DNA of 64,000 bases from Tunturiibacter gelidiferens (lineage in GTDB: Bacteria > Acidobacteriota > Terriglobia > Terriglobales > Acidobacteriaceae), in the NCBI RefSeq assembly GCF_013410115.1, contig NZ_JACCCV010000001.1:1922001-1986000 (forward strand). The letters are read 5' to 3'. Under the pieces are notes generated by a model. That model had not been told where the DNA came from and did not search any database. It saw only the letters and a list, made by a program, of their open reading frames with translations. Position numbers and translations under genes: made by a program. This document shows positions 1-64,000 of the stretch, in pieces (positions within the stretch are counted from its first letter, which is position 1; each line of letters opens with the position of its first letter).

Positions 1-1312
1 CGATGGTTGGCAGCTTTGCGATCTGGGTGAATCGCCGGGTGGCGGGATTGGAGTGCAAGAGCTGGCCGTAGATGTTGACGATCCAGAGGGAGCCGTCGGG
101 AGATTGGGTGATGCCGTCTGTCTTTTCGAAGGGAGCTGGCGGAAGAGCCTTTGACGGGAGGATGTGGTTTTGAGCTTCGTCGAGCTGGCTTACCTGAGAT
201 TCGTCCCCGAACCAGATGTGTCTTTGACGATCGCGGAAGATGGTCCAGACGATGTCGTTGCTGAGGCCCTGAGAGACTGTCCAGTTTTCTACGTCGTCGT
301 AGCCGAGCCAGCGGCGGAGACCATGTCCGCGGCTGCTGAACCAGAGGGAGCCGTTCTGGTCGGAGAAGATGGTGCTGATGTCGGGGAAATCGAGGCCGTT
401 GGCGCGGTCGAAGAACTGCCAACGATCGCCGCTCCAACGGGCTATGCCGGAGGCGGTCTGCGTCAGGACGCATCCGTTGCGATCTTCGGCGATGGTGAGG
501 ATACCTGATCCGCTGAAGGTCCCGAGGGTGTCCGGAGCTATGCTGCGGTCAATGAAGGCGCTGCTTCCGGGGGTGAGAGCGCGGATGTGCTGGCTGTCTC
601 TTATCCAGAGCGCATTCTGGCGATCACGAAAGATAACTCGCCACGGCTCGGCGGAAACTCCTTGTTGAGCGCCCAGTATTTCGATCTGACTTCCGTTGAT
701 GTGACAGAGCTGTTGTGCGCAGCCCAGCCAGAGGGTGCCGTCGCGATCTGCGAAGACGTTGTGCAGCTGGGAGAGCGCGGGATGTGTGGCGATCTGCTGA
801 GGATTGAAGTAGGGCGTGACGATCCAGTGTTGCGGCGTGCCGGCGGGCTGAGCGAGCATCAACGCGCCCTTGTTGAGGAAGAGGATGTGGCGGGAGTCGA
901 TGGAAGTGAGATGCTGGCCGGGGGTGAACTGTGCGCCGGGTGTGAAGGGAATGGCTTCGAAGCGAGAGCCCGAGAGATAGTAGAGGTGATCGTTGGTCGC
1001 TACCCAGATGCGGCCGGAGTCGTCCTGATAGACGTCGATGACCAGGCTTTCGAGGATTCCGTCAGCCGCACCAAAGCGATGAAACTCTGCGCCGTCGTAG
1101 CGAAAGAGGCCGTTTTCGGTGGCGGCCCAGAGATATCCTGTCTTGTCCTGTATGAGTTTGAAGACGTCGTGATTTTTGAGGCCTTCGTCCTGATCGAAGC
1201 GTTGAAAGGTAAATTGCTGGGCGTTGAGATGGAGCGTTATGGCTAAGAGGATCGCTATGATCGACGGGAGCGGGAAGGTAAAGGGAAAGGCGGGTGTGTT
1301 GGGACGGGGCAA
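1..1312 (-). CDS. Two-component regulator propeller sensor, N-terminal part (runs off the left edge)
   Basis: Reading the minus strand from about 1312 to base 1 gives one open frame of about 437 codons with no stop. It opens with a hydrophobic signal-like stretch (IIAILLAITLHLNAQ) and then shows repeated beta-propeller blades with the reg_prop signature: LWAATENGLF, IWVATNDHLYY, LWLGCAQQ, LWFSSRGHGLRRW, IWFGDESQ and LWIVNIYG. Such propellers form the periplasmic sensor part of hybrid histidine kinases, GGDEF or LuxR/LytTR-type proteins; the output domain lies outside the window, so the class is unknown. No ATG fits. TTG at 1312-1310, preceded by AAGAGA, is chosen; GTG at 1333-1331 is in frame as an alternative. 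It is divergent from the rhamnose regulator, so a role in sensing plant polysaccharide products is plausible but inferred. Confidence 0.8.
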   Translation of the reverse strand, partial: MPRPNTPAFPFTFPLPSIIAILLAITLHLNAQQFTFQRFDQDEGLKNHDVFKLIQDKTGYLWAATENGLFRYDGAEFHRFGAADGILESLVIDVYQDDSGRIWVATNDHLYYLSGSRFEAIPFTPGAQFTPGQHLTSIDSRHILFLNKGALMLAQPAGTPQHWIVTPYFNPQQIATHPALSQLHNVFADRDGTLWLGCAQQLCHINGSQIEILGAQQGVSAEPWRVIFRDRQNALWIRDSQHIRALTPGSSAFIDRSIAPDTLGTFSGSGILTIAEDRNGCVLTQTASGIARWSGDRWQFFDRANGLDFPDISTIFSDQNGSLWFSSRGHGLRRWLGYDDVENWTVSQGLSNDIVWTIFRDRQRHIWFGDESQVSQLDEAQNHILPSKALPPAPFEKTDGITQSPDGSLWIVNIYGQLLHSNPATRRFTQIAKLPTI

Positions 1313-1505
1313 GGTATTTCTCTTGTAGCACACCGCAGATTGGAAAACACAGAGGGTTACATTACCGTCTTTCTAGGAACTGTAGGGAGCGAAAGTCGAC
1401 GGTGCGTACTGTTTGCTTCCGGGCCAGACGGGGAATTCCATTAGCGAAACTAACGCATGTGCCGCATAATGGATCGGCTGAGTGGTTGCTCCTCAGCGGG
1501 AGACT

Positions 1506-2606
1506 ATGGCGGTACGAAAGACCTCGAAAAGACTTTATCTGATTCCTGTGTTGTCGAAGGCGCTGGATATTCTGGAGCTGCTGCAGTCGGAAAATCAGCC
1601 GATGACGCTGGAATCGATCCATCGACAGACGCGGATCTCGAAGACGACCGTCTACCGGGTGTTGAAGACGTTTGTTCATCGCGGATATCTTTCGCAGTCC
1701 CCCGATGGGATGTACCGGCAGGTGACGCGGCCGAAGAAGATGCGTTTCGGGTTTGGCGGGCAGAGCGCGGATATGCCGTTTTCGGTGGAGGTGACCGAGA
1801 GTTTGAAGGATGCGGCTGCGGCGGTGGGCGTCGATCTGCTGATTCTGGATAACCGTTATGACTCTGCAACTGCTTTGAGGAACGCAGAAGAGTTTGTCTC
1901 AAGCAAAGTGGATCTGGTGATCGAGTTCCAGGTGGAGCAAGAGGTTGCGCCGATGATCGGTGACAAGATTGCGGGAGCGAAGATTCCGCTGATTGCGATC
2001 GATATTCCGCATCCTCACGCGACTTATTTTGGAGTGGATAACTACCGGGTTGGAATTGAGGCGGGAGAGACGCTGGGGGCGCATGCGACGACGAGTTGGG
2101 AGGGGAAGGTTGATTGGGTGATCGGGCTGGATCTGGCTGAGGCGGGGCAGCTGGTGCAGAGCCGGATTACGGGTGCGTTTGAAGGAGTGAGGAGTGGACA
2201 TCCGGAGTTACCGGTGGAGGTCTTTGTTCGGATCGACGGGCGGGGGATGCGCGACCGGAGTAAGAAGCTGATCTCGGATTTTCTGCAGCGACATCCCAAG
2301 GACAGACACATTCTGATTGCTGCGGCTACGGACTCGAGTGCGCTGGGTGCGGTGGATGCGGTGCGAGAGCAGAAACGCGAGAAGCATGTGGCGATTGTGG
2401 GGCAGGATTGCATTGCAGAGGCCATGCAGGAGATGCGGAAGGACAAATCACCGCTGATCGGATCGGTTTCGCATGAGGCGAGCTCGTATGGGCCGAGTTT
2501 GATTCATCTTGGACTGTCGCTGCTGCGGGGACAGACGGTTCCTCCTTACAACTATGTGGCCCATAAGATGGTGACCCGGGAGTCACTTAGTGTAGTGCGA
2601 GTTTGA
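1506..2606 (+). CDS. Hybrid transcriptional regulator: IclR-type HTH plus sugar-binding (type 1 periplasmic-binding-like) domain
   Basis: A 366-residue protein. Residues about 8-72 form an IclR-like winged helix-turn-helix (IPVLSKALDILELL ... SKTTVYRVLKTFVHRGYL). Residues about 82-355 resemble RbsB/RhaS-type sugar-binding proteins: an FGFGGQSADMPF opening, VDLVIEFQVE, IPLIAIDIPHP, IAAATDSSALGAVDAV and VAIVGQDC. There is no signal peptide, so it should act in the cytoplasm as a ligand-controlled DNA-binding protein. The pairing is unusual: LacI regulators join this ligand domain to a LacI HTH, and IclR proteins carry a GAF-like domain instead. The ATG at 1506 has GGGAG seven bases upstream; an in-frame GTG at 1482 is less likely. 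It directly precedes the rhamnose genes on the same strand, so L-rhamnose or L-rhamnulose is the inferred ligand. Confidence 0.85.
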   Translation: MAVRKTSKRLYLIPVLSKALDILELLQSENQPMTLESIHRQTRISKTTVYRVLKTFVHRGYLSQSPDGMYRQVTRPKKMRFGFGGQSADMPFSVEVTESLKDAAAAVGVDLLILDNRYDSATALRNAEEFVSSKVDLVIEFQVEQEVAPMIGDKIAGAKIPLIAIDIPHPHATYFGVDNYRVGIEAGETLGAHATTSWEGKVDWVIGLDLAEAGQLVQSRITGAFEGVRSGHPELPVEVFVRIDGRGMRDRSKKLISDFLQRHPKDRHILIAAATDSSALGAVDAVREQKREKHVAIVGQDCIAEAMQEMRKDKSPLIGSVSHEASSYGPSLIHLGLSLLRGQTVPPYNYVAHKMVTRESLSVVRV

Positions 2607-2701
2607 GGGTTATTTTCTCATTGGAAATAGTTGCCGTATTGGTGTTGTGTGTGGAATGATAGTCGGGGCCTGGAATTGGCCGAGACGATAGAGGTTGACA
2701 C

Positions 2702-4912
2702 ATGACGACGGCACAGAGTGGGCTGCGGTTTTTGGAAGATCGTTGGGACGAGGCGGTCGCGGCAAAACTGGATGCACCGGAGCTGCTGAGATATAGATCG
2801 AACCTGTTGGGTTCGGATCTGCGGATTACCAACTTCGGCGGTGGAAATACCAGTTCGAAGCTGGAGCAGGTCGATCCGCTGGATGGAGGGACGAAGCAGA
2901 TTCTTTGGGTGAAGGGGAGCGGAGGAGATCTGGGCAGCATCAAGCGTGCGGGGTTTGCGACGCTTTACATGGAGAAGCTGCTGGCGCTGGAGAAGGCGTA
3001 TCGCGGGGTCGATCTCGAAGACGAGATGGTGGAGATGTACCCGCTGTGTACGTTCGGGAATAATCCTGTTGCGGCTTCGATTGATACTCCGCTGCATGGC
3101 TTTTTGCCGTTTGCCCATGTGGACCATCTGCACCCGGACTGGGGGATCGCGCTGGCGGCCTCGGCGAATGGGAAGATCAAGATGGAGGAGTTCAATAAGG
3201 AGTTTGGACACAAGCTGGTGTGGCTGCCTTGGCAGAGGCCCGGGTTTGAGCTGGGCATGATGTTGAAGAAGATCGTGGAGGAGATGCCGGGGTGCGATGG
3301 CGTGGTGCTTGGCGGCCATGGGCTGTTTACGTGGGGAGATACGCAGCGCGAGAGCTACCTGAATACGATTACGATCATCGATCAGCTGGGGCAGTTTATT
3401 GAACGGCATGGTTCCGTTGCGGGGCATGTGCACTTTGGCGGGCGCGAGGTAAAGATTCGCGAGGACAGGGCGGACGTGGCCTTGCGGGTGATGCCCTATC
3501 TGCGTGGGGTTGTGTCGCGTAAGCAGAGGTGGATTGGGAGTTTTAGTGATCTGCCGCAGGTGATGGAGTTTGTGAACTCGGCGCAGGCGGAGAGGCTAGC
3601 ACATTTGGGGACGAGCTGCCCGGACCACTTTATTCGTACGAAGATTCGGCCGATGTTTATCAAGTGGAACCCGGCGGGTGAGCCAGCGGAGTTGAAGGAG
3701 CTGATCGAGACGTCGCTTGAGACGTATCGTGTGGAGTATGCGGAGTACTACAAAAAACACGCGGTGAAGGATTCGCCTGCTGTGCGCGATGCAAGCCCCA
3801 CGGTGGTTCTGGTGCCGGGTGTGGGAATGTTCAGCTTTGGAAAGAACAAGACGGAGTCGCGGATTACCGGCGAGTTCTATATCAATGCGATTGGCGTGAT
3901 GCAGGGCGCGGGGGCTCTGGGCGGGGGTGTGGTCTGCAACGATATTCCACAGGCTGGACCGGCGGCTTCCGCGGATCAGTTTACGGTGCATGCGAACTAT
4001 GTTGCGCTACCGCCGAGTGAGGCGTTTCGGATTGAATACTGGAAGCTGGAAGAGGCGAAGATTCGGAGACAGCCGCCAGAGAAGGAGCTGAGCCGTCGAA
4101 TCGCTCTGGTGGTTGGCGGAGGTAGTGGGATTGGGCGTGAAGTTGCGCTAATGGCGGCTGCGAGGGGGGCGCATGTTGTGGTTGCTGACCGCGATGTGAA
4201 GGGTGCCGAGGCGGTTGCTGAAGAGGTGAAGGCGATTGCCGGGAAAGAGGCTGTCAGCTGGACGAGCATTGATATTCGTGACCGGAAGACGATCAAGGCT
4301 GCTCTCGAGTCGACGGTGAAGCAGTTTGGTGGAATCGATATCTTGATCAATACAGCTGCCTTGTTTCCTTCCTCGCCGGATGGTGTGATCAGTGATGCGC
4401 AGTGGGCTTTGACGCTCGAAGTTAATGTCACGGCGAACTACCTGCTGACGGATGAGGCGGCGAAGATCTTCGCGGAGCAGGGACTGGACGCGAGCGTGGT
4501 GCTGACGAGTTCGGCGAATGCGGTTGTGGCGAAACGTGGCAGCGAGGCGTACGACGTGAGTAAGGCGGCGTTGAGTCACCTGGTTCGGGAGCTGGCGGTT
4601 TCGCTTTCGCCTAAGGTGCGGGTGAATGGGATTAGTCCGGCTACGGTAGTGAAGGGCTCGACGATGTTTCCGCGGGATCGCGTGATTGCTTCGTTGAAGA
4701 AGTACAAGCTGCCGTTTGAAGAGACCGATACGGATGATGGATTGCGAAATGAGCTGGCGCAGTTTTATGCGACGCGGACTTTGACGCATCAGCCTATTGA
4801 TCCGAAGGATTGTGCAGAGGCGATTATGTTCCTTGCGGGGCCTCTGGCTCGCTGCACAACGGGGCATTTGATTCCGGTGGACGGCGGTTTGACGGAAGCG
4901 TATCTGCGATAG
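2702..4912 (+). CDS. rhaEW: Bifunctional rhamnulose-1-phosphate aldolase / short-chain dehydrogenase
   Basis: A 736-residue two-domain enzyme. The N-terminal class II aldolase domain (about 25-430) has the FGGGNTSSK phosphate-binding motif near residue 44 and GGHGLFTWG near 203. The C-terminal SDR domain starts near 461, with VGGGSGIG near 468 and the catalytic YDVSK near 617, and ends in the usual DGGLTEAYLR. In this family the aldolase splits L-rhamnulose-1-phosphate into dihydroxyacetone phosphate and L-lactaldehyde, and the dehydrogenase domain converts the lactaldehyde. It lies 95 bp after the hybrid regulator and 12 bp before rhamnulokinase, clearly one operon. The length agrees with known fused aldolase-dehydrogenases. 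No L-rhamnose isomerase is seen nearby, so that step must be encoded elsewhere. Confidence 0.93.
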   Translation: MTTAQSGLRFLEDRWDEAVAAKLDAPELLRYRSNLLGSDLRITNFGGGNTSSKLEQVDPLDGGTKQILWVKGSGGDLGSIKRAGFATLYMEKLLALEKAYRGVDLEDEMVEMYPLCTFGNNPVAASIDTPLHGFLPFAHVDHLHPDWGIALAASANGKIKMEEFNKEFGHKLVWLPWQRPGFELGMMLKKIVEEMPGCDGVVLGGHGLFTWGDTQRESYLNTITIIDQLGQFIERHGSVAGHVHFGGREVKIREDRADVALRVMPYLRGVVSRKQRWIGSFSDLPQVMEFVNSAQAERLAHLGTSCPDHFIRTKIRPMFIKWNPAGEPAELKELIETSLETYRVEYAEYYKKHAVKDSPAVRDASPTVVLVPGVGMFSFGKNKTESRITGEFYINAIGVMQGAGALGGGVVCNDIPQAGPAASADQFTVHANYVALPPSEAFRIEYWKLEEAKIRRQPPEKELSRRIALVVGGGSGIGREVALMAAARGAHVVVADRDVKGAEAVAEEVKAIAGKEAVSWTSIDIRDRKTIKAALESTVKQFGGIDILINTAALFPSSPDGVISDAQWALTLEVNVTANYLLTDEAAKIFAEQGLDASVVLTSSANAVVAKRGSEAYDVSKAALSHLVRELAVSLSPKVRVNGISPATVVKGSTMFPRDRVIASLKKYKLPFEETDTDDGLRNELAQFYATRTLTHQPIDPKDCAEAIMFLAGPLARCTTGHLIPVDGGLTEAYLR

Positions 4913-4924
4913 GAGAGGCACGCG

Positions 4925-6409
4925 ATGAGACGGACGCCAGATAGGGCGCTGGTTCCGCACGATACGCGGGCTTTGGTAGCGGTGGACCTGGGAGCGGAGA
5001 GTTGCCGGGTTTCGCTGCTGCGCTGGGTGGCGGGACGGCCGGTGATGACGGTGGTGAATCGGTTTGCCAACGCTCCTCGTGAGGCGGATGGTGGACTGCG
5101 CTGGGATTTAGGGATGATCGAAGCCGGGTTGAAGCATGGGCTTCGACTCTGCGCGGAGATTGCAGTGGAGGGCGTGCGCTCGATTGCGGTGGATGGTTGG
5201 GCAGTGGACTATGTGCGCGTGGATGCAGATGGAAGGGCGCTCGCTGATCCATTTTGTTATCGCGATGAGAGGACGATTGAGGCGGAGCAGAGTCTGCACC
5301 TCGAGATTGCGCCTGAGCGACTGCGCGAGTGCACGGGGGTGCAGTTGCTTCGTATTAACACTCTGTATCAGCTGTATGCGGATCGGTTGCAGGGACTGCC
5401 TGCGGGTAGTCAGTGGATGAATCTGCCGGAGTATATTTTGTCGCGTTGGGGTGGGGCGCCGGTGGCGGAGTTTACGAACGCGACTCACTCGCAGATGGTG
5501 GATCTGAAGACCCGGAGGTGGTGCGAGGAGATCTTTCAGGCGGCGGAGCTGAATGTTGAGCTTGCGCCGAAGCTGGTTCCTTCGGGGACTGAGGTTGGCA
5601 GGTTGAGTGGCGAGTTGGCGGAGCTGGCGGCGTTTCGCGATACGGTGCTGATCGCTCCGGCTTGCCATGACACTGCTTCGGCGATTGCGGGAATTCCTGC
5701 GGTGGGGGACGACTGGGCTTACATCAGCTCTGGAACGTGGTCGCTTGTGGGGACTGTGCTGGAGGAGCCGAGGAATGATGCGGCTGCGGCGGCGGAGAAC
5801 TTCACGAACCTCGGCGCGGTGGGAGGAAGAGTCTGCTTTCACAAGAATGTGAACGGCATGTGGCTGATCCGGCAGTGTCTACATCAGTGGGCGGCGGAGG
5901 GCCGGGAGTGGAGTGTGCCGGATTTGGTGGCTGCGGCGGAGAAAGTGGCGAAACCCGTTGGGCTGTTGGATGTGGATGACTCTGATCTGCTGCTGGCCGG
6001 AGGGATGCCACAGAGGATTAATGCGCAACGGGTGAGGATGGGGTTAGTGGCTTTGGGGGAAGGACCGGAGAATGCTCCGGCTTTTGCGAGTTTGATCTTT
6101 CATAGCCTGGCGGCTCGGTATGCGGAGGTGCTGGAGCGCGTGGCGTACCACAGTGGCAAGAGGTTGAAGCGACTGTTTGTGGTGGGTGGTGGGAGTCAAA
6201 ATGATTTTTTGAATCGGCTGACGCAGGAGGCTACGGGGTTGGAGTTGTTTCGTGGCTCGGCGGAGAGCTCGACGGTTGGGAACTTTGCGGTGCAGCTGGC
6301 GGTGCTGGAGGGTAGCCGGGATGATGTGACCGGTGCGGATGCAGAGCAGGTTTCGCGTTGGGCGGGGCGATTGGCATTGGCGCTGGAAGAGGCGGTTACG
6401 AAGAGTTAG
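4925..6409 (+). CDS. rhaB: Rhamnulokinase
   Basis: A 494-residue FGGY-type sugar kinase that phosphorylates L-rhamnulose to L-rhamnulose-1-phosphate, the substrate of the upstream aldolase. Visible features are the N-terminal phosphate loop AVDLGAESCRVSLL (about 18-31), DGWAVDYVRVD near residue 96, the mid-protein ISSGTWSLVG typical of RhaB, and the C-terminal VVGGGSQNDFLNRL adenosine-binding motif. An AGGAGAGG ribosome-binding site overlaps the stop region of the aldolase gene, which points to translational coupling. Length and motifs match RhaB better than xylulokinase or gluconate kinase. Confidence 0.95.
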   Translation: MRRTPDRALVPHDTRALVAVDLGAESCRVSLLRWVAGRPVMTVVNRFANAPREADGGLRWDLGMIEAGLKHGLRLCAEIAVEGVRSIAVDGWAVDYVRVDADGRALADPFCYRDERTIEAEQSLHLEIAPERLRECTGVQLLRINTLYQLYADRLQGLPAGSQWMNLPEYILSRWGGAPVAEFTNATHSQMVDLKTRRWCEEIFQAAELNVELAPKLVPSGTEVGRLSGELAELAAFRDTVLIAPACHDTASAIAGIPAVGDDWAYISSGTWSLVGTVLEEPRNDAAAAAENFTNLGAVGGRVCFHKNVNGMWLIRQCLHQWAAEGREWSVPDLVAAAEKVAKPVGLLDVDDSDLLLAGGMPQRINAQRVRMGLVALGEGPENAPAFASLIFHSLAARYAEVLERVAYHSGKRLKRLFVVGGGSQNDFLNRLTQEATGLELFRGSAESSTVGNFAVQLAVLEGSRDDVTGADAEQVSRWAGRLALALEEAVTKS

Positions 6410-6434
6410 CACTCGCGTGGTAGGCTTCCCTTGC

Positions 6435-7895
6435 ATGTCTGCTCATCCTTTTGATCTTGTTGCTTCTGCCTCCGCTGAGATGGTTCGCGAAGGTTTTCGT
6501 ACCGATTTTCCTGACGGCAGCGACGCGCAGGTGGCGGCGATTCGTGCGGCTGAGGGAGCGAAGGCCGATGCGGATGTTCGCGATCTGCGTGGGCTGTCGT
6601 GGTCTTCGATCGACAATGACACTTCGCGGGATCTGGACCAGATTGAGGTAGCCGAACGCGTGGAAGGTGGGGTGCGCGTTAGGGTCGGGGTTGCCGATGT
6701 TTCGGCTTCGGTGCTGAAGGATACGCCGCTGGATCGTCATGCGGCGGAGCAGACGCAGACGGTGTACACGGCGGTGCGGAACTTTTCCATGCTGCCGACG
6801 GAGCTTTCCACGGATCTGACTTCGTTGAATGAAGACGAGGATCGGATGGCGGTGGTTGTCGAGTTTGTGGTGGACGGTCGAGGGAAGGTGCAGGACACTG
6901 CCATCTACAGGGCGCAGGTTCGGAACACGGCGCAGCTAGCGTACAGCCACGTCGGGCCGTGGCTTGAAGGGAAAGCGGGGCCGGATGCGAAGGTGGCTGC
7001 TTCGGCGGAGTTGCAGGAGCAGTTGCGATTGCAGGATGAGGCGGCGGTGGCGCTGCGGGCTGAGCGAGTGAAGATGGGAGCGCTGGAGTTCAACCGGGCG
7101 GAGGCCGATCCGGTGGTTGTGGATGGCAAGGTGGAGTCGATTGGCACGGCGTTTCATAACCGGGCGAGCGATTTGATTGAAGAGTTGATGATTGCTACGA
7201 ACGAGACGATGGCGCGGACGCTGCGGGCTGCGAAGCGATCTTCAATTCGTAGGGTGGTGAGGTCGCCAGAGCGATGGGCGCGGATTGTGGAGCTTGTGGG
7301 GAGGTATGGGACGGTGTTGCCGGGGAATCCAGACTCGGGCGCGCTGAACGCGTTTCTGCAGGCACAGAGGCAGTCAGATGCGGTGCATTATCCGGATCTG
7401 TCGCTGGCGATCATCAAGCTGATGGGGCCGGGGGAGTATGTTCTGGCTAAGGGAGATGAGCCGGAGCAACAGGGGCACTTCGGGTTGGCGGCGCAGGATT
7501 ATTCCCACTCGACGGCGCCGAACCGACGCTTCGTGGACCTGGTGACGCAGCGGGTGGTGAAGGCAATGCTGGCGGGGGAGGCTGCTCCTTATACCGACGA
7601 TGAGCTTGAGGCGATTGCGAAGCACTGCAATGAGAGGGAGTCGGCTGCGCGTAAGGTGGAACGGGCGATGCTGAAGCGAGTCGCAGCGGTGGCTCTGGCC
7701 GGTAGCCTGGGGAAGAGCTTTCATGGAGTGATTACCGGCGCGAACGATAAGGGGACCTATGTTCGGGTATTCGATCCTCCGGTGGAGGGTAAGGTGGTGC
7801 GAGGCGCGCAGGGGCTGGACGTGGGGGACATGGTAGATGTGACGCTGCTGCATACTGATCCGCAAAATGCGTTCATCGACTTCGCACATGGGTGA
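6435..7895 (+). CDS. RNB-domain 3'-5' exoribonuclease (RNase II/R family)
   Basis: A 486-residue protein with an RNB catalytic domain. The acidic metal-binding cluster SIDNDTSRDLDQIE lies at about 57-70, followed by VGVADVSASV and the late RNB motif YSHSTAPNRRFVDLVTQR. The last 60 or so residues (HGVITGANDKGTYVRVFDPP ... VDVTLLHTDP) look like a degenerate S1/OB RNA-binding domain. N-terminal cold-shock domains of RNase R are absent, so this is the short RNB type. The ATG at 6435 lies 25 bp after rhaB with no good ribosome-binding site. An in-frame alternative start inside rhaB exists but the MSAHPF start is preferred. Its place behind sugar genes probably reflects read-through rather than a role in rhamnose use. 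Confidence 0.9.
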   Translation: MSAHPFDLVASASAEMVREGFRTDFPDGSDAQVAAIRAAEGAKADADVRDLRGLSWSSIDNDTSRDLDQIEVAERVEGGVRVRVGVADVSASVLKDTPLDRHAAEQTQTVYTAVRNFSMLPTELSTDLTSLNEDEDRMAVVVEFVVDGRGKVQDTAIYRAQVRNTAQLAYSHVGPWLEGKAGPDAKVAASAELQEQLRLQDEAAVALRAERVKMGALEFNRAEADPVVVDGKVESIGTAFHNRASDLIEELMIATNETMARTLRAAKRSSIRRVVRSPERWARIVELVGRYGTVLPGNPDSGALNAFLQAQRQSDAVHYPDLSLAIIKLMGPGEYVLAKGDEPEQQGHFGLAAQDYSHSTAPNRRFVDLVTQRVVKAMLAGEAAPYTDDELEAIAKHCNERESAARKVERAMLKRVAAVALAGSLGKSFHGVITGANDKGTYVRVFDPPVEGKVVRGAQGLDVGDMVDVTLLHTDPQNAFIDFAHG

Positions 7896-7919
7896 GGCTG
7901 GAGGACGTCTATGGGGTTG

Positions 7920-8588
7920 CTAAGTTGCGTTGCGGAGGTATTTTTGTTTTGCGCGGCGCAGATCGTCCAGTTGATCGTCGCTCAGGGTCTGCGAGGAGCC
8001 TAGCTGGTGGGCGACGAGGCGGATGTGGGCGAGGTGCTCGACGGTCTCCATCTTGAGGAAGGCGTCGAGGAGCGTGGGACCATACGCTACGGCACCGTGA
8101 TTGGCCATGAGGATGGCGGTGTGATGGGGGATAAAGGGTCTGAGGCTGGCCGCGACCTCGTCGGTACCGGTGGTGGCATATTGTGCCAGTGGGACTGAAC
8201 CGAGGGTCATGACGGCCTCCTGGCAGAGCATCTCGTCGAGGGCGCGGCCGGCGCAGGCGAAGGCGGTTGCGATGGGGGGATGGGAGTGGACGACGGCTTC
8301 GATGTCCGTTCTCATCTGGTAGACGGCGAGGTGCATGCTGAGTTCGCTGGTGACCTTTCGTGAGCCCGTGAGCTGACGTCCTTCGAGGTCGACGATGACC
8401 ATGTCGGAGGGGCGCATGAGGTACTTGCTCATGCCGGTGGGAGTGACCAGCAGGCGCTCCTGATCGAGCCGGACGGAGAGGTTTCCTGAGGTTCCCGGCA
8501 TAAAGCCGAGCCGCGAGAGCCATCTGCCGAACTGGACGAGTTCGCGCCTCAATTCAACTTCTGGTCGGCCGATACATTCTTCGATCAT
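7920..8588 (-). CDS. Class II aldolase/adducin family protein (L-fuculose/rhamnulose phosphate aldolase-like)
   Basis: A 222-residue class II aldolase. It has the phosphate-binding loop MPGTSGNLSVR, the TPTGMSKYLM segment, the zinc-ligand pair VHSHPP and a third histidine in ILMANHGAVAYG. These fit L-fuculose-1-phosphate aldolase, ribulose-5-phosphate 4-epimerase relatives and 5-methylthioribulose-1-phosphate dehydratase; the substrate cannot be fixed from sequence. The start at 8588 is set by AAAGAGGAACG just upstream; an in-frame ATG 18 codons earlier lacks such a site. It faces the rhamnose operon convergently, so it may be a second deoxysugar aldolase of the same catabolic region. Confidence 0.88.
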   Translation of the reverse strand: MIEECIGRPEVELRRELVQFGRWLSRLGFMPGTSGNLSVRLDQERLLVTPTGMSKYLMRPSDMVIVDLEGRQLTGSRKVTSELSMHLAVYQMRTDIEAVVHSHPPIATAFACAGRALDEMLCQEAVMTLGSVPLAQYATTGTDEVAASLRPFIPHHTAILMANHGAVAYGPTLLDAFLKMETVEHLAHIRLVAHQLGSSQTLSDDQLDDLRRAKQKYLRNAT

Positions 8589-9082
8589 CGTTCCTCTTTC
8601 GTTGCCATGAAGTGTAATCCCATTCCGGTTTTCAAAGTGCATGTTTCCTCACAGGATTTCGAATGGAGATGGTTTTATTTGGATGATCGGTTTTGGCGAA
8701 GAGGAGCTTTGCCGGTTTCGCCTATTTTGGCGGAGGCCATGAAGAGGTGAGCGGCGGGAGCGGGCCGATGACGGACGGCGCACGGCTGCCAGTCCGATGG
8801 AAGCGATGTAGTCATACTGTCCGCAGTCGGGGTTGCTCCCAAACTGGCGGGGAAATGATTTGGTTGAGAGGTCCGCATAGACGGTCATAGTTGTTCAGCG
8901 AAGATACACTCTTCGGGGGTCTTTGGTAGAGGAGAGATTTCTTTTATGACAATATTCGCCAGGTCGAGGGTTCTTGAATCTCTTCCAGTCGGTCGAATGA
9001 TGCGGAAGACAATGTTGACGCTCTGGGTATGGATGCCCCGAGCCTCGCTCTGAGCAAGTGTGATGGCTTGGGCTGAGCCGAT
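8589..9082. other. Intergenic stretch without a convincing gene
   Basis: About 490 bp between the class II aldolase start and the 3' end of the first GH39 gene. Short minus-strand frames exist, including one of about 60 codons ending near 8886 and a 79-codon frame overlapping its stop by ATGA, but neither has a recognisable domain or a clear ribosome-binding site. It should contain the promoter of the aldolase gene on its left side. No repeat or hairpin stands out. Confidence 0.5.
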
Positions 9083-10606
9083 TCAATGTCGTGAGTTTTC
9101 GACGTGGATCAGTAGCAGCGCGTTCGGACTGAGACTAAGGTGTAAAGTTCCATTGCTAAGTGCCATCTCTTCTGGGGCGGGGAGTGCGGTCTCGCGGTTT
9201 AGCTGCTCGGCCTGTTCCGGTGTCGGGTTTTTGGGCTTACCCATGGCGGCCCACTGCGGCAGAACATTTCCATGGGTCAGGTCGACTCGTTGAATCGCGG
9301 CCTTTGCGTTTTGTGGGACGCCGAGCAGATGGAGGGTTAGTTCGCGGGAAGTTCCCTGTTGGCCGGGGTCAACCATATTCCATGCCGCGATCGCCAAATC
9401 TCCGTTCGCCGTTCGCGTGACGATAACGTTGTTGGAGACGTTGGCAAGGCGTTGATCGCCGAGTTGGTGTAAGAGCCCGTAGGCGTAGTAGCTGGGCTTG
9501 TTGATTCCGTCGAAGGCGCGTAGGCCGAAGTCTCCGCGAAATGGGGTGCTGGTGGGACCGCCTTCTTCGAAGACGTCGGAGAAGGTCCAGAAGGAGAGCA
9601 TGTCGACGTTGCCGTCGCACTCGCGTACTGTGTTGGCCAGGGCGGGGCCGACGTAGATCGTGTCGCGAGCCTCCATCATGCCCGGAACGTTCCATTCTGT
9701 CCAAAACAGCGGCAGGTGAGGTGTGGCGGAGCGGTTGATCTCTCCACGAACCTTTGCGATGGCGCGACCGACTCGGTCGTCCATGGGGATGTCTTCGTTG
9801 GTGCCAAACATGTTGTGGACGGTGTCGTCGGCGTATCCATGGGTGGAGACGAAGTCGACGGGGATGTGATTTTCCGCGGTGTGCTGGAGAAACTCGGGGA
9901 TCCATTGAGCCGCGGCCGTTGCTGGTCCGCCTACACGCAGACGAGGGCTGACGGATTTTAGAGTGCGTGCGGTGTGGTCGTAGAGTTCGAAGTACGATTC
10001 TTGCCGGGGGATGCCGTTCCAGAAGTCGATGTTAGGTTCGTTCCATACTTCGAAGTACCACTGGGCGACTTCGTCGATGCCGTATCGCTCGACCAAGTGC
10101 TGGGCGAAGTGTTGGATGAGGTCGTCCCAACGCTCCATGCTCTTTGGTGGCGAGACGTTTTGTTTGTACCAGAAGGGGTGGAGAGCGTCGGGGTTGAAGG
10201 CAAGCTTCTTGGGCATGAAGCTGATCTCTACGACCGGACGAACACCGTTCTTCAGGAGGCCGTCGTAGATGGAATCGACGTAGGCGAAGTTGTAGACGGG
10301 GTTGCCATGCTCGTCCTCGTTGTAGACGCCGACTTCGTCGTGAAGGATCGCGTGAAAGCGTACGTAGCGGAAGTCCGCTACTTTTTTAACAGCGCGCAGG
10401 TCTTCTCGGTAGGCTTCGCGCAGGGTGAGGATGGCGCGACCGGAGCCGAACATCTGCTCCCAAAAGTGCGGAAATGGAGTCGTCGTCGCGTGGGGGTCGA
10501 TGGTGACGACTTCGTCGCCGGACGCCTGAGATTGAGCGAAGGTCGGCCACGCAATGCACAGAAGAATCAGAGAGAGCGGTAGGAACTTGCTTCTGCGGCT
10601 AGTCAT
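9083..10606 (-). CDS. Secreted glycoside hydrolase family 39 protein (beta-xylosidase-like), copy 1
   Basis: A 507-residue protein with a signal peptide (LPLSLILLCIAWPTFAQSQA). The (beta/alpha)8 catalytic part shows the clan GH-A signatures: FEVWNEPN near residue 190 (acid/base glutamate) and FWTEWN near 302 (nucleophile glutamate). FDTDYF-like surface motifs and the C-terminal all-beta part agree with GH39. Known GH39 activities include beta-xylosidase and alpha-L-iduronidase, with newer subfamilies of other specificity, so the exact substrate is open. It lies downstream of a close paralogue on the same strand, 161 bp apart, and upstream genes encode TonB transporters, which suggests periplasmic trimming of imported oligosaccharides. 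Confidence 0.9.
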   Translation of the reverse strand: MTSRRSKFLPLSLILLCIAWPTFAQSQASGDEVVTIDPHATTTPFPHFWEQMFGSGRAILTLREAYREDLRAVKKVADFRYVRFHAILHDEVGVYNEDEHGNPVYNFAYVDSIYDGLLKNGVRPVVEISFMPKKLAFNPDALHPFWYKQNVSPPKSMERWDDLIQHFAQHLVERYGIDEVAQWYFEVWNEPNIDFWNGIPRQESYFELYDHTARTLKSVSPRLRVGGPATAAAQWIPEFLQHTAENHIPVDFVSTHGYADDTVHNMFGTNEDIPMDDRVGRAIAKVRGEINRSATPHLPLFWTEWNVPGMMEARDTIYVGPALANTVRECDGNVDMLSFWTFSDVFEEGGPTSTPFRGDFGLRAFDGINKPSYYAYGLLHQLGDQRLANVSNNVIVTRTANGDLAIAAWNMVDPGQQGTSRELTLHLLGVPQNAKAAIQRVDLTHGNVLPQWAAMGKPKNPTPEQAEQLNRETALPAPEEMALSNGTLHLSLSPNALLLIHVENSRH

Positions 10607-10767
10607 TGTTACCTCGTTCTGGACGGAGGGAGGCGTTTGGAGAAAATTTTACTTGTGACGCAAAGCATTGTGACGAGTCGTTAGTCTGCGTTTCACTTCA
10701 CGTCGAGGAGGCACAGGCTTAACTCAAGAGTTCAGGACCGGGCCCGGGTCGCTCAAACAGCGGCTGT

Positions 10768-12345
10768 TTATTTGACTACAAGAAGAACGAGGCCGTGTGG
10801 CGGCACAGTGATCTGCAGATGACCGCCCGAGAGCCGCAGTTGTTCTGCAGGTGCCATTGAACCGGCTGCTTTCAATTGTTTGATCTGGCCCTGCGTGAGG
10901 CTGCCACGCGGTCTTCCCATTGTGTCAAATGCTTTTACTGCATTTCCGTGGTCGTCATCCAGTCGCAAGAGCTCAACTTTAGCGTTTGATGGAACGCCGG
11001 CGACAGTCACCTGGAAGTTTTTGTCTGTGCCCTTGCTGGTGGGGGGTGGGGTATAGGCGGCGCCCGTTCCGAAGGGTGGGGCATAGTTCCAAAAAGCGAC
11101 TTCTACGGCGCCATCGTCCGATCTGGTTGCCAATGCATCCTCATTCTCGAGTTTGATTCTGTGGTCTCCAAGGCGATGCAGCATCGCGAAAGCATTGAGG
11201 GATGGCTTTGGAATGCTGTCGGCGGCGATGAGGCCAAAGCCACCGTAGAATGGCGTTCGAACGACCCCCTGTTCCTCGAAGACGTCGGAGAACGACCAGT
11301 AACTCATCGACTCTGTGAGGCCGTCGCATTGGCGGATGTTATTCGCTAACCAGGGTCCCATGTAGGTGGTGTCCGTTACGTCGGGCTCGTTCGAATAGCT
11401 GGCGTTGTACTCACTGAAGAGTAGCGGCATCGTGGGGTAGGGAGAGGAGGCGATCTCGTCGTGCACCTTTTTTACTGCGCGATAGACCATGACGTCTCGC
11501 GGAATCTGTTCGTCGGTGTGGAAGACATCTTTGGCGGTGTCGTTTGCGTAGACGTGCGTTGAGGCGAAGTCGACGGGAATGTTGTGGTCTTTGCAGTGCT
11601 GGAGGAAGTCCGCGACGTATGCGGCCTGGGCCGTCGATGGTCCGCCTACGCGAATCCTTTGACTCACTTTCTTGAGTGCGAGCGCGGTGTGATCGTAGAG
11701 TTCGAAGTAAGTGGGCATGTTGGGTCGGCCGCCCCAGAAGTCGAGGTTCGGCTCATTCCAAACCTCGAAGTTCCAGGTGGCGACTTCGTCGATGCCGTAG
11801 CGGTCGATCAAGTGCTGGGCGAAGGCGGCGATCATTGCATCCCAAAGAGCGTAATCCTTTGGTGGAGATACGACTGGTTTATAGAAGAAGGACTGCGTCT
11901 GGTTTGGGTCGGCTGCCATCTTGCGGGGCATGAAGCTGAGTTCTACGAAGGGGCGAACGCCGTTTGCGAGAAGGCCGTCGTAGATCTGGTCGATGTAGGA
12001 GAAGTTGTAGATGCCGGCGCCCTGGACCTTTTCGGGAGGCAGTCCGGGATTCTGCGTCGTTGCGTCGGGGTCGTAGAGGCCGACCTCGTCGAGAAAGATG
12101 CCGTGGAATCGCACTGATTTGAAGTCGGTTACGTTCTTGACGGTGCGGAGATCGTCGCGGTAGCTCTGGCGGAGAGAGAGGATGGCGCGGCCGGAGCCGA
12201 AGGTCTGCTCCCAGAAGTGGGGGAAGGGGGTGGTGGGGGCGCCGGCGTCGATGCGGATCTGCTCGGGCTGCTGGGCGGCGAGGGGGAACGAGCTGAAAAG
12301 GGAGAGGCTAAGCGCGGCAAGGGCGAGAGTGCGGGATCGAATCAT
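10768..12345 (-). CDS. Secreted glycoside hydrolase family 39 protein (beta-xylosidase-like), copy 2
   Basis: A 525-residue paralogue of the next gene downstream. It has a signal peptide (LALAALSLSLFSSFPLAAQQ), then the shared opening TTPFPHFWEQ-GSGRAIL, FEVWNEPN near residue 198 and the second catalytic glutamate in LLFSEYNASY near 311. It carries a short insertion relative to copy 1 near DATTQNPGLPPEKVQGAG and a longer C-terminal region. The ATG at 12345 has GGAGAG about 13 bases upstream; a TTG five codons earlier is in frame but less likely. The active-site residues are kept in both copies, so both are probably functional and may differ in substrate or linkage. Confidence 0.9.
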   Translation of the reverse strand: MIRSRTLALAALSLSLFSSFPLAAQQPEQIRIDAGAPTTPFPHFWEQTFGSGRAILSLRQSYRDDLRTVKNVTDFKSVRFHGIFLDEVGLYDPDATTQNPGLPPEKVQGAGIYNFSYIDQIYDGLLANGVRPFVELSFMPRKMAADPNQTQSFFYKPVVSPPKDYALWDAMIAAFAQHLIDRYGIDEVATWNFEVWNEPNLDFWGGRPNMPTYFELYDHTALALKKVSQRIRVGGPSTAQAAYVADFLQHCKDHNIPVDFASTHVYANDTAKDVFHTDEQIPRDVMVYRAVKKVHDEIASSPYPTMPLLFSEYNASYSNEPDVTDTTYMGPWLANNIRQCDGLTESMSYWSFSDVFEEQGVVRTPFYGGFGLIAADSIPKPSLNAFAMLHRLGDHRIKLENEDALATRSDDGAVEVAFWNYAPPFGTGAAYTPPPTSKGTDKNFQVTVAGVPSNAKVELLRLDDDHGNAVKAFDTMGRPRGSLTQGQIKQLKAAGSMAPAEQLRLSGGHLQITVPPHGLVLLVVK

Positions 12346-12587
12346 GAGGGATCTCTCCAAGGGTGTGCAGCTTGTGGTGAATTCATGGTGACAACGTGAT
12401 GTTTCGGTGGTGCGACGTGGTGAACTAACACCATGTTCGCGTGGTGCGGGAGCAGGAATGACGCGGGTTTCGTGGTTTTTGTGTGTAGAAAAATACCTGG
12501 ATAAAAATGCACTATAAATGAGGCAGCCACTTTTCTTGGGACCTTGCCCTTTGAGTTCAGGGAAGGCAAAGGTAAAGACGAAATACA

Positions 12588-12618
12588 GGATCCTTCGGCT
12601 TCGCTCAGGATGACGACC
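12588..12618. repeat. Dispersed intergenic repeat, GGATCCTTCGG type, copy 1
   Basis: The motif GGATCCTTCGGCTTCGCTC followed by AGGATGACGACC lies in a non-coding gap. Related copies are seen at 28137-28178 and 52992-53018, always between genes. The ends are weakly complementary. Confidence 0.65.
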
Positions 12619-12721
12619 GAAAGGATCTTGGGTGACGATTCAAAGTGACGACGAAGGGCTCTGGTTGTCCACAAACAACTTAGGTTACGACGAATAACTT
12701 TGCAATGACGGTGAAGAACTC

Positions 12722-12756
12722 CCCGTCTGCACCTGGGTGGATTTGGTGCAGACGGG
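12722..12756 (-). terminator. Strong hairpin after the first TonB transporter gene
   Basis: Perfect 12-bp arms CCCGTCTGCACC (12722-12733) and GGTGCAGACGGG (12745-12756) with an 11-nt loop, 10 bp beyond the stop of the transporter gene. No long T run follows, so it may act partly as an RNA-stabilising hairpin. Confidence 0.7.
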
Positions 12757-12766
12757 AAGAGGTTGG

Positions 12767-15700
12767 CTAGAAGCTGAAACGGGCCTGGATGTTGACGGTT
12801 CGTGCACCGAGAGCGGCTTGTGCCTGGCCAAAGTTTTTGGAGGTGATGACGTTGGAGATGCTGGAGGTTTGAAAGTTGAGGTTGTTGAAGAGATTGAAGG
12901 CATCGGCGCGGATCTCGAACTGCGCGTTTTCTCCGAGGATGGGCATTTTGGGAAGGCCGAAGGCTTTTGTGATGGTGCCATCGACATCTTTATAGCCGGG
13001 GCCGTCGAGGGAGTTACGAGCTACTCCCGGGAGTTGTGGCAGGGCTGCCATTGCGAGTGGACCCGATCCGGTCGGGACGGGTGCGGTCGGTGGGACGTAG
13101 TACGCGGTCCCGCTCTCAGTCTTGGCGAGTGGGAAGTTCTGGTTCAGGCCGTTGCCTACACCGGGTCCTGATTTGAAGGCGTCGTTGCTGGTGCTGTGAC
13201 CTGCTCCGCCGAGATAGGTGGCTGGACGCAACTGGCTGTAGCCGCTGCTGGCGTAGTAGAGGCTTCCGGGTGCATTGAAGACGGGGGTCCATGGGAATCC
13301 AGTGTGAATGTTGAAGATGCCGCTGACCGACCATCCGCCGAGAACCTTCTCCATCCAGGCGCTAGAGCCGTGGAAGAAGACGGGCTGCCAGAGGCCGTAG
13401 ATCTTGAACGCTTTGCCTACGTTGTAGTCTGAGCGGCCGCGAGCTAAGTATGGCGCATAGGGGTAGGGGTCCTGATAGTAAGGGCCGGAGCCGTCATCCA
13501 TACTCTTGGCCCATTGGAACTGAGCGTCGATTTGGACGTGATGCGACATTTGATGTTTGAGGCCTGCGAGGAAGGCGTTGTTGTTGGACGCTCCATTGTT
13601 TCCGAAGAGCTGGAGGCTGTTGACGAGTGGGTTGAGGGGAAGACCCTGAGCGACAGCGGTGACGTATTGGTTGGAGTTGACGATGACGTGGCGGGTGGTG
13701 CTGCCCTGATATCCGACCGTTGCGACGAGTTGGTAGGGAAGCTGGAACTGAGTATCGAGCGAGTAGTGCTGGGTATAAATGGTGGGTAGATTGTGAGGGA
13801 GAGATACGAGTCCGACGCCGCCGGCGACAGGCAGGTTAGCACTGTTGAAGGTGGTGATGGTGTGCGGGTTTGGGGGATAGCCGAAGAGTGAGTGAGGATC
13901 GGACGCTATCCCGTAGACGATGCTCGAGTTGATGTTGGCGGGGCTGGCGCTGGAGAAGTTCGGACTGACGACCGTCGGCGGGTTGCTCGCAACGTTGCCT
14001 GCAATGGCAATCTCCTCCTGATTGTAGTTGAGGCCGTAACCGCCGCGTACGACGAACTTCCCATTGAAATGAGGCGGGCTGAAGTTGAAGCCAAACTGCG
14101 GTCCGAAGTTACCTTTCTGTGAGTTGTAGAGTGTGCTGCTTGGCCTGATGCTAAGACCGCTGAAGGTGCTGGTGCCGGAGCCCAGGATGACAGCGTTAAT
14201 GTTATTTTCCTTCGAACCGAAGGGCCCAAAATAGGAGTAACGAAGGCCGAAGTTGAGAGTCAGATTGGGAAGAACCTTCCAATCGTCCTGAGCGAAGAAG
14301 CCCCAGAGGTCTTCGCGGGTGTCCTGACGGTTGGTGGCTGGAGTGCCGGTAAACGGATTGAAGCTGCCACTTTCGGAGCTCGGTGCATCGTTCAGGAAGT
14401 CCCAGTAGTTATAGAAAACATAGCTGGGACGCGCGGAGTAAGTTGGGTTGTTGAGGTAGTAGAGGCGTGTCAGTTCGCCGCCAAATTTGATGGTGTGGTT
14501 CCCTAAGATTTTGGTTGCGATGTCTCGGTAACTATAAGTCCACTGGTTGTAATCGCCGGGGCCGGGTGCGCCGAAGCTGCCGATGGAGGTTGTGGCGATA
14601 CTGCCGAGTGCTCCGATTGAGTCGGTGGGTAGGCCGAAGGGCGCCTGCGGGTTGGAGCCGATCTCGTTGTAGCGATATCCTGCCGCGTTGGCACGAGCTT
14701 CATTCAGGAAGGAAGGCGTGAAGATATGGTTCCAGATGACGGAGAAAGCGTCATTGATCTGTTCGTGATGGAAGAGATTGTAGGCGCGGATGGAGCCGTT
14801 GTATTGAGTGACAGTCTGCGGCACCCAGTAAATGGCAAACGCTATGTGATCTTTTTTGGTGACGTCGGAGTCGAGGCGACCGTTGTACTGGCTCTCAGTG
14901 ATGGAGCTGGGATTTGACAAGGTGTAGTTGGCGATATCGGCTACATTGGAGAGTCCACCGCCGACTCCAGGATTCGCGGTGCTCTGCCATGTGAGGTCCT
15001 GGGTGCCGAGACCTGTGGTGATCGGCGAACCGATGTTGAGGCCCTGGCCCGGGATGGTGCGGCAGTTGACGTTTTCGGTTAGTCCTACGTTCGCGCAGGT
15101 CTGGTTGATGAGGCCGGCGGAGCTGACGCCAGCCCCCGGGAATGTGAGGAAGGTCTTCGAGATACTGTTAGCGGGTGCAAGGGCCGCGAAGGCTGAGGTT
15201 TCATACCAACCTGTGCTGGTGACGGAGGAGCTGTTTCGCTGGGTTTCGTAGGCAAAGAAGGCGAAGAGGCGGTTCTTTAAGATGGGACCGCCGATGCTGC
15301 CCCCGTACTGGTTGAATCGTTGAGTGTCTCTAAGGAGACCGCGTTCCGAGGCCGTGCCCGGAGTGAGCGAACCGGGGCCGTTGTACTTCTGGTAGGCGTT
15401 CAAGCCGGGACGGCTGGCGCGAAAGAACAGACTGCCATGGAAGTCGTTGGTGCCGGCCTTGGATGTGACCTGGATCTGGGCTCCGCTGAAACGGCCGTTC
15501 TCTGCATCGTAGGTGTTGGAGACGATCTTGACGTTACCTACGGAGTCTTCAGTTGGGGTGATGACGGAGGTGCCGCCCCACACTGCGCTAACGGTACTGA
15601 TTCCGTCGATCGAGATGCCATTGGTTTCGTATTGACCGCCGTTGGAGACGGCCTGGGGCCCGTTTTCGGTAGCGAAGATACCGGCACTGGCGTTGGTGCC

Positions 15701-16300
15701 GCCTGGACCCTGAGTACCGGGTAGATTGTTCGTGCCACCGGCGCCCCCCTGCGAGCCGTCGCCGAAGACTCCGGGCGCGAGTTGGACAAGTTGGAAGACG
15801 TCGCGGCCGGCGGATGGGAGATGCTCGATCTGGTTGCTGTCGACGGTTCCGCTGGTTGAGGCGGTCTCGGTTTCAAGAGCGGAGATCTGATCACCATTGA
15901 CGGTGACCGAGAGAGAGGTATCGCCGAGCGCCATGGTTATGTTGATGGCGTTTGACTGCTCGGGAATGATATGCACGTCTTTGATGATTTGCTGCTTGAA
16001 TCCCTTCGCGTCTGCGGTGAGGGTGAAGTGGTCCGAGGGAAGAGCGTTGAAGTTATAAACGCCGCTGTCGTTGGAGGTTGCGGTGAGTGCGCGGCCGGTG
16101 TCATTGTCGGTGAGGGTGAGGGTTGCACTTGGAATGACGGCGCCTTCGGGGTCGGCTACGGTTCCCTGGATGGACGCGCGGAATTGAGCGTGAGCGGTGA
16201 CGGCGCACAGGCTGAATATGATCGCGACAACGGCCGGGCCCAGCACAGAATGCAGGAACCTCGTGAGATGAGTGGTGTTGCTGGAATGAAAGTGTTGCAT
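12767..16300 (-). CDS. TonB-dependent transporter, Oar-like, with carboxypeptidase-regulatory-like domain (1)
   Basis: A 1,177-residue outer-membrane protein. It has a signal peptide ending near AHAQ (about residue 39), then a CarboxypepD_reg-like beta-sandwich (FRASIQGTVADPEGAVIPSA onward, about 39-125), a plug domain (EHLPSAGRDVFQLVQLAPGV onward) and a long beta-barrel ending in the aromatic residue F, the usual outer-membrane C-terminal signature. Such proteins import large or scarce nutrients, often oligosaccharides, with energy from TonB-ExbBD, which are not encoded here. The ATG at 16300 is preceded by a perfect AGGAGG. Two LacI-type operator palindromes lie just upstream, so sugar-dependent repression is likely. 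The downstream GH39 genes could process what it imports. Confidence 0.93.
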   Translation of the reverse strand: MQHFHSSNTTHLTRFLHSVLGPAVVAIIFSLCAVTAHAQFRASIQGTVADPEGAVIPSATLTLTDNDTGRALTATSNDSGVYNFNALPSDHFTLTADAKGFKQQIIKDVHIIPEQSNAINITMALGDTSLSVTVNGDQISALETETASTSGTVDSNQIEHLPSAGRDVFQLVQLAPGVFGDGSQGGAGGTNNLPGTQGPGGTNASAGIFATENGPQAVSNGGQYETNGISIDGISTVSAVWGGTSVITPTEDSVGNVKIVSNTYDAENGRFSGAQIQVTSKAGTNDFHGSLFFRASRPGLNAYQKYNGPGSLTPGTASERGLLRDTQRFNQYGGSIGGPILKNRLFAFFAYETQRNSSSVTSTGWYETSAFAALAPANSISKTFLTFPGAGVSSAGLINQTCANVGLTENVNCRTIPGQGLNIGSPITTGLGTQDLTWQSTANPGVGGGLSNVADIANYTLSNPSSITESQYNGRLDSDVTKKDHIAFAIYWVPQTVTQYNGSIRAYNLFHHEQINDAFSVIWNHIFTPSFLNEARANAAGYRYNEIGSNPQAPFGLPTDSIGALGSIATTSIGSFGAPGPGDYNQWTYSYRDIATKILGNHTIKFGGELTRLYYLNNPTYSARPSYVFYNYWDFLNDAPSSESGSFNPFTGTPATNRQDTREDLWGFFAQDDWKVLPNLTLNFGLRYSYFGPFGSKENNINAVILGSGTSTFSGLSIRPSSTLYNSQKGNFGPQFGFNFSPPHFNGKFVVRGGYGLNYNQEEIAIAGNVASNPPTVVSPNFSSASPANINSSIVYGIASDPHSLFGYPPNPHTITTFNSANLPVAGGVGLVSLPHNLPTIYTQHYSLDTQFQLPYQLVATVGYQGSTTRHVIVNSNQYVTAVAQGLPLNPLVNSLQLFGNNGASNNNAFLAGLKHQMSHHVQIDAQFQWAKSMDDGSGPYYQDPYPYAPYLARGRSDYNVGKAFKIYGLWQPVFFHGSSAWMEKVLGGWSVSGIFNIHTGFPWTPVFNAPGSLYYASSGYSQLRPATYLGGAGHSTSNDAFKSGPGVGNGLNQNFPLAKTESGTAYYVPPTAPVPTGSGPLAMAALPQLPGVARNSLDGPGYKDVDGTITKAFGLPKMPILGENAQFEIRADAFNLFNNLNFQTSSISNVITSKNFGQAQAALGARTVNIQARFSF

Positions 16301-16314
16301 TATGCCTCCTGATT

Positions 16315-16326
16315 GGAAACGTTTGA
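16315..16326. promoter_or_regulatory. LacI-family operator-like palindrome, proximal
   Basis: GGAAACGTTTGA, with the palindromic core AAACGTTT at 16317-16324, lies 17 bp upstream of the transporter start codon. The core matches the AANCGNTT centre common to LacI/CcpA-family operators. Position between ribosome-binding site and promoter favours repression by roadblock. Confidence 0.6.
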
Positions 16327-16376
16327 GGAAATCTTCGCCATGGCTGAACTCTCTTTGGAGACAGGGTGTGATTTAG

Positions 16377-16388
16377 GCAAACGTTTGA
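16377..16388. promoter_or_regulatory. LacI-family operator-like palindrome, distal
   Basis: GCAAACGTTTGA, core at 16379-16386, is almost identical to the proximal site. The two cores are 62 bp apart centre to centre, about six helical turns, which would place two dimers on the same DNA face. No lacI-type gene is seen in the window. Confidence 0.6.
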
Positions 16389-16837
16389 CCGGTAGAGACT
16401 ATGCACGTCCCGACAAATGACTGTCAAGGTTGGGCTTTGAGGCTTACAGGCTCATGAAAAGATCTGGAACCTCTCCTCGCGAATATTGGTCATAGTGCCC
16501 GGAACGGCCCTGCGGAGGGCCCAGTACATATGATTGCTCTTCTATGCGTCCCAACGTGGATTTCGAATGGCAGCGTCTCCCTCCACGGGACTAAGCGGCG
16601 AGGGTCTATGACCATTGGCTCGCTGTCTCACAGACGCGACGGTTGGAATTTGGACCTGAGTTGGAATTTGGACTCGAGAGGATTAGTGCAAGGATCTCTG
16701 CAGGCGGGTTATGCTTCTTCCGCAACAATCTCTATCGCGACAGGGGGGAAGGAACGATACAGAACACTGTTGCCTAAGGCGATCGTGTGCGTGGACCCTG
16801 GAGCCAGCGTTTGAGAGGCGCGGTGTTGTGTGGTCAC

Positions 16838-17191
16838 TCAGGATTTAGAGAAAGAGGATATAGCTTCCTGTTCCTCGGAAAACACCTCAAAGAGCGGTAA
16901 AAGGTTGCACATCTTCAAGGTCTGCGTTACTTGCTTCGATGGATTTACGAGTTTCAAGGCCCCGCCCGCCTCTTTCGTTGAACTCATGATCATCACCAGG
17001 AGTCCGATGCCGCTCGAGTCCATGCGGCTGATGCCGGTGAGATTGAAGACGAACCGGGTCGCTCCATGAGCAGTCAGACTGTCTATTTTTTGTCGCAGGT
17101 TATTGACCGGAACGCCGAGGACGAGTGCACCGCTCAGTTCAACGGCTTCTATTCCCTCGTGGTTCCTGATGTTTATCTCAAGTGTGTTCAA
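16838..17191 (-). CDS. STAS-domain protein (anti-sigma factor antagonist-like)
   Basis: A 117-residue single-domain protein of the SpoIIAA/RsbV type. The hallmark MDSSGIGLLVMIM includes the serine that is phosphorylated by partner kinases, and the flanking FVFNLTGIS strand and GGALKLVNPSKQV helix fit the STAS fold. The TTG at 17191 is chosen because GGAG lies six bases upstream and the domain starts right there; a longer frame opens upstream but its extra 40 residues are not domain-like. No anti-sigma factor or PP2C phosphatase is adjacent, so its partners are unknown. Confidence 0.85.
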   Translation of the reverse strand: MNTLEINIRNHEGIEAVELSGALVLGVPVNNLRQKIDSLTAHGATRFVFNLTGISRMDSSGIGLLVMIMSSTKEAGGALKLVNPSKQVTQTLKMCNLLPLFEVFSEEQEAISSFSKS

Positions 17192-17399
17192 TGCTGCTCC
17201 TTCATCTCGACGACCGCCCCTCTGGATTAGCCCATCGTCATTGCTTGTGTCGACTGTCAAATCCGTCGGCAGCAGAGAACTCAGCCGCGCCAGCCAGCGG
17301 CAGGATAACATTCTCGCGCTAACAATGACATCGGACGACGAGATTCATATCGGGGCGTGACTCGGATTTAGGGTTGCTTGTAGTGGAGATCTGGCGGGA

Positions 17400-18278
17400 T
17401 CAGCCGTGGGTTAGATATCCCATTCCGGCCAGGACGCCTCGCATGTAGGAGAAGCTGGCGATGACACCTGGCATTGGGTCGTCGGCGTGGACCTCGTATT
17501 CCAGGTCGACGAAACCTTTGTATTTGGTTTTGATAAGAGCCTCGAAGATTCCTCTCACCGGCATAATTCCGTCTCCCACGGCAACTTGGCTTTCTTTGCT
17601 TTCGAAGTTGGTGAGGTCCTTCATGTGGACGTTGAACAGGCGTGGACCGACCTCGTGAATGGCTTGAACTACATCTGTGCCCGCACGGACGGTGTGGCCG
17701 ACGTCGATGCAGCAGCCGATGCGTGGGTCCATGTTTTTGACGGCCTTGAGGATATCGAGCGGGGAGTGCCAGAGTTTGTCTTCGGGGCCGTGATTGTGGA
17801 TGGCGATGCGGATGTCGTATTCCTTGACGAATTTTTCTACGCGGGGAAGGGTGTCGGGCGCTGGGTCGCCGGCGACGATGACGGAGATTCCGGCGCGTTT
17901 GCAATACTCGAACTTGCTGCGGATGTCAGCATCCTCGTCTTTGGCGAAGTAGATCGCTCCGGCGGCGTGGAGCTTGATGCCGGCGGCGGTGTAGTCTGCG
18001 AGTGCCTTGCTCTCCTCCGCTGGATCCATGGGAAGATGATCCTTGGTGTCCTTCACGTTGAGTTCCGTGACGTTGAGCTGCTTCATGAAGCCGATCATCT
18101 GTGCGCGGGTGAAGTTGCGGAAGGTGTAGCTGGCCAGTCCGAGTTGAATGGGAGACGGCGCTCCGGCGGCGTGCGAGGGTTGCAGGGCCAGGGAGGGAAG
18201 GGCGTTGGAGGTGATTCCTGCCGCCGCGAGGAGAGCGCCGGATTGGACGAAGCTGCGACGTGAGAGCGTATTGGTCAT
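17400..18278 (-). CDS. Tat-exported sugar phosphate isomerase/epimerase-like TIM-barrel protein (1)
   Basis: A 292-residue xylose-isomerase-like TIM barrel (AP endonuclease 2 fold). The N-terminus SRRSFVQSGALLAAAG is a twin-arginine signal. Metal-binding positions are visible in AIHNHGPED, CCIDVGHTVRAG and NVHMKDL, and in the late VDLEYEV. Family members interconvert keto sugars or act on inositols and 3-keto glycosides. The start at 18278 precedes the Tat motif directly. It is the last of three Tat-signal genes on this strand (with the two genes upstream), which suggests a shared periplasmic sugar pathway. Confidence 0.87.
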   Translation of the reverse strand: MTNTLSRRSFVQSGALLAAAGITSNALPSLALQPSHAAGAPSPIQLGLASYTFRNFTRAQMIGFMKQLNVTELNVKDTKDHLPMDPAEESKALADYTAAGIKLHAAGAIYFAKDEDADIRSKFEYCKRAGISVIVAGDPAPDTLPRVEKFVKEYDIRIAIHNHGPEDKLWHSPLDILKAVKNMDPRIGCCIDVGHTVRAGTDVVQAIHEVGPRLFNVHMKDLTNFESKESQVAVGDGIMPVRGIFEALIKTKYKGFVDLEYEVHADDPMPGVIASFSYMRGVLAGMGYLTHG

Positions 18279-18382
18279 GAGTGGTTGGGACTCGCGCTTT
18301 CTTTGAGTGTGTGGCAATGGTCTTGGCGTCAGGCGCTCGAATTGTGCCTGCAAATACAACGACGACGGAGTTGATACACGCT

Positions 18383-18415
18383 GACCTGCGGACCGCTTAT
18401 AGAAGTCCGCAGGTC
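18383..18415 (-). terminator. Hairpin between the Gfo/Idh and isomerase genes
   Basis: Perfect 11-bp arms GACCTGCGGAC (18383-18393) and GTCCGCAGGTC (18405-18415) around an 11-nt loop, 18 bp beyond the Gfo/Idh stop. No T run; it may reduce expression of, or separate, the downstream isomerase gene. Confidence 0.55.
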
Positions 18416-18433
18416 GCGCTAAAGAGCTAAAGA

Positions 18434-19753
18434 CTAGACGTGTGGCGCCCAACCTTTTTCGTAGTCGCGGCCCCACATCTTCATGGCTTCGGAGTCGTGC
18501 AGCACCTTCCCGTCGGTGTTATCGAGTTGAAGCTCGCGGTTGACCTCCCAGGCGACATTGGAGAGTTGAAGCATGGTAACGGCGACGTTTCCAATGGAGA
18601 CGGGAGCCTTGAGTTTTTCACCCTTGCGAACTCCGGCGATGAAGTTCGCGAAGTGAGCGTCGGTCATGGAGTCGCGGCCGGTGAGATCGGAGGAGGATGT
18701 TTCTTTTCCAGTTGCAAACTCGCTGGTTTTGTTTCCTTTGAGATCGTAGATCTCGTATCCGTCGCGATCGACGAGCACGGTGCCGGTGGTTCCCATGATG
18801 GCTGATCCGCGGTCGCGGTTGTAGTACTTCATCCCCTGGCAGCTCTTGCCCTCCCAGGTGATCATCTTGTCGGGGTAGTAGAAGCTGGTGACGAGGGTGT
18901 CGTAGAACTGCCAGTCGTCCTTGAACTGATAGCGTCCACCGGATGAGGTCACCCGGTCGGGGAAGTCGACACCGAGTGCCCAACGGCAGACGTCGATCTC
19001 ATGAGTGCCGTTGTTGAGGGTTTCGCCGGTGCCATAGGTTCGGAACCAGTGCCAATTGTAGGGTTGAATGTTGTCGGTGTAGGCACGTCGCGGCGCGGGA
19101 CCCTGCCAGAGATCCCAGTCGAGCTGCGGCGGTACGGGCGCTTCCTTGCCTGTGCCGATCGACTTTCTTACGTTGCTGTACCATGCCTTGGCGAAGTAAG
19201 CACGGCCAATCAGGCCGTTGTGAATCTTGTCGACGATCTCAATGGTGTGGGGTGAGGAGCGCTGCTGGGTGCCCATCTGGACGAGCTTTCCGTACTTCTG
19301 CTGGGCTTGTACGAGGAGCGCGCCCTCGGCCGGGTTGTGGCTGCAGGGCTTTTCGACGTAGACGTGCTTACCTGCCTGTAATCCAGCGATGGCCATTGGG
19401 GTGTGCCAGTGGTCGGGCGCAGCGATAGTGATCGCGTCGACGTCTTTCTGCTGAAGGATGTGGCGAAAGTCTTTTTCGGCTGCAGGTGCTTCGCCCATCT
19501 CTTTTTGCGTGTCGTCGGCGAACTTCTTTAGCGTGTTGCTGTCCACGTCGCAGACATAGGCGATGCGCGCATCTTTCTTGTTCGCCTTGAGCGCGGAGAG
19601 GTGAGCGTAGGCTCGGCTTCGAACACCGATGACGGCAAAGTTGAGGCGGTCGTTGGAGCCGAGGATCTGCGCGTAACTCTTTGCGGTTGATGCGACAGCG
19701 AGGCTCGCTGCTCCTACTGCTAGTGTGTCGAGAAACTCTCGTCTGGTAATCAT
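18434..19753 (-). CDS. Tat-exported Gfo/Idh/MocA family oxidoreductase
   Basis: A 439-residue NAD(P)-dependent sugar oxidoreductase. The signal ITRREFLDTLAVGAASLAVA is of the twin-arginine type. A Rossmann fold follows (LNFAVIGVRSRAYAH, YVCDVDS, AITIAAPDHWHTPMAIAGLQ), then the family motif GKHVYVEKPCSHN with the catalytic lysine, and the C-terminal domain with WHWFRTYGTGETLNNGTHEIDVCRWAL. Relatives oxidise or reduce sugar hydroxyls, including C3 oxidation of glycosides. The start at 19753 has GGGAG upstream; an upstream in-frame extension is not supported. It sits between two isomerase-like Tat proteins. Confidence 0.9.
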   Translation of the reverse strand: MITRREFLDTLAVGAASLAVASTAKSYAQILGSNDRLNFAVIGVRSRAYAHLSALKANKKDARIAYVCDVDSNTLKKFADDTQKEMGEAPAAEKDFRHILQQKDVDAITIAAPDHWHTPMAIAGLQAGKHVYVEKPCSHNPAEGALLVQAQQKYGKLVQMGTQQRSSPHTIEIVDKIHNGLIGRAYFAKAWYSNVRKSIGTGKEAPVPPQLDWDLWQGPAPRRAYTDNIQPYNWHWFRTYGTGETLNNGTHEIDVCRWALGVDFPDRVTSSGGRYQFKDDWQFYDTLVTSFYYPDKMITWEGKSCQGMKYYNRDRGSAIMGTTGTVLVDRDGYEIYDLKGNKTSEFATGKETSSSDLTGRDSMTDAHFANFIAGVRKGEKLKAPVSIGNVAVTMLQLSNVAWEVNRELQLDNTDGKVLHDSEAMKMWGRDYEKGWAPHV

Positions 19754-19821
19754 TGTTTTTCTCCCATGGTCTGAAACGGCACAGAATATCTTTCGAAGTG
19801 ATGGCTGTCGCTCGAGACGGT

Positions 19822-20796
19822 CTAAAAGGTTCCCGAGTTCATCAGGCACTGCTTCATGCCAGCCCAGCTGATTCGCGTGGAGGCTTCCGGGGTGCCCGCT
19901 CCGCGCCAGTGCGTTTCGAGGCTGACGGCGTCGCGGTAGCCGGCTTGTTTTAGGGCACGGAACTGTGCGGTCCAGTCGACGTAACCTTTATCCACGGGCG
20001 ACCAGACGATCTTTCCTGTGTCGTCCTTGACGGCGTTTTTGCAGTGGCAGTGGTGGATGCGGTTTTTGGGCAGAGCGTCCCAGCCACCGGGGAAGGCGTC
20101 GAGTTCGCCGCGCATGACGGCGTTTCCGGCGTCCCAGTTGAGGACGAAGTGCGGGGATTGAATGGCTTCGAGGGTCTTTGCTGCCTCGCGGCCGGTGGCA
20201 GTGTTGCATGCGAATTCGTTTTCGATGACTAAGAGAATGCCTTGTTGGCCGGTGATCTCAGCGGTGGCTCGAAGCTTCTCGTTGATGGCTGCACGGTAGG
20301 GAGCGACGTCATCCAGGCGCCAGAAGTCGAAGCAGCGAATCTTGTCGGTCTTGAACTGTTTTGCGAGAGAGATGGAACGAGCGAGGACTTCGTCCTGCTG
20401 CTTGTAGGCGGACTCGGCGGCGCCGTGGAGGTCTTCCTTGGAGCTGTATTGGGACTTGGGGGCGCCGGGCCAGTCGACTTTGAAGAGGGGGCTCGCGATG
20501 TCAGTGACCTGGAGGCTGTATTTCGCGAGGATTTTCTGAGCTTCGGCAATCTCGGCGTCGGAGACGGTTTGGAGATTCTTGCCCCACATCTCGCGCAGCT
20601 CCACATAGTGCAGGCCGAAGTCGTTCGCGATGACGGAGCAGGCATGATCAAAGTCTTGCGAGATCTCGTCCGAGATGACTGCGATTTTGAAGGGGGATTG
20701 CGCCGCGGTAGGGAGGCCAAACAATGGTCGGGCTGCGGTGGCTGCAACGGCCATTCCGGCTCCTGCTAGAAAATTTCGTCTGGAAACGCCTGGCAT
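19822..20796 (-). CDS. Tat-exported sugar phosphate isomerase/epimerase-like TIM-barrel protein (2)
   Basis: A 324-residue xylose-isomerase-like TIM barrel with a twin-arginine signal (SRRNFLAGAGMAVAATAARP). Characteristic segments are ISDEISQDFDHAC, HYVELREMWGKN, LLVIENEFACN, FVLNWDAGNAV and HHCHCKNAVKD, which carry the metal-binding acidic and histidine residues, and a final VSLETHW. AGGAG precedes the ATG at 20796. The downstream Gfo/Idh gene follows after 68 bp, so the two are likely co-transcribed. The two isomerases of this cluster differ strongly from each other and may act on different intermediates. Confidence 0.87.
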   Translation of the reverse strand: MPGVSRRNFLAGAGMAVAATAARPLFGLPTAAQSPFKIAVISDEISQDFDHACSVIANDFGLHYVELREMWGKNLQTVSDAEIAEAQKILAKYSLQVTDIASPLFKVDWPGAPKSQYSSKEDLHGAAESAYKQQDEVLARSISLAKQFKTDKIRCFDFWRLDDVAPYRAAINEKLRATAEITGQQGILLVIENEFACNTATGREAAKTLEAIQSPHFVLNWDAGNAVMRGELDAFPGGWDALPKNRIHHCHCKNAVKDDTGKIVWSPVDKGYVDWTAQFRALKQAGYRDAVSLETHWRGAGTPEASTRISWAGMKQCLMNSGTF

Positions 20797-20855
20797 GTTT
20801 CTCCTGTTTGTTCGTGGTTGAAAGGAATCGATAGTGGTACGACGGGTTGAGTAAA

Positions 20856-20887
20856 GGCCGGTCAACTAATGGACGCGCTGACCGGCC
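20856..20887 (-). terminator. Hairpin after the second TonB transporter gene
   Basis: Perfect 9-bp arms GGCCGGTCA (20856-20864) and TGACCGGCC (20879-20887), starting 13 bp beyond the transporter stop and followed on the minus strand by TTTACT. It separates the transporter from the Tat-signal operon. Confidence 0.65.
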
Positions 20888-20900
20888 AATAAGTTGATTC

Positions 20901-23900
20901 TCAGAACAGGAAATGCACCGACGCCTGCAGGGTGCGGCCTCCTCCGACCCCGTTTACGCTGCCCTGGCCGCTGCCGAGGGTGTTTGTGATCTGACCGAAG
21001 CTAGAAGCCGTGCAGCAGTTGTTGGTGTTGCTGAAGTTTGGATTGAAGACGAATTGCGGGGTATTGCTCAACTGGAAGGCTTCAATGCGAGTCTCCATGG
21101 TGGCTTCTCGGAAGATATTGAAGCTCTTGAACAAGGAGAAGTTGTCCTGAATATAACCAGGGCCGCGGAACTGATTTCTTCCGGTGTTGCCGGCGCCGAC
21201 ATTCTCAGGTGTGCAGGTGGTATTTGTAGGGCATCCGCTGGGGACAGAGAAGGCTGTCGGGTCGAACCAGTGCGCGTTCGCACCGACCTGATGCGTGACA
21301 TGGTATGTGCCTGTGAGGTTCGCCGTCTGAGAGGTTCCGGGAGTGTTGAGGTTTGCACCGTTTGTGAGGACGCTGAAGGGAAGGCCGGAGAGGACAGAGA
21401 TTATTCCGGAGATCTTCCAGCCTCCGAGAGCGACGTTCGCGAAGCCGGAGTTGAAAGTGCTATGGCCACGACCAAAGGGAAGCTCGTAGGTAAAGCTCTG
21501 CTCGAAGTTCAGGGTGCGGTCGAAGTCGAGTGGAGCGTAGTTTTTGCGAGGGTTCGCATAGAACAATAGGCCGCCATCGTCAGGGCTGTTCGCTGGCGAG
21601 ACGTTATTGCTGATGTAGCCCATTGCTTTGCCCCAGGTGAAGGCCGAGGTAAATGCCAGGCTGTTTGAGAATCGTTTTGTCAGTTGCGCCTGAAGGGATT
21701 GGTAGTTGGAAGAGAAGGGGAGGAAGTATTGATTGGTCGCCGCAGTACGTCCGAACAGGATATTTTCAGGATCAGACTTTGCGCCCCCGCCGTAGGTCGT
21801 CGGTTGGTTGATGTTCTGAGCGCCGGAGATATCGACGCCGTGGTTTGCGACGTATGCGAGTTGAAGCGAGAGATTTCCACGGAATGCCTGCTGCACTGCG
21901 ACGTTCCAGGATTCGGCGTATGCATTCTTGAAGGTTTTAGGGATGTAAAAATAGGCTTGATTTTTCAAGAAGCTGGTGTTCGCGGGAATGATGCCGCTGG
22001 AGGGGATAGTGACCTTTACCGGGGCGGGGAAGCCGGCCTGGAAGGTAGCTGGCGTTACCCCATCACCAAGTACTGCAGGAGTGAAGGGCGATGCTCCCGC
22101 CGGCTGATAGCTGTTGTTGGCGCGGATCGGGTAGTTATAGGCGTAGACGTTGTCCGGGAACGGCATGTAGCTGATGCCGAAGCCTCCGCGGATGACGGTA
22201 TCGTCTGTCGCGCGGTAAGCGAATCCTGTACGCGGTGCGAAGTACCTGTATCGAGTCTCTAAACCGAGATTGTCCGGGTTGCCGCCGGTGCCCGCGATGA
22301 CGATGTTGTTGGTCGTGGGATCGTAGTTGGAAAAACCACCGGAGTGCCTTGGCGTTGCAGGCGGATAGAACTCCCAGCGAATGCCGAGGTCGACGGTCAG
22401 CTTTGAGGTTGCCTGCCACTTGTCGCTGGCGAAGGCGAAGAACCACCATTGACGGTAGGCCGGAAAGAAGGTGTTGAGGTCGCGTCCCGTCTGACTGGGA
22501 AGGTCGAAGAGGAAGCTGGCGATGTCGTTGGAGATGTTTGTTTTTGCCGCGACACAGCTGGCTGGTCCGGACGGGCAGACGTTGCTTGAAGTCTGAACGT
22601 CGGAGAAGGTGAATGCACCGCGTGGGCTGAAGGTTTGATCCTGGAGCAGGTCGTCGCGGACACGGCGAAGGTCGCCACCAAATTTGATGGTGTGGTTGCG
22701 GATGACCTTAGTCCAGTTGTTAACGAAGTCGATGTTCGATTCGCCGCGAATCCATGGGACCGAGGCTGAGTATCCGATGAGAGTTCCGGAGAAGCCGCCG
22801 TTGATGGTGAGGCCAACCTGTCCGGAGGTAAAGGGCTGTCCCGCGATGTTTACGCCTGGGACACCCAGAGCGTCCGCGTCGTTGGAGCCGTAGTCGCTTG
22901 GCTGTGAGTTGTTTCGCAGGTGGGCAACGCCGAATCGGACTTCCGTGAAGAGGGTCGGAGAGAAGATGTGATCGTAGTTGCCGCCAGTGCTGTAAGAGGT
23001 CTGGAGGCCGGTACCTTCAAAGCCGCCGCCAGCAGGGCCACCCAGGAAAGAGCCAAATGCGGGAGCCTGGAAGGTGTTGACACGCTGATAGCTGTATCGG
23101 CCACTGAGGTGGTTCCGCTCGTTGATGGTCCAATCGACCTTTGTATCGAAGCTGTTTGTGCCCTTGGTGAAGGGAAGGTTGGTCGTGTAGTTGTTGGCAG
23201 GGTTGATGAGAGGCGCGCTATGGTTCAGGGTTCCATTGGTAAGGGCTGCAGCGTTCACCATCTGCAGAATCTTTAGCGAAACGGGATTGACCGCACTGAT
23301 CGGTATCTGATTGTTCGCGAAAGGTGTGCGCGGTGTCGTCTTACCATCTCCACTGGCGGGATCGAAGACCTGGCCTATCTTGGTTTGGCTTGCCGGGTCG
23401 ACTGCTCCGAGGGCGGCGCTGAGATCGATGTTGCCCTGAGCGTTCGGAGTGTAATAACGCGAATCTGGAATGGTGAGAGTGCTGCTAACGCGCTCATGAT
23501 CTGAGGTTCCGAGATAGTCCGCGAAGAAGAAAAGTTTGTCTTTGATGATGGGACCGCCGATGCTGCCGCCGTAGTAGTTGTACGACAGATGACCGAGGGG
23601 GCCACCGAAGTAGGAGCGAGCGTTTACGGCGCTGTTCTGAATAAATTCGAAGGCCGAACCGTGGAAGGCGTTCGACCCAGATTTCAGGATGACATTGGTG
23701 ACGGCGCCGGTGGCACGGCCAAGCTCTGCTTCGAAGTTATTGGTTGAGATATCTACAGTTTGAATGGACTCCGCCGGCGGGATGATGATCTGGAGAAGTC
23801 CGGTGCGCTCATCGTCATCGATGCCTTCGATCTGGTAGAGATTGCCCATGCGTGGCAGGCCGTTCGCTTCAGTTTGCAGGGTGCTTGCGGCATTGAAGAA

Positions 23901-24422
23901 TTGGGAGTGTTGAAAGGTCGCAGGCGCCATACCGGGAACGAGATTAAGCAGTGTTTGAAAGTTGCGGTTGGTTCCGAGGGGTAGATCAGCGACCTGTTTG
24001 GACTCGATCTTGGTGCTGATGTCGGCACGGTCGGTCTGAAGGAGAGGGGGAGCGGTCGTCACAAGAACGGTCTCCGAGACGCTGCCAGTCACCATGGAGA
24101 TGTCGATGCGTGTGGAGGAGTTTGTGAGGAGATCGATGTTCTGATGCGTGTCCTTCTTGAATCCCGGAGCCTCTGCGGTGATGTTGTAGGTTCCGGGCGG
24201 AAGATCGGGAATGGTGTAGTTGCCGCTCTCGTTGGTCACAGTTTGATGAACGGCGCCGGTCGCGGCTTCTATCACGGTGACTTTGACCCCGGGAACAGTT
24301 GCCCCAGTTGGGTCATTGATCGTGCCGAGCAGTGTTGCGTTGACCGCCTGCCCGAAGACACAGGGTGATAGAGCGAGGACGAGAAGGGGAATGATGAGTC
24401 TTAGTTTCTTTAGCGTGATCAC
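20901..24422 (-). CDS. TonB-dependent transporter, Oar-like, with carboxypeptidase-regulatory-like domain (2)
   Basis: A 1,173-residue outer-membrane protein with a signal peptide (LIIPLLVLALSPCVFGQ), a CarboxypepD_reg-like domain (about 25-110: LLGTINDPTGATVPGVKVTV), a plug domain (VADLPLGTNRNFQTLLNLVPG onward) and a barrel ending in HFLF. The start is GTG at 24422, supported by GGAGG seven bases upstream. It is in the same arrangement as the first transporter but divergent in sequence, so a different substrate is likely. An AACGCGTT palindrome about 125 bp upstream (24546-24553) is a weak candidate operator. The Tat-signal sugar genes follow directly downstream. Confidence 0.93.
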   Translation of the reverse strand: MITLKKLRLIIPLLVLALSPCVFGQAVNATLLGTINDPTGATVPGVKVTVIEAATGAVHQTVTNESGNYTIPDLPPGTYNITAEAPGFKKDTHQNIDLLTNSSTRIDISMVTGSVSETVLVTTAPPLLQTDRADISTKIESKQVADLPLGTNRNFQTLLNLVPGMAPATFQHSQFFNAASTLQTEANGLPRMGNLYQIEGIDDDERTGLLQIIIPPAESIQTVDISTNNFEAELGRATGAVTNVILKSGSNAFHGSAFEFIQNSAVNARSYFGGPLGHLSYNYYGGSIGGPIIKDKLFFFADYLGTSDHERVSSTLTIPDSRYYTPNAQGNIDLSAALGAVDPASQTKIGQVFDPASGDGKTTPRTPFANNQIPISAVNPVSLKILQMVNAAALTNGTLNHSAPLINPANNYTTNLPFTKGTNSFDTKVDWTINERNHLSGRYSYQRVNTFQAPAFGSFLGGPAGGGFEGTGLQTSYSTGGNYDHIFSPTLFTEVRFGVAHLRNNSQPSDYGSNDADALGVPGVNIAGQPFTSGQVGLTINGGFSGTLIGYSASVPWIRGESNIDFVNNWTKVIRNHTIKFGGDLRRVRDDLLQDQTFSPRGAFTFSDVQTSSNVCPSGPASCVAAKTNISNDIASFLFDLPSQTGRDLNTFFPAYRQWWFFAFASDKWQATSKLTVDLGIRWEFYPPATPRHSGGFSNYDPTTNNIVIAGTGGNPDNLGLETRYRYFAPRTGFAYRATDDTVIRGGFGISYMPFPDNVYAYNYPIRANNSYQPAGASPFTPAVLGDGVTPATFQAGFPAPVKVTIPSSGIIPANTSFLKNQAYFYIPKTFKNAYAESWNVAVQQAFRGNLSLQLAYVANHGVDISGAQNINQPTTYGGGAKSDPENILFGRTAATNQYFLPFSSNYQSLQAQLTKRFSNSLAFTSAFTWGKAMGYISNNVSPANSPDDGGLLFYANPRKNYAPLDFDRTLNFEQSFTYELPFGRGHSTFNSGFANVALGGWKISGIISVLSGLPFSVLTNGANLNTPGTSQTANLTGTYHVTHQVGANAHWFDPTAFSVPSGCPTNTTCTPENVGAGNTGRNQFRGPGYIQDNFSLFKSFNIFREATMETRIEAFQLSNTPQFVFNPNFSNTNNCCTASSFGQITNTLGSGQGSVNGVGGGRTLQASVHFLF

Positions 24423-24609
24423 GTGAAAACCTCCGAAAGGTGTTACAACTTTTCAGGCCCGGAATAGTTATTGTTTGAAGAGCGAACGAACCCTACCAGC
24501 GGCGATGGGAGACAGTCAAGAAAATAAACAGGAACTTCCCTTGGCAACGCGTTTATACAGCGGAAAACGGCGAATGCGCGAGGCTTGTTTGGAGAGGTGG
24601 GAGATTGCC

Positions 24610-25077
24610 TTATTGCTTGGGCCGGCGAGGAATCCAGCGCTGCGGGGGAGGGCTGATCAGGAAAGCAATGAAGCAGAGGGCGAGGACGGAGTTCTCGAGA
24701 GAGGCACCGAAGAACAGCCAGAAGGGGGAGTTGGGGCCGGGATAGTTCGAAGAGAAGAGGAAGAGCAGCACCATGGTCAGACCGCCGAGGCTAGCCCAGC
24801 GGACCAGAACTCCTGCGAGCAAGCTCAGTGCAATCAATAGTTCGGAGATGGCGACGACGGCGCCGAAGAAGACGGCGTGCGGGAGGATGATGTTTTTGAG
24901 CAGGGGGCGGATGAAGGCGTAGGAGCCCTCTTTGAGGAACCCTCCGATGTCCTGGGCCATTCCTCCCCAGATGAATTTGGTGCTGGTGAGTTTGTACTCG
25001 GCCAAGATGAGGAAGAGAAGGCCGATGGAGATGCGCAGGAAGGCGAGCGCTCTGGATTGTTGTTCGGCTGCGCTCAT
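24610..25077 (-). CDS. DoxX-like integral membrane protein
   Basis: A 155-residue protein with about four predicted membrane segments: ALAFLRISIGLLFLILAEYKL, IILPHAVFFGAVVAISELLIALSLLAG, LGGLTMVLLFLFSS and FWLFFGASLENSVLALCFIAFL. The early RISIGLLFLILAEYKL and the ELLIALSLLAG segment match the DoxX/SURF4-like family, whose members have been linked to quinone or thiosulfate redox and stress responses; the role here is unknown. Its ATG overlaps the stop of pyrE by four bases, so the two are translated as one unit. Confidence 0.82.
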   Translation of the reverse strand: MSAAEQQSRALAFLRISIGLLFLILAEYKLTSTKFIWGGMAQDIGGFLKEGSYAFIRPLLKNIILPHAVFFGAVVAISELLIALSLLAGVLVRWASLGGLTMVLLFLFSSNYPGPNSPFWLFFGASLENSVLALCFIAFLISPPPQRWIPRRPKQ

Positions 25078-25748
25078 CTCGATTTTTGCTGAGCGATGTG
25101 AGCGGCGCGGACGTCGGAGGCGGTGAAGACCGAGTGGAAGGGGACGCCGGGGATCGCGGCTTCGATGTTGGTGCGGCCGCCCTGTTCGCGGTCTACCAGG
25201 CAGAGGACTCCGGCGACGTGCATGCCGGCTTCACGGGTGGATTCGATGGCGGTGATGGTGGAACCGCCGGTGGTGCAGACGTCGTCGACGATGACGACGT
25301 AGGCGCCGGGTTTGAGAAAGCCTTCGATGCGGCGGCCGGTGCCGTGGGTTTTCTCGGCTTTGCGGACGAGGAAGCCGTGGATGAGGGTGGGTGCGGGGCC
25401 TTCGTTGCTACGTTCGTCGGCGTCGAGTTCCAGGGCGTCGGAGAGTTCGGCGATCTCGTTGTAGTCGGCGAGTGCCCAGGCGCTTGCGCTGGCGGTGTTG
25501 GAGACCAGGGGGTCGGCACCCATGGTCAGGCCGCCTACGGCTTCGATCCTTTCGGGATTGGGGAGGATTTCGCGGATGAGGTCGTAGAGGACGAGGCCGG
25601 AGAGGCGGCCGCCTTCGGCGTGAAGGGTGGTGATGCGGCAGTCAATGTAGTAGTCCGACTTCTGGCCGCTGGCGAGGGTGAAGTCACCAAGCTTAAAGGA
25701 GTGGGTGGCGATGAGGTTGAGGAGGGTGGTGCGGCTGTCGGTTGACAT
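25074..25748 (-). CDS. pyrE: Orotate phosphoribosyltransferase
   Basis: A 224-residue enzyme that joins orotate and PRPP to give OMP in de novo pyrimidine synthesis. FTLASGQKSDYYIDCR at the N-terminus and the PRPP loop VVIVDDVCTTGGST near residues 145-158 are diagnostic. Compared with usual PyrE, an acidic insert of about 25 residues sits between GLTMGADPLVSNTA and GFLVRKAEKTHGTGRR. The upstream 340 bp carry copy A of a composite promoter/leader element. The doxX-like gene is translationally coupled downstream. Confidence 0.95.
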   Translation of the reverse strand: MSTDSRTTLLNLIATHSFKLGDFTLASGQKSDYYIDCRITTLHAEGGRLSGLVLYDLIREILPNPERIEAVGGLTMGADPLVSNTASASAWALADYNEIAELSDALELDADERSNEGPAPTLIHGFLVRKAEKTHGTGRRIEGFLKPGAYVVIVDDVCTTGGSTITAIESTREAGMHVAGVLCLVDREQGGRTNIEAAIPGVPFHSVFTASDVRAAHIAQQKSR

Positions 25749-25930
25749 GGTCAGGGTCGATTGTAGAGCAGGTTGTGGCCAATTCCGTCTGAGGGGGTAC
25801 CCCCCCGGGTGATATCCAGGAGTAAGTCTATTGTTTGCAGCGGTATACGTTTTTATGGATCGCTAAATTATTCCATCGAAAGTGGTTGTAGCTAAATTCT
25901 TCTCTTGACTAGGGTTAGCGGGGTGAATGG

Positions 25931-25962
25931 AGAAAGCCCGGTTTTGTCCGGGGCTTTTTCTG
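25931..25962 (-). terminator. Hairpin in the leader of pyrE
   Basis: AGAAAGCCCGG pairs with CCGGGGCTTTTTCT with one bulged base, about a turn downstream of the predicted -10 box. Either strand could form it. In this position it would lie at the very 5' end of the pyrE transcript, as a terminator/attenuator or stabilising stem. Confidence 0.6.
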
Positions 25963-25971
25963 ATTTAAATC

Positions 25972-26004
25972 AAGTATAGCGAATTGGTTGAAACTAATAC
26001 GCCA
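25972..26004 (-). promoter_or_regulatory. Predicted conserved promoter core, copy A
   Basis: On the minus strand: TGGCGTATTAGTT, 13 nt, TATACT (-10; plus-strand 25973-25978). The same block with identical spacing occurs at 37785-37817 and 49668-49700. No TTGACA-like -35 fits; the conserved TGGC-TAT-AGTT block covers the -35 to -20 region instead. Confidence 0.65.
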
Positions 26005-26094
26005 CGTGGAAGTTGTTTGTTTGCAATTAGTTGAAAAGGTGGGGAGCTTGACAGGCAAAATTGACTGGAGCGGCTGATAGAGCGATGGCGAGGC

Positions 26095-26760
26095 TTAGAT
26101 CGCTTTTATCAGTTCGCGGCGGAGGGCTTCGTTAAGCCAGGTTTCGTACTGCTGGGGAGTCCAGTTTCGGTCTCGGACGAGCATGCGATAGAGGTCGCGG
26201 CTGGTGAGGCACCAGAGGATGTCGCGCGCGGTGTCGCGGGTGAGACCGGGGCGGAATAGTTTTGCCTTGTGGAGGGCGTCGATGACGAGGAGCTGGCGAT
26301 CGTAGCGCTGGCAGTCGCGCTCCTCTTCGACGGACGCGAGTTCGGGAGCTAGCATGCCGGCTCCGCGGAGAAGATCTTCGACGGGAACTTCGGACTCGTA
26401 GACGCGGCGGGCGATGCGCGAGACGAAGGTGAGGCGCTCGAGGGGGGCGGTGACTTGCTGAACCTCGTTGACGAGAGCGTGGTAGTCGTCGCCAAAGCGG
26501 GCCTGATCGAGCAGCTCTGCAACGATGCCTTTTTTGGAGCCGAAGATGGCGTAGACGGTGGGGACGGCTACTCCGGCGGCCGCTGCTACGGCGGGGATGG
26601 TCATGCCGGCGTAACCGTTGCGAGTAAGGAGCAGGCGCGCGGCTGCGGCGATGCGGCTGCGAGTTTCGTCGGCCTGACGCTGGCGGGCGGGGGACTCGTA
26701 GGTTCGCTTCTGCCTGGGCTTCTTTTTTGCGGTTGAGCCGGGGGTGGACTTTTTCTTCAC
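26095..26760 (-). CDS. TetR-family transcriptional regulator
   Basis: A 221-residue regulator. A basic lysine-rich tail leads into a TetR HTH at about residues 35-80 (RSRIAAAARLLLTRNGYAGMTIPAVAAAAGVAVPTVYAIFGSKKGIVAELL), with the conserved TVYAIFGSK recognition helix. The C-terminal part is helical and ligand-binding, with no recognisable ligand. The GTG at 26760 is chosen because the tail begins there; longer in-frame starts overlap the operator. It is divergent from a small SnoaL-type gene and a reductase gene. A 28-bp perfect palindrome between them is the likely operator for autoregulation and control of the divergent pair. Confidence 0.9.
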   Translation of the reverse strand: MKKKSTPGSTAKKKPRQKRTYESPARQRQADETRSRIAAAARLLLTRNGYAGMTIPAVAAAAGVAVPTVYAIFGSKKGIVAELLDQARFGDDYHALVNEVQQVTAPLERLTFVSRIARRVYESEVPVEDLLRGAGMLAPELASVEEERDCQRYDRQLLVIDALHKAKLFRPGLTRDTARDILWCLTSRDLYRMLVRDRNWTPQQYETWLNEALRRELIKAI

Positions 26761-26778
26761 ATTCGCAGTATAGTCAAT

Positions 26779-26806
26779 TATTCGATATAGACATATATAT
26801 CGAATA
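26779..26806. promoter_or_regulatory. TetR operator-like inverted repeat
   Basis: Perfect 11-bp arms TATTCGATATA (26779-26789) and TATATCGAATA (26796-26806) with a 6-bp spacer, centred between the divergent start codons at 26760 and 26819. Size and symmetry fit TetR-family operators. Binding here would block both genes. Confidence 0.75.
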
Positions 26807-26818
26807 TGAGGTGCTGTT

Positions 26819-27388
26819 GTGAAAATCGATGCGTTTCGCTTGAAGTCTCTTCCGATTGCGTTTTCGGTGGCAATCGGCGCGTTGGCTCTCAACTCCGCGG
26901 CGCAGCAGCCTGCGGCCCATTCCATGCAAGGAGGAGGACAGATGTCGAACGTTGATGCCCATGCTGCTACGATCCATCGTCTTTATGAGGAGTGCCTGAA
27001 TCAAGGGCGGACGGATTTGTTGCCTGAGCTGGTGACGGCGAATGTGGTGAATCATACGGGGTCGAACGAACAGAGGGGACTGGCTGCGTTCGAGCAAGGC
27101 ATGCAGCAGGTTCGGGCGATGTATCCGGATCGTCACTTCACGGTGGACGATGTTTTGACCAATGGGGACAAGGGCGCGGCGCGTTGGACGATGGTCGCGA
27201 CGAATACTGTTCCTATTCTTGGTGTGGCTCCGACGGGGCGACAGCTGACCAATCATGGCGTGGTGTTCTACCGGTTTGAGGGAGCGAAGATTGCCGAGGT
27301 TTGGATTCAGGTGGACCAGCTTGGTGTGCTGCGTCAGATTGGCGTGCAGATTCCTGGTCTTCCGGCGAAGGCTGGAGCGGAGCGCTAG
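26819..27388 (+). CDS. Secreted SnoaL-like ester cyclase/hydrolase-type protein
   Basis: A 189-residue protein with a signal-like N-terminus (LPIAFSVAIGALALNSAAQQ). The rest is a SnoaL-like/NTF2 fold: IHRLYEECLNQGRTDLLPELVTANVVNHT, MYPDRHFTVDDVLTNGDKGAARWTMVATN, a GRQLTNHGVVFYRFEGAKIAEVWIQVD strand pair. Such proteins are widespread and usually of unknown substrate. The GTG at 26819 has GAGGTG upstream. It is the first target of the adjacent TetR regulator and is followed after 55 bp by an NAD(P)-binding protein. Confidence 0.82.
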   Translation: MKIDAFRLKSLPIAFSVAIGALALNSAAQQPAAHSMQGGGQMSNVDAHAATIHRLYEECLNQGRTDLLPELVTANVVNHTGSNEQRGLAAFEQGMQQVRAMYPDRHFTVDDVLTNGDKGAARWTMVATNTVPILGVAPTGRQLTNHGVVFYRFEGAKIAEVWIQVDQLGVLRQIGVQIPGLPAKAGAER

Positions 27389-27443
27389 ATGCGAAGGCGC
27401 TAAACAAGAGGGTGCTGGACAGAGTGAGTGAGAGGAGAATGCA

Positions 27444-28058
27444 ATGCGATTAATGATTCTTGGTGCGACGGGCGGGATCGGACGGCTGCTTGTTTCCGGT
27501 GCGCTCGAAGCAGGGCATGAGGTGACGGCGTTTGTGCGTTCTCCAGAGAAGGTAAGCCAGAAGAGCCCGCGGTTGCGTGTGATTGGCGGCGATCTTTTTG
27601 ATGTGCAGCAGATGGCTGTTGCTGTCCGCGAGAGTGAGGTGGTTATCTCCGGATTTGGTCCGTCTACCCTGCGCAAGACGACGCTGCGGCGTGATTTTGG
27701 GCATGCAGTGGTGCAAGCGATGCGGGTGGCCGGAGTGAGGCGTTTGATCCACGTCACGTCGGCGTTTTTGTTTTCGGACGCAGGAGCGATGGTTGCGTTA
27801 TTTGGCGGCACGCTGTTTCACAATGTGGTGAAAGACCATGTGAGGTCGGAGGCTGAGATGATGCAGCCTGATCTGGAGTGGACGATGGTGCGGCCTCCGC
27901 GGCTGGTGAACCAGACTGCAAAGGGTCGGATACGAGAGGTGGCAGGGCACCTGCCGAAGGGCGGCACCGTGATCTCGAGAGGCGATGTGGCGAGCTTCAT
28001 GCTGAAGGAGGCGGCTGCGCCGCGCTACGTGAGGCAGATTGTCGGGATCAGTGATTGA
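27444..28058 (+). CDS. NAD(P)H-binding (atypical SDR) protein
   Basis: A 204-residue protein of the NAD(P)H-binding/NmrA-like group. It has the atypical Rossmann motif MILGATGGIGRLLVSGAL at the N-terminus, VIGGDLFDVQ and the VIHVTSAFLF-like strand (RRLIHVTSAFLF), and lacks a clear YxxxK pair. These proteins act as flavin/quinone reductases or redox sensors. GAGAGGAG lies upstream of its ATG. Co-oriented with the SnoaL-type gene, it is probably under the same TetR operator. Confidence 0.85.
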   Translation: MRLMILGATGGIGRLLVSGALEAGHEVTAFVRSPEKVSQKSPRLRVIGGDLFDVQQMAVAVRESEVVISGFGPSTLRKTTLRRDFGHAVVQAMRVAGVRRLIHVTSAFLFSDAGAMVALFGGTLFHNVVKDHVRSEAEMMQPDLEWTMVRPPRLVNQTAKGRIREVAGHLPKGGTVISRGDVASFMLKEAAAPRYVRQIVGISD

Positions 28059-28136
28059 GTGAAACGACGGGCCAGGTGTTCGAGCTAGAGCAAATTTCGA
28101 GTTGATGTAGAGGATGCCGAACGGAGGGCAAAAGCA

Positions 28137-28178
28137 GATTCCTCCCCCTTCGACTTCGCTCAGGGTGCGGAATGACAA
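28137..28178. repeat. Dispersed intergenic repeat, GGATCCTTCGG type, diverged copy 2
   Basis: GATTCCTCCCCCTTCGACTT followed by CGCTCAGGGTGCGGAATGAC resembles the motif at 12588-12618 with insertions. It sits between convergent genes. Confidence 0.5.
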
Positions 28179-28224
28179 CAAAAATGAGCGGTAGAACACC
28201 TCTATAGCAACAAGAAATTTGCTT

Positions 28225-29268
28225 TTAGCGCGTCATGCGATCGAGGTGGCGGTAGCCGCCGGTGGCGATGAAGGCGGTGAGGAAGATGGTGAAGTTGTAG
28301 CTGGCGTGGATGAGGGTTGAGGCCAGAACAGAACGAAGGCGGATGCGTATGGCGCTGAGGATGAGCGAGACGCAGAAGAGCAGCAGCAGTACGGGCCAGG
28401 TGAAGGCTGTCTGCTGGCCGTGGAGCGCGGCGAAGAGGATGCTGGTGAAGACGGCGGAGAAGACCAGGGCGGGCGTGGAGATCTTGTTGTTGGAGTACCA
28501 GAACTCGCGGGCGGCGGGGGTGCGGGGGAGCGAGAGCCAGTCGTAGGCGATGGCGACGGCGGGCAGGAGGAAGCCGCGGAAGAGGATCTCTTCGAAGAGG
28601 GGGGCGAGGAGGATGCCGAAGAAGGTGACCAGCCAGACGTCCGATGGCGTGCGGAAGAAGTCGTCCATGGGGATGTCTTTGGGGATGGCGATGACGGACG
28701 AGATGGCCTGCACGGCGAAGGAGAGGGTGAGGCCGATGGGGATGAGGCGGAAGGCGTTGCGGCGGGCGGCGTCGGGGTTCGCGTCGATGCCGTTGGCGAA
28801 GGGACGCTTCCAGAGGAGGGGGAAGACGAACCAGGAGATGGCGAGGGTCGCGAGGTAGGTGAAAGCCTCTGAGGCTATGAGCAGCTTGGGCGGAAAGGAG
28901 GCGGCTGATAGTTTGCCGCCGATCGCGGGACCGTGAGTGAAGCCGAGGAGAAGTAGCTGGGTGAGGAAGAGGAAGAGGCCGGCGATGGCGAGGAAGAGGA
29001 GGGCGTGGCCGAGGTTGGGGATGCGGTGAGGAGCGTCCTCGGGCGCGTCATTGGGCGTGTTGTCCATGGGAGGCTGAAGGATGGCCTCGCCTTCGGGGAG
29101 TATGGGGTGCACGACGGGAGCGTCTGATTGGCTTCGGGTCTGGGGTGGGGCGGGAACCGGGTTTGGAGAAAGAAAAGCGGCCGTGTGTTGGGCGATGTCC
29201 GAGCTAGCGGATCGGGACACGGGGGACCCGGAGGCTTGGGTTGCGGGGTTCGGGGTTAGTTCGCTCAT
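28225..29268 (-). CDS. CPBP-family intramembrane glutamic protease
   Basis: A 347-residue membrane protein. A proline/serine-rich cytoplasmic N-terminal region of about 90 residues precedes seven or eight hydrophobic segments. The CPBP (Abi) motifs are present: [11 protein letters not shown] near residue 226, FAALHG near 290 and [12 protein letters not shown] near the C-terminus, giving the glutamates and histidines of the intramembrane active site. Substrates are unknown; eukaryotic relatives process prenylated proteins. Its ATG overlaps the uvrA stop by four bases on the same strand. Confidence 0.88.
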
Positions 29269-32200
29269 GCTTTTTTCGTGCTTGGGGCCGGCTTTGAGGC
29301 GGGTGGTTTGTTCTTCGATCCTGAATCTTTTCGAGTCCCTGCATTGCTTATTGTGGACTTCTTTGCGGCTTTTGGCTTGATGCTTTTGGGGGATCTTTCG
29401 GCGGGTTTGGTGGTGCTGGCTTTGGCGAGACCGGTTTTCTTCTCTGGTGCGATGAATTTGGCTTTTGGCTGTTTGATCGCGTCGGGGGCGGCGGCGATGG
29501 TTCGGGGCTGGGGGCCGGCGTGGCTGGTGCCGTTGCGGCTGGCGAAGTTGGATTTGTGGGAGGTGTAGTAGCGGGCGAGGAAGCCTCCGGTGTGGGAGGC
29601 GGCGACGGTGGCGATCTGCTCGGGCGTGCCGTGGGCGATGACGCGGCCGCCGCCTTCGCCGCCCTCGGGACCCATGTCGAGGATGTAGTCGGCGTTGCGG
29701 ATGATGTCGAGATTGTGCTCGATGATGACGACGGTGTTGCCTAGGTCGGTTAACCGGTGGAGGACCTCAAGCAGTTTTCTGACATCGTCGAAGTGGAGGC
29801 CGGTGGTGGGCTCGTCGAGGAGGTAGAGGGTGCGGCCAGTCTGGCGCTTGCTGAGCTCGCGGGCGAGCTTCATGCGCTGGGCTTCGCCGCCGGAGAGGGT
29901 GGTGGCGGACTGGCCGAGATGGATGTAGCCGAGGCCTACGTCGACGAGGGTTTGCAGCTTGATGTTGACGGTGGGGATGTCTTTTAAGATTGGGACGGCG
30001 TCGGCGATGGGGAGGTCGAGGAGGTCGGCGATGGAGTAGCCGTTGAACTTGACGGACAGGGTCTCCTGATTGTAACGACGTCCGTTACATACTTCGCAGA
30101 GGACATAGACGTCGGGGAGGAAGTTCATCTCGATGCGGCGCTGGCCTTCACCCTGGCAGGCTTCGCAGCGTCCGCCCTGGACGTTGAAGGAGAAGCGACC
30201 GGGCTTGTAGCCGCGCTCGCGCGATTCGGGGAGCATGGCGAAGAGGTCGCGGATGGCGGTGAAGACGCCGGTATAGGTGGCGGGATTTGAACGAGGAGTC
30301 CGCCCAATCGGGGACTGGTCGATCTGGATTACTTTGTCTAGCTGATCGATGCCGATGACCTTGCCGTGCTGGCCGGGCTCTTCGCGAGAGCCGTAGAGTT
30401 CTTTGGCGAGGGAGCGGTAGAGGATGTCGTTGACGAGGGTGGATTTGCCGCTGCCGCTGACGCCGGTGATGACCGTCATGACGCCGAGGGGGAAGTGGGC
30501 GGTGACGTTTTGCAGGTTGTGGGAGTGGGCGTCTTCGACGGTGACCCAGTTGTTGGTGAGTTCGCGGGGTTGGGTCCGGGCAAGGATCTCGATCTTGCCG
30601 GCGAGGTACTGGCCGGTGATGGACGCTGGATTGTCCATGATTTGTTGGGGGGTGCCGTCGGCGATGAGGAGGCCGCCGTTTTTTCCGGCGCCGGGGCCGA
30701 GGTCGAGGACGTAGTCAGCCTTGCGGATGGTGTCTTCGTCGTGCTCGACGACGAGGACCGTGTTGCCTAGGTCGCGGAGGTTTTCGAGGGCGTTGATCAG
30801 GCGCTGGTTATCGCGCTGATGGAGACCGATGGAGGGCTCGTCGAGGACGTAGAGGACGCCGCGGAGGCGCGAGCCGATCTGGGTGGCGAGGCGAATGCGT
30901 TGGCCTTCGCCGCCGGATAAGGTGGCGGCGGAGCGGTCGAGGGCGAGGTAGCCGAGGCCGACGGCGTTGAGGAACTCGAGGCGCTCGATGATCTCGCGCT
31001 GGAGGCGGTCGGCGATGATGCGGTCGCGACCTACGAAGTTTATGTTGCGGGCGGAGGTAAGAGCGCGCTCGAGAGGTAGGGCGGTGAAGTCGGCGATCGA
31101 TGCGCCGTTTACCGTCACGGCAAGGGATTCGGGGCGGAGGCGGCGGCCTTTGCAGACGGGGCAGATGGTCGCGGACATGTACTGCATCATGTACTCGCGA
31201 TAGCCCTCGGATTTGGTGTCTTCGAGGTTGGAGCGGAGGTATTCGAAGATGCCATGGAAGCCCGTGCGGCCGGCTTCGGCGCGCGGGGGGCCGTAGAGGA
31301 AGAGGTTTTGCTGCTCGGTGGTGAGGTCTTCGAAGGGGAGCTTAATGTTGATTTTTGTTTTTTCGGCGAAGAGCTTGATGAGGCGGAGGAGGTAGGCGGA
31401 GCCGCTGCCGGGGCCCATGGCGCCGTCGAGGAGCGGCTTGGACCAGTCGGTGATGGTCTTGGCGGGGTCGAAGTCGTAGATGCTGCCGAGGCCGTGGCAG
31501 TTGGGGCAGGCGCCGTAGTTGGAGTTGAAGGAGAAGCTGCGGGGCTCGAGGCGGGGGACGTTGATGCCGCAGTCTGGGCAGGCCATGGAGGAGGAGTAGA
31601 GGGTTTCGTCCTGCTCACGGGTGTTGGGGTTCTGAATGCCGATGAGGACGAGGCCGTTGGCCATCTGGAGGGCTTTGGTGACGGAGGTCTCGAGGCGGCG
31701 GGTGTCGTATTTGGAGGTTGCGTTGGCGAGGGCTGCGTTGGTGTTGGGTTCTCTCGCTTCGGGTGGGAGGGGCTTGAGGATGATGCGGTCGACGACGGCT
31801 TCGATGGTGTGGTTCTTGCGCTTTTCGAGGCGCATGCCTTCGGTGAGCTCGGTCATCTCGCCGTCGATGCGGGCGCGGAAGCCTTGCTGGTCGAGGGCTT
31901 CGAGCTCTTCGCGGAACTCGCCTTTCCGGCCGCGGACGATGGGGGCGTAGACGGTGATGCGTTCGCCGGGGGAGAGGGCGGCGATGCGTTCGACGATCTG
32001 CTCGGCGGACTGGCGGGTGATGGGGCGGTGGCAGTTGGGGCAGTGGGGCTGGCCTACGCTCGCGTAGAGGAGGCGGAGGTAGTCGTAGATCTCGGTGATG
32101 GTTCCGACGGTGGAGCGGGGGCTGCGGGAGGTGGTTTTCTGTTCGATGGAGATGGCGGGGGAGAGGCCGTCGATGGCGTCGACGTCGGGGCGCTCCATCT

Positions 32201-32405
32201 GGTCTAAGAATTGTCTTGCGTACGCCGATAAGGTTTCTACGTAGCGGCGTTGGCCTTCGGCGTAGATGGTGTCGAAGGCGAGAGAGGATTTTCCGGAGCC
32301 GGAGAGGCCGGTGACCACGGTGAGGGTATTGCGCGGGATGCTGACGTCGACGTTGCGCAGATTGTGCTGGCGAGCGCCGCGGACGGTGATGTGAGTAATG
32401 CCCAT
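29265..32405 (-). CDS. uvrA: Excinuclease ABC subunit A
   Basis: A 1,046-residue damage-recognition ATPase of nucleotide excision repair. Both Walker A motifs are visible ([10 protein letters not shown] near 32 and [10 protein letters not shown] past the middle), both LSGGE/A signatures ([24 protein letters not shown]), and zinc-finger cysteine pairs ([33 protein letters not shown]). Ordinary UvrA is about 940 residues; this one carries an additional C-terminal tail of about 105 residues rich in K, P, S and A. The start at MGITH is chosen as the usual UvrA N-terminus; in-frame upstream starts lack ribosome-binding sites. Confidence 0.96.
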
Positions 32406-32648
32406 GTGAGTTCTGTGGCGATGTTCGGCCAAGTCTCTAGAATACGGCATTTTTAGGGGGAGAGATTTGCTGGAAGGATCGTTGGTTTGGATCGAGGCAA
32501 CCCCGGAATGGGAAAGATGTATCCGAAGGAGCAATAACAGCTACTTTCGGGCCATTGTAATCACACAGAAGTTTGTAACAATAGTCACGATGTAAAAGTC
32601 TTGTTGCTGGCGGAATGGGCTGGCAGCCTGGAAATCCGAGGAGTGGGT

Positions 32649-32822
32649 GTGAATTCGTCGATTGTGTTGGTGTCTGCGGTGTTAGCTTCGTTGGCGGTGG
32701 GTGTCTTGGTGGCCTACGGAGTTTGTATCGCCATGTTTAGTGCGTTCCAGATGCACGCGCGTCAGATCGCGGGGAATGCTGCCCGTCAGGTCTCGGCTAC
32801 TGTGCAGGTTCTGAAGAGCTAG
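32649..32822 (+). CDS. Small single-pass membrane protein
   Basis: A 57-residue protein starting at GTG 32649, with GAGGAG about five bases upstream. The first 33 residues form one hydrophobic segment (IVLVSAVLASLAVGVLVAYG), followed by a short amphipathic tail (AFQMHARQIAGNAARQVSATVQVLKS). No family is recognised. It is alone on the plus strand between uvrA and a minus-strand gene. Confidence 0.6.
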   Translation: MNSSIVLVSAVLASLAVGVLVAYGVCIAMFSAFQMHARQIAGNAARQVSATVQVLKS

Positions 32823-32883
32823 ACGGCGACGCCGAGAGCCTGGAAGCCGCGGTTTGTCTGCATTTTCAATCCTAAATTGGGCG

Positions 32884-33660
32884 TTATTGAGGCGGAGCTG
32901 GCTGGCGGAGGCGCTGGAGCTGCTCGTAGATCTGCTGAGGCGTTTTGACGCCATTGGGTGAGTCCGGCTGGGAGGTGTCGGCCGGAGTGGCTGAATCTGG
33001 TGTGGCGGGAGTGATGGGCGGGGCCGTTCGATTGCGGGTGGAAGGTGCTTCAAAGGTGGAGGGCGGCGGGGGCTCTGGTGCTGGTTGAGCCTGTTCGGTA
33101 TCAGATTTGTCGTCGAAGGTTTGCGCGTTTGGGTTGGGAGGCGTTGGACCGCCCTGGCGCGGGGTGAGGATGAGTTCGGCGGGCGTCGTGCCATCGCGAG
33201 CCACTAGGAGCATATTGCTGCCGGTGCCGTCCAACAGATCGGCTAATACCTGATCCGGCGCGGCGGGACCGTAGTGGCCGAAGACGCGCTCGTCCATGAC
33301 GCCTCCTGTGATCTTTATGCCGGTCTCGCGGGAGATTTGACGGAGGATCTGATTGAGGCTGGAGTTGTCGGCGGTGACCGAAAGGATGCCGTTGGCCAGA
33401 GTGACCTGGGCGTGCTTTGGCTGCTCCTGGGATGGAGTGAGGGGCGTGGCGGGCGTGGGCGGCGGCGTGGGTGCAGTGGTGAGAGCTGTGGCTGGGAGGG
33501 TGGACAGCGTCTGGACCGCGCCCGCGGGTTTAGCCTGCGGAGCCGGAGCGGTCTGCGCCGACAGCAGAGCGGAGAAGGCGAAGCTGGCGGCGGTGATGAG
33601 ACGAATTGGCGTGCTGCTCTGCATGTAGTTGTAGGACGAGTTGCGGCGAAGGAATGTCAT
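32884..33660 (-). CDS. Secreted proline-rich protein with secretin/TonB short N-terminal (STN)-like domain
   Basis: A 258-residue exported protein. After a signal-like segment (IRLITAASFAFSALLSAQ) comes a Pro/Thr/Ala-rich linker, then at about 84-150 a compact domain (ILSVTADNSSLNQILRQISRETGIKI ... LADLLDGTGSNMLLV) with the strand-helix pattern of the STN domain found in secretins and TonB-linked sensors. A second Pro-rich stretch ends in TPQQIYEQLQRLRQPAPPQ. Short STN proteins may be assembly parts or sensors. No secretin gene is adjacent. A start at 33624 is also possible. Confidence 0.7.
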   Translation of the reverse strand: MTFLRRNSSYNYMQSSTPIRLITAASFAFSALLSAQTAPAPQAKPAGAVQTLSTLPATALTTAPTPPPTPATPLTPSQEQPKHAQVTLANGILSVTADNSSLNQILRQISRETGIKITGGVMDERVFGHYGPAAPDQVLADLLDGTGSNMLLVARDGTTPAELILTPRQGGPTPPNPNAQTFDDKSDTEQAQPAPEPPPPSTFEAPSTRNRTAPPITPATPDSATPADTSQPDSPNGVKTPQQIYEQLQRLRQPAPPQ

Positions 33661-33939
33661 CCGTGACGAGTACGTGCTCTCATGATCAGCTTATCGCGGA
33701 CGAGGCTCGGTAGAGTTACTTTTCTATCGCAGCCAGCGGGTTGGTCCTGTTCGTTCCGGAGCTTTCGAGTGGCCTGCAATCATGAGTGAAGGATCCGACT
33801 CTTTTGATTCAGGTGTTTGGTGACGACGACTTTGAAGACGCCGCCTGTCTGGATTTGTGAGAGTGGCTGTAGACTGAGGATGCCTTTGGCGAGTCTCGAA
33901 TCAGTCCGCTGAGTCCTCGAGGCACCGCAACAGGCTGAT

Positions 33940-34965
33940 ATGGCGGGCGTGATGATTAGATTGAAGACCGGATGGCTGACGTTGGGGCTACTAGTGGGAG
34001 GGGTTGCGTCGGCTGAAGTGTGCACGACGCAGTCGCAGATGACGGGGGCGGATCGGGACGCTTTGGCTGCAGCGGCTCGCGGGCTGGCAACGAAGGTTCA
34101 GGCCGGTGATGTGAATGGTCTGCGTGCGGCCACAGCTGCGGAGTACGCGAAGGACTTCGGCGGCATTGGAGATGTTGTGGGCAGCACTTCAGCGCATGTG
34201 AAGGGCGGCGCGTTGCAGGTGGAACAGGTGTATCTGCTGGATGGGTCGCAGCTGAAACGTGGTGCGGATGGGTCGGTGCCCGATGCACAGTTTTTCTGTT
34301 CGTTGAATAAGTCAGCGGCTGAGGCAGATTTTATTATCTCTGGACTCGCTCCGGGACGTTACGGATTTGCGATGGTGGATGTCCGGGATGGAAGCTCGCC
34401 GTGGCGGCTGTCGTTTCTTTTACGTCAGGATCAGGGGCAGTGGGTGATGGCGGGGTTTTATCCGAAGCCTCTGCTGGCGGCGGGGCATGATGGGTTGTGG
34501 TACTGGACGCAGGCGCGATTGATGACCGCGCAGAAGGAACACTGGAATGCATGGCTCTACTATCAACAGGCGGAGAGTTTACTGAGGCCAACAAACTTCA
34601 TTCAAAGCACGCACCTTGAGAAGCTGAAGGCAGAGGAGACTGCCGCTGCTCCGCCTGCATTGTCGGAGGGCGTGAGTGCAGAGTCTCCGCTGGTGGTGAA
34701 GGGAACTGATGGAGCGGAGTACCGCTTTACCGCGCTTGGCGTTGATGACTCCCTGGGGAATGACAAGGTGGATGTCACAGCACACTTGAAGGTGGACCAG
34801 CTTGGGGATGCAGCTGCGGCCCGGAAGCGAAACTCGGATGCGATGAACGCACTGCTGGCTGCGTATCCGGAGCTGAGGAAGCCGTTTCATGGAGTCTGGA
34901 TGATTGCGGAGGTTCCCGGTCAGAACCCCTTCGCGACGGAACAGGCGATGAGCCAGATTCATTGA
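33940..34965 (+). CDS. Secreted protein of unknown function
   Basis: A 341-residue protein with a signal peptide (WLTLGLLVGGVASAEVC). Segments such as LAAAARGLATKVQAGDVNGLRAATAAEYAKDF, FIISGLAPGRYGFAMVDV and WYWTQARLMTAQKEHWNAWLYYQQAESLL point to a helical, TPR-like core between two mixed domains, but no known family is recognised. A GTG/ATG choice at the N-terminus (33940 or 33952) does not alter the signal peptide. Confidence 0.7.
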   Translation: MAGVMIRLKTGWLTLGLLVGGVASAEVCTTQSQMTGADRDALAAAARGLATKVQAGDVNGLRAATAAEYAKDFGGIGDVVGSTSAHVKGGALQVEQVYLLDGSQLKRGADGSVPDAQFFCSLNKSAAEADFIISGLAPGRYGFAMVDVRDGSSPWRLSFLLRQDQGQWVMAGFYPKPLLAAGHDGLWYWTQARLMTAQKEHWNAWLYYQQAESLLRPTNFIQSTHLEKLKAEETAAAPPALSEGVSAESPLVVKGTDGAEYRFTALGVDDSLGNDKVDVTAHLKVDQLGDAAAARKRNSDAMNALLAAYPELRKPFHGVWMIAEVPGQNPFATEQAMSQIH

Positions 34966-35111
34966 ACACACGGCGAGGATCGCAGCATCATTTCAGATGA
35001 CTGATAAGGGTTTGATGGGGTAGTGATATCTTGAGAATCGTTTCTGCAGGACGATAGGCAATGCGCCGGACGAAGACTCACCTTCCAGGTTAAAACTGTC
35101 ACTCTATTGAT

Positions 35112-35780
35112 ATGGATAAGAAAGAAATGACGACAAAAAATAAAAAGACATTGAGTCAGGCAATTCAGGAGCGCAGAGCGACACCAAGTTTTGATGGTGC
35201 GTCGATTCCTGTTGAGGACCTGCGCCAGATTCTCGATGCGGGTCTGCATGCACCGAGCGGGTACAACCTTCAGCCCTGGCGGTTTGTCGTGGTGCAGTCG
35301 GTGGAGCAGAAGAAGAAGCTGCGTGGAGCGAGCTACAACCAGGGCAAGGTGGAAGAGGCGTCGGCGGTAATTGTGGCCTGCGGCGATACAGATGGATGGC
35401 GTAAGGATCTGGACCTGATACTCGAGAAGGGACGCAAAGGCGGGATGCCGGAGAGTTACGCGGCGCAGGCACAGAGCAGCGTGCTGAACTACATGTCGAG
35501 CTTCAGCAGCGGACAGATGCAGGGTTGGCTGAATAAGCAGGTGATGCTGGCGTTTACGCACATGATGTTGATGGCGGAGGTGATGGGATATGACACCGCG
35601 CCGATGGAAGGGTTCGAACAGGACAAGGTGCATGAGGTACTGCGGCTTCCGCTGAGCTATTGGGTAGTTGCGCTATTGGCGATTGGGCATGTAAAGGGTC
35701 CGGACAAGTTCGATGGCGGTCGATTTGAGATCGGACATACCGTATTTGGCGAAGAGTTTGGCAAGCCTCTGAAGCTGTAA
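35112..35780 (+). CDS. Nitroreductase-family protein
   Basis: A 222-residue FMN-dependent oxidoreductase. Family features are IQERRATPSFDG near residue 18, LDAGLHAPSGYNLQPWRFVVV (FMN binding) at about 40-61 and LPLSYWVVALLAIGHV near the C-terminus. These enzymes reduce nitroaromatics, quinones or flavins with NAD(P)H; the natural substrate is unknown. It lies 18 bp before an alpha/beta hydrolase gene on the same strand, so the two are probably one transcript. Confidence 0.9.
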   Translation: MDKKEMTTKNKKTLSQAIQERRATPSFDGASIPVEDLRQILDAGLHAPSGYNLQPWRFVVVQSVEQKKKLRGASYNQGKVEEASAVIVACGDTDGWRKDLDLILEKGRKGGMPESYAAQAQSSVLNYMSSFSSGQMQGWLNKQVMLAFTHMMLMAEVMGYDTAPMEGFEQDKVHEVLRLPLSYWVVALLAIGHVKGPDKFDGGRFEIGHTVFGEEFGKPLKL

Positions 35781-35798
35781 GGTGGAGATGATTCTGCT

Positions 35799-36755
35799 AT
35801 GAAGCTTGCACTGCGCGTTTTGGCTGTTCTCTTGCTTTTGATGATTTCGGCCGGGCTGATCTTTTATCGATATCCCCTTTGGGTTGCGGATCAGCACACT
35901 CGGTTTCATCTGTGGCGCGAGGGCGTGAAGAGCGAGTATGTCGAAGCTGGCGGGTACAGGCTTCATTATTTTGAGGCGGGACCGGTGGGCGGGGGTGGCA
36001 CGCCGCTGGTGTTGGTGCATGGGCTGGGAGCTCGGGGGGAAGACTGGGGGGCGATGATTCCGTCGCTGGCAGCGCAGGGATTTCATGTGTACGTGCCGGA
36101 TCTGCTTGGTTTCGGCCGATCGCCTAAGCCCGATGTGAGCTACTCGATCTCGCTGCAGGAGCAGACTGTGGCTCAGTTTATGCAGGCGGTGCATGTTGCG
36201 AGGGCAGATGTTGGCGGATGGTCGATGGGCGGCTGGGTCGTGATGAAGCTTGCGCTGGATCATCCGGAGATGGTGGATCGGCTGATGGTGTATGACAGTG
36301 CGGGGCTGTATTTTCCGGCTACGTTTGGGCCGGAGTTGTTTACTCCGAGCGATCCGGCTGGGGTGAGGAAGTTGATTGCTATTCTGACGCCGAAGCCTCG
36401 GGTTATTCCTGACTTTGCGGCGGAGGCTATGGTGCGGAAGCTGCAGGCCAATGCATGGGTGGTGAATCGGAGTACGGCTTCGATGATCAATGGGCGAGAT
36501 CTGCTAGACTTTCGTTTGCATAATATCTCGCAGCCGATGTTGATCGTGTGGGGCGCGCAGGATGAGTTAATTCCGCTGGCGTCGGGCGAGGCGATCCATA
36601 AGAGTGTGCCGCAGTCTGTTTTGAACATCGTTGAGGGGTGCGGACATCTTGCTCCTGCTGAGTGTGCGAAGCCGGTGGTCGAGGGGACGGTGGAGTTTTT
36701 GCGAGCGCAGCCGCCTATGCGCGGGGGTGGCAGGACGTTTGCTGCGGGGTATTAG
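35799..36755 (+). CDS. Membrane-anchored alpha/beta hydrolase
   Basis: A 318-residue serine hydrolase. An N-terminal transmembrane anchor (LAVLLLLMISAGLIFY) is followed by the alpha/beta fold with oxyanion motif LVLVHGLGARGEDW, nucleophile elbow GGWSMGGW near residue 142, an acidic residue in WGAQDELIP and the catalytic histidine in VEGCGHLAP near 284. Relatives hydrolyse esters, lactones or C-C bonds. It follows a nitroreductase gene. The 192-bp hairpin element begins five bases after its stop codon. Confidence 0.9.
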   Translation: MKLALRVLAVLLLLMISAGLIFYRYPLWVADQHTRFHLWREGVKSEYVEAGGYRLHYFEAGPVGGGGTPLVLVHGLGARGEDWGAMIPSLAAQGFHVYVPDLLGFGRSPKPDVSYSISLQEQTVAQFMQAVHVARADVGGWSMGGWVVMKLALDHPEMVDRLMVYDSAGLYFPATFGPELFTPSDPAGVRKLIAILTPKPRVIPDFAAEAMVRKLQANAWVVNRSTASMINGRDLLDFRLHNISQPMLIVWGAQDELIPLASGEAIHKSVPQSVLNIVEGCGHLAPAECAKPVVEGTVEFLRAQPPMRGGGRTFAAGY

Positions 36756-36759
36756 AGCG

Positions 36760-36951
36760 GTCCTGCCGGACGGGCCCACTTCGCGTGGGGCGGTTACTTC
36801 GTGACTTGTATACCCCTTCGGCTGGTCCTCCCGTTGGTCGGGGGAGAGATTGATTTCGACCAACGGGAGAACCTTCAAGGTTCGTTCTGCCGTGACCGGT
36901 ATACGCGTCACGAAGTGACGCTCTCCGCGCAGGAGGCCCGTCAGGCAGGAC
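36760..36951. repeat. 192-bp near-perfect inverted repeat between convergent genes
   Basis: Matched blocks run from both ends inward: GTCCTGCCGGACGGGCC with GGCCCGTCAGGCAGGAC, TACTTCGTGAC with GTCACGAAGTGA, GTATACC with GGTATAC, and GGTCCTCCCGTTGGTCG with CGACCAACGGGAGAACC, around a 16-nt loop near 36848. It fills almost all of the gap between the hydrolase stop (36755) and the ubiX stop (36960). As RNA it would form a long hairpin and serve as a bidirectional terminator. Confidence 0.75.
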
Positions 36952-36959
36952 AAAGGTTT

Positions 36960-37559
36960 CTAGTCGGGTTGCCACTGATAGGCGTTGGGTTGGGGCAGAC
37001 CGATGTGGGCCAGGACTCGGTGGATGAAGTTGCGGGCCATCTCTTGTGTGCTTTGGGGATGGTTGTAGAGGGTGGGGATGGCGGGGAAGATGGTGGCTCC
37101 GGCGTCGGAGGCCAGCTGCATGTTGCGGATGTGGATGCGGTTGAAGGGTGTCTCGCGGATGCAGAGGATGAGGGGGCGGTTCTCTTTGAGGCAGACGTCA
37201 GCGGCGCGTTGGATGAGGTTTGCGGCTAGGCCGTTGGCGATGCTTGCCAGGGTGCCCATGGAGCAGGGTAGAACGATCATGGCGTCGGTCGGGTAGCTGC
37301 CGCTGGCGATGTTGGCTCCGATGTCGGTTTCGGCGTGCTGTTGGAGTTTGGGGCAGGAGGAGCCGAGGAGCTTTTCGGCGAGGTCGTTGCGGCCGCTCAG
37401 GTTGAGCTCTTCGGCGAAGACGCGGAGGGCGCTGTCGGAGGCGACGAAGTTGATCTTTGCTACGCGCTCGTCGGCGGCCAGGGCGCGGAGGATCTCGGCG
37501 GCGTAGATGCTGCCGCTGGCTCCGGTGATCGCTAGGGTGATTTTGCTAGGTTCTGGCAT
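36960..37559 (-). CDS. ubiX: Flavin prenyltransferase UbiX
   Basis: A 199-residue enzyme that makes prenylated FMN for UbiD-type decarboxylases. The N-terminal flavin-binding motif ITGASGSIYAAEIL, MIVLPCSMGTLASIANGLAANLIQRAADV and RPLILCIRETPFNRIHIRNM are diagnostic. No ubiD lies nearby, so the partner is elsewhere. The ATG at 37559 lies behind the GC-rich end of composite element copy B. Confidence 0.95.
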   Translation of the reverse strand: MPEPSKITLAITGASGSIYAAEILRALAADERVAKINFVASDSALRVFAEELNLSGRNDLAEKLLGSSCPKLQQHAETDIGANIASGSYPTDAMIVLPCSMGTLASIANGLAANLIQRAADVCLKENRPLILCIRETPFNRIHIRNMQLASDAGATIFPAIPTLYNHPQSTQEMARNFIHRVLAHIGLPQPNAYQWQPD

Positions 37560-37734
37560 CAGGTCTGATTATCACCCCTTGGGGCTACCCCCTGGGGGTA
37601 TCTCGAGCGTAAGCCTATTATTTTGAAGTACATGGCGGTTTTCCGTTTCGGTAAAATCTTCTAAATAAAGGGGTTACTGGCAAAATCGTCTAAACAATGG
37701 GGTTACGGCATTTCCTTTCGTAGGGTGAAAAGAA

Positions 37735-37764
37735 AAGTGGCCCAGCAGGTTCGCCGGGCCACTT
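37735..37764 (-). terminator. Hairpin in the leader of ubiX
   Basis: Perfect 9-bp arms AAGTGGCCC (37735-37743) and GGGCCACTT (37756-37764); on the minus strand TTCTTTT follows. It lies about 25 nt after the predicted -10 box and has the features of an intrinsic terminator at the start of the transcript. Confidence 0.7.
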
Positions 37765-37784
37765 GCTTTGATGCTTCTACGTTC

Positions 37785-37817
37785 AATTATAGCGGACCGG
37801 CTGTAACTGATACGCCA
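37785..37817 (-). promoter_or_regulatory. Predicted conserved promoter core, copy B
   Basis: On the minus strand: TGGCGTATCAGTT, 13 nt, TATAAT, a perfect -10 consensus. Same length and order as copies A and C. Confidence 0.7.
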
Positions 37818-37941
37818 TCTCTCGGGGCGAAATTTTTGGGGTACAGGAGTTCTATTTGCAATGAGTTACGCGGGGATCGCATGTCAGGGATGACTGGCGA
37901 GGGCTTGACAGTTTATTTGGCTGCTTTGCGATTTGGCGAGG

Positions 37942-38544
37942 TCATTGGCGGAGGGCGTAGGCAATGAGAGTCTGGCCGTGGAGAGCGTGGGCGGCGTTGA
38001 AGGTCTGATTGCTGGCTTCCTCCTGGGCGGGGATGGTGGGGTCGAGTTCACAGGTGGCGATCTCTTCCGCGGTGGCGTGGATGAAGCAGAGCTCGCAGGT
38101 GGCGAGATTGACTTCACCGTTGTCGCCTTCGCTGCGCATGGGTGGTCCGAAGGTGCGGCAGAGGATGGGGCGGTATTCGTAGAGGTCGCAGGTGCCGTGG
38201 TCGGGGTCGAGGACGGGGCAGGGCTCGTCGTTGGCGAACTCTTCGAAGAGGATGGCGGCTTCGTGGTCCTCGCTGAGGATGCCGGTGGTGAGGTCGCCGG
38301 GGAACCAGGGGTCTAGGCGGGTTAAGGATTCGGCTACTCGTTTTTTGATGCGGAGGGATTTGGCCGGGTCGGTTTGCTCGAGGACTGCGAGGCCTTCGCG
38401 GAGGCGTGCTCCGTCTTCGTGGGCGATGGGGAAGACGCCGATGCAGCATTGGGAGCAGCCGGGATGGCAGACGAGGTGATGGCCTCCGCGCTGGTAGGCG
38501 TCGGCTGCGGCTGTGTCTACGATTTGGATGAGGGTGTCTGACAT
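37942..38544 (-). CDS. YkgJ-family cysteine cluster protein
   Basis: A 200-residue protein with a cysteine cluster (CHPGCSQCC near residues 26-34, then CPVLDPDHGTCDLYEYRPILCRTFG), which places it in the YkgJ/Fe-S or zinc cluster family; close relatives bind a [2Fe-2S] or zinc ion. No enzymatic role is known with certainty. The ATG at 38544 is used; a TTG two codons earlier is in frame. Confidence 0.85.
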   Translation of the reverse strand: MSDTLIQIVDTAAADAYQRGGHHLVCHPGCSQCCIGVFPIAHEDGARLREGLAVLEQTDPAKSLRIKKRVAESLTRLDPWFPGDLTTGILSEDHEAAILFEEFANDEPCPVLDPDHGTCDLYEYRPILCRTFGPPMRSEGDNGEVNLATCELCFIHATAEEIATCELDPTIPAQEEASNQTFNAAHALHGQTLIAYALRQ

Positions 38545-38620
38545 TTGCAACGAAGTGGAAGGATTTGCGTTTTAGGCGGATGCTCACATCTCGGGACCTG
38601 TGTCATACGATTTGAGAAGG

Positions 38621-39421
38621 TCATTCGTGCGGAAAAGGGAAACGTGCGCTCGTTGTCCATTTCTTTCCGTCGATCTCTACCGCCTGTGTTGGTCGCAGCT
38701 TCGCTACAAACGTTTCGTACTCGGCAAGTTTTGCAATCGGTACGAACAAATTGTATCCGTGCTTCGTTTGTACGGAGCGGGCATCTCTAACGGTCGGAAG
38801 ATCGGCTGGCCAATTTGCACTGGATTTTGCGTATGCAAATGGCCATATGATTACTTCGAAAAAAGGGGGCTGCCAAGGTTTGGGATCGCTGACGCGAAAA
38901 GCGAATAGTGTTTCGAATGCCGTCTGCAGATCGGAAGGTAGTTTTCTTGTAAGTAGATCTGGAATGCTTTGGCGAAGTGGACCGTACACGGAGACTGTCT
39001 TGAAGCCGTTCGCGGCGTTTACAACGAGAACGTTGGTTGGCATATCAGTTGCATCGACAATGCTGTAGCAATCGTTGAATTCGGAAGCGTGATCGAGATG
39101 CGAGAGTGAGAGTAGATTTTCTATTTCGATTTTGGAAAGGTGGCCTGATACATAGTGGCCAGATCGTCGATTTCCTTGCCAATAGATTACGGTCCCATCG
39201 ACGTAAAGAGCGAAGGACGGAGAATCGGAGCCAATCGCCATCGCCCAAGGATTGTATTCTGTGAGGAGAACGATCGGCTGTAAGCCCTTCCATTGATTTT
39301 TCTTGTTCGATGCGGAGAGGCTGCAGTCTTGGGCATGCGTTGTTGAAACCAGGGTAGCCAAGAGCAACGCAATCCGAAGAAAGTAAGTGGAGCGTAGCGC
39401 TGTCCTTCTAGTCGCGTTCAT
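38621..39421 (-). CDS. Secreted hypothetical protein, AT-rich orphan
   Basis: A 266-residue protein with a signal peptide (FLRIALLLATLVSTTHAQ). Its C-terminal part holds strands such as FALYVDGTVIYWQGN, NVLVVNAANGFKTVSVYG and FFEVIIWPFAYAK, with no family recognised. Sampled 60-bp lines are 42-50% GC, far below the neighbouring genes at around 60-65%, which suggests recent acquisition. It is flanked by the YkgJ-type and PRISE-type genes on the same strand, but has no evident operon link. Confidence 0.6.
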   Translation of the reverse strand: MNATRRTALRSTYFLRIALLLATLVSTTHAQDCSLSASNKKNQWKGLQPIVLLTEYNPWAMAIGSDSPSFALYVDGTVIYWQGNRRSGHYVSGHLSKIEIENLLSLSHLDHASEFNDCYSIVDATDMPTNVLVVNAANGFKTVSVYGPLRQSIPDLLTRKLPSDLQTAFETLFAFRVSDPKPWQPPFFEVIIWPFAYAKSSANWPADLPTVRDARSVQTKHGYNLFVPIAKLAEYETFVAKLRPTQAVEIDGKKWTTSARFPFPHE

Positions 39422-39511
39422 TAGTTTCTTAGACTCCGGAAGCGATTGTAAAGGTCCATCGTGCGGAATGTAGGTTCGCAGCGCTTATTGATCGCCCTTT
39501 TCAAGGGGCGA

Positions 39512-40576
39512 CTAGGGGATGATGCGGTCTTGGCGGAGGCGGGTGAAGAGGTCGTGGAAGCTTTCGTCGGTGGGCTGGTAGTCGAGGAAGCCGAACTTGC
39601 GGCTCTTGCTCATGTCGGTGACTACTTCGATGGGGCGGCCCAGGTCGGCGTCGGTGTGCCATGCGGAGATGAGATTGTTGAGGTCGGGTTCGATGAGGTT
39701 GTGGGATTTGGCGATGTTGCGCCAGATCTCCTCGGTGCCGGTCAGCTGTTGTTCGAGCGGCGTGATCTGTCCGGGGAATGGAGCGGGTTCGATGTCGAAC
39801 CAGGCGGCGAGGCGAGACCACATCCAGCTCCAGCGGAAGACGTCGCCGTTGACTACGTTGAAGGCGTGGTAGCGTGCGGCGGGAGTTGTTGAGGCCCACT
39901 CGAGATGGCGGGCCAGCAGAGTTGCATCGGTCATGTCGGTGAGGCTGTTCCACTGGGCGCCTGAGCCGGGGAAGACGAAGGGACGGCCGGTTTCGCGGCA
40001 GATGGCGGCGTAGACGGCGAGGGTGATACCCATGTTCATGGCGTTGCCTAGTGCGAAGCCGATGATGGTGTGCGGGCGATGGATGGTCCAGCTGAACTGA
40101 TGATGGGTGGCGGAGGCGAAGAGCTCGTCTTCCTGGGCGTAGTAGAAGTTTTCGATGTCGAGACGGGGCTGGTCTTCGCGAAAGGGTGTGGCGGGGAGTT
40201 TGCCTTTGCCGTAGGCCTCGAACGGACCGAGGTAGTGCTTGAGGCCGGTGACCAGGGCTACGTGACGGACGGACTTGGCGGGCGCGACGGCCTTGAGGAG
40301 GTTGCGCACCATTGAGGAGTTGACGCGGATGTTTTCGGCTTCGGTAGGTTGGCGGAGCCAGGTAGTGATGAAGACGTGCGAGGGCTTGAGATGGGCGATG
40401 GCGGAGCGCAGTGCGGCGGCATCGAGGAGGTCTGCGGATATGAAGTTTAGGCCTTCGATGCCGTTCGAGGATCGACGGGCGAGGCCGTGAACTTCCCAGC
40501 CATGGGAGAGGAGCTGCTGTGCGAGGTTGATGCCGACGATGCCGGTGACTCCGGCGATGAGAGCGATGCGGGACAT
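39512..40576 (-). CDS. SDR family NAD-dependent reductase, PRISE type (progesterone 5-beta-reductase/iridoid synthase-like)
   Basis: A 354-residue extended SDR. The N-terminal IAGVTGIVGINLAQQLL binds NADPH, HGLARRS fits NADP recognition, and the HVFITTWLRQPTEAENIRVNSSMV, LVTGLKHYLGPFEAYGKG and FYYAQEDELF segments match the PRISE family, in which a Tyr-Lys pair is replaced by the tyrosine in YYxxED. Members reduce enones of steroids and other 1,4-unsaturated compounds. It is flanked by unrelated small genes, so the natural substrate is unknown. Confidence 0.85.
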   Translation of the reverse strand: MSRIALIAGVTGIVGINLAQQLLSHGWEVHGLARRSSNGIEGLNFISADLLDAAALRSAIAHLKPSHVFITTWLRQPTEAENIRVNSSMVRNLLKAVAPAKSVRHVALVTGLKHYLGPFEAYGKGKLPATPFREDQPRLDIENFYYAQEDELFASATHHQFSWTIHRPHTIIGFALGNAMNMGITLAVYAAICRETGRPFVFPGSGAQWNSLTDMTDATLLARHLEWASTTPAARYHAFNVVNGDVFRWSWMWSRLAAWFDIEPAPFPGQITPLEQQLTGTEEIWRNIAKSHNLIEPDLNNLISAWHTDADLGRPIEVVTDMSKSRKFGFLDYQPTDESFHDLFTRLRQDRIIP

Positions 40577-40662
40577 AAGCGATCCTCTCGGTCAGGAGTT
40601 GACTGCGATTGGATGACGTTTGCGTGTGGGGCGATTCGGAGGCTGCGGGTTTGCGCGTGTGA

Positions 40663-40700
40663 GGCACCGGTCTGGTTTGGTTGCCTGGGCGACCGGTGCC
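40663..40700. repeat. Inverted repeat, GGCACCGGTC type
   Basis: Perfect 10-bp arms GGCACCGGTC (40663-40672) and GACCGGTGCC (40691-40700) around an 18-nt loop. It lies in the gap between the small basic protein gene and the PRISE gene, where it could terminate transcription of the former. Confidence 0.6.
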
Positions 40701-40706
40701 ACGTTG

Positions 40707-40913
40707 CTACACAGCTTTGCGCTGGAAGGTTGTTTTTTTGGTTCCAGCGAAGGAGTCCTTCGCCTTGACGGATGCGGTCGACGATCCGGCGAGGGATTTG
40801 TCGCCGCCTTTTGCCTGAGCTGCGGCCTTTTCACGTGCGGCTTGAAGCTTCTGTGCTTTTGGGCTTAGCCCGCGTGTCTTAACTTCGGCTGCTTTTGGAA
40901 TGAAATCACTCAT
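40707..40913 (-). CDS. Small basic protein of unknown function
   Basis: A 68-residue lysine/alanine-rich protein (KAQKLQAAREKAAAQAKGG, a helical, charged centre, and a basic C-terminus). The ATG at 40913 is preferred over longer in-frame starts since the upstream part is not protein-like. No strong ribosome-binding site is seen. A short coiled, DNA- or RNA-binding role is possible but not shown. Confidence 0.5.
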   Translation of the reverse strand: MSDFIPKAAEVKTRGLSPKAQKLQAAREKAAAQAKGGDKSLAGSSTASVKAKDSFAGTKKTTFQRKAV

Positions 40914-41005
40914 AGAACGATCGTATAACGGGCCGATGGTTTCGAACAGGGTTTGGCTTTGTGGTGAAGTAGCCCTTACCTTCACTGAAGGCTTGGCAGG
41001 GTCGG

Positions 41006-41200
41006 CTAGTTCGAAATTCGCTTGATTCTTCCCCTCGCGCGGAGATACAGCAATGCAAATCCGCACATGCCTGCTAAGGCTGTCCACGGATCATTTGGTT
41101 TGGGGTTAATTGTCAAATCTCCGACTAAGACGAGACCGCAGAAAACCGAAACGATCAGAAAGAACCATTTACCTATTCTCAGCGCCGTCAGAATATTCAC
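41006..41200 (-). CDS. Small membrane protein, AT-rich
   Basis: A 64-residue protein with two hydrophobic segments (WFFLIVSVFCGLVLVGDL and WTALAGMCGFALLYLRARG). The gene is 45-48% GC in sampled lines, below its surroundings. No family is recognised. Confidence 0.5.
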   Translation of the reverse strand: MNILTALRIGKWFFLIVSVFCGLVLVGDLTINPKPNDPWTALAGMCGFALLYLRARGRIKRISN

Positions 41201-41265
41201 GGGTAAGTTCTCACTCTTCTAATCGTCACTTCAATCGGCCAGCTTTTTTGGAGCGTTGCTTTGTT

Positions 41266-42789
41266 TTACCAGATTGATTTGAGCTCCCAGAGTTGGCCTT
41301 CGCTTTGGATTGGCTTGGCGTCGTCGGGGAAGATCTGGATTTGAAGGTTGTTGGAGACGGGGAAGACGAGGTCGGTCATGGCGATGGTTCCGTCCTGGGC
41401 GAAGGCTTCGACGGAGGAGCGGTCGACGATCAAGGTGAGGTCGTAGGGGCGAGTGATGATGAGTGGCGCGGTGGTGCGGACGGGGAAGTCGGGACTGATG
41501 GCTGCGCCTGAGTGGGTGCGGTCGATGTAGAACTCTTTCTTGTTGGTGTCGAAGGCTACTTCGGTCCAGTGTTGCTGGTCGGAGTAGATCCTGAGGCCGA
41601 AGACCGGTTCTACGGGGTGGCCGAATTGGAGTCGGATCTCGAAGGGAGGTTGGATGGTATGGCCGCTTCCGTAGAGGGCGGAGGAGTTGATGGAAAGGGC
41701 AGAGACTTCGTAGTTTTTTCCTCGGAGGGGAGCGACGACGGGCTCCTGAATGAGGGCCAGGCCTGCGGAGTCGCTGATGTAGGAGAGACGACGGGGAAGA
41801 CTCATCTGTCCTCGCCAGGGTGTGGTGGGGATCTTGGCGGCGTACTGCCAGTTGCTCATCCATCCGAGGAGGGTTGGCTTTTGATCTTTGGGCAGATTGT
41901 TGAAGCTGATGGCGCAGTAGTCGTCTTTGCCGTAGTTGGTCCAGCCGTGGGAGCCGCGGAGGTGGGACTGATGGAAGGCTTTGCCGTCGAAGTCGCCGAG
42001 GAAGTACTGCTCCCCGGAGCCGCCTTGCGGAGCGCCTGGGTTGAGGCCCACTTTGAGGGCCCAGATGGTCCTGGCCCTGTTTGATGAGGGGACGCGGATG
42101 AGGTCGGGACACTCCCAGTCGCCGTTGGTGTCGCCGGTGGGGCCGAAGTCGCTGAGGAGTGTCCACTGCTTGAGGTCGGGGGAGGAGTAGAAGCGGACCT
42201 TATGTTCTTTGGGGAGGGAGACGGCCATGATCCAGTGGTGCGCGATGGGATCCCAGGAGACGCTGGGGTCGCGAAAGTCGGCCATGTGGAGATCGAGGAC
42301 GGGGTTGCCGGGGTACTGCGCCCAGTTGCGACCCTTGTCGAGGCTGACGGCAAGGTTTTGGGTCTGGCGGATGCCTTCTGGAGTTTGGGTGTGGCCTGTG
42401 TAGATGGCGACGAGGCAGTCGCCGTGAGTGCAGAGGCCGCTGGTGTTCTGGTGATCGACGACGACGCTGCCGGTGAAGATCATGGTGTCGTCGTGCTCGG
42501 GGATGGCGACGGGGAGCTCGTGCCAGTGGAGGAGATCGGTGCTGACGGCGTGGCCCCAGCTCATGTGTCCCCACTGGTTGCCGAAGGGGTTGTACTGGAA
42601 GAAGAGGTGGTACTCGCCCTGGTAAAAGACGAGGCCGTTGGGGTCGTTGGTCCAGTGTTCTTCGGGGGAGAAGTGGACTTGCGGGCGATAGGGCTGGTCG
42701 TAGTCGGAGGTCTGCGCGCAGAGGGGCAGGACTAAGAAGGCCAAAGTGGCAACGACTCGGATTACTTCGTGGAAAAGCCTCTTCTGCAT
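41266..42789 (-). CDS. Secreted glycoside hydrolase family 32 fructanase (levanase/exo-inulinase-like)
   Basis: A 507-residue exported protein with a signal peptide (VVATLAFLVLPLCAQ). The five-bladed propeller carries all GH32 signatures: WTNDPNG near residue 45 (nucleophile Asp), FRDPSV near 171 (transition-state stabiliser) and ECPDLI near 228 (acid/base Glu), plus a C-terminal beta-sandwich starting near 350. It hydrolyses fructose polymers or sucrose outside the cytoplasm. The ATG at 42789 has GGGAG about six bases upstream; a GTG/ATG four codons earlier is less likely. No fructose transporter or kinase is adjacent. Confidence 0.94.
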   Translation of the reverse strand: MQKRLFHEVIRVVATLAFLVLPLCAQTSDYDQPYRPQVHFSPEEHWTNDPNGLVFYQGEYHLFFQYNPFGNQWGHMSWGHAVSTDLLHWHELPVAIPEHDDTMIFTGSVVVDHQNTSGLCTHGDCLVAIYTGHTQTPEGIRQTQNLAVSLDKGRNWAQYPGNPVLDLHMADFRDPSVSWDPIAHHWIMAVSLPKEHKVRFYSSPDLKQWTLLSDFGPTGDTNGDWECPDLIRVPSSNRARTIWALKVGLNPGAPQGGSGEQYFLGDFDGKAFHQSHLRGSHGWTNYGKDDYCAISFNNLPKDQKPTLLGWMSNWQYAAKIPTTPWRGQMSLPRRLSYISDSAGLALIQEPVVAPLRGKNYEVSALSINSSALYGSGHTIQPPFEIRLQFGHPVEPVFGLRIYSDQQHWTEVAFDTNKKEFYIDRTHSGAAISPDFPVRTTAPLIITRPYDLTLIVDRSSVEAFAQDGTIAMTDLVFPVSNNLQIQIFPDDAKPIQSEGQLWELKSIW

Positions 42790-42854
42790 GAAATCTCCCA
42801 TAGATGGGATGCGGGAATGGGATGAGGAAGGACGTTCGTTCAGGTGGAAAAAGT

Positions 42855-44156
42855 CTATTGATTGAGGACGCGGGCGAAGATGGCGTCTACATTGGCTAGC
42901 TGGCGGTTGTAGTCGAAGGCGCGGGCTAGTTTTTCGGGGGAGAGCCGGGCGGTGATCTCGGGGATTTTGGCGATCTCGTCGCGGAAGATGAGGTCGTTCT
43001 TCCAGGAGTTCATGGCGTGGCCCTGCACGAGGCGGTAGGCGTCCTCGCGGGACATGCCGGATTCGGCGAGGTCGAGCAGGAGCTGGCCGGAGAAGATGAG
43101 GCCGCCGGTGGACTCGAGGTTCTTCAACATGCGGGCGGGGTAGACGAGGAGTTTGGCGATGAGGTTCTCGGTTTTGGCGAGGAGGTAGTCGGCGAGGATG
43201 GTGGAGTCGGGGAGGATGATGCGCTCGGCGGAGGAGTGGGAGATGTCGCGTTCGTGCCAGAGGGCTACGTTTTCGAAGGCGGTCTGCGCGTTGGCGCGGA
43301 TGACTCGGGCGAGGCCGGAGATCTGCTCGCTGGTGATGGGGTTGCGCTTGTGCGGCATCGCGCTCGAGCCTTTTTGTTTTTCGCTGAAGAACTCTTCGGC
43401 TTCGCGGACCTCGGTGCGCTGGAGGTGGCGGATCTCGGTGGCGATCTTGTCGAGGGTGCTGGCGAGGACGGCGAGGGTGGAGATGTAGGCGGCATGGCGG
43501 TCGCGCTGGACCACTTGTGTAGCGATGGCAACAGGTTTGAGACCGAGTTGGTTACAAATGGCTTCTTCGTGCTCGGGCTTGAGGTGGCCGAAGGTGCCGA
43601 CGGCTCCGGAGAGCTTGCCTACGCGGAGGTCTTCGGCGGCGGCGTCGAAACGGGTGAGGTTGCGCTGCATCTCGGAGTACCAGAGGAGGAGCTTGAGGCC
43701 GAACGTGCTGGGTTCGGCGTGGATGCCGTGGGTGCGGCCGATGATGGGGGTGTGCTTGAACTCTAGCGCGCGTTTCTTCAGGGTTTCGGAGAGGGCTACG
43801 ATGCCGGCGCGGATGATGGCGGAGGCTTCTTTGAGCTGGAGGGATTGTGCGGTGTCGACGACGTCGGTGCTGGTGAGGCCGTAGTGGAGCCAGCGGGAGG
43901 CTTCGGGGTCGGCGATGTGCTCGGCGACGGTGGTGGTGAAGGCGATGACGTCGTGACGCACCTCGGCTTCGATCTCGTTGATGCGGTCTACAGTGAAGGC
44001 GCCCTTGTCGCGGATGGTGTCGGCGGCGGACTGGGGGACTAGGCCGAACTTGGCGAGGGCTTGCGAGGCGGCGACTTCTACGGTGAGCCAGCAGCGGTAC
44101 TTGTTGGCGTCGGACCAGATGCGGCCTAGCTCGGGACGTGTGTAGCGGGCGATCAT
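42855..44156 (-). CDS. purB: Adenylosuccinate lyase
   Basis: A 433-residue enzyme of purine synthesis which releases fumarate from SAICAR and adenylosuccinate. The fumarase/aspartase-superfamily signature GSSAMPHKRNP is near residue 266, with GRTHGIHAEPST near 140 and TSTDVVDTAQSLQLKEA near 94. Length and the N-terminal MIARYTRPELGRIWSDANKY opening match the bacterial PurB of about 430 residues. The purine genes usually grouped with it are absent here. Confidence 0.96.
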   Translation of the reverse strand: MIARYTRPELGRIWSDANKYRCWLTVEVAASQALAKFGLVPQSAADTIRDKGAFTVDRINEIEAEVRHDVIAFTTTVAEHIADPEASRWLHYGLTSTDVVDTAQSLQLKEASAIIRAGIVALSETLKKRALEFKHTPIIGRTHGIHAEPSTFGLKLLLWYSEMQRNLTRFDAAAEDLRVGKLSGAVGTFGHLKPEHEEAICNQLGLKPVAIATQVVQRDRHAAYISTLAVLASTLDKIATEIRHLQRTEVREAEEFFSEKQKGSSAMPHKRNPITSEQISGLARVIRANAQTAFENVALWHERDISHSSAERIILPDSTILADYLLAKTENLIAKLLVYPARMLKNLESTGGLIFSGQLLLDLAESGMSREDAYRLVQGHAMNSWKNDLIFRDEIAKIPEITARLSPEKLARAFDYNRQLANVDAIFARVLNQ

Positions 44157-44574
44157 GATGTTTCCTTCTATGGGTAAAGTCTGCGGCTGCGCATTCGAAT
44201 GTGTCGATCTTGGTTGGTAGTGTTGACTGTCGGCGGAGGGTATATCTCAAGGGCTAAAGCCCGGCCTATCAAAAAAACAACAGTGAACGGCAAGAGAAAC
44301 GGCAACTGCAGCGGCAAAGCAACGGCAAACGCAACGGCAACAGCAAAGGCAACAGCAACGGCAACGGCAACAGCAAAGGAACGGCGACAGCAGATCCCTA
44401 CGGGATGACAAGCAAAAAAACTAGCAACAGCAACGGCAAAGGCAACAGCAGATCCCTACGGGATGACAAAAGAACTGGCAACCGCAACAACACAGGCAAC
44501 AGTTATTAAGGGTCTTAGAGCAGAGCTTGTGGCTTGTGCTTCGTCAGTGACTGCTGCGGGTGCGAGGAGTTTAG
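44157..44574. other. Gap upstream of purB, mostly repeats
   Basis: About 420 bp between the purB start and the glutaredoxin stop. It holds a degenerate GGCAACAGC microsatellite and two copies of a 20-bp repeat (listed separately). The first 100 bp should hold the purB promoter. A frame through the microsatellite is not called a gene. Confidence 0.7.
44263..44516. repeat. Degenerate GGCAAC/GGCAAA microsatellite with two AGATCCCTACGGGATGACAA copies
   Basis: More than twenty tandem six-base units (GGCAAC, GGCAAA, AGCAAC and variants) on one strand, interrupted by AGATCCCTACGGGATGACAA at about 44392-44411 and again at about 44448-44467. No stop-free frame of protein-like composition is seen beyond the repeat itself. 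Confidence 0.75.
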
Positions 44575-44829
44575 TTATTGAGAGACGCCGAGGAGTTCGG
44601 CCATCTCGTCGTGGAGGAAGCCTTCGCCGGGGCGGTAGGGCTGGACCCACTTGCCGTCGATGACGAATTGGGGGATGGCACGCTTGCCTACGTTGGCGAT
44701 GACGAGGTCGGCGGCGCCGGGGGTGTTCTCGATGTCGATCTCTTTGTAGGGGATGTTGTGAGTGGTGAGGAAGCGCTTGGCTTCGCGGCAGTCGCGGCAC
44801 CAAGAGGCGGAGTAGACGGTGAGATCCAT
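44575..44829 (-). CDS. Glutaredoxin-family protein
   Basis: An 84-residue thioredoxin-fold protein. The active site CRDC at about residues 11-14 (SASWCRDCREAKRFL) resembles mycoredoxin/NrdH-type proteins. The cis-proline region KRAIPQFVIDGKW follows, as expected for a glutaredoxin. It probably transfers electrons to a thiol-dependent partner. It lies ten bases after the isochorismatase-fold gene on the same strand. Confidence 0.85.
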   Translation of the reverse strand: MDLTVYSASWCRDCREAKRFLTTHNIPYKEIDIENTPGAADLVIANVGKRAIPQFVIDGKWVQPYRPGEGFLHDEMAELLGVSQ

Positions 44830-44838
44830 GTTTCTATT

Positions 44839-45507
44839 TTACCGGGAGTCGCTGGTTCCCGGAACAGGGATGGCGCTAACAAGGGCAGAAATAGTCGCGA
44901 GGTCTGTGACGATGGTGTCTCCCATGTGCTGAAGGGAAGCGACACAGTGGTTGGCGGCTTCAGCATTCCCTGCACCGCATGCATCGCGGATGAGGATGGG
45001 GATGATACCGAGGTCTGCGGCTTGACGGCAGGTCGGTTCGATGCCGATTTCGAGGGCTATGCCGACCAGGAGAAGGCTGCGGATGCCACAGTCGCGAAGA
45101 GTGAACTGCAAAGGAGTGCCTTCAAAGGCGGACATGGACAGCTTGTCGAAGATTGCTTCGCTTGGGAGTGGTTGGAGTTCGGGAGATAATTGGAAGGCCT
45201 GGGAATCGCGAAGAAAAGGAGAGGAGATTTCAGCGGGGTTCTGTTTGCCTTGCCAAGCCATGGCCATTCGGTATTGGAACGACCCCATCAGTTCGGGAGG
45301 CAGCGACATGTGGCGGGTAAAGATGGTTCGTATGCCCGCGCGGCGAGTGGCTTGGAGGAGACTGCTTACCTTTGAAAGAATCTCGGCTCCCTCTTTGATC
45401 TGCGGGATGATGCCGACTTGCATGTCATAGACCAGCAGAGCGGTACGCTGCGGATGAACCAGGTCTTGAAGAGCCGTGAAGATTTCTATTCCGTTGTCTG
45501 TAATCAT
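44839..45507 (-). CDS. Isochorismatase-family protein lacking the catalytic cysteine
   Basis: A 222-residue cysteine-hydrolase fold. The aspartate (LLVYDMQVGI) and the lysine (IFDKLSMSAF) of the usual Asp-Lys-Cys triad are seen, but the motif expected to be G-x-A-T-x-x-C-V reads GIALEIGIEPTC, with glycine in the cysteine position. Real isochorismatases also lack the Cys, while nicotinamidases and most amidases need it. The start at 45507 is supported by GAGGATTG. It lies 28 bp after the SDR gene, probably in one operon with it. Confidence 0.8.
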   Translation of the reverse strand: MITDNGIEIFTALQDLVHPQRTALLVYDMQVGIIPQIKEGAEILSKVSSLLQATRRAGIRTIFTRHMSLPPELMGSFQYRMAMAWQGKQNPAEISSPFLRDSQAFQLSPELQPLPSEAIFDKLSMSAFEGTPLQFTLRDCGIRSLLLVGIALEIGIEPTCRQAADLGIIPILIRDACGAGNAEAANHCVASLQHMGDTIVTDLATISALVSAIPVPGTSDSR

Positions 45508-45534
45508 CGTCAATCCTCGTTTGAGGCGTTGCAA

Positions 45535-46308
45535 TTATTGCTCGTGGTAGTTGCGGATCAGGCCGCCGTCGACGAAGTAGGTCGAGCCGGTGACGTAGGC
45601 GGCGTCGTCGGAGGCGAGGAAGAGAGCTACGCCAGAGACATCGTCGGGAGTGCCCATGCGGCCGAGGGGAATGTTGGCGAGGAGGGCGTCGAGTTTCGGT
45701 TTGTCTTCCATGAGCTTGGTGTTGATGGGGGTGGCGATGGCTCCGGGGGCGATATTGTTGACGGTGATGTTGAGGGGGCCGAGTTCAACCGAGAGGTCAC
45801 GCATGAGCATGCGGATGCCGCCCTTGGAGGCGCAGTAGGTGGAGAAGTTGGGGAAGACCATGTCTTCGTGAACCGAGGAGATGTTGATGATGCGGCCGGG
45901 CTGTTTGGCGTCGCGGAGACGGCGGACGAAGGCCTGGGCAAGGAAGAAGGCGCCCTTGAGGTTGACGTTGAGGACGGTGTCGTAGTCGGCTTCGGTGACG
46001 TCCCAGAAGGCGGCTTCTTTCTCGATGCCGGCGTTGTTGACGAGGATGTCGCAGCGGCCTAGCTGGGTGTAGGCCTGATCAACGAGGTTTTGTGTGTCGG
46101 CGAGAATGGAGACGTCGGCTTTGACGAGGATGGCTTTGCCGCCGGCGGCTTCGGCTTTGGAGACGGTCTCCTGGGCCTGGTCGATGTTGTTGCGGTAGTC
46201 GACGACGACGGCGGCGCCTTCGCTGGCGAAGCGAATGGCGATGGCCTGGCCGATGCCGGAGCCGGAGCCGGTAACGATTGCTACTTTGCCTGCGAGACGA
46301 ACTGACAT
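45535..46308 (-). CDS. SDR family oxidoreductase (glucose 1-dehydrogenase-like)
   Basis: A 257-residue classical SDR. It has TGSGSGIGQ near residue 14, NNAGIEKE near 89, the catalytic serine in INISSVHED near 140 and YCASKGG near 156-160, and the C-terminal YVTGSTYFVDGG. Members include glucose and other sugar or steroid dehydrogenases, so the substrate is undetermined. It is nine bases after the tadA/DUF3175 reading frame, on the same strand. Confidence 0.9.
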   Translation of the reverse strand: MSVRLAGKVAIVTGSGSGIGQAIAIRFASEGAAVVVDYRNNIDQAQETVSKAEAAGGKAILVKADVSILADTQNLVDQAYTQLGRCDILVNNAGIEKEAAFWDVTEADYDTVLNVNLKGAFFLAQAFVRRLRDAKQPGRIINISSVHEDMVFPNFSTYCASKGGIRMLMRDLSVELGPLNITVNNIAPGAIATPINTKLMEDKPKLDALLANIPLGRMGTPDDVSGVALFLASDDAAYVTGSTYFVDGGLIRNYHEQ

Positions 46309-46317
46309 GGGAGGCTC

Positions 46318-47250
<933 letters not shown>

Positions 47251-47267
47251 CTATTGTCTTACCTATT

Positions 47268-47798
47268 ATGCGTCTGGTGAAGCTGTCAGTAGCGTGCAGC
47301 CTGGATGGATTCATCGAAGGGCCGGATGGGGGGATCGACTGGATTCGCGGGGGTGCAGATTATGGGATGGGTGCATTCCTGGCATCGCTGGATACGACTC
47401 TGATTGGGCGGCGGACATTTGAGTTTGCGCGAAGAAGTGGGAACAAGTTTTTTCCGTCGATGACGAACTATGTCTTTTCGACGAGCTTGCCGGCCGGAGC
47501 AATGGATGAGGTGGAGATTGTGGGTGAGGATGCTGTCGAGTTTGTAAGTGGGCTCAAGAAGCGGAGGACAGGGAAGGACCTGTGGTTGTTTGGCGGGCAT
47601 GAGCTGATTGCATCGATGCTGCGATCCCGCTTAGTGGACGAGATTTTGCTGACGGTGCATCCGGTGCTGCTGGGCGGAGGGTTACCGCTGTTTGGTAGCC
47701 TTGCGGAGCGGCAGGAGTTGAAGTTGGTTGAGGCGAAGCCATTGAAGAATGGGGTTGTGATGTTGTCGTATCGCGCGATAGTGCGAGCGGGTCAGTAG
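47268..47798 (+). CDS. Dihydrofolate reductase/RibD C-terminal family protein
   Basis: A 176-residue RibD-C/DHFR-like domain protein. Visible features are VACSLDGFIEGPDGGIDW at the N-terminus, TLIGRRTFEF and the LWLFGGHELIASMLRSRLVDEILLTVHPVLLGGGLPLF block. The ATG at 47268 has no good ribosome-binding site, and lies only 20 bp from the divergent tadA start. Its 3' end overlaps that of the HD gene by seven bases. The exact reductase activity is unknown. Confidence 0.87.
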   Translation: MRLVKLSVACSLDGFIEGPDGGIDWIRGGADYGMGAFLASLDTTLIGRRTFEFARRSGNKFFPSMTNYVFSTSLPAGAMDEVEIVGEDAVEFVSGLKKRRTGKDLWLFGGHELIASMLRSRLVDEILLTVHPVLLGGGLPLFGSLAERQELKLVEAKPLKNGVVMLSYRAIVRAGQ

Positions 47799-48400
47799 AG
47801 GTTTGGGCCGGCTTCGGATTCGAGGGCATCGAGGAAGGATTGCATGATGTGAAAGCGGGGTATGGCGAGGGCTCTGGAGGTGTCGAGTTTGAGTTGATCG
47901 GGGAGGGTGGCGAGTTGTTTTTTGAGGGCGTGGAGGGCTTCGGTGAAGGTGCAGAAGCGTGTGTCGCTGCCGAGTTTGGCGAGGGTGCGGGTGATGCCGA
48001 TGGCTCCGAGTTGCTCGAGGATGTCGGCGTCGCGGGCGATGGTGGCTTCGAGGGTTAGGGGAGCGTCTTGCGGCTGGTGGGTGCGGATGACTTCGAGGAC
48101 GGCGGAGATTTTTTCTGAGGGGAAGCCGGCTTCGGTGAGGATGGCGGGGGCTTTTTCGATGATGCAGGTTACGTGGTTCCAGGTCTTGAGGGCGGCTTCG
48201 TCTTCGGGGCGTTGGCCGATGAAGACGCCGAGGTCGTGGAGCCAGACGGCGGCAAAGACTACGTCGTCGTCGTAGGTGAGGCCGCGGCCGATCTGTTGCG
48301 TGAGGGCGTAGAGGCGAGGCTGATGGCCGAACTTGTGGGTCGGGTTCGCGTGGGTGGCGATGTAGGTTTCGAGTGCGGCGCGATAGGGTTGAATGGTCAC
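47792..48400 (-). CDS. HD-domain phosphohydrolase-like protein
   Basis: A 202-residue HD-superfamily protein. The metal-binding motif is seen in VWLHDLGVF near residue 53 (His-Asp), with HVTCIIEKAP and IARDADILEQLG supplying the remaining histidine and aspartate ligands. Such small HD proteins often hydrolyse nucleotides. It is followed, five bases upstream on the strand, by aguA. Confidence 0.87.
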   Translation of the reverse strand: MTIQPYRAALETYIATHANPTHKFGHQPRLYALTQQIGRGLTYDDDVVFAAVWLHDLGVFIGQRPEDEAALKTWNHVTCIIEKAPAILTEAGFPSEKISAVLEVIRTHQPQDAPLTLEATIARDADILEQLGAIGITRTLAKLGSDTRFCTFTEALHALKKQLATLPDQLKLDTSRALAIPRFHIMQSFLDALESEAGPNLY

Positions 48401-48404
48401 CGTG

Positions 48405-49490
48405 TTATGCGGGCTCCTGTTGGCTGAGGCAGTGGAGGGTGCCGAGGCCCCAGACGAGGTCTACGGCGTGGATGCCGATGATCTCGCGGTCGGGGAAGCA
48501 GGCGGCGAGGATGTTGAGGGCGCGGCGGTCGTTGGGATCGTTGAAGGTGGGGACCAGGACGAGCGAGTTGGCGATGTAGAAGTTGGCGTAGCTGGCGGGG
48601 AGTCGCTGATTGTCGAAGATGACGGGGGCGGGCATGGGGAGCTCGACGATTTCAAAGGGCTGGTTTTCGAGATTGCGGAAGCTGCGGAGGCGGTCGAGAT
48701 TTTCGGCCAGGGGTAGGTGGTTTTCGTCGTGGGTGTTGGGCTCGACGGCGGTGAGGATCTTGTTTTCGCCTACGAAGCGGGTGATGTCGTCGATGTGGCC
48801 ATGGGTGTCGTCGCCGGCGCAGCCTTTGTGGAGCCAGAGGACCTTTTCGATGCCGAGGTATTCGTGGAAGGCGTGCTCGAGGCGCTGGCGGGTTTCGGAT
48901 TCGTTGCCGAGGCCGGGGTTGCGCTCCTGGATCTTGGATAGGAGGCACTCTTCGGTGGTGAGGAGGAGGCCGGCGCCGTTGGTGTCGATGCTGCCACCTT
49001 CGAGGACGAGGCGATGTGCGCTGCCGTCGGGAAGCTGGACCTCGGGGCGGATCTGCGGGATGTCGTAGTGATGGGCAACGTGCACAGGGATCTGGTCGTC
49101 GCGTTGCCAGTTGTCATACTTGGCCCAGGCGTTGAACTTCCAGTTGGTGGCGGCGAGGTCGCCGTGGGGATTCTTGACGAAGATGGGACCTGAGTCGCGG
49201 AGCCAGACGCGGTCGGTGGGCCATTGGTGGAAGTGGAGGCGGGCGAGGTTGGCTCCGGTGCGGCGGAGAAGGTTGGTGACGCGGCGCTCGGCGGCGAGAT
49301 CGTTGACGAGGATGTGTACGTCTTCGACGCGGGAGAGATGGCGGACGATTTCGCTGTAGACCCAGGGGATGGGTTGGAATTTGCTGGGCCAGTCCTCGGC
49401 GTTGTGGGGCCAGGCGATCCAGGTGGCGGCGTGAGGGGACCACTCGGCGGGCATGCGGTAGGTCGTCAGTTTGTGGTTGGTGCTGGTCAC
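48405..49490 (-). CDS. aguA: Agmatine deiminase
   Basis: A 361-residue enzyme which converts agmatine to N-carbamoylputrescine. The N-terminus MPAEWSPHAATWIAWPHN, WLRDSGPIFV, the histidine motif DDTHGHIDDITRF and the C-terminal LGTLHCLSQQEP with the catalytic Cys (about residue 355) are diagnostic. GTG at 49490 is preferred, since the longer frame runs into the GC-rich leader. It ends four bases before the HD gene. Its partner aguB lies 2.3 kb upstream on the same strand, with an oppositely oriented cytochrome gene in between. Confidence 0.93.
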   Translation of the reverse strand: MTSTNHKLTTYRMPAEWSPHAATWIAWPHNAEDWPSKFQPIPWVYSEIVRHLSRVEDVHILVNDLAAERRVTNLLRRTGANLARLHFHQWPTDRVWLRDSGPIFVKNPHGDLAATNWKFNAWAKYDNWQRDDQIPVHVAHHYDIPQIRPEVQLPDGSAHRLVLEGGSIDTNGAGLLLTTEECLLSKIQERNPGLGNESETRQRLEHAFHEYLGIEKVLWLHKGCAGDDTHGHIDDITRFVGENKILTAVEPNTHDENHLPLAENLDRLRSFRNLENQPFEIVELPMPAPVIFDNQRLPASYANFYIANSLVLVPTFNDPNDRRALNILAACFPDREIIGIHAVDLVWGLGTLHCLSQQEPA

Positions 49491-49511
49491 TCGAGTGCCG
49501 TTCCTTTCGGG

Positions 49512-49750
49512 AAGGTACCCCCCTCCCTCCCGTCTTAGTTGCGTAAAGTCTTCCATCCAAAAGATTTCACGTCGTACTTTGGGTACACGATTGAGGCAAG
49601 GTACCAGATTTGAGTCACACTCTGGTGAACCGGGGCCGTGCTTTGCACCTGTCGGTACTCTGTTTTTAAGTATAGCTGGCGGGGGGTAACTAATATGCCA
49701 TGTGGATGCCGTTGATGGATGGGGGTTTGGGTGAGTTTAGGGGTTGACAG
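49512..49750 (-). repeat. Composite promoter/leader element, copy C (upstream of aguA)
   Basis: In minus-strand order: CTGTCAA (49750-49744), 43 nt (identical to copy A), the 33-bp core (49700-49668), a weakly paired leader with a single GCGTAAAGTCTTCCATCC unit, and GAAGGTACCCCCCTCCCTCC 24 bp from the aguA start. Confidence 0.7.
49668..49700 (-). promoter_or_regulatory. Predicted conserved promoter core, copy C
   Basis: On the minus strand: TGGCATATTAGTT, 13 nt, TATACT. Same spacing as copies A and B; the block between the boxes differs, so the conservation is restricted to the two boxes. Confidence 0.65.
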
Positions 49751-50100
49751 AGAAGCTTAAGAAAAACAACAGGAGAGGTGGGGGGCTCTCTCTTTGAGCG
49801 TCCCCGCCGCACTGCGTCTACCTTGGCATTCCTTCTTGACATTCCTTCTCCATGGACTCATAATCTTTCGGCACGTCAGATAGGCCTAATTGTTTCCGGG
49901 TGATTTCCAGGTCAGTCTTTCTCAGTGCGATTGAGTGTTTCATTGGCTCCCTTTGTTTGAGGAGCAGCTCCCAAGGTCCAAGAGTTACCTCCCTGTTCGG
50001 GTAAATATCAGAAGTATCCGCGAAAGCGTCGCTGCGATCGCCTAGCTTGGGCGAGCCATTCGTCCTATCCGAACCCTAACGACCTAAATAGGGGTTCCCC

Positions 50101-51738
50101 ATGAACCAGACTAGATTGCTAGCACTAGCCGCGGGCTGTGCGACGGTCGCGGCTGTCATGTCCTTTTCCCATCACATCGTGCACGGACAAAGTCAAGCAT
50201 CGCCATCCGCCGCAACGGTCATACCGCCATTCTCCGTGTGCAGCAGGAATGTGAACATTGCTTCGTTGCTCCCTGGCGGAGCCCACGAAGACCCGGATGT
50301 CGTGATTGCGAACGCGTTTATCACCCTCACTGAATCAAGCCTGCTCCAGCAGGTCGAACAGGCGCCTTCGCTGGACCTGTATCACCAGCTCACCTTGCTC
50401 GGTAAAACCGAGATTTACGATGTGAACCTGTCCCCCGCCAAGAACATAGCCTGCGCGACCTGCCATGTACCGTACACAGGATTCAGAGGCGCTTCGAGTG
50501 TCTTCAATGCAACCACCGCTGCTCAGCCTGGAGGGACTGCAATCACCAATGCAACTCCGCCAGAGCCGAACTACCGTATCGGTCCAAGAAATCCCCAAAG
50601 TTATGCGTACGCCGCCTTCGCGCCAATCCTGCACTACAACGCAACGCAGAATAGTTTCTATGGCGGCAATTTCTGGGATATGCGCGCCACTGGAATCCGC
50701 CTCGGCAATCCAGCGGCAGAACAGGCAGAAGGACCGCCGGTGAATCCTGTGGAGATGGGAAATATCGACACGGCATGCGTGGTTTGGAAGGCGTCAGAGA
50801 GCCAATATGCTTCGCTGATCACACTGATCTGGGGCGCTCAATCGTTCGCGATCCGTTGGCCTTCGAATGTGGCCGCTGTATGCGCCAAGCCAGGCCCACC
50901 TCCAACGAACGATCCACTCCCGGTACATCTCAGTACTGTTGATCGGGGAACATCAGACACCACGTATGACCATATAGCGATGTCAATGGCATCGTATGAA
51001 TCTTCCCCCGATGTCAGTGGTTTCTCCTCGAAGTTCGACGCCTATCTCGCCGGCAATGCGACCTTGACTCCCGCAGAACTGAACGGCTACACGTTGTTCA
51101 ATGGCAAAGCGCGTTGCAATCAATGCCATCTGAGCGGCACCGCGGTAGGTTCGACCAATAGCCAGGCGCCGGCCGATGTGGGACCGCTCTTCACCGATTT
51201 CACGGCAAACAATATTGGGCTCCCCAAGAATTTGGCTCTTCCGTACTATTGCGAGAACAAGCCTGACCAGTTTGGATACACCGCGAATCCCCTGGGCTTC
51301 GCCTTCGTCGATTTGGGAGTAGGAGGGTTTCTGAACGGCACGGGCGCTGCGCCCAATCCGAATACGCTGCAGTGGAAACAGCTTGCGCCACTGTTTAACG
51401 GTATGTTCCAAACGCCCACCGCGCGCAACGTCGACAAGAAGCCGAGCCCCACCTTCGTGAAGGAGTATATGCACAACGGGTATCTAAAGAGCCTGAAAGA
51501 AGTCGTTCACTTCTATAACACCTCACAGGCACTGCCGCGTTGCGCGCAGGGTTCACCCGGCGAGAAGGTGACCTGCTGGCCAGCGCCTGAGTACCCGGCC
51601 ACCCTGAACACGACGCAGTTGGGCAATCTGGGCTTAACCAGCGCTGAGGAAGACGATGTTGTTGCCTTCCTTCAAACGCTAACGGATGGCTTTGTCACCT
51701 CGCCAGCTACGTTTGCCCGTCCGGCGAAAAAGGAATAG
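50101..51738 (+). CDS. Di-heme cytochrome c, CcpA/MauG (cytochrome c peroxidase)-like
   Basis: A 545-residue exported cytochrome. The N-terminus (LALAAGCATVAAVMSFSHHIVHGQ) is a signal peptide. Two heme sites are seen, CATCH near residue 120 and CNQCH near 340, with a large domain between them and the peroxidase-like C-terminal part (MFQTPTARNVDKKPSPTFVKEYMHNG). The enzyme family uses peroxide as electron acceptor in the periplasm, but many paralogues have other roles. It is transcribed against its neighbours aguA and aguB, and appears to have been inserted between them. Confidence 0.87.
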   Translation: MNQTRLLALAAGCATVAAVMSFSHHIVHGQSQASPSAATVIPPFSVCSRNVNIASLLPGGAHEDPDVVIANAFITLTESSLLQQVEQAPSLDLYHQLTLLGKTEIYDVNLSPAKNIACATCHVPYTGFRGASSVFNATTAAQPGGTAITNATPPEPNYRIGPRNPQSYAYAAFAPILHYNATQNSFYGGNFWDMRATGIRLGNPAAEQAEGPPVNPVEMGNIDTACVVWKASESQYASLITLIWGAQSFAIRWPSNVAAVCAKPGPPPTNDPLPVHLSTVDRGTSDTTYDHIAMSMASYESSPDVSGFSSKFDAYLAGNATLTPAELNGYTLFNGKARCNQCHLSGTAVGSTNSQAPADVGPLFTDFTANNIGLPKNLALPYYCENKPDQFGYTANPLGFAFVDLGVGGFLNGTGAAPNPNTLQWKQLAPLFNGMFQTPTARNVDKKPSPTFVKEYMHNGYLKSLKEVVHFYNTSQALPRCAQGSPGEKVTCWPAPEYPATLNTTQLGNLGLTSAEEDDVVAFLQTLTDGFVTSPATFARPAKKE

Positions 51739-51764
51739 CGATCAAGAGTCAGACCTACGCCAAG

Positions 51765-51809
51765 CAGATCCTTCACTTCGTGCAGAATGACGCCGCAGTG
51801 AAGGATCTG
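51765..51809. terminator. Bidirectional hairpin between cytochrome and aguB
   Basis: Perfect 13-bp arms CAGATCCTTCACT (51765-51777) and AGTGAAGGATCTG (51797-51809) around a 19-nt loop, between two convergent genes. The arms contain GATCCTTC, which is also the start of the dispersed repeat. Confidence 0.7.
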
Positions 51810-51823
51810 TGAAGTCGTGAGTT

Positions 51824-52771
51824 CTAGTCGATGAAGCGGCTGGTGATGCCGTTGTAGGCGTCGATGCGGCGGTCGCGGAGGAAGGGCCAGTTGCGGCGAG
51901 TGTCTTCCTGGAGCTTGAGGTCGATCTCTGCGATGAGGATCTCCTCTTTGTCGTGGGAGGCTTGCGCGATGACACGGCCGAAGGGGTCGGCGATGAAGCT
52001 GCCGCCCCAGAACTCTAGGCCTGAGCTTGGGGTGTGGTCGCCAGGGCCGCGCATCTCGACGCCGTTGTGGATGACGTCGCCGTGCTCGTGGCCTACGCGG
52101 TTGACGGCGCCGACGAAGACGCCGTTGGAGATAGCGTGGGCGCGCTGGGTGATCTGCCAGGCGGAGTACTGGGCTTCGCCGTACTCGGCTTTCTCGGAGG
52201 GGTGCCAGCCGATGGCGGTGGGGTAGAAGAGGGTGTTGGCGCCGCGGAGGGCGGTCTCGCGGGCGGCTTCTGGGTACCACTGGTCCCAGCAGACGAGCGT
52301 GCCGATGTCGCCCTGCGTGGTCTTCATGGCTTTGAAGCCGAGGTCGCCGGGGGTGAAGTAGAACTTCTCGTAGTAGAGCGGGTCGTCGGGGATGTGCATC
52401 TTGCGGTAGATGCCCTTGATGCTGCCGTCGGTTTCGAGGATGGCTGCGGTGTTGTGATAGAGGCCGGGTGCGCGGCGCTCGAAGAGGCTGGCGATGACGA
52501 CTACTTTTTCTTCGTTCGCGATGGCGCTGAGGCGTTCGGTGGAGGGGCCGGGGATGGACTCGGCGGTGTCGAAGAGGGCGTGCTCTTCGCGCTGACAGAA
52601 GTACTGGGCGCGGAAGAGCTCGGGGAGGCAGATGACGTTGGCTCCGGCGCGGGCGGCTTCGCGGACACGGTCGGCGGCTTTGTCGAGGTTGGCTGCGGTG
52701 TCGGGGACGCAGGACATCTGGATGAGGCCGATGCGTTTGTTGGGGGTGGTCTTGCTGCTGGTTGTCGTCAT
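51824..52771 (-). CDS. aguB: N-carbamoylputrescine amidase
   Basis: A 315-residue carbon-nitrogen hydrolase that releases putrescine from N-carbamoylputrescine. The Glu-Lys-Cys triad is visible: CLPELFRAQYF, YRKMHIPDDP and LVCWDQWYPEAAR, and the WHPSEKAEYGEAQ segment agrees with AguB. Together with agmatine deiminase it forms the agmatine route to putrescine; the arginine decarboxylase that makes agmatine was not seen. Confidence 0.93.
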   Translation of the reverse strand: MTTTSSKTTPNKRIGLIQMSCVPDTAANLDKAADRVREAARAGANVICLPELFRAQYFCQREEHALFDTAESIPGPSTERLSAIANEEKVVVIASLFERRAPGLYHNTAAILETDGSIKGIYRKMHIPDDPLYYEKFYFTPGDLGFKAMKTTQGDIGTLVCWDQWYPEAARETALRGANTLFYPTAIGWHPSEKAEYGEAQYSAWQITQRAHAISNGVFVGAVNRVGHEHGDVIHNGVEMRGPGDHTPSSGLEFWGGSFIADPFGRVIAQASHDKEEILIAEIDLKLQEDTRRNWPFLRDRRIDAYNGITSRFID

Positions 52772-52991
52772 GATGATCCTGATTCAAGTTTATAGGCGTT
52801 TGTTGCGCGAGATGAGGCTGTTGGCGGCCAGGAAACGGGTTATTTGCAAGAGGTTAATCTTTGGGTGATTGGCGGCTCGATGGAAAGCGGTTCGCGCGGG
52901 GCGCGAATGCCCACTCATGCGATGAGACTGCATGAATGGGGCACCCCGGGGTCGAAAGGCTTTGATGGTATGGGGGATGTGAAGCTTATCG

Positions 52992-53018
52992 GGATCCTTC
53001 GCTCCCGCTCAGGATGAC
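52992..53018. repeat. Dispersed intergenic repeat, GGATCCTTCGG type, copy 3
   Basis: GGATCCTTCGCTCCCGCTC followed by AGGATGAC, related to 12588-12618, lies in the gap before the aldo/keto reductase terminus. Nothing else stands out in the 288-bp gap. Confidence 0.6.
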
Positions 53019-53059
53019 AGCAAAACTCGGGAGCGGCGCTTAATCAGAGTTTCATAAGG

Positions 53060-54118
53060 CTAGCTCTTCGGCGTGACTGGCACGGTGCGGGCGATGGGCT
53101 CGATGCGGTTGGAGCTTTGGAAGGGGAGCATCCAGCCGGGGTATTCGGGTGGGAGTGCGCTTACTTCATCGAGCTGTTTGAGTTCATCGGTGGTTAGCTT
53201 TAGGTCGACTGCGGCGAGGTTGTCTTCGAGTTGGTCGAGGCGTTTCGCTCCGATGATGATGGAGGTGACGACGGGCTTTGCCAATAGCCACGCGAGAGAG
53301 ATGCGGGCTGGGCTGCAGTTGTGGGCCTTGGCGATGGGGGCCATGACGTCGAGGATGCGCCAGGTGCGCTCTTTGTCGACGAGGGGAAAGTCGAACTCGG
53401 AGCGGCGGGAGCCTTCGGGGCGCTGATTTTCGCGGGAGAACTTGCCGGAGAGCAGGCCGCCGGCGAGTGGGCTCCAGACGAGGAGGCCGGTCTTCTCGGC
53501 TTCGAGGAGAGGAACGAGATCGCGCTCGAGGTCGCGGCCGGCGATGGAGTAGTAGGCCTGGAGGGTGTCGAAGCGGGCGAGGTTTTTGAACTGGGAGATG
53601 GCGAGGGCCTTGGCGATCTTCCAGGACTGCCAGTTGGAGACGCCGATGTAGCGGACCTTTCCTTGCTGGACGAGGGTGTCGAGGGCGCGGAGGGTCTCTT
53701 CGATGGGCGTGACGGTGTCGTTGCCGTGGATCTGGTAGAGGTCGATGTGGTCGGTCTGGAGGCGGCGGAGGCTGGCGTCAACGGCGTCCATGATGTGACC
53801 GCGGGAGGCGCCGACGTCGTTGCGGCCTTGGCCGGTGCGTCCGAAGACTTTGGTGGCGATGACGACGCTGTTGCGGGCGATGTTGAGATTTTTTAGGGAC
53901 TGGCCGAGGGCTTTTTCGCTCTCGCCTTCGGAGTAGACGTCAGCGGTGTCGAAGAAGTTGATGCCGGCATCGATGGAGGACTTGATGAGTTCGTCGGCTC
54001 CGGTTTGGTCGACGGTGCCGATGGCGCGGAACAGGCCGGTGCCGCCGTGGAAGGTCATGGTGCCGAAGCAGAGGGTGGAGACGAGGAGGCCGGTGTCGCC
54101 GAGAGTTTTGTATTGCAT
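53060..54118 (-). CDS. Aldo/keto reductase
   Basis: A 352-residue NADPH-dependent oxidoreductase. The catalytic set is seen as DTADVYSEGESEKALG (Asp, Tyr), IATKVFG (Lys) and YQIHGNDTVTP (His), with IIGAKRLDQLEDNLAA near the C-terminus for NADPH binding. The family reduces various aldehydes and ketones; closest in appearance to the YajO/Tas-like group. No obvious operon partner. Confidence 0.92.
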   Translation of the reverse strand: MQYKTLGDTGLLVSTLCFGTMTFHGGTGLFRAIGTVDQTGADELIKSSIDAGINFFDTADVYSEGESEKALGQSLKNLNIARNSVVIATKVFGRTGQGRNDVGASRGHIMDAVDASLRRLQTDHIDLYQIHGNDTVTPIEETLRALDTLVQQGKVRYIGVSNWQSWKIAKALAISQFKNLARFDTLQAYYSIAGRDLERDLVPLLEAEKTGLLVWSPLAGGLLSGKFSRENQRPEGSRRSEFDFPLVDKERTWRILDVMAPIAKAHNCSPARISLAWLLAKPVVTSIIIGAKRLDQLEDNLAAVDLKLTTDELKQLDEVSALPPEYPGWMLPFQSSNRIEPIARTVPVTPKS

Positions 54119-54384
54119 GGGTATCCTTTTCGCCGAGGGTTCGGACAGACAAGTGATTAGACGTTGTGACGGGGCGCCGCGATTCAGACGTGGGGAAGAG
54201 CGATTGTCGCGCGGCGTCTTTGCGCTGACTGGCGAAGTTTGCTTTATTGCCGGTGAATTTTCTGTTACTTTTGATTGATAGAGCGGTCAGATCACGGTCG
54301 GGCACGCCCTCTTCCAATCACCTAAAAACATCTTTCCCAGCGGTTGCAGCAGGACGTGTATCTCATTGCAGAAGGAGTGTTATT

Positions 54385-55812
54385 TTGAGCGAATTTCGTG
54401 ATTTTCTGGAGCTTTCGTATGGCGAACTCGAGGACCTGAACCTTGCGGCGAAGGAGCAGCGCAGGAACCGGGTTGCGGCCGATGTGATTCGTGAAGAGCG
54501 GTTGAAGTACCTGACCGATGAGAGGCGGATCAAGGCCGTGACGGTGTTGTTCAGCGATCTCGAAGGCCGTCTGCACATGCTGGACTACGACAAGAAGTTC
54601 CTGGTGAAGAGCTACGACAACCTCACGTTTGACGGCTCGTCGATTCGCGGATTTACGGCGCAGCGGGAGAGCGATCTGCGGCTGGGGATCGACTGGAGCG
54701 CATTTTACTGGGTGCCGGCGGATGTGTTTGGCGCGGGCAAGGTGATGGTGTTCGGCGAGGTGATCGATAAGAACGGCGCGACGTACAGTGCTGATATTCG
54801 CGGGGTGCTGAAGCAGTTTTCGCAGGAGCTGTTCGATAAGAACGGCTACACGTTGAATGCGGCGAATGAGATTGAAGGGTTTCTGTTTGAAGGCATCGAC
54901 GCTGAGCGGAGCTATCACGATACGGGGAGCTTCGAGTATGTGAACAAGGGCGGGTACTATCACTCGCTGCCCGGGGATCCGCTGCGGGAGTTCATCGACA
55001 CGACGGCTGAAGTTCAGCGCTCGATGGGTTTTGAGAATGAGAAAGACCATCCTGAGGTGGCGCCTTCGCAGTTTGAGATTAACTACAGCTATGGCGAGGT
55101 GGTTGCAGCTGCGGACCAGATTCAGCTTTACAAGCTGATCTGTCGGCAGGTGGCGACACAGATGGGTATGACGGCGAGCTTTCTGCCAAAGCCCGTGGTG
55201 GGCGTAAATGGCAGCGGCATGCATACGAATATCTCGATTACCAAGGGCGGGAAGAATCTTTTCTGGGATCCGAAGGGTGAAGAAAAGATCTCGAAGATGG
55301 CGTGGCAGTTTACGGATCGTATCTTGACGCACGGCAATGATATTTGCCTGCTGCTGAATGCGAGTGTGAATGCATATCGCCGGCTCGATCCTCACTTTGA
55401 GGCGCCGAATCAGATCAAGGCTTCGGCGACGGATCGAGGATCGATGGTTCGGATTCCGATTGGGAATGAGAAGTCGGCGCGCGTGGAGGTTCGTTCGGTT
55501 GGGCCGGATGCGAATCCTTACCTGGTGCTGTACTCGATCTTCAAGAGCGGGCTGCATGGTGAGACCTCGAAGATCAAGAACCTGCGTCAGGCGGAGCGAT
55601 ATCTTCCAGATAACATCTACACGGCGCTTGAGAACTTCCGTGAGGCGGAGTGGACGACGGAGCTGCTGGGCGAGGATGTGAAGGCTCGGTATGCCGACCT
55701 GAAGCAAGCGTCGGCGGATCGTTGTGCGCGGTTGCTGGGGACGATCGTGAAGGCGCCTGAGGTGCAGTTCCACCACGATGTTTATAACCAGCTGCTCTGG
55801 AATATCTTCTGA
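54385..55812 (+). CDS. glnA: Glutamine synthetase (type I-like)
   Basis: A 475-residue enzyme which makes glutamine from glutamate, ammonia and ATP. An N-terminal extension of about 45 residues precedes the beta-grasp domain with DGSSIRGF. The catalytic part has EIEGFLFEG, EVAPSQFEINY, VNGSGMHTNIS and the YRRLDPHFEAPNQIKASATDRGSMVRIP loop. A TTG at 54385 is chosen because AAGGAG is seven bases upstream; the further upstream frame is not protein-like. The usual adenylylation loop with NLYDLPPEE is not found, so control by GlnE seems absent. A terminator follows at 55834-55866. Confidence 0.92.
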   Translation: MSEFRDFLELSYGELEDLNLAAKEQRRNRVAADVIREERLKYLTDERRIKAVTVLFSDLEGRLHMLDYDKKFLVKSYDNLTFDGSSIRGFTAQRESDLRLGIDWSAFYWVPADVFGAGKVMVFGEVIDKNGATYSADIRGVLKQFSQELFDKNGYTLNAANEIEGFLFEGIDAERSYHDTGSFEYVNKGGYYHSLPGDPLREFIDTTAEVQRSMGFENEKDHPEVAPSQFEINYSYGEVVAAADQIQLYKLICRQVATQMGMTASFLPKPVVGVNGSGMHTNISITKGGKNLFWDPKGEEKISKMAWQFTDRILTHGNDICLLLNASVNAYRRLDPHFEAPNQIKASATDRGSMVRIPIGNEKSARVEVRSVGPDANPYLVLYSIFKSGLHGETSKIKNLRQAERYLPDNIYTALENFREAEWTTELLGEDVKARYADLKQASADRCARLLGTIVKAPEVQFHHDVYNQLLWNIF

Positions 55813-55833
55813 AGTTTGCCCATGTATGTTTGC

Positions 55834-55866
55834 AAAGCCCTCGCTAATCGCGGGGGCTTTCGTTTT
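55834..55866 (+). terminator. Intrinsic terminator after glnA
   Basis: AAAGCCCTCGC pairs with CGCGGGGGCTTT, followed by CGTTTTATCC; starts 21 bp beyond the glnA stop codon. Confidence 0.8.
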
Positions 55867-55892
55867 ATCCCAACAAAAACGGGAAAATCCGG

Positions 55893-56195
55893 TCAATTCG
55901 AATTAGGAATGTAAAAGCGCCTTACCAACTCCGCAAAGCAAATGTTAAGAAGAGCCGACAAAAAAAACAGCGGGAGATCATAGAACGCCGTCAGAAAAGA
56001 AAAAAGCCAGTGCGGTAATGAATCAATGGAGGAGATAAAAAACCACGGAAGCGTAACGATGATAGTAGGGATAAACGACACTCCGTCCGCATCCTTGACG
56101 GCCAATCCAAACAAGAAAGTCAGAGCGACAACCGCAATATATGTGCAGCATGCCACGGTGAATCTGCGGCTGGGGGAGTTCGTCATGCCAGCCAT
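55893..56195 (-). CDS. Small membrane protein of unknown function, AT-rich
   Basis: A 100-residue protein with two or three hydrophobic segments (YIAVVALTFLFGLAV, FIPTIIVTLPWFFIS, FSFLTAFYDLPLFFLSALLNICF). The sampled line is 43% GC, below the flanking genes. The reading frame starts at ATG 56195 with GAGAGG upstream. No family is recognised. Confidence 0.5.
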   Translation of the reverse strand: MAGMTNSPSRRFTVACCTYIAVVALTFLFGLAVKDADGVSFIPTIIVTLPWFFISSIDSLPHWLFSFLTAFYDLPLFFLSALLNICFAELVRRFYIPNSN

Positions 56196-56325
56196 CCTCT
56201 CACTCGTACAACAGCCTTACAAGCTCTCCGATTGATTGAGGGCAACAAGCAGTCCGGTTCACATAATGTTGACATAAGGAATCGGGTGCTGCATTCTGCT
56301 CGTGTTGTGCGGACGGAGGGTTCAG

Positions 56326-57105
56326 TTGGAGACGGAACGATCTTCGTTGTTGGCGCCTGCGGCGGTGGTTGGAGTTTGTTTGCTGCTGGGGTTGGTGGTG
56401 GGTGGATGGGTGTTGGGGTCGCAGATTAAGGACATCAAGCTGGCGGATCGGTACGTGACGGTGAAGGGGCTGGTGGAGCGGACGGTGAAGTCCGATAATG
56501 CGATCTGGCCGGTGAGTTTCAAGGAGGCGGGGAACGATCTGCCGCAGGTATTTGCGAAGAGTGAGACAGATAAGAATTCGGTGTTGAAGTTCTTTGCGAC
56601 GCAGGGAGTGCAACCGAACGAGATTTCGGTGGGGCAGATTAAGGTAACGGACAAGCTGGCGAATGAATACGGCGGGACTAATACCGGGCCGCGATACATT
56701 GTGGAGCAGACGGTGACGGTGCAGTCGAAGGACGTGGACAGGATTGCGAAGGCGGGGCAGAAGACGGCGGAGCTGGTGCAGGCGGGGATCGTAGTTGGTG
56801 GAGGGAACGGGCAGGGTGGGATTCGGTATGAATTTACGGGGCTGAATGCGTTGAAGCCGGACATGATTACAGAGGCGACGAGGAATGCGCGGGCTTCGGC
56901 GGATCGGTTTGCGGCGGATTCGGGAAGTCAGGTGGGGTCGATTCGTTCGGCGAATCAGGGAGTGTTCTCAATCTCGCCTGCGGGTGGAATTGAGGAAGGG
57001 GTCGTCGCACAGGATGAAGGCGGCTCAGGCATGCCAAGCTCGGACGCGAGCATCATGAAGAAGGTGCGCGTGGTGTCGACGGTGGATTATTATCTTGTTC
57101 GATAA
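56326..57105 (+). CDS. SIMPL-domain (DUF541) protein
   Basis: A 259-residue envelope protein with an N-terminal transmembrane anchor (AAVVGVCLLLGLVVGGWVLG). The SIMPL domain follows: DRYVTVKGLVERTVKSDNAIWPVSFKE, VGQIKVTDK and the C-terminal MKKVRVVSTVDYYL strand. A TTG at 56326 with GGAGGG five bases upstream is chosen; earlier in-frame starts lack a site. Family members are periplasmic with a poorly known role in stress. It is 81 bp before icd on the same strand. Confidence 0.85.
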   Translation: METERSSLLAPAAVVGVCLLLGLVVGGWVLGSQIKDIKLADRYVTVKGLVERTVKSDNAIWPVSFKEAGNDLPQVFAKSETDKNSVLKFFATQGVQPNEISVGQIKVTDKLANEYGGTNTGPRYIVEQTVTVQSKDVDRIAKAGQKTAELVQAGIVVGGGNGQGGIRYEFTGLNALKPDMITEATRNARASADRFAADSGSQVGSIRSANQGVFSISPAGGIEEGVVAQDEGGSGMPSSDASIMKKVRVVSTVDYYLVR

Positions 57106-57186
57106 ACGCACGCGTGTGCCGCATACCGGTTGCCACTCGTCTTGCGTGGATGGTAGCCTCGGTCTTCGATTTCTTCTGCGGAGACG

Positions 57187-58593
57187 ATGACGATGCAAAC
57201 GAGCTACAACGGGATTCCAGTGCCGGCGAATGGGCAGGCGATCGAGTACAGCAACGGGAAGTTTACGATTCCCGACCATCCGATTATTCCGTTTATCGAG
57301 GGAGATGGGACGGGGCGAGATATCTGGAAGGCTTCGCAGCGAGTGTTCGATGCGGCCGTGGCGAAGGCTTATGGCGGGAAGCGGTCAGTGGCGTGGTATG
57401 AGGTGCTGGCAGGGGAGAAGGCTTATCGCCAGACGAAGAACTGGTTGCCTGATGACACGGTGAAAGCTACAGTGGATTTTCGCGTGTCGATCAAAGGGCC
57501 ACTGACGACGCCGGTGGGTGGTGGGATTCGCAGCTTGAATGTGGCGCTGCGGCAGTTGATGGATCTTTACCAGTGCGTGCGGCCGGTGAAGTACTACGCG
57601 GGTGTGCCGAGCCCGGTGAAACATCCGGAGAAGTTGAATGTGGTGATCTTCCGGGAGAATACGGAGGACATTTATGCGGGGATCGAGTTTCGGCAGGGTA
57701 CGCCTGAGGCTGACAAGTTCATCGCGTTTGTGAACGACGACATGCTGAAGGGGACCAAGAAGAAGATTCGGCTGGACTCGGGTGTGGGGGTGAAGCCGAT
57801 CTCGATTACGGGGTCGAAACGACTGGTGCGAGCGGCGATTCAGTATGCGCTCGATAACAAACGCAAGACCGTGACGCTGGTGCATAAAGGAAATATTCAG
57901 AAGTTCACCGAAGGGGCCTTCCGCGAGTGGGGGTATGAGGTTGCTTCGCAGGAGTTTCGTGAGCAGACGGTGACAGAGCGCGAGAGTTGGATTCTGGGTA
58001 ACGTCGAGGCGAATCCTAAGCTGACGCCGGAGGAGAACGCTGCACTGATTGAGCCGGGCATTGAGTTTGCGGCCAAGGAGTTTGGTGAAGAGGTGATCGC
58101 TGAGGTGAAGTCGGTTCTGGCTTCGATTGGTGAGTCGCACGGCGGCGGCAAGTGGAAGACGAAGATACTGATCAACGATCGGATTGCGGACTCGATCTTT
58201 CAGCAGATTATTTTGCGGCCTGAGGACTACAGCGTGCTGGCGACGACAAATCTGAATGGAGATTATATTTCGGATGCTGCTGCGGCCCAGGTCGGCGGGT
58301 TGGGAATTGCGCCGGGTGGGAATATCGGCGATGGATACGCAGTGTTCGAAGCGACACACGGCACGGCTCCGAAGTATGCGGACAAAGATGTGATCAATCC
58401 TGGGTCGGTGATTCTTTCGGGCGTGATGCTGTTTGATTTTCTGGGATGGACCGAGGCGGCGAGGCTGATCGAAAGCTCGATGGAGAAGACGATTGGGCAG
58501 AAGTTCGTGACGTACGACTTCGAGCGCGGGATGCAGGGTGCGACGAAGGCGAAGACGAGCGAGTTTGCGACGCGCATGATCGAGAACATGTAG
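57187..58593 (+). CDS. icd: Isocitrate dehydrogenase (NADP+)
   Basis: A 468-residue enzyme which oxidises isocitrate to 2-oxoglutarate. Substrate and metal motifs are visible: [11 protein letters not shown] near residue 36, [13 protein letters not shown] near 111 (the serine is the site phosphorylated by AceK in E. coli), [12 protein letters not shown] and [11 protein letters not shown]. The coenzyme loop [17 protein letters not shown] has the Lys-Tyr pair typical for NADP+ use. GGAGACG precedes the ATG. mdh follows on the same strand, 157 bp downstream. Confidence 0.95.
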
Positions 58594-58744
58594 TAAAGGG
58601 TGGGGATGGCTTGCAGTTTCTAAGCTGTCCCCATTTTGTTTGTCTTGGGGAGTGTGCGGTATTCGTTCGGCGTGGGCGATATTGAACGCGAAGCCCGCGG
58701 GTCGACTCTAGAATAGAGAGTGATAGCGGTACGCGACGCGATAA

Positions 58745-59683
<939 letters not shown>

Positions 59684-59710
59684 GAGCGCTGCTGCGAAGT
59701 CAGAACGTTT

Positions 59711-59745
59711 AGAGCGGCCCGCTAAAACGGACCGCTCTTTTTTTG
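59711..59745 (+). terminator. Intrinsic terminator after mdh
   Basis: AGAGCGGCCCG pairs with CGGACCGCTCT apart from one mismatch, and the right arm runs straight into TTTTTTT. It lies 27 bp beyond the mdh stop. Confidence 0.85.
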
Positions 59746-59774
59746 AATCATGCCCAGGATGAGGTGAGCACTCT

Positions 59775-60536
59775 TTACTTTCTTGCGATGAGGACAGGCT
59801 GATAGAACTTTGTCTCTGCGGGTTCAAGCCACTGAATCGTGGTGAAGCCGGCATCGTGAAGAGAGGTGGAGAGATCGTTTCGGAGTAAGGCGCGATAACG
59901 GGAGACGTAATGCTTTACCGTCCATTGTGCTGATCTTTCGAAGGAGAGATAGAGATGGACGTCGTATTCCTCGCCGTCCCAATCCCAGACCTGATGAACG
60001 ATGCGGCGCTGGCCTCTTGGTCCGTACATTGAGGGGGCTTGTATGGACGGACGTGTTTGAATCAGGTGATCGTAGTCTCGAATCGTCGCTACCACTATGC
60101 CGTCGGGTCTCAGTTTGCCAGCTATCTCGCGTAATGCCTGATCGCGATCTTCTCTGAAGAGCAGGTGGGGTAGCGCATTGTCTGCGGCTAGAACGACATC
60201 AAAGTTTTCTTCGGGGATGGGACTGAGATCACGCATGTCTGCTACGTGAAACTGAATCTTCAGTCCTCGAAGGCTGGCTTCTCTTGCTGCGCGTGCGACG
60301 GAGGCTCGGCTTTGATCAGAGGCGACCAAGCTGTGCCCTCGCATGGATAATCCAAGCGTTTGAGTTCCTATTCCGCAGGCACAGTCCAGAACAAGAGGCG
60401 CGACTTGGTTTGTGTATCTCTCCAACAACGGGCCGAGAGTTGCTGCCTGTCTCTCGATGCTTTGGCTCCAATCCTTGAAGATGAGATGGTAGTGGTCGGC
60501 CAAATCGTCATAGAAGGTGTCCGTCGATGTGTCCAT
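59775..60536 (-). CDS. Class I SAM-dependent methyltransferase
   Basis: A 253-residue protein. A class I methyltransferase fold is seen from motif I VLDCACGIGTQTLGLS at about residue 47 to motif II VASDQSRASV, FDVVLAADNALPHLL and the later LRPDGIVVATIRD. The substrate is unknown; it may be a glycine/sarcosine N-methyltransferase-like protein. MDTSTDTFYDDLADHYHLIF is typical of the N-terminus, so the start at 60536 is preferred over 60587, which lies against the terminator of the upstream cyclophilin gene. Confidence 0.85.
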   Translation of the reverse strand: MDTSTDTFYDDLADHYHLIFKDWSQSIERQAATLGPLLERYTNQVAPLVLDCACGIGTQTLGLSMRGHSLVASDQSRASVARAAREASLRGLKIQFHVADMRDLSPIPEENFDVVLAADNALPHLLFREDRDQALREIAGKLRPDGIVVATIRDYDHLIQTRPSIQAPSMYGPRGQRRIVHQVWDWDGEEYDVHLYLSFERSAQWTVKHYVSRYRALLRNDLSTSLHDAGFTTIQWLEPAETKFYQPVLIARK

Positions 60537-60590
60537 AGGCTTCTTGGTAAGTGAAGATATCATGCGTTGCCGATGGTGTTGCTTCATGAG

Positions 60591-60619
60591 AAAAGCCCGC
60601 TCTTGTGAGCGGGCCTTTT
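60591..60619 (-). terminator. Intrinsic terminator after the cytoplasmic cyclophilin gene
   Basis: AAAAGCCCGCTC (60591-60602) and GAGCGGGCCTTTT (60607-60619) form a stem with one bulge; on the minus strand it ends in GGGCTTTTC. It lies 21 bp past the cyclophilin stop. Confidence 0.8.
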
Positions 60620-60639
60620 GTTGGATTGCGAGCTGTTGG

Positions 60640-61161
60640 TTAGGCGATACGTTCGATGGTGACGGACTCGAGGACGACTGGGGTTTTGGGGCGGTCCATG
60701 CCGTCTTTACTGACCTTGGAGATTTTCTCGACGATGTCGTAGCCTTCGACTACTTCGCCGAAGATGGTGTGTTTGCCGGTGAGCCAGCTGGTGTCGGCGA
60801 CTGTGATAAAGAACTGGCTGCCATTGGTATTGGGGCCGGCGTTGGCCATGGCGAGCTTGCCCTTCTCCTGGAAGCCATGCTTGGAGCCCTTGGTCTCGTC
60901 GGCGAATTTGTAGCCGGGGCCGCCCATGCCGGTGCCTTCAGGATCGCCGCCCTGGATCATGAACTGAGGGATGACGCGGTGGAAGATGGTTCCGTCGTAG
61001 AGCTTTGCGCCCTTCTTGCTGCGGCTGTTCCACTCCTTCGTGCCTTCGGCGAGGCCGATGAAGTTGGCTACGGTTTCTGGTGCGTCCTTCTCGAAGAGCT
61101 CGCAGACGACGGTTCCTTCACTGGTCTTGAAGGTGGCATAAGTGCCTGGTTTGGTTGGCAT
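60640..61161 (-). CDS. Peptidyl-prolyl cis-trans isomerase, cyclophilin type (cytoplasmic)
   Basis: A 173-residue cyclophilin that speeds proline isomerisation in protein folding. Family segments are YDGTIFHRVIPQFMIQGGD (catalytic Arg), GKLAMANAGPNTNGSQFFIT and LTGKHTIFGEVVEGYDIV. There is no signal peptide. AAGGAG eight bases before the ATG at 61161 fixes the start; the longer frame upstream overlaps the next gene's coding region. The next gene upstream is a secreted paralogue. Confidence 0.95.
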   Translation of the reverse strand: MPTKPGTYATFKTSEGTVVCELFEKDAPETVANFIGLAEGTKEWNSRSKKGAKLYDGTIFHRVIPQFMIQGGDPEGTGMGGPGYKFADETKGSKHGFQEKGKLAMANAGPNTNGSQFFITVADTSWLTGKHTIFGEVVEGYDIVEKISKVSKDGMDRPKTPVVLESVTIERIA

Positions 61162-61241
61162 TTCGAAATCTCCTTGCAGTGACAGGTTGATTGCTTTGTT
61201 AGCAGAGAGGCGTTTCCGTTTGGATCGCGGAGGCCGGAAGG

Positions 61242-61988
61242 TTATTTGGGCGGTGCTGCTGCGGCGGCTGGAGTCGCGGGCGCTGCGGTGGATGCCACGG
61301 GGAGAGGAGGAATTGGCTGTCCCTCGCGGACGATGGTGACGCGATTGATGACGACCGGGGTAAGCGGCTTGTCGCTGGAGTTGCGATCGACGCGCGCGAT
61401 GGAGGCTACGAGCAGAATGGTGTGGGCGTCGCACTGGCCGAAGATGGTGTGTTTGCCGTTGAGTTGCGGGACTTCGGCTTCGGTGATGAAGAACTGTGAG
61501 CCGTTGGTGCCGCCGCCGGATGGGCCGGGGCCTGCGTTGGCCATGGCGAGGAGGCCAGGCTGGTCGAAGGTGAGGTCGGGGTCGATCTCATCCTGGAAGA
61601 AGTAGCCGGGGTCGCCGGTGCCGTCGCCAACACGATCGCCGCCCTGAATCATGAAGTTGGGTATAACGCGATGGAAGGTGGTGCCGTTGTAGTAGGGCTG
61701 ATGGTGCATCTTTTGAAGGGTTTTGGGGTCGGTCCAGTCTTTAGTGCCCTCGGCGAGGCCTATGAAATTGGCGACGGTGACGGGGGCTTGTTTGTCGTAG
61801 AGCTTGCAGGTGAGTCGGCCCATGGTGGTGTCGATGACGGCGGTGGGGCCGGTGGGGACGACGGGAGCCTTGATGTTGCTGGTGGTGCTGGGAGCGTCGG
61901 GTAGAGCGTCGGCGGGGGGCGGCGGGGTCGACTGCGCCTGGACGGATGCGGCGAAGGCCAGGGAGAGTGCGAGAGTACGAAGCATCAT
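61242..61988 (-). CDS. Peptidyl-prolyl cis-trans isomerase, cyclophilin type (exported)
   Basis: A 248-residue cyclophilin with a signal peptide (LRTLALSLAFAASVQAQ), a Pro-rich linker, then the cyclophilin domain from about 55 to 215 (YNGTTFHRVIPNFMIQGGD, NGSQFFITEAEVPQLNGKHTIFGQ) and a Pro/Ala-rich C-terminal tail. The Trp that usually binds cyclosporin is not evident. It is 80 bp upstream of the cytoplasmic paralogue, on the same strand, so a tandem duplication with re-targeting is likely. Confidence 0.92.
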   Translation of the reverse strand: MMLRTLALSLAFAASVQAQSTPPPPADALPDAPSTTSNIKAPVVPTGPTAVIDTTMGRLTCKLYDKQAPVTVANFIGLAEGTKDWTDPKTLQKMHHQPYYNGTTFHRVIPNFMIQGGDRVGDGTGDPGYFFQDEIDPDLTFDQPGLLAMANAGPGPSGGGTNGSQFFITEAEVPQLNGKHTIFGQCDAHTILLVASIARVDRNSSDKPLTPVVINRVTIVREGQPIPPLPVASTAAPATPAAAAAPPK

Positions 61989-62051
61989 GCGGTTTGTAGC
62001 TCCAATAAACAGGCTAACGCAGACGGGCGGTGGGGGCAATGTGGGGTGTGA

Positions 62052-62609
62052 TCACAGAATGCGTCGAATGAGGCTGCGCATGAGTTCCAGACAGCCCCCG
62101 TAGACGACGTGCGCGGCCCAGTGTTGGAGATGGTCGGTGGCTGGAGTGTCTGTCTGAGACGGCGAGAGTTGGAGGGCGGGCACGGCGACTTCGTCTGCGG
62201 CGAGGAAGAGAAGAGTGCCGAAGGCGGTTCCGGCGCCGGTGGTGACTTCGGGAAGGAGTTCCGCCGAGACGCTATAAACGACTCCCATCAGCGTGCCAAA
62301 GGTGTAGTGAACGGCCTGGCCGGCGGCTTTCTTTTTTTCGTCGTCGAGTTGGGTTCCCGAAACTTCCGCGATCTTACGAGCAACGATTTCAGTTGAGCCC
62401 TCTTGTTGAGCGGCCTGGCGTTCCTGTTGCTGTTGATCATGGACGATCTTGTCTTCCGGCTCTCCCTGGGTCAGTTTAATCTGCTTCTCAGCAACTTTTT
62501 GGCCTGCTGCAACGAGCTTTTGAAACTGATCCATGATGAGGGTCGCGGTGATACCCGCAGCGATTCCTGTGACGATTCCTCTTAGGACAGATGGTTTGTC
62601 TCGACGCAT
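62052..62609 (-). CDS. DUF1440 (YagU-like) inner-membrane protein
   Basis: A 185-residue protein. An N-terminal membrane segment (GIVTGIAAGITATLIMDQFQ) and the VHYTFGTLMGVVYSVSAELLPEV ... GTAFGTLLFLAADEVAVPALQLSP region match DUF1440, whose E. coli member YagU affects acid resistance. A charged, Gln-rich helix (about 55-100) lies between the membrane parts. The ATG at 62609 has AGAGG upstream. It faces the monooxygenase gene divergently. Confidence 0.8.
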   Translation of the reverse strand: MRRDKPSVLRGIVTGIAAGITATLIMDQFQKLVAAGQKVAEKQIKLTQGEPEDKIVHDQQQQERQAAQQEGSTEIVARKIAEVSGTQLDDEKKKAAGQAVHYTFGTLMGVVYSVSAELLPEVTTGAGTAFGTLLFLAADEVAVPALQLSPSQTDTPATDHLQHWAAHVVYGGCLELMRSLIRRIL

Positions 62610-62689
62610 GTGGTACCTCTTGCGACTCAGATGCATAAGCTTGTAACGGAGTTTGAATTTCGGCATCTCACTGGCAGGAGGATTTTGAG

Positions 62690-62989
62690 ATGGCGAAGTT
62701 TGCGTTGTATGCGGAGTTGAAGGCGAAACCGGGGAAAGAAGCGGATGTCGAGGCTTTCCTGAAGAAAGGTGCGGAGATGGCGAAAGCAGAGGCTGGGACC
62801 GTGCACTGGTATGGGTTCAAGGAAGATAAAGGTGGGTTTTTTGGCGTGTTCGACACCTTCAACGATGAAGCAGGGCGCGATGCTCATCTGAATGGGGAGA
62901 TTGCGAAGGCGTTGATGGCGAATGCGGAGACGCTGTTTTCGGAGGCTCCGAAGATTCACAAGATTAGTTTGATCGCTGAGAAGGTTTAG
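62690..62989 (+). CDS. Antibiotic biosynthesis monooxygenase (ABM) domain protein
   Basis: A 99-residue small protein with the alpha/beta dimeric barrel of the ABM family (FALYAELKAKPGKEADVEAFL, WYGFKEDKGGFFGVFDTFNDEAGRDAHLNGE). Members act as cofactor-free monooxygenases or as quinone- or heme-binding proteins; function here is not known. AGGAGG precedes the ATG. Confidence 0.88.
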   Translation: MAKFALYAELKAKPGKEADVEAFLKKGAEMAKAEAGTVHWYGFKEDKGGFFGVFDTFNDEAGRDAHLNGEIAKALMANAETLFSEAPKIHKISLIAEKV

Positions 62990-63018
62990 TTTTCTCTGCG
63001 CGTCAGATGGCAGATTGG

Positions 63019-64000
63019 CTATGGGTTGTGATCGGAGGCGGCTTGCACATCGCGGAAGACGCGGAGCAGGTTGCCTCCGAGTAGTTTGTGCATGTCGTCG
63101 GCGGTGTAGCCGCGAGCCATGAGAGCGGCTGTGATCTTTGGCAGGTCGGCTGCGGAGTCAATGCCGGCGGGTGGGACCGGGATTCCGTCGAAGTCGGTGC
63201 CGATGCCGACGTGATCGATTCCGGCGATCTTGATGACGTGATCAAAGTGATCGATGAGTGAGTTGAAGGGCGCGCGGCCGATCTTTGCGGCGAACTCGCG
63301 GTCGACCTTGTCGGAGGCGGTGTAGGGGACGGGGAGGCCCTTGGCTTGGTAGTCGGCTTCGAGGGCCTGCTGTGCTTTCTTTCGTTCGGGTTCCTGTGCG
63401 GCCCAGGCTTTGCGCCAGTTCTCGTCGATGAAGGCGGGGAAGAAGTTGACCATGACGACGCCGTTGTTCTTCTTCATAGCGAGGAGCATCTCGTCGGTCA
63501 TGTTGCGGGCGGCGTGAGTGAGAGCGCGGGCTGAGGAGTGGGACGCGATGACGGGAGTGCGAGTTGTGGCGATGACGTCCCAGAAGGTTTTATCGGAGAC
63601 GTGGGAGATGTCGACCATCATGCCGAGGCGGTTCATCTCTGCTACGACTTGTTTGCCGAAGGGGGTGAGGCCGTTGTGATGGTGGACTTTTTCGTCCTCG
63701 ATGTCGCCTGAGGAGTCGGCCCAGTTGTTGGTGTTGGACCAGGTGAGGGTCATGTAGCGGACGCCGAGGCGATAGTAGTCGCGGAGAAGGCCGAGATCGT
63801 TTTCGATGGAGTGGCCGCCTTCGATGCCCATGAGGACGGCGAACTTTCCTTGTGCGTGGGTGGCGATGATGTCGTCGGCGGAGACGCAGAGGGCGAGTTT
63901 GTCGGGGTGTTTACGGACCTGCTCGAGGGTGCCGTCGATGAGCGAGAGAGTGCGGTGGGCGCTGGCGTTGGCGGAGTATTGGCCGGGGTCGACCCAGATG
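63019..64000 (-). CDS. Membrane dipeptidase-like protein (peptidase M19), C-terminal part (runs off the right edge)
   Basis: The minus-strand frame runs from the right edge to a stop at 63019, about 327 codons. Metal-site motifs of renal-dipeptidase-like M19 enzymes are visible: GIEGGHSIENDL, VDISHVSDKTFWD, PVIASHSSARAL and VGIGTDFDGIP. The N-terminal part with the first metal ligands and any signal peptide lies outside the window. These zinc enzymes cut dipeptides, often with D-residues. Confidence 0.92.
   Translation of the reverse strand, partial: IWVDPGQYSANASAHRTLSLIDGTLEQVRKHPDKLALCVSADDIIATHAQGKFAVLMGIEGGHSIENDLGLLRDYYRLGVRYMTLTWSNTNNWADSSGDIEDEKVHHHNGLTPFGKQVVAEMNRLGMMVDISHVSDKTFWDVIATTRTPVIASHSSARALTHAARNMTDEMLLAMKKNNGVVMVNFFPAFIDENWRKAWAAQEPERKKAQQALEADYQAKGLPVPYTASDKVDREFAAKIGRAPFNSLIDHFDHVIKIAGIDHVGIGTDFDGIPVPPAGIDSAADLPKITAALMARGYTADDMHKLLGGNLLRVFRDVQAASDHNP

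Follow-up and report, generated by a model that had tools for sequence, protein, structure and literature searches.

Correia repeat enclosed elements, which are MITEs of Neisseria, are described as dispersed intergenic sequences with sigma-70-like promoters that affect neighboring genes, and the SPRITE repeat of Streptococcus pneumoniae as a dispersed repeat containing a rho-independent-terminator-like sequence (PMC10969869). A Coxiella burnetii genome is reported to contain 45 QMITE1 and 78 QMITE2 repeats, with QMITE1 being 300 to 400 bp long and carrying promoters and QMITE2 lying mainly in 3' untranslated regions (PMC5896051). REP and BIME sequences are placed mostly between convergent or codirectional genes (PMC3733652). 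Here we analyze a 64-kb stretch of DNA, referred to as the window, in which three sites are copies of one dispersed intergenic element of approximately 280 nt.

The element is, like the Correia elements, a dispersed intergenic repeat with promoter features. However, Correia elements have terminal inverted repeats, whereas none was seen in the copies of this genome, where a search with the inverted repeat of the RYN_3 version described below gave one imperfect match; these copies differ from one another in sequence, keep their positions, and show constraint at their boxes. The QMITEs have direct repeats and QMITE1 has inverted repeats, whereas tandem units and a fixed box spacing characterize our element and are not described for QMITEs in the available portion of PMC5896051. 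Like REP and BIME sequences, the element lies mostly between convergent or codirectional genes, but REPs are palindromes of 20 to 40 bp and the present unit is multipart and includes a promoter-like core. With SPRITE it shares dispersal and a terminator-like sequence; SPRITE is not known to have a promoter core, a box at a fixed distance upstream, or tandem units. No description of the element appears among the papers listed by the literature searches.

Three copies of one element in the window

The first-pass annotation had reported a promoter-like block repeated three times with fixed spacing, and this layout is real: TGGCRTATYAGTT-N13-TATAMT has three exact matches in the window, all on the minus strand, compared with 0.00 expected from 100 dinucleotide shuffles. 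The block is 32 nt instead of 33, so that each start lies one base above the coordinate first given. A fourth 13-mer, TGGCATATCAGTT (39038-39050, plus strand), lies inside a called gene and lacks a -10 hexamer. Genome-wide, where a frequency no higher than chance had been named beforehand as refuting a promoter class, there were 24 exact matches and none for the reversed-pattern control; with up to three mismatches allowed, 61 core matches were found, compared with 2 for the control.

Inspection by eye agreed with the earlier statement that no TTGACA lies 17 nt ahead of the -10 hexamer at the three sites. The TGGC box begins 26 nt upstream of the -10 hexamer, and the core shares TGGC followed by TT with the sigma-54 consensus, which has a -24/-12 layout. 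However, GC at -12 was present in 0 of the 24 exact copies, which have a -10 hexamer instead, and a sigma-54 promoter was rejected. A leftward promoter from CTTGACAG, the reverse of box A, was also rejected because no -10 hexamer was seen by eye at the right distance.

Four further features that the annotation had not listed belong to the same repeat. Box A (TGTCAAgCCCC) lies upstream of the core, and a GC hairpin follows closely behind TATAMT, with AT-rich units at intervals of 28 to 30 nt and then a G/C run. The copies in the window are as follows.

Copy 1
25793..26058, minus strand: element copy 1, upstream of pyrE, locus L008 of this genome (profile match 25796-26058, E 7.6e-49)
26044..26053, minus strand: box A (TGTCAAGCTC), at -49 from the TGGC box
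25973-26004, minus strand: core, one of the three exact matches by pattern search
25992..26004, minus strand: box B (TGGCGTATTAGTT)
25973..25978, minus strand: predicted -10 hexamer (TATACT)
25933..25957, minus strand: hairpin (dG -11.0; -19.0 in the same-species genome)
25821..25918, minus strand: AT-rich tandem units (limits by eye; two units by unit pattern)
25793..25810, minus strand: ACCC/G-run/GTACCCCC end

Copy 2
37581..37910, minus strand: element copy 2, long form, in the gap between a CxxCxxCC-domain gene and ubiX (profile match 37582-37818, E 1.1e-44)
37901..37910, minus strand: box A (TGTCAAGCCC), 93 nt upstream
37786-37817, minus strand: core, exact match by pattern search
37805..37817, minus strand: box B (TGGCGTATCAGTT)
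37786..37791, minus strand: predicted -10 hexamer (TATAAT)
37728..37762, minus strand: hairpin GTGGCCCGGC..GCTGGGCCAC with T-run (dG -24.2)
37607..37705, minus strand: AT-rich tandem units (limits by eye; two units by unit pattern)
37586..37600, minus strand: TACCCCCAGGGGGTA palindrome

Copy 3
49514..49752, minus strand: element copy 3, upstream of the aguA-like gene (profile match 49542-49752, E 4.6e-25); eroded, without a strong hairpin (dG -7.7) and with 0 units by unit pattern
49740..49749, minus strand: box A (TGTCAACCCC), at -49
49669-49700, minus strand: core, exact match by pattern search
49688..49700, minus strand: box B (TGGCATATTAGTT)
49669..49674, minus strand: predicted -10 hexamer (TATACT)
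49514..49530, minus strand: G-rich end GGAGGGAGGGGGGTACC

The identities first given to two of the downstream genes held, with pyrE above the TIGR00336 cutoff and ubiX, encoding a UbiX-family flavin prenyltransferase, above that of TIGR00421. The third, annotated as aguA, encodes an agmatine-deiminase-like product (PF04371, E 4.8e-113) that falls below both NCBIfam agmatine deiminase cutoffs.

A 94-position model, built on 72 rows picked from a larger set, gave 73 matches in this genome. TGTCAA, which was not part of the search, occurred upstream of the core in 58 of 60 copies and in 2 of 240 control stretches, and at least three of four further modules accompanied the core in 54 of 60 copies. 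Six variant copies were set aside from the 60 in the tally of core conservation, and 8 of the 60 in the search with the profile of about 280 nt. The distance between box A and box B is 49, 71, or 93 nt, in steps of 22 nt or about two helical turns. Box A lies at exactly -49 in 51/60 copies of this genome, 31/34 of KBS 89, and 22/23 of a second genus; at -71 in all 7 copies of genome G016 and 2 of this genome; and at -93 in 26/28 copies of RYN_3 and the ubiX copy of the window.

Constraint and mobility in related genomes

Comparison with a same-species genome showed 58 of the 60 copies in the same place. Substitutions numbered 306/3,480 in the adjacent left flank (8.8%), compared with 16/638 in box A (2.5%; Fisher P = 1.7e-9) and, with both located by pattern in both genomes, 10/754 in box B (1.3%; P = 1.8e-16) and 5/348 in the -10 hexamer (1.4%; P = 2.5e-8). 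The coding DNA of the right-hand genes had 280 changes in 4,060, below the left flank, so that 8.8% is at the high end of the available yardsticks. The N13 spacer had 43/754 substitutions with a gap rate of 0.000, and the gap rate was 0.002 in the tandem-unit array compared with 0.035 in the left flank.

Within the genus (Edaphobacter), 53 of 62 genomes contain matches to the model, and a second genus shows this layout as well (23 loci; the G016 figures cover 7). An interval of 28 to 30 nt between units is common to the two genera, with a next interval of 39 to 42 nt in the second. The element is nearly restricted to one lineage, which holds 83 of the 90 named stretches. Copy counts per genome in two scans were capped, at 68 and 35 scored per genome, and are lower bounds, and one scan of relatives scored 150 of 1,231 candidates.

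Many dispersed intergenic copies could be explained by a selfish, MITE-type family in which promoter and terminator are mere passengers without a host role, and published MITEs such as Correia elements (PMC10969869) and QMITE1 (PMC5896051) are described as promoter-carrying. The RYN_3 genome (G029) contains a MITE-like version with terminal inverted repeats and flanking CTAG, the latter at both ends in three of four aligned copies, and the ubiX element was not found in two close relatives. We consider this explanation unlikely, given that recent mobility, with RYN_3 as the exception, is not what the same-species genome shows for the shared copies, that their boxes change so much less than the flank, that the RYN_3 inverted repeat had a single match in this genome, with two mismatches, and that box spacing and unit interval are equal in the second genus.

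The steps of about two helical turns, the unit interval kept in two genera, with its next interval in the second, and the low gap rate of the array also fit a site acting mainly as DNA, at which protein(s) on box A, box B, and the tandem units would organize or insulate the chromosome, with transcription secondary. However, the -10 hexamer and hairpin are conserved too, and no binding protein was found. We regard this as a minority possibility; it overlaps the explanation that we favor below, so the probabilities that we attach to the different readings need not sum to one.

Neighboring genes and the hairpin

The first-pass annotation had proposed a promoter class, with its own sigma factor or activator, serving unrelated downstream genes. 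Part of this is supported: the core is promoter-like, its boxes are conserved and its spacer fixed, and it is far above chance and almost lineage restricted. The assignment to downstream genes is not supported. The right-hand gene is codirectional at 31 of the 60 copies, convergent at 27, and uncalled at 2; here and in the comparisons below, orientations come from a home-made gene caller and may be in error at individual copies. In addition, 54 of 60 cores come with three or more of four other modules of the repeat, and a hairpin with a dG below -10 follows 44 of 60 (98 of 240 control stretches). Among the 30 loci inspected for each gene, pyrE and ubiX were also found without the element in related genomes; of the rows shown that lack it, 2 of 3 still have TACAAT close to the start of pyrE, and 4 of 4 have GATAAT close to that of ubiX. 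Given the gene orientations and these element-free relatives, the element is not simply a promoter class for downstream genes, and we think such a class improbable, even though codirectional copies more often lack the hairpin in this genome. At the aguA-like gene, whose copy no longer has a strong hairpin, the earlier promoter reading may still be valid locally.

The element is in excess between convergent genes. Among rows with a gene call on both sides, flanking genes were convergent in 18/56 cases in this genome, 16/31 in KBS 89, 11/32 in three E. lichenicola genomes, and 10/23 in the second genus; for other gaps the figure was 20/141. Linkage to the right-hand neighbor is stronger: among related loci, with 34 of 83 set aside for short flanks, the right flank only was held in common in 19, the left only in 1, and both in 9.

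In this genome, a hairpin below -12 was present in 19/22 copies with a convergent right-hand gene and 12/29 with a codirectional one (Fisher P = 0.0014, in the genome from which the idea was derived; 4 of 60 copies had no right-hand gene within 600 nt and were left out). Replication across genomes is uneven. KBS 89 gave a Mann-Whitney P of 0.015 but Fisher P values of 0.15 and 0.65; Mann-Whitney P values were 0.053 for M8US30, 0.66 for M8UP22, and 0.89 for X5P2, with the medians reversed in the last, and pooling three E. lichenicola genomes gave 0.094. These comparisons cover copies with a gene call and away from a locus end and do not include RYN_3 or S190.

The stem letters vary between copies. 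Tract scoring found a stem in 35/60 copies of this genome, of which 23 had tracts on both sides, a 5' A-run together with a 3' T-run, 3 had the rightward tract only, 5 the leftward only, and 4 neither. Stems change little less than loops (36/1,053 versus 17/319 sites; P = 0.14), changed stem pairs are still paired in 15 of 27 cases, and the wobble test (32 G-T versus 23 A-C) favored neither strand.

Core and hairpin are spaced as if for an RNA of 35 to 50 nt, and a GAAACAGA-like stretch past the -10 hexamer is moderately conserved, as might be expected of a family of small-RNA genes whose products act in trans by way of a brief 5' segment and the hairpin. However, a rightward T-run is missing from 16/25 stems in KBS 89 and 11/15 in the second genus, so a short rightward RNA would not be general; 16 of 60 hairpins are not below a dG of -10; and the fixation of copies beside particular genes suggests action in cis. 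Rfam gave 0 matches at the gathering score in the window. The matches in 17 element loci (2 in 9 loci and 4 in 8) were all below that score; they were opposite-strand or partial alignments on the element bearing unrelated sRNA names, and known RNA families were rejected. We therefore hold a trans-acting RNA family to be rather improbable.

The explanation that we favor, at somewhat short of even confidence, is a gene-boundary cassette in which a predicted promoter pointing rightward is combined with a hairpin that would terminate transcription, mostly in both directions. The promoter, made up of box A, box B, and TATAMT, would fire into the hairpin, which would end this transcript after some 35 to 50 nt and would also halt transcription coming from the right-hand neighbor. 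Box A and the AT-rich units may bind proteins; a terminator leaves the tandem units and the G run unexplained. Since right-hand genes are codirectional at about half of the copies and a weakened or missing hairpin is commoner at these in this genome, some copies, including that at aguA, may have turned into ordinary promoters of the right-hand gene.

More speculatively, and with considerable doubt, the element may represent a boundary class throughout the Acidobacteriaceae, at about 70 copies per genome, with dedicated proteins binding box A, box B, and the units in helical register, and a promoter set against a two-way terminator as an insulator that fences operons and can decay into a plain promoter where the neighboring gene is oriented away from it. 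The element is a constrained, multipart, noncoding sequence that recurs dozens of times in numerous genomes from a soil lineage and has no Rfam match at threshold. If the boundary reading is true, it would be a bacterial insulator-like module offering some 70 natural sites, together with sister copies that lack one part.

The core motif and the repeat that contains it

The first-pass annotation had described a promoter-like core of 33 bp, repeated three times on the minus strand of the window, and had proposed a promoter class with a lineage-specific sigma factor or activator site. The pattern TGGCRTATYAGTT-N13-TATAMT, in which N13 is the 13 nt separating box B (the TGGC box) from the predicted -10, gave three exact matches, none being expected in shuffled window sequence. 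The repeated layout was upheld, with a block of 32 nt rather than 33:

25973-26004, minus strand, core of copy 1, by pyrE
37786-37817, minus strand, core of copy 2, by ubiX
49669-49700, minus strand, core of copy 3, by an aguA-like gene

The excess over chance that the annotation had left to be checked was also found genome-wide, with 24 exact core matches compared to 0 for the reversed pattern and, at up to three mismatches, 61 compared to 2 for a control pattern. One of the 61, a 13-mer at window position 39038 that lies within a called gene and has no -10, was left out, and the copy set analyzed was 60 (L001-L024 and L139-L174).

Side-by-side reading of these copies revealed that the core is part of a single larger repeat. 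TGTCAA (box A), which played no part in the search pattern, was present 5' of the core in 58/60 copies and missing upstream in 2/60, compared to 2/240 control stretches. A GC hairpin with a dG of < -10 followed the core in 44/60 copies (98/240 controls), starting 6 to 22 nt past TATAMT in 40 of the 44. After the hairpin came AT-rich units, TAACyC..TTTG..ATTTTGC, with at least one in 53/60 copies (11/240 controls); the last module, five consecutive G or C residues, was present in 52/60 (51/240 controls). All four extra modules occurred in 34/60 copies and three in 20/60. The unit-to-unit interval was mostly 28 to 30 nt in this genome, in KBS 89, and in a second genus, g24, where the following interval was 39 to 42 nt. 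Against the window, the element profile matched the three copies and one short antiparallel echo within copy 2, and nothing else.

Several loci departed from this plan. Variant copies L153, L169, L170, and L172 had another upstream stretch, CTTCGCCAAAGT-like, ahead of the TGGC box, and the first three of these had a long GGGCTGCC..GGCAGCCC-like hairpin. At L141/L173 (G000 C1:371221-371464), two tandem cores lay ~210 nt apart with another hairpin, and no orthologue was found among the copies of the same-species genome G061. Directly left of several copies (e.g., L006 and L149; L157, L163, and L023) lay two additional short repeats, also intergenic, one resembling TCATCCCGTAGGGATCTGC and the other resembling GGGCNCCGTCCGGCAGGACA.

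Box spacing and sequence constraint

TGTCAA began exactly 49 nt ahead of TGGC in 51/60 copies, one of which had a second TGTCAA at 93 nt; the remaining distances were 48 (two copies), 71 (two), 93 (the ubiX copy), 69 (one), and 85 (one). The distance was 49 nt in 31/34 KBS 89 copies, the other 3/34 having no TGTCAA within 130 nt, and in 22/23 copies of the second genus (48 in one). It was 71 nt in 7/7 copies of G016 and 93 nt in 26/28 of RYN_3 (92 and 94 in one each). This 49/71/93-nt series was noted at L009, L141, L173, G016 loci L394-L418, and RYN_3 loci L175-L204. The 22-nt steps, about two DNA turns, would be expected if proteins bound to box A and box B must occupy the same helix face.

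Of the 60 copies, 58 were positioned identically in G061. Substitutions per aligned site were 16/638 in box A, 10/754 in box B, and 5/348 in the -10; 43/754 in N13, 102/2030 in the A-B spacer, 101/1740 in the hairpin zone, and 312/4640 in the AT-rich array; and 306/3480 in the left flank, 386/4640 far left, 276/3480 at the right edge, and 280/4060 in the right-hand gene (on the -10 side). The three boxes changed more slowly than the left flank (p < 1e-7), with box B and the -10, not box A, included in the search pattern in both genomes. Gap rates were 0.000 to 0.002 from box A through the -10, 0.002 in the array, and 0.035 in the left flank. These substitution and gap rates indicate that the boxes and their distances are held while the spacer letters drift.

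Distribution and a MITE-like form

A 94-position sequence model built from 72 copies gave at least 73 matches in this genome at E values up to 0.01. Matches were found in at least 53/62 genomes of the genus (best 68 candidates per genome) and at least 39/120 genomes of the order (best 35 per genome), the latter all within four genera of one family among the matches listed. In a named collection, 83/90 stretches came from Edaphobacter, "Granulicella sp. S190," or Acidobacteriaceae KBS 89, and seven from Bacteroidota (six) and Gammaproteobacteria (one). In the g24 sample of 23 loci, the boxes diverged somewhat (TTGGCATG.TATTTCC and TAAAAT) and the layout was unchanged.

RYN_3 (G029) carried near-identical ~450-bp copies in which terminal inverted repeats, CTAGAG(G/C)CTGT.ATGAACT, enclose the element core; this family had 49 core matches, with CTAG at the ends (e.g., L038, L089, L110, and L111). 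These copies argue that, at least once, the element was carried within a MITE or turned into one. The inverted repeat had one imperfect match in our genome, and at L206 (G031) and L207 (G024) one exact RYN_3-type inverted repeat adjoined an L153-type variant core. In the descriptions consulted, parts of the element's behavior are found in Correia elements, QMITEs, SPRITEs, and REPs, all of which differ from it in anatomy. A search of the open-licence literature on Acidobacteria-related terms found no description of the element among the papers listed.

Neighboring genes and proposed role

The right-hand gene was co-directional at 31 and convergent at 27 of the 60 copies. Convergent flanking pairs accounted for 18/56 in this genome, 16/31 in KBS 89, 11/32 in three E. 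lichenicola genomes, and 10/23 in the second genus, compared to 20/141 of the remaining gaps that were 150 nt or longer. Among locus pairs formed with 49 related loci, only the right flank was common in 19, only the left in 1, and both in 9; therefore, the element stays with its right-hand neighbor. For the 19 right-only pairs, that gene was called co-directional 9 times and convergent 8 times, with 2 left uncalled.

At ubiX, the element was present at 5/30 loci examined (G000, our genome; G061; G002; G028; and G017) and not found at the remaining 25, among them those of G031 and G024, both close relatives; in G018 and G022, the two flanking genes nearly adjoin. At pyrE, the profile matched at 12/30 loci, one weakly. 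By eye, the element-free sequences inspected retained TACAAT just 5' of the ATG in 2/3 cases for pyrE and GATAAT just 5' of the start in 4/4 for ubiX, so both genes seem to have their own starts apart from the element. CTCTACAATCGA (window 25749-25770) abuts the pyrE ATG and is conserved in several relatives, some carrying the element and some lacking it, a pattern that suggests a near-leaderless transcript.

In this genome, hairpins with a dG of < -12 occurred with 19/22 convergent and 12/29 co-directional right-hand genes (54 copies minus uncalled; Fisher, 0.0014), a hypothesis that arose from these same data. Elsewhere, hairpin medians pointed the same way in 3/4 genomes with uneven significance (KBS 89, Mann-Whitney 0.015, Fisher 0.15 and 0.65; M8US30, 0.053; M8UP22, 0.66; X5P2, 0.89, medians reversed). 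Tracts suited to termination flanked the stem on both sides in 23/35 of our stems and were leftward only in 14/25 stems in KBS 89 and 10/15 in the second genus. The hairpin is best read here as a predicted two-way terminator and elsewhere chiefly as the predicted end of the right-hand neighbor's transcript.

As they are in known -10 elements, letters 1, 2, and 6 of TATAMT were invariant in the model alignment, most rows of which were pattern selected. With box B beginning 26 nt ahead of the -10, the spacer from a TTGGC-like -35 would be ~20 nt, exceeding the usual 17 nt. With box A further upstream and in register, an activator-dependent promoter would be the natural guess. Its predicted rightward transcript would reach the hairpin inside the first ~15 nt and terminate after 35 to 50 nt. 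Copy 3, by the aguA-like gene, has lost the strong hairpin and the units and kept the boxes, and so may act as a promoter there. We interpret the element as a likely boundary cassette.
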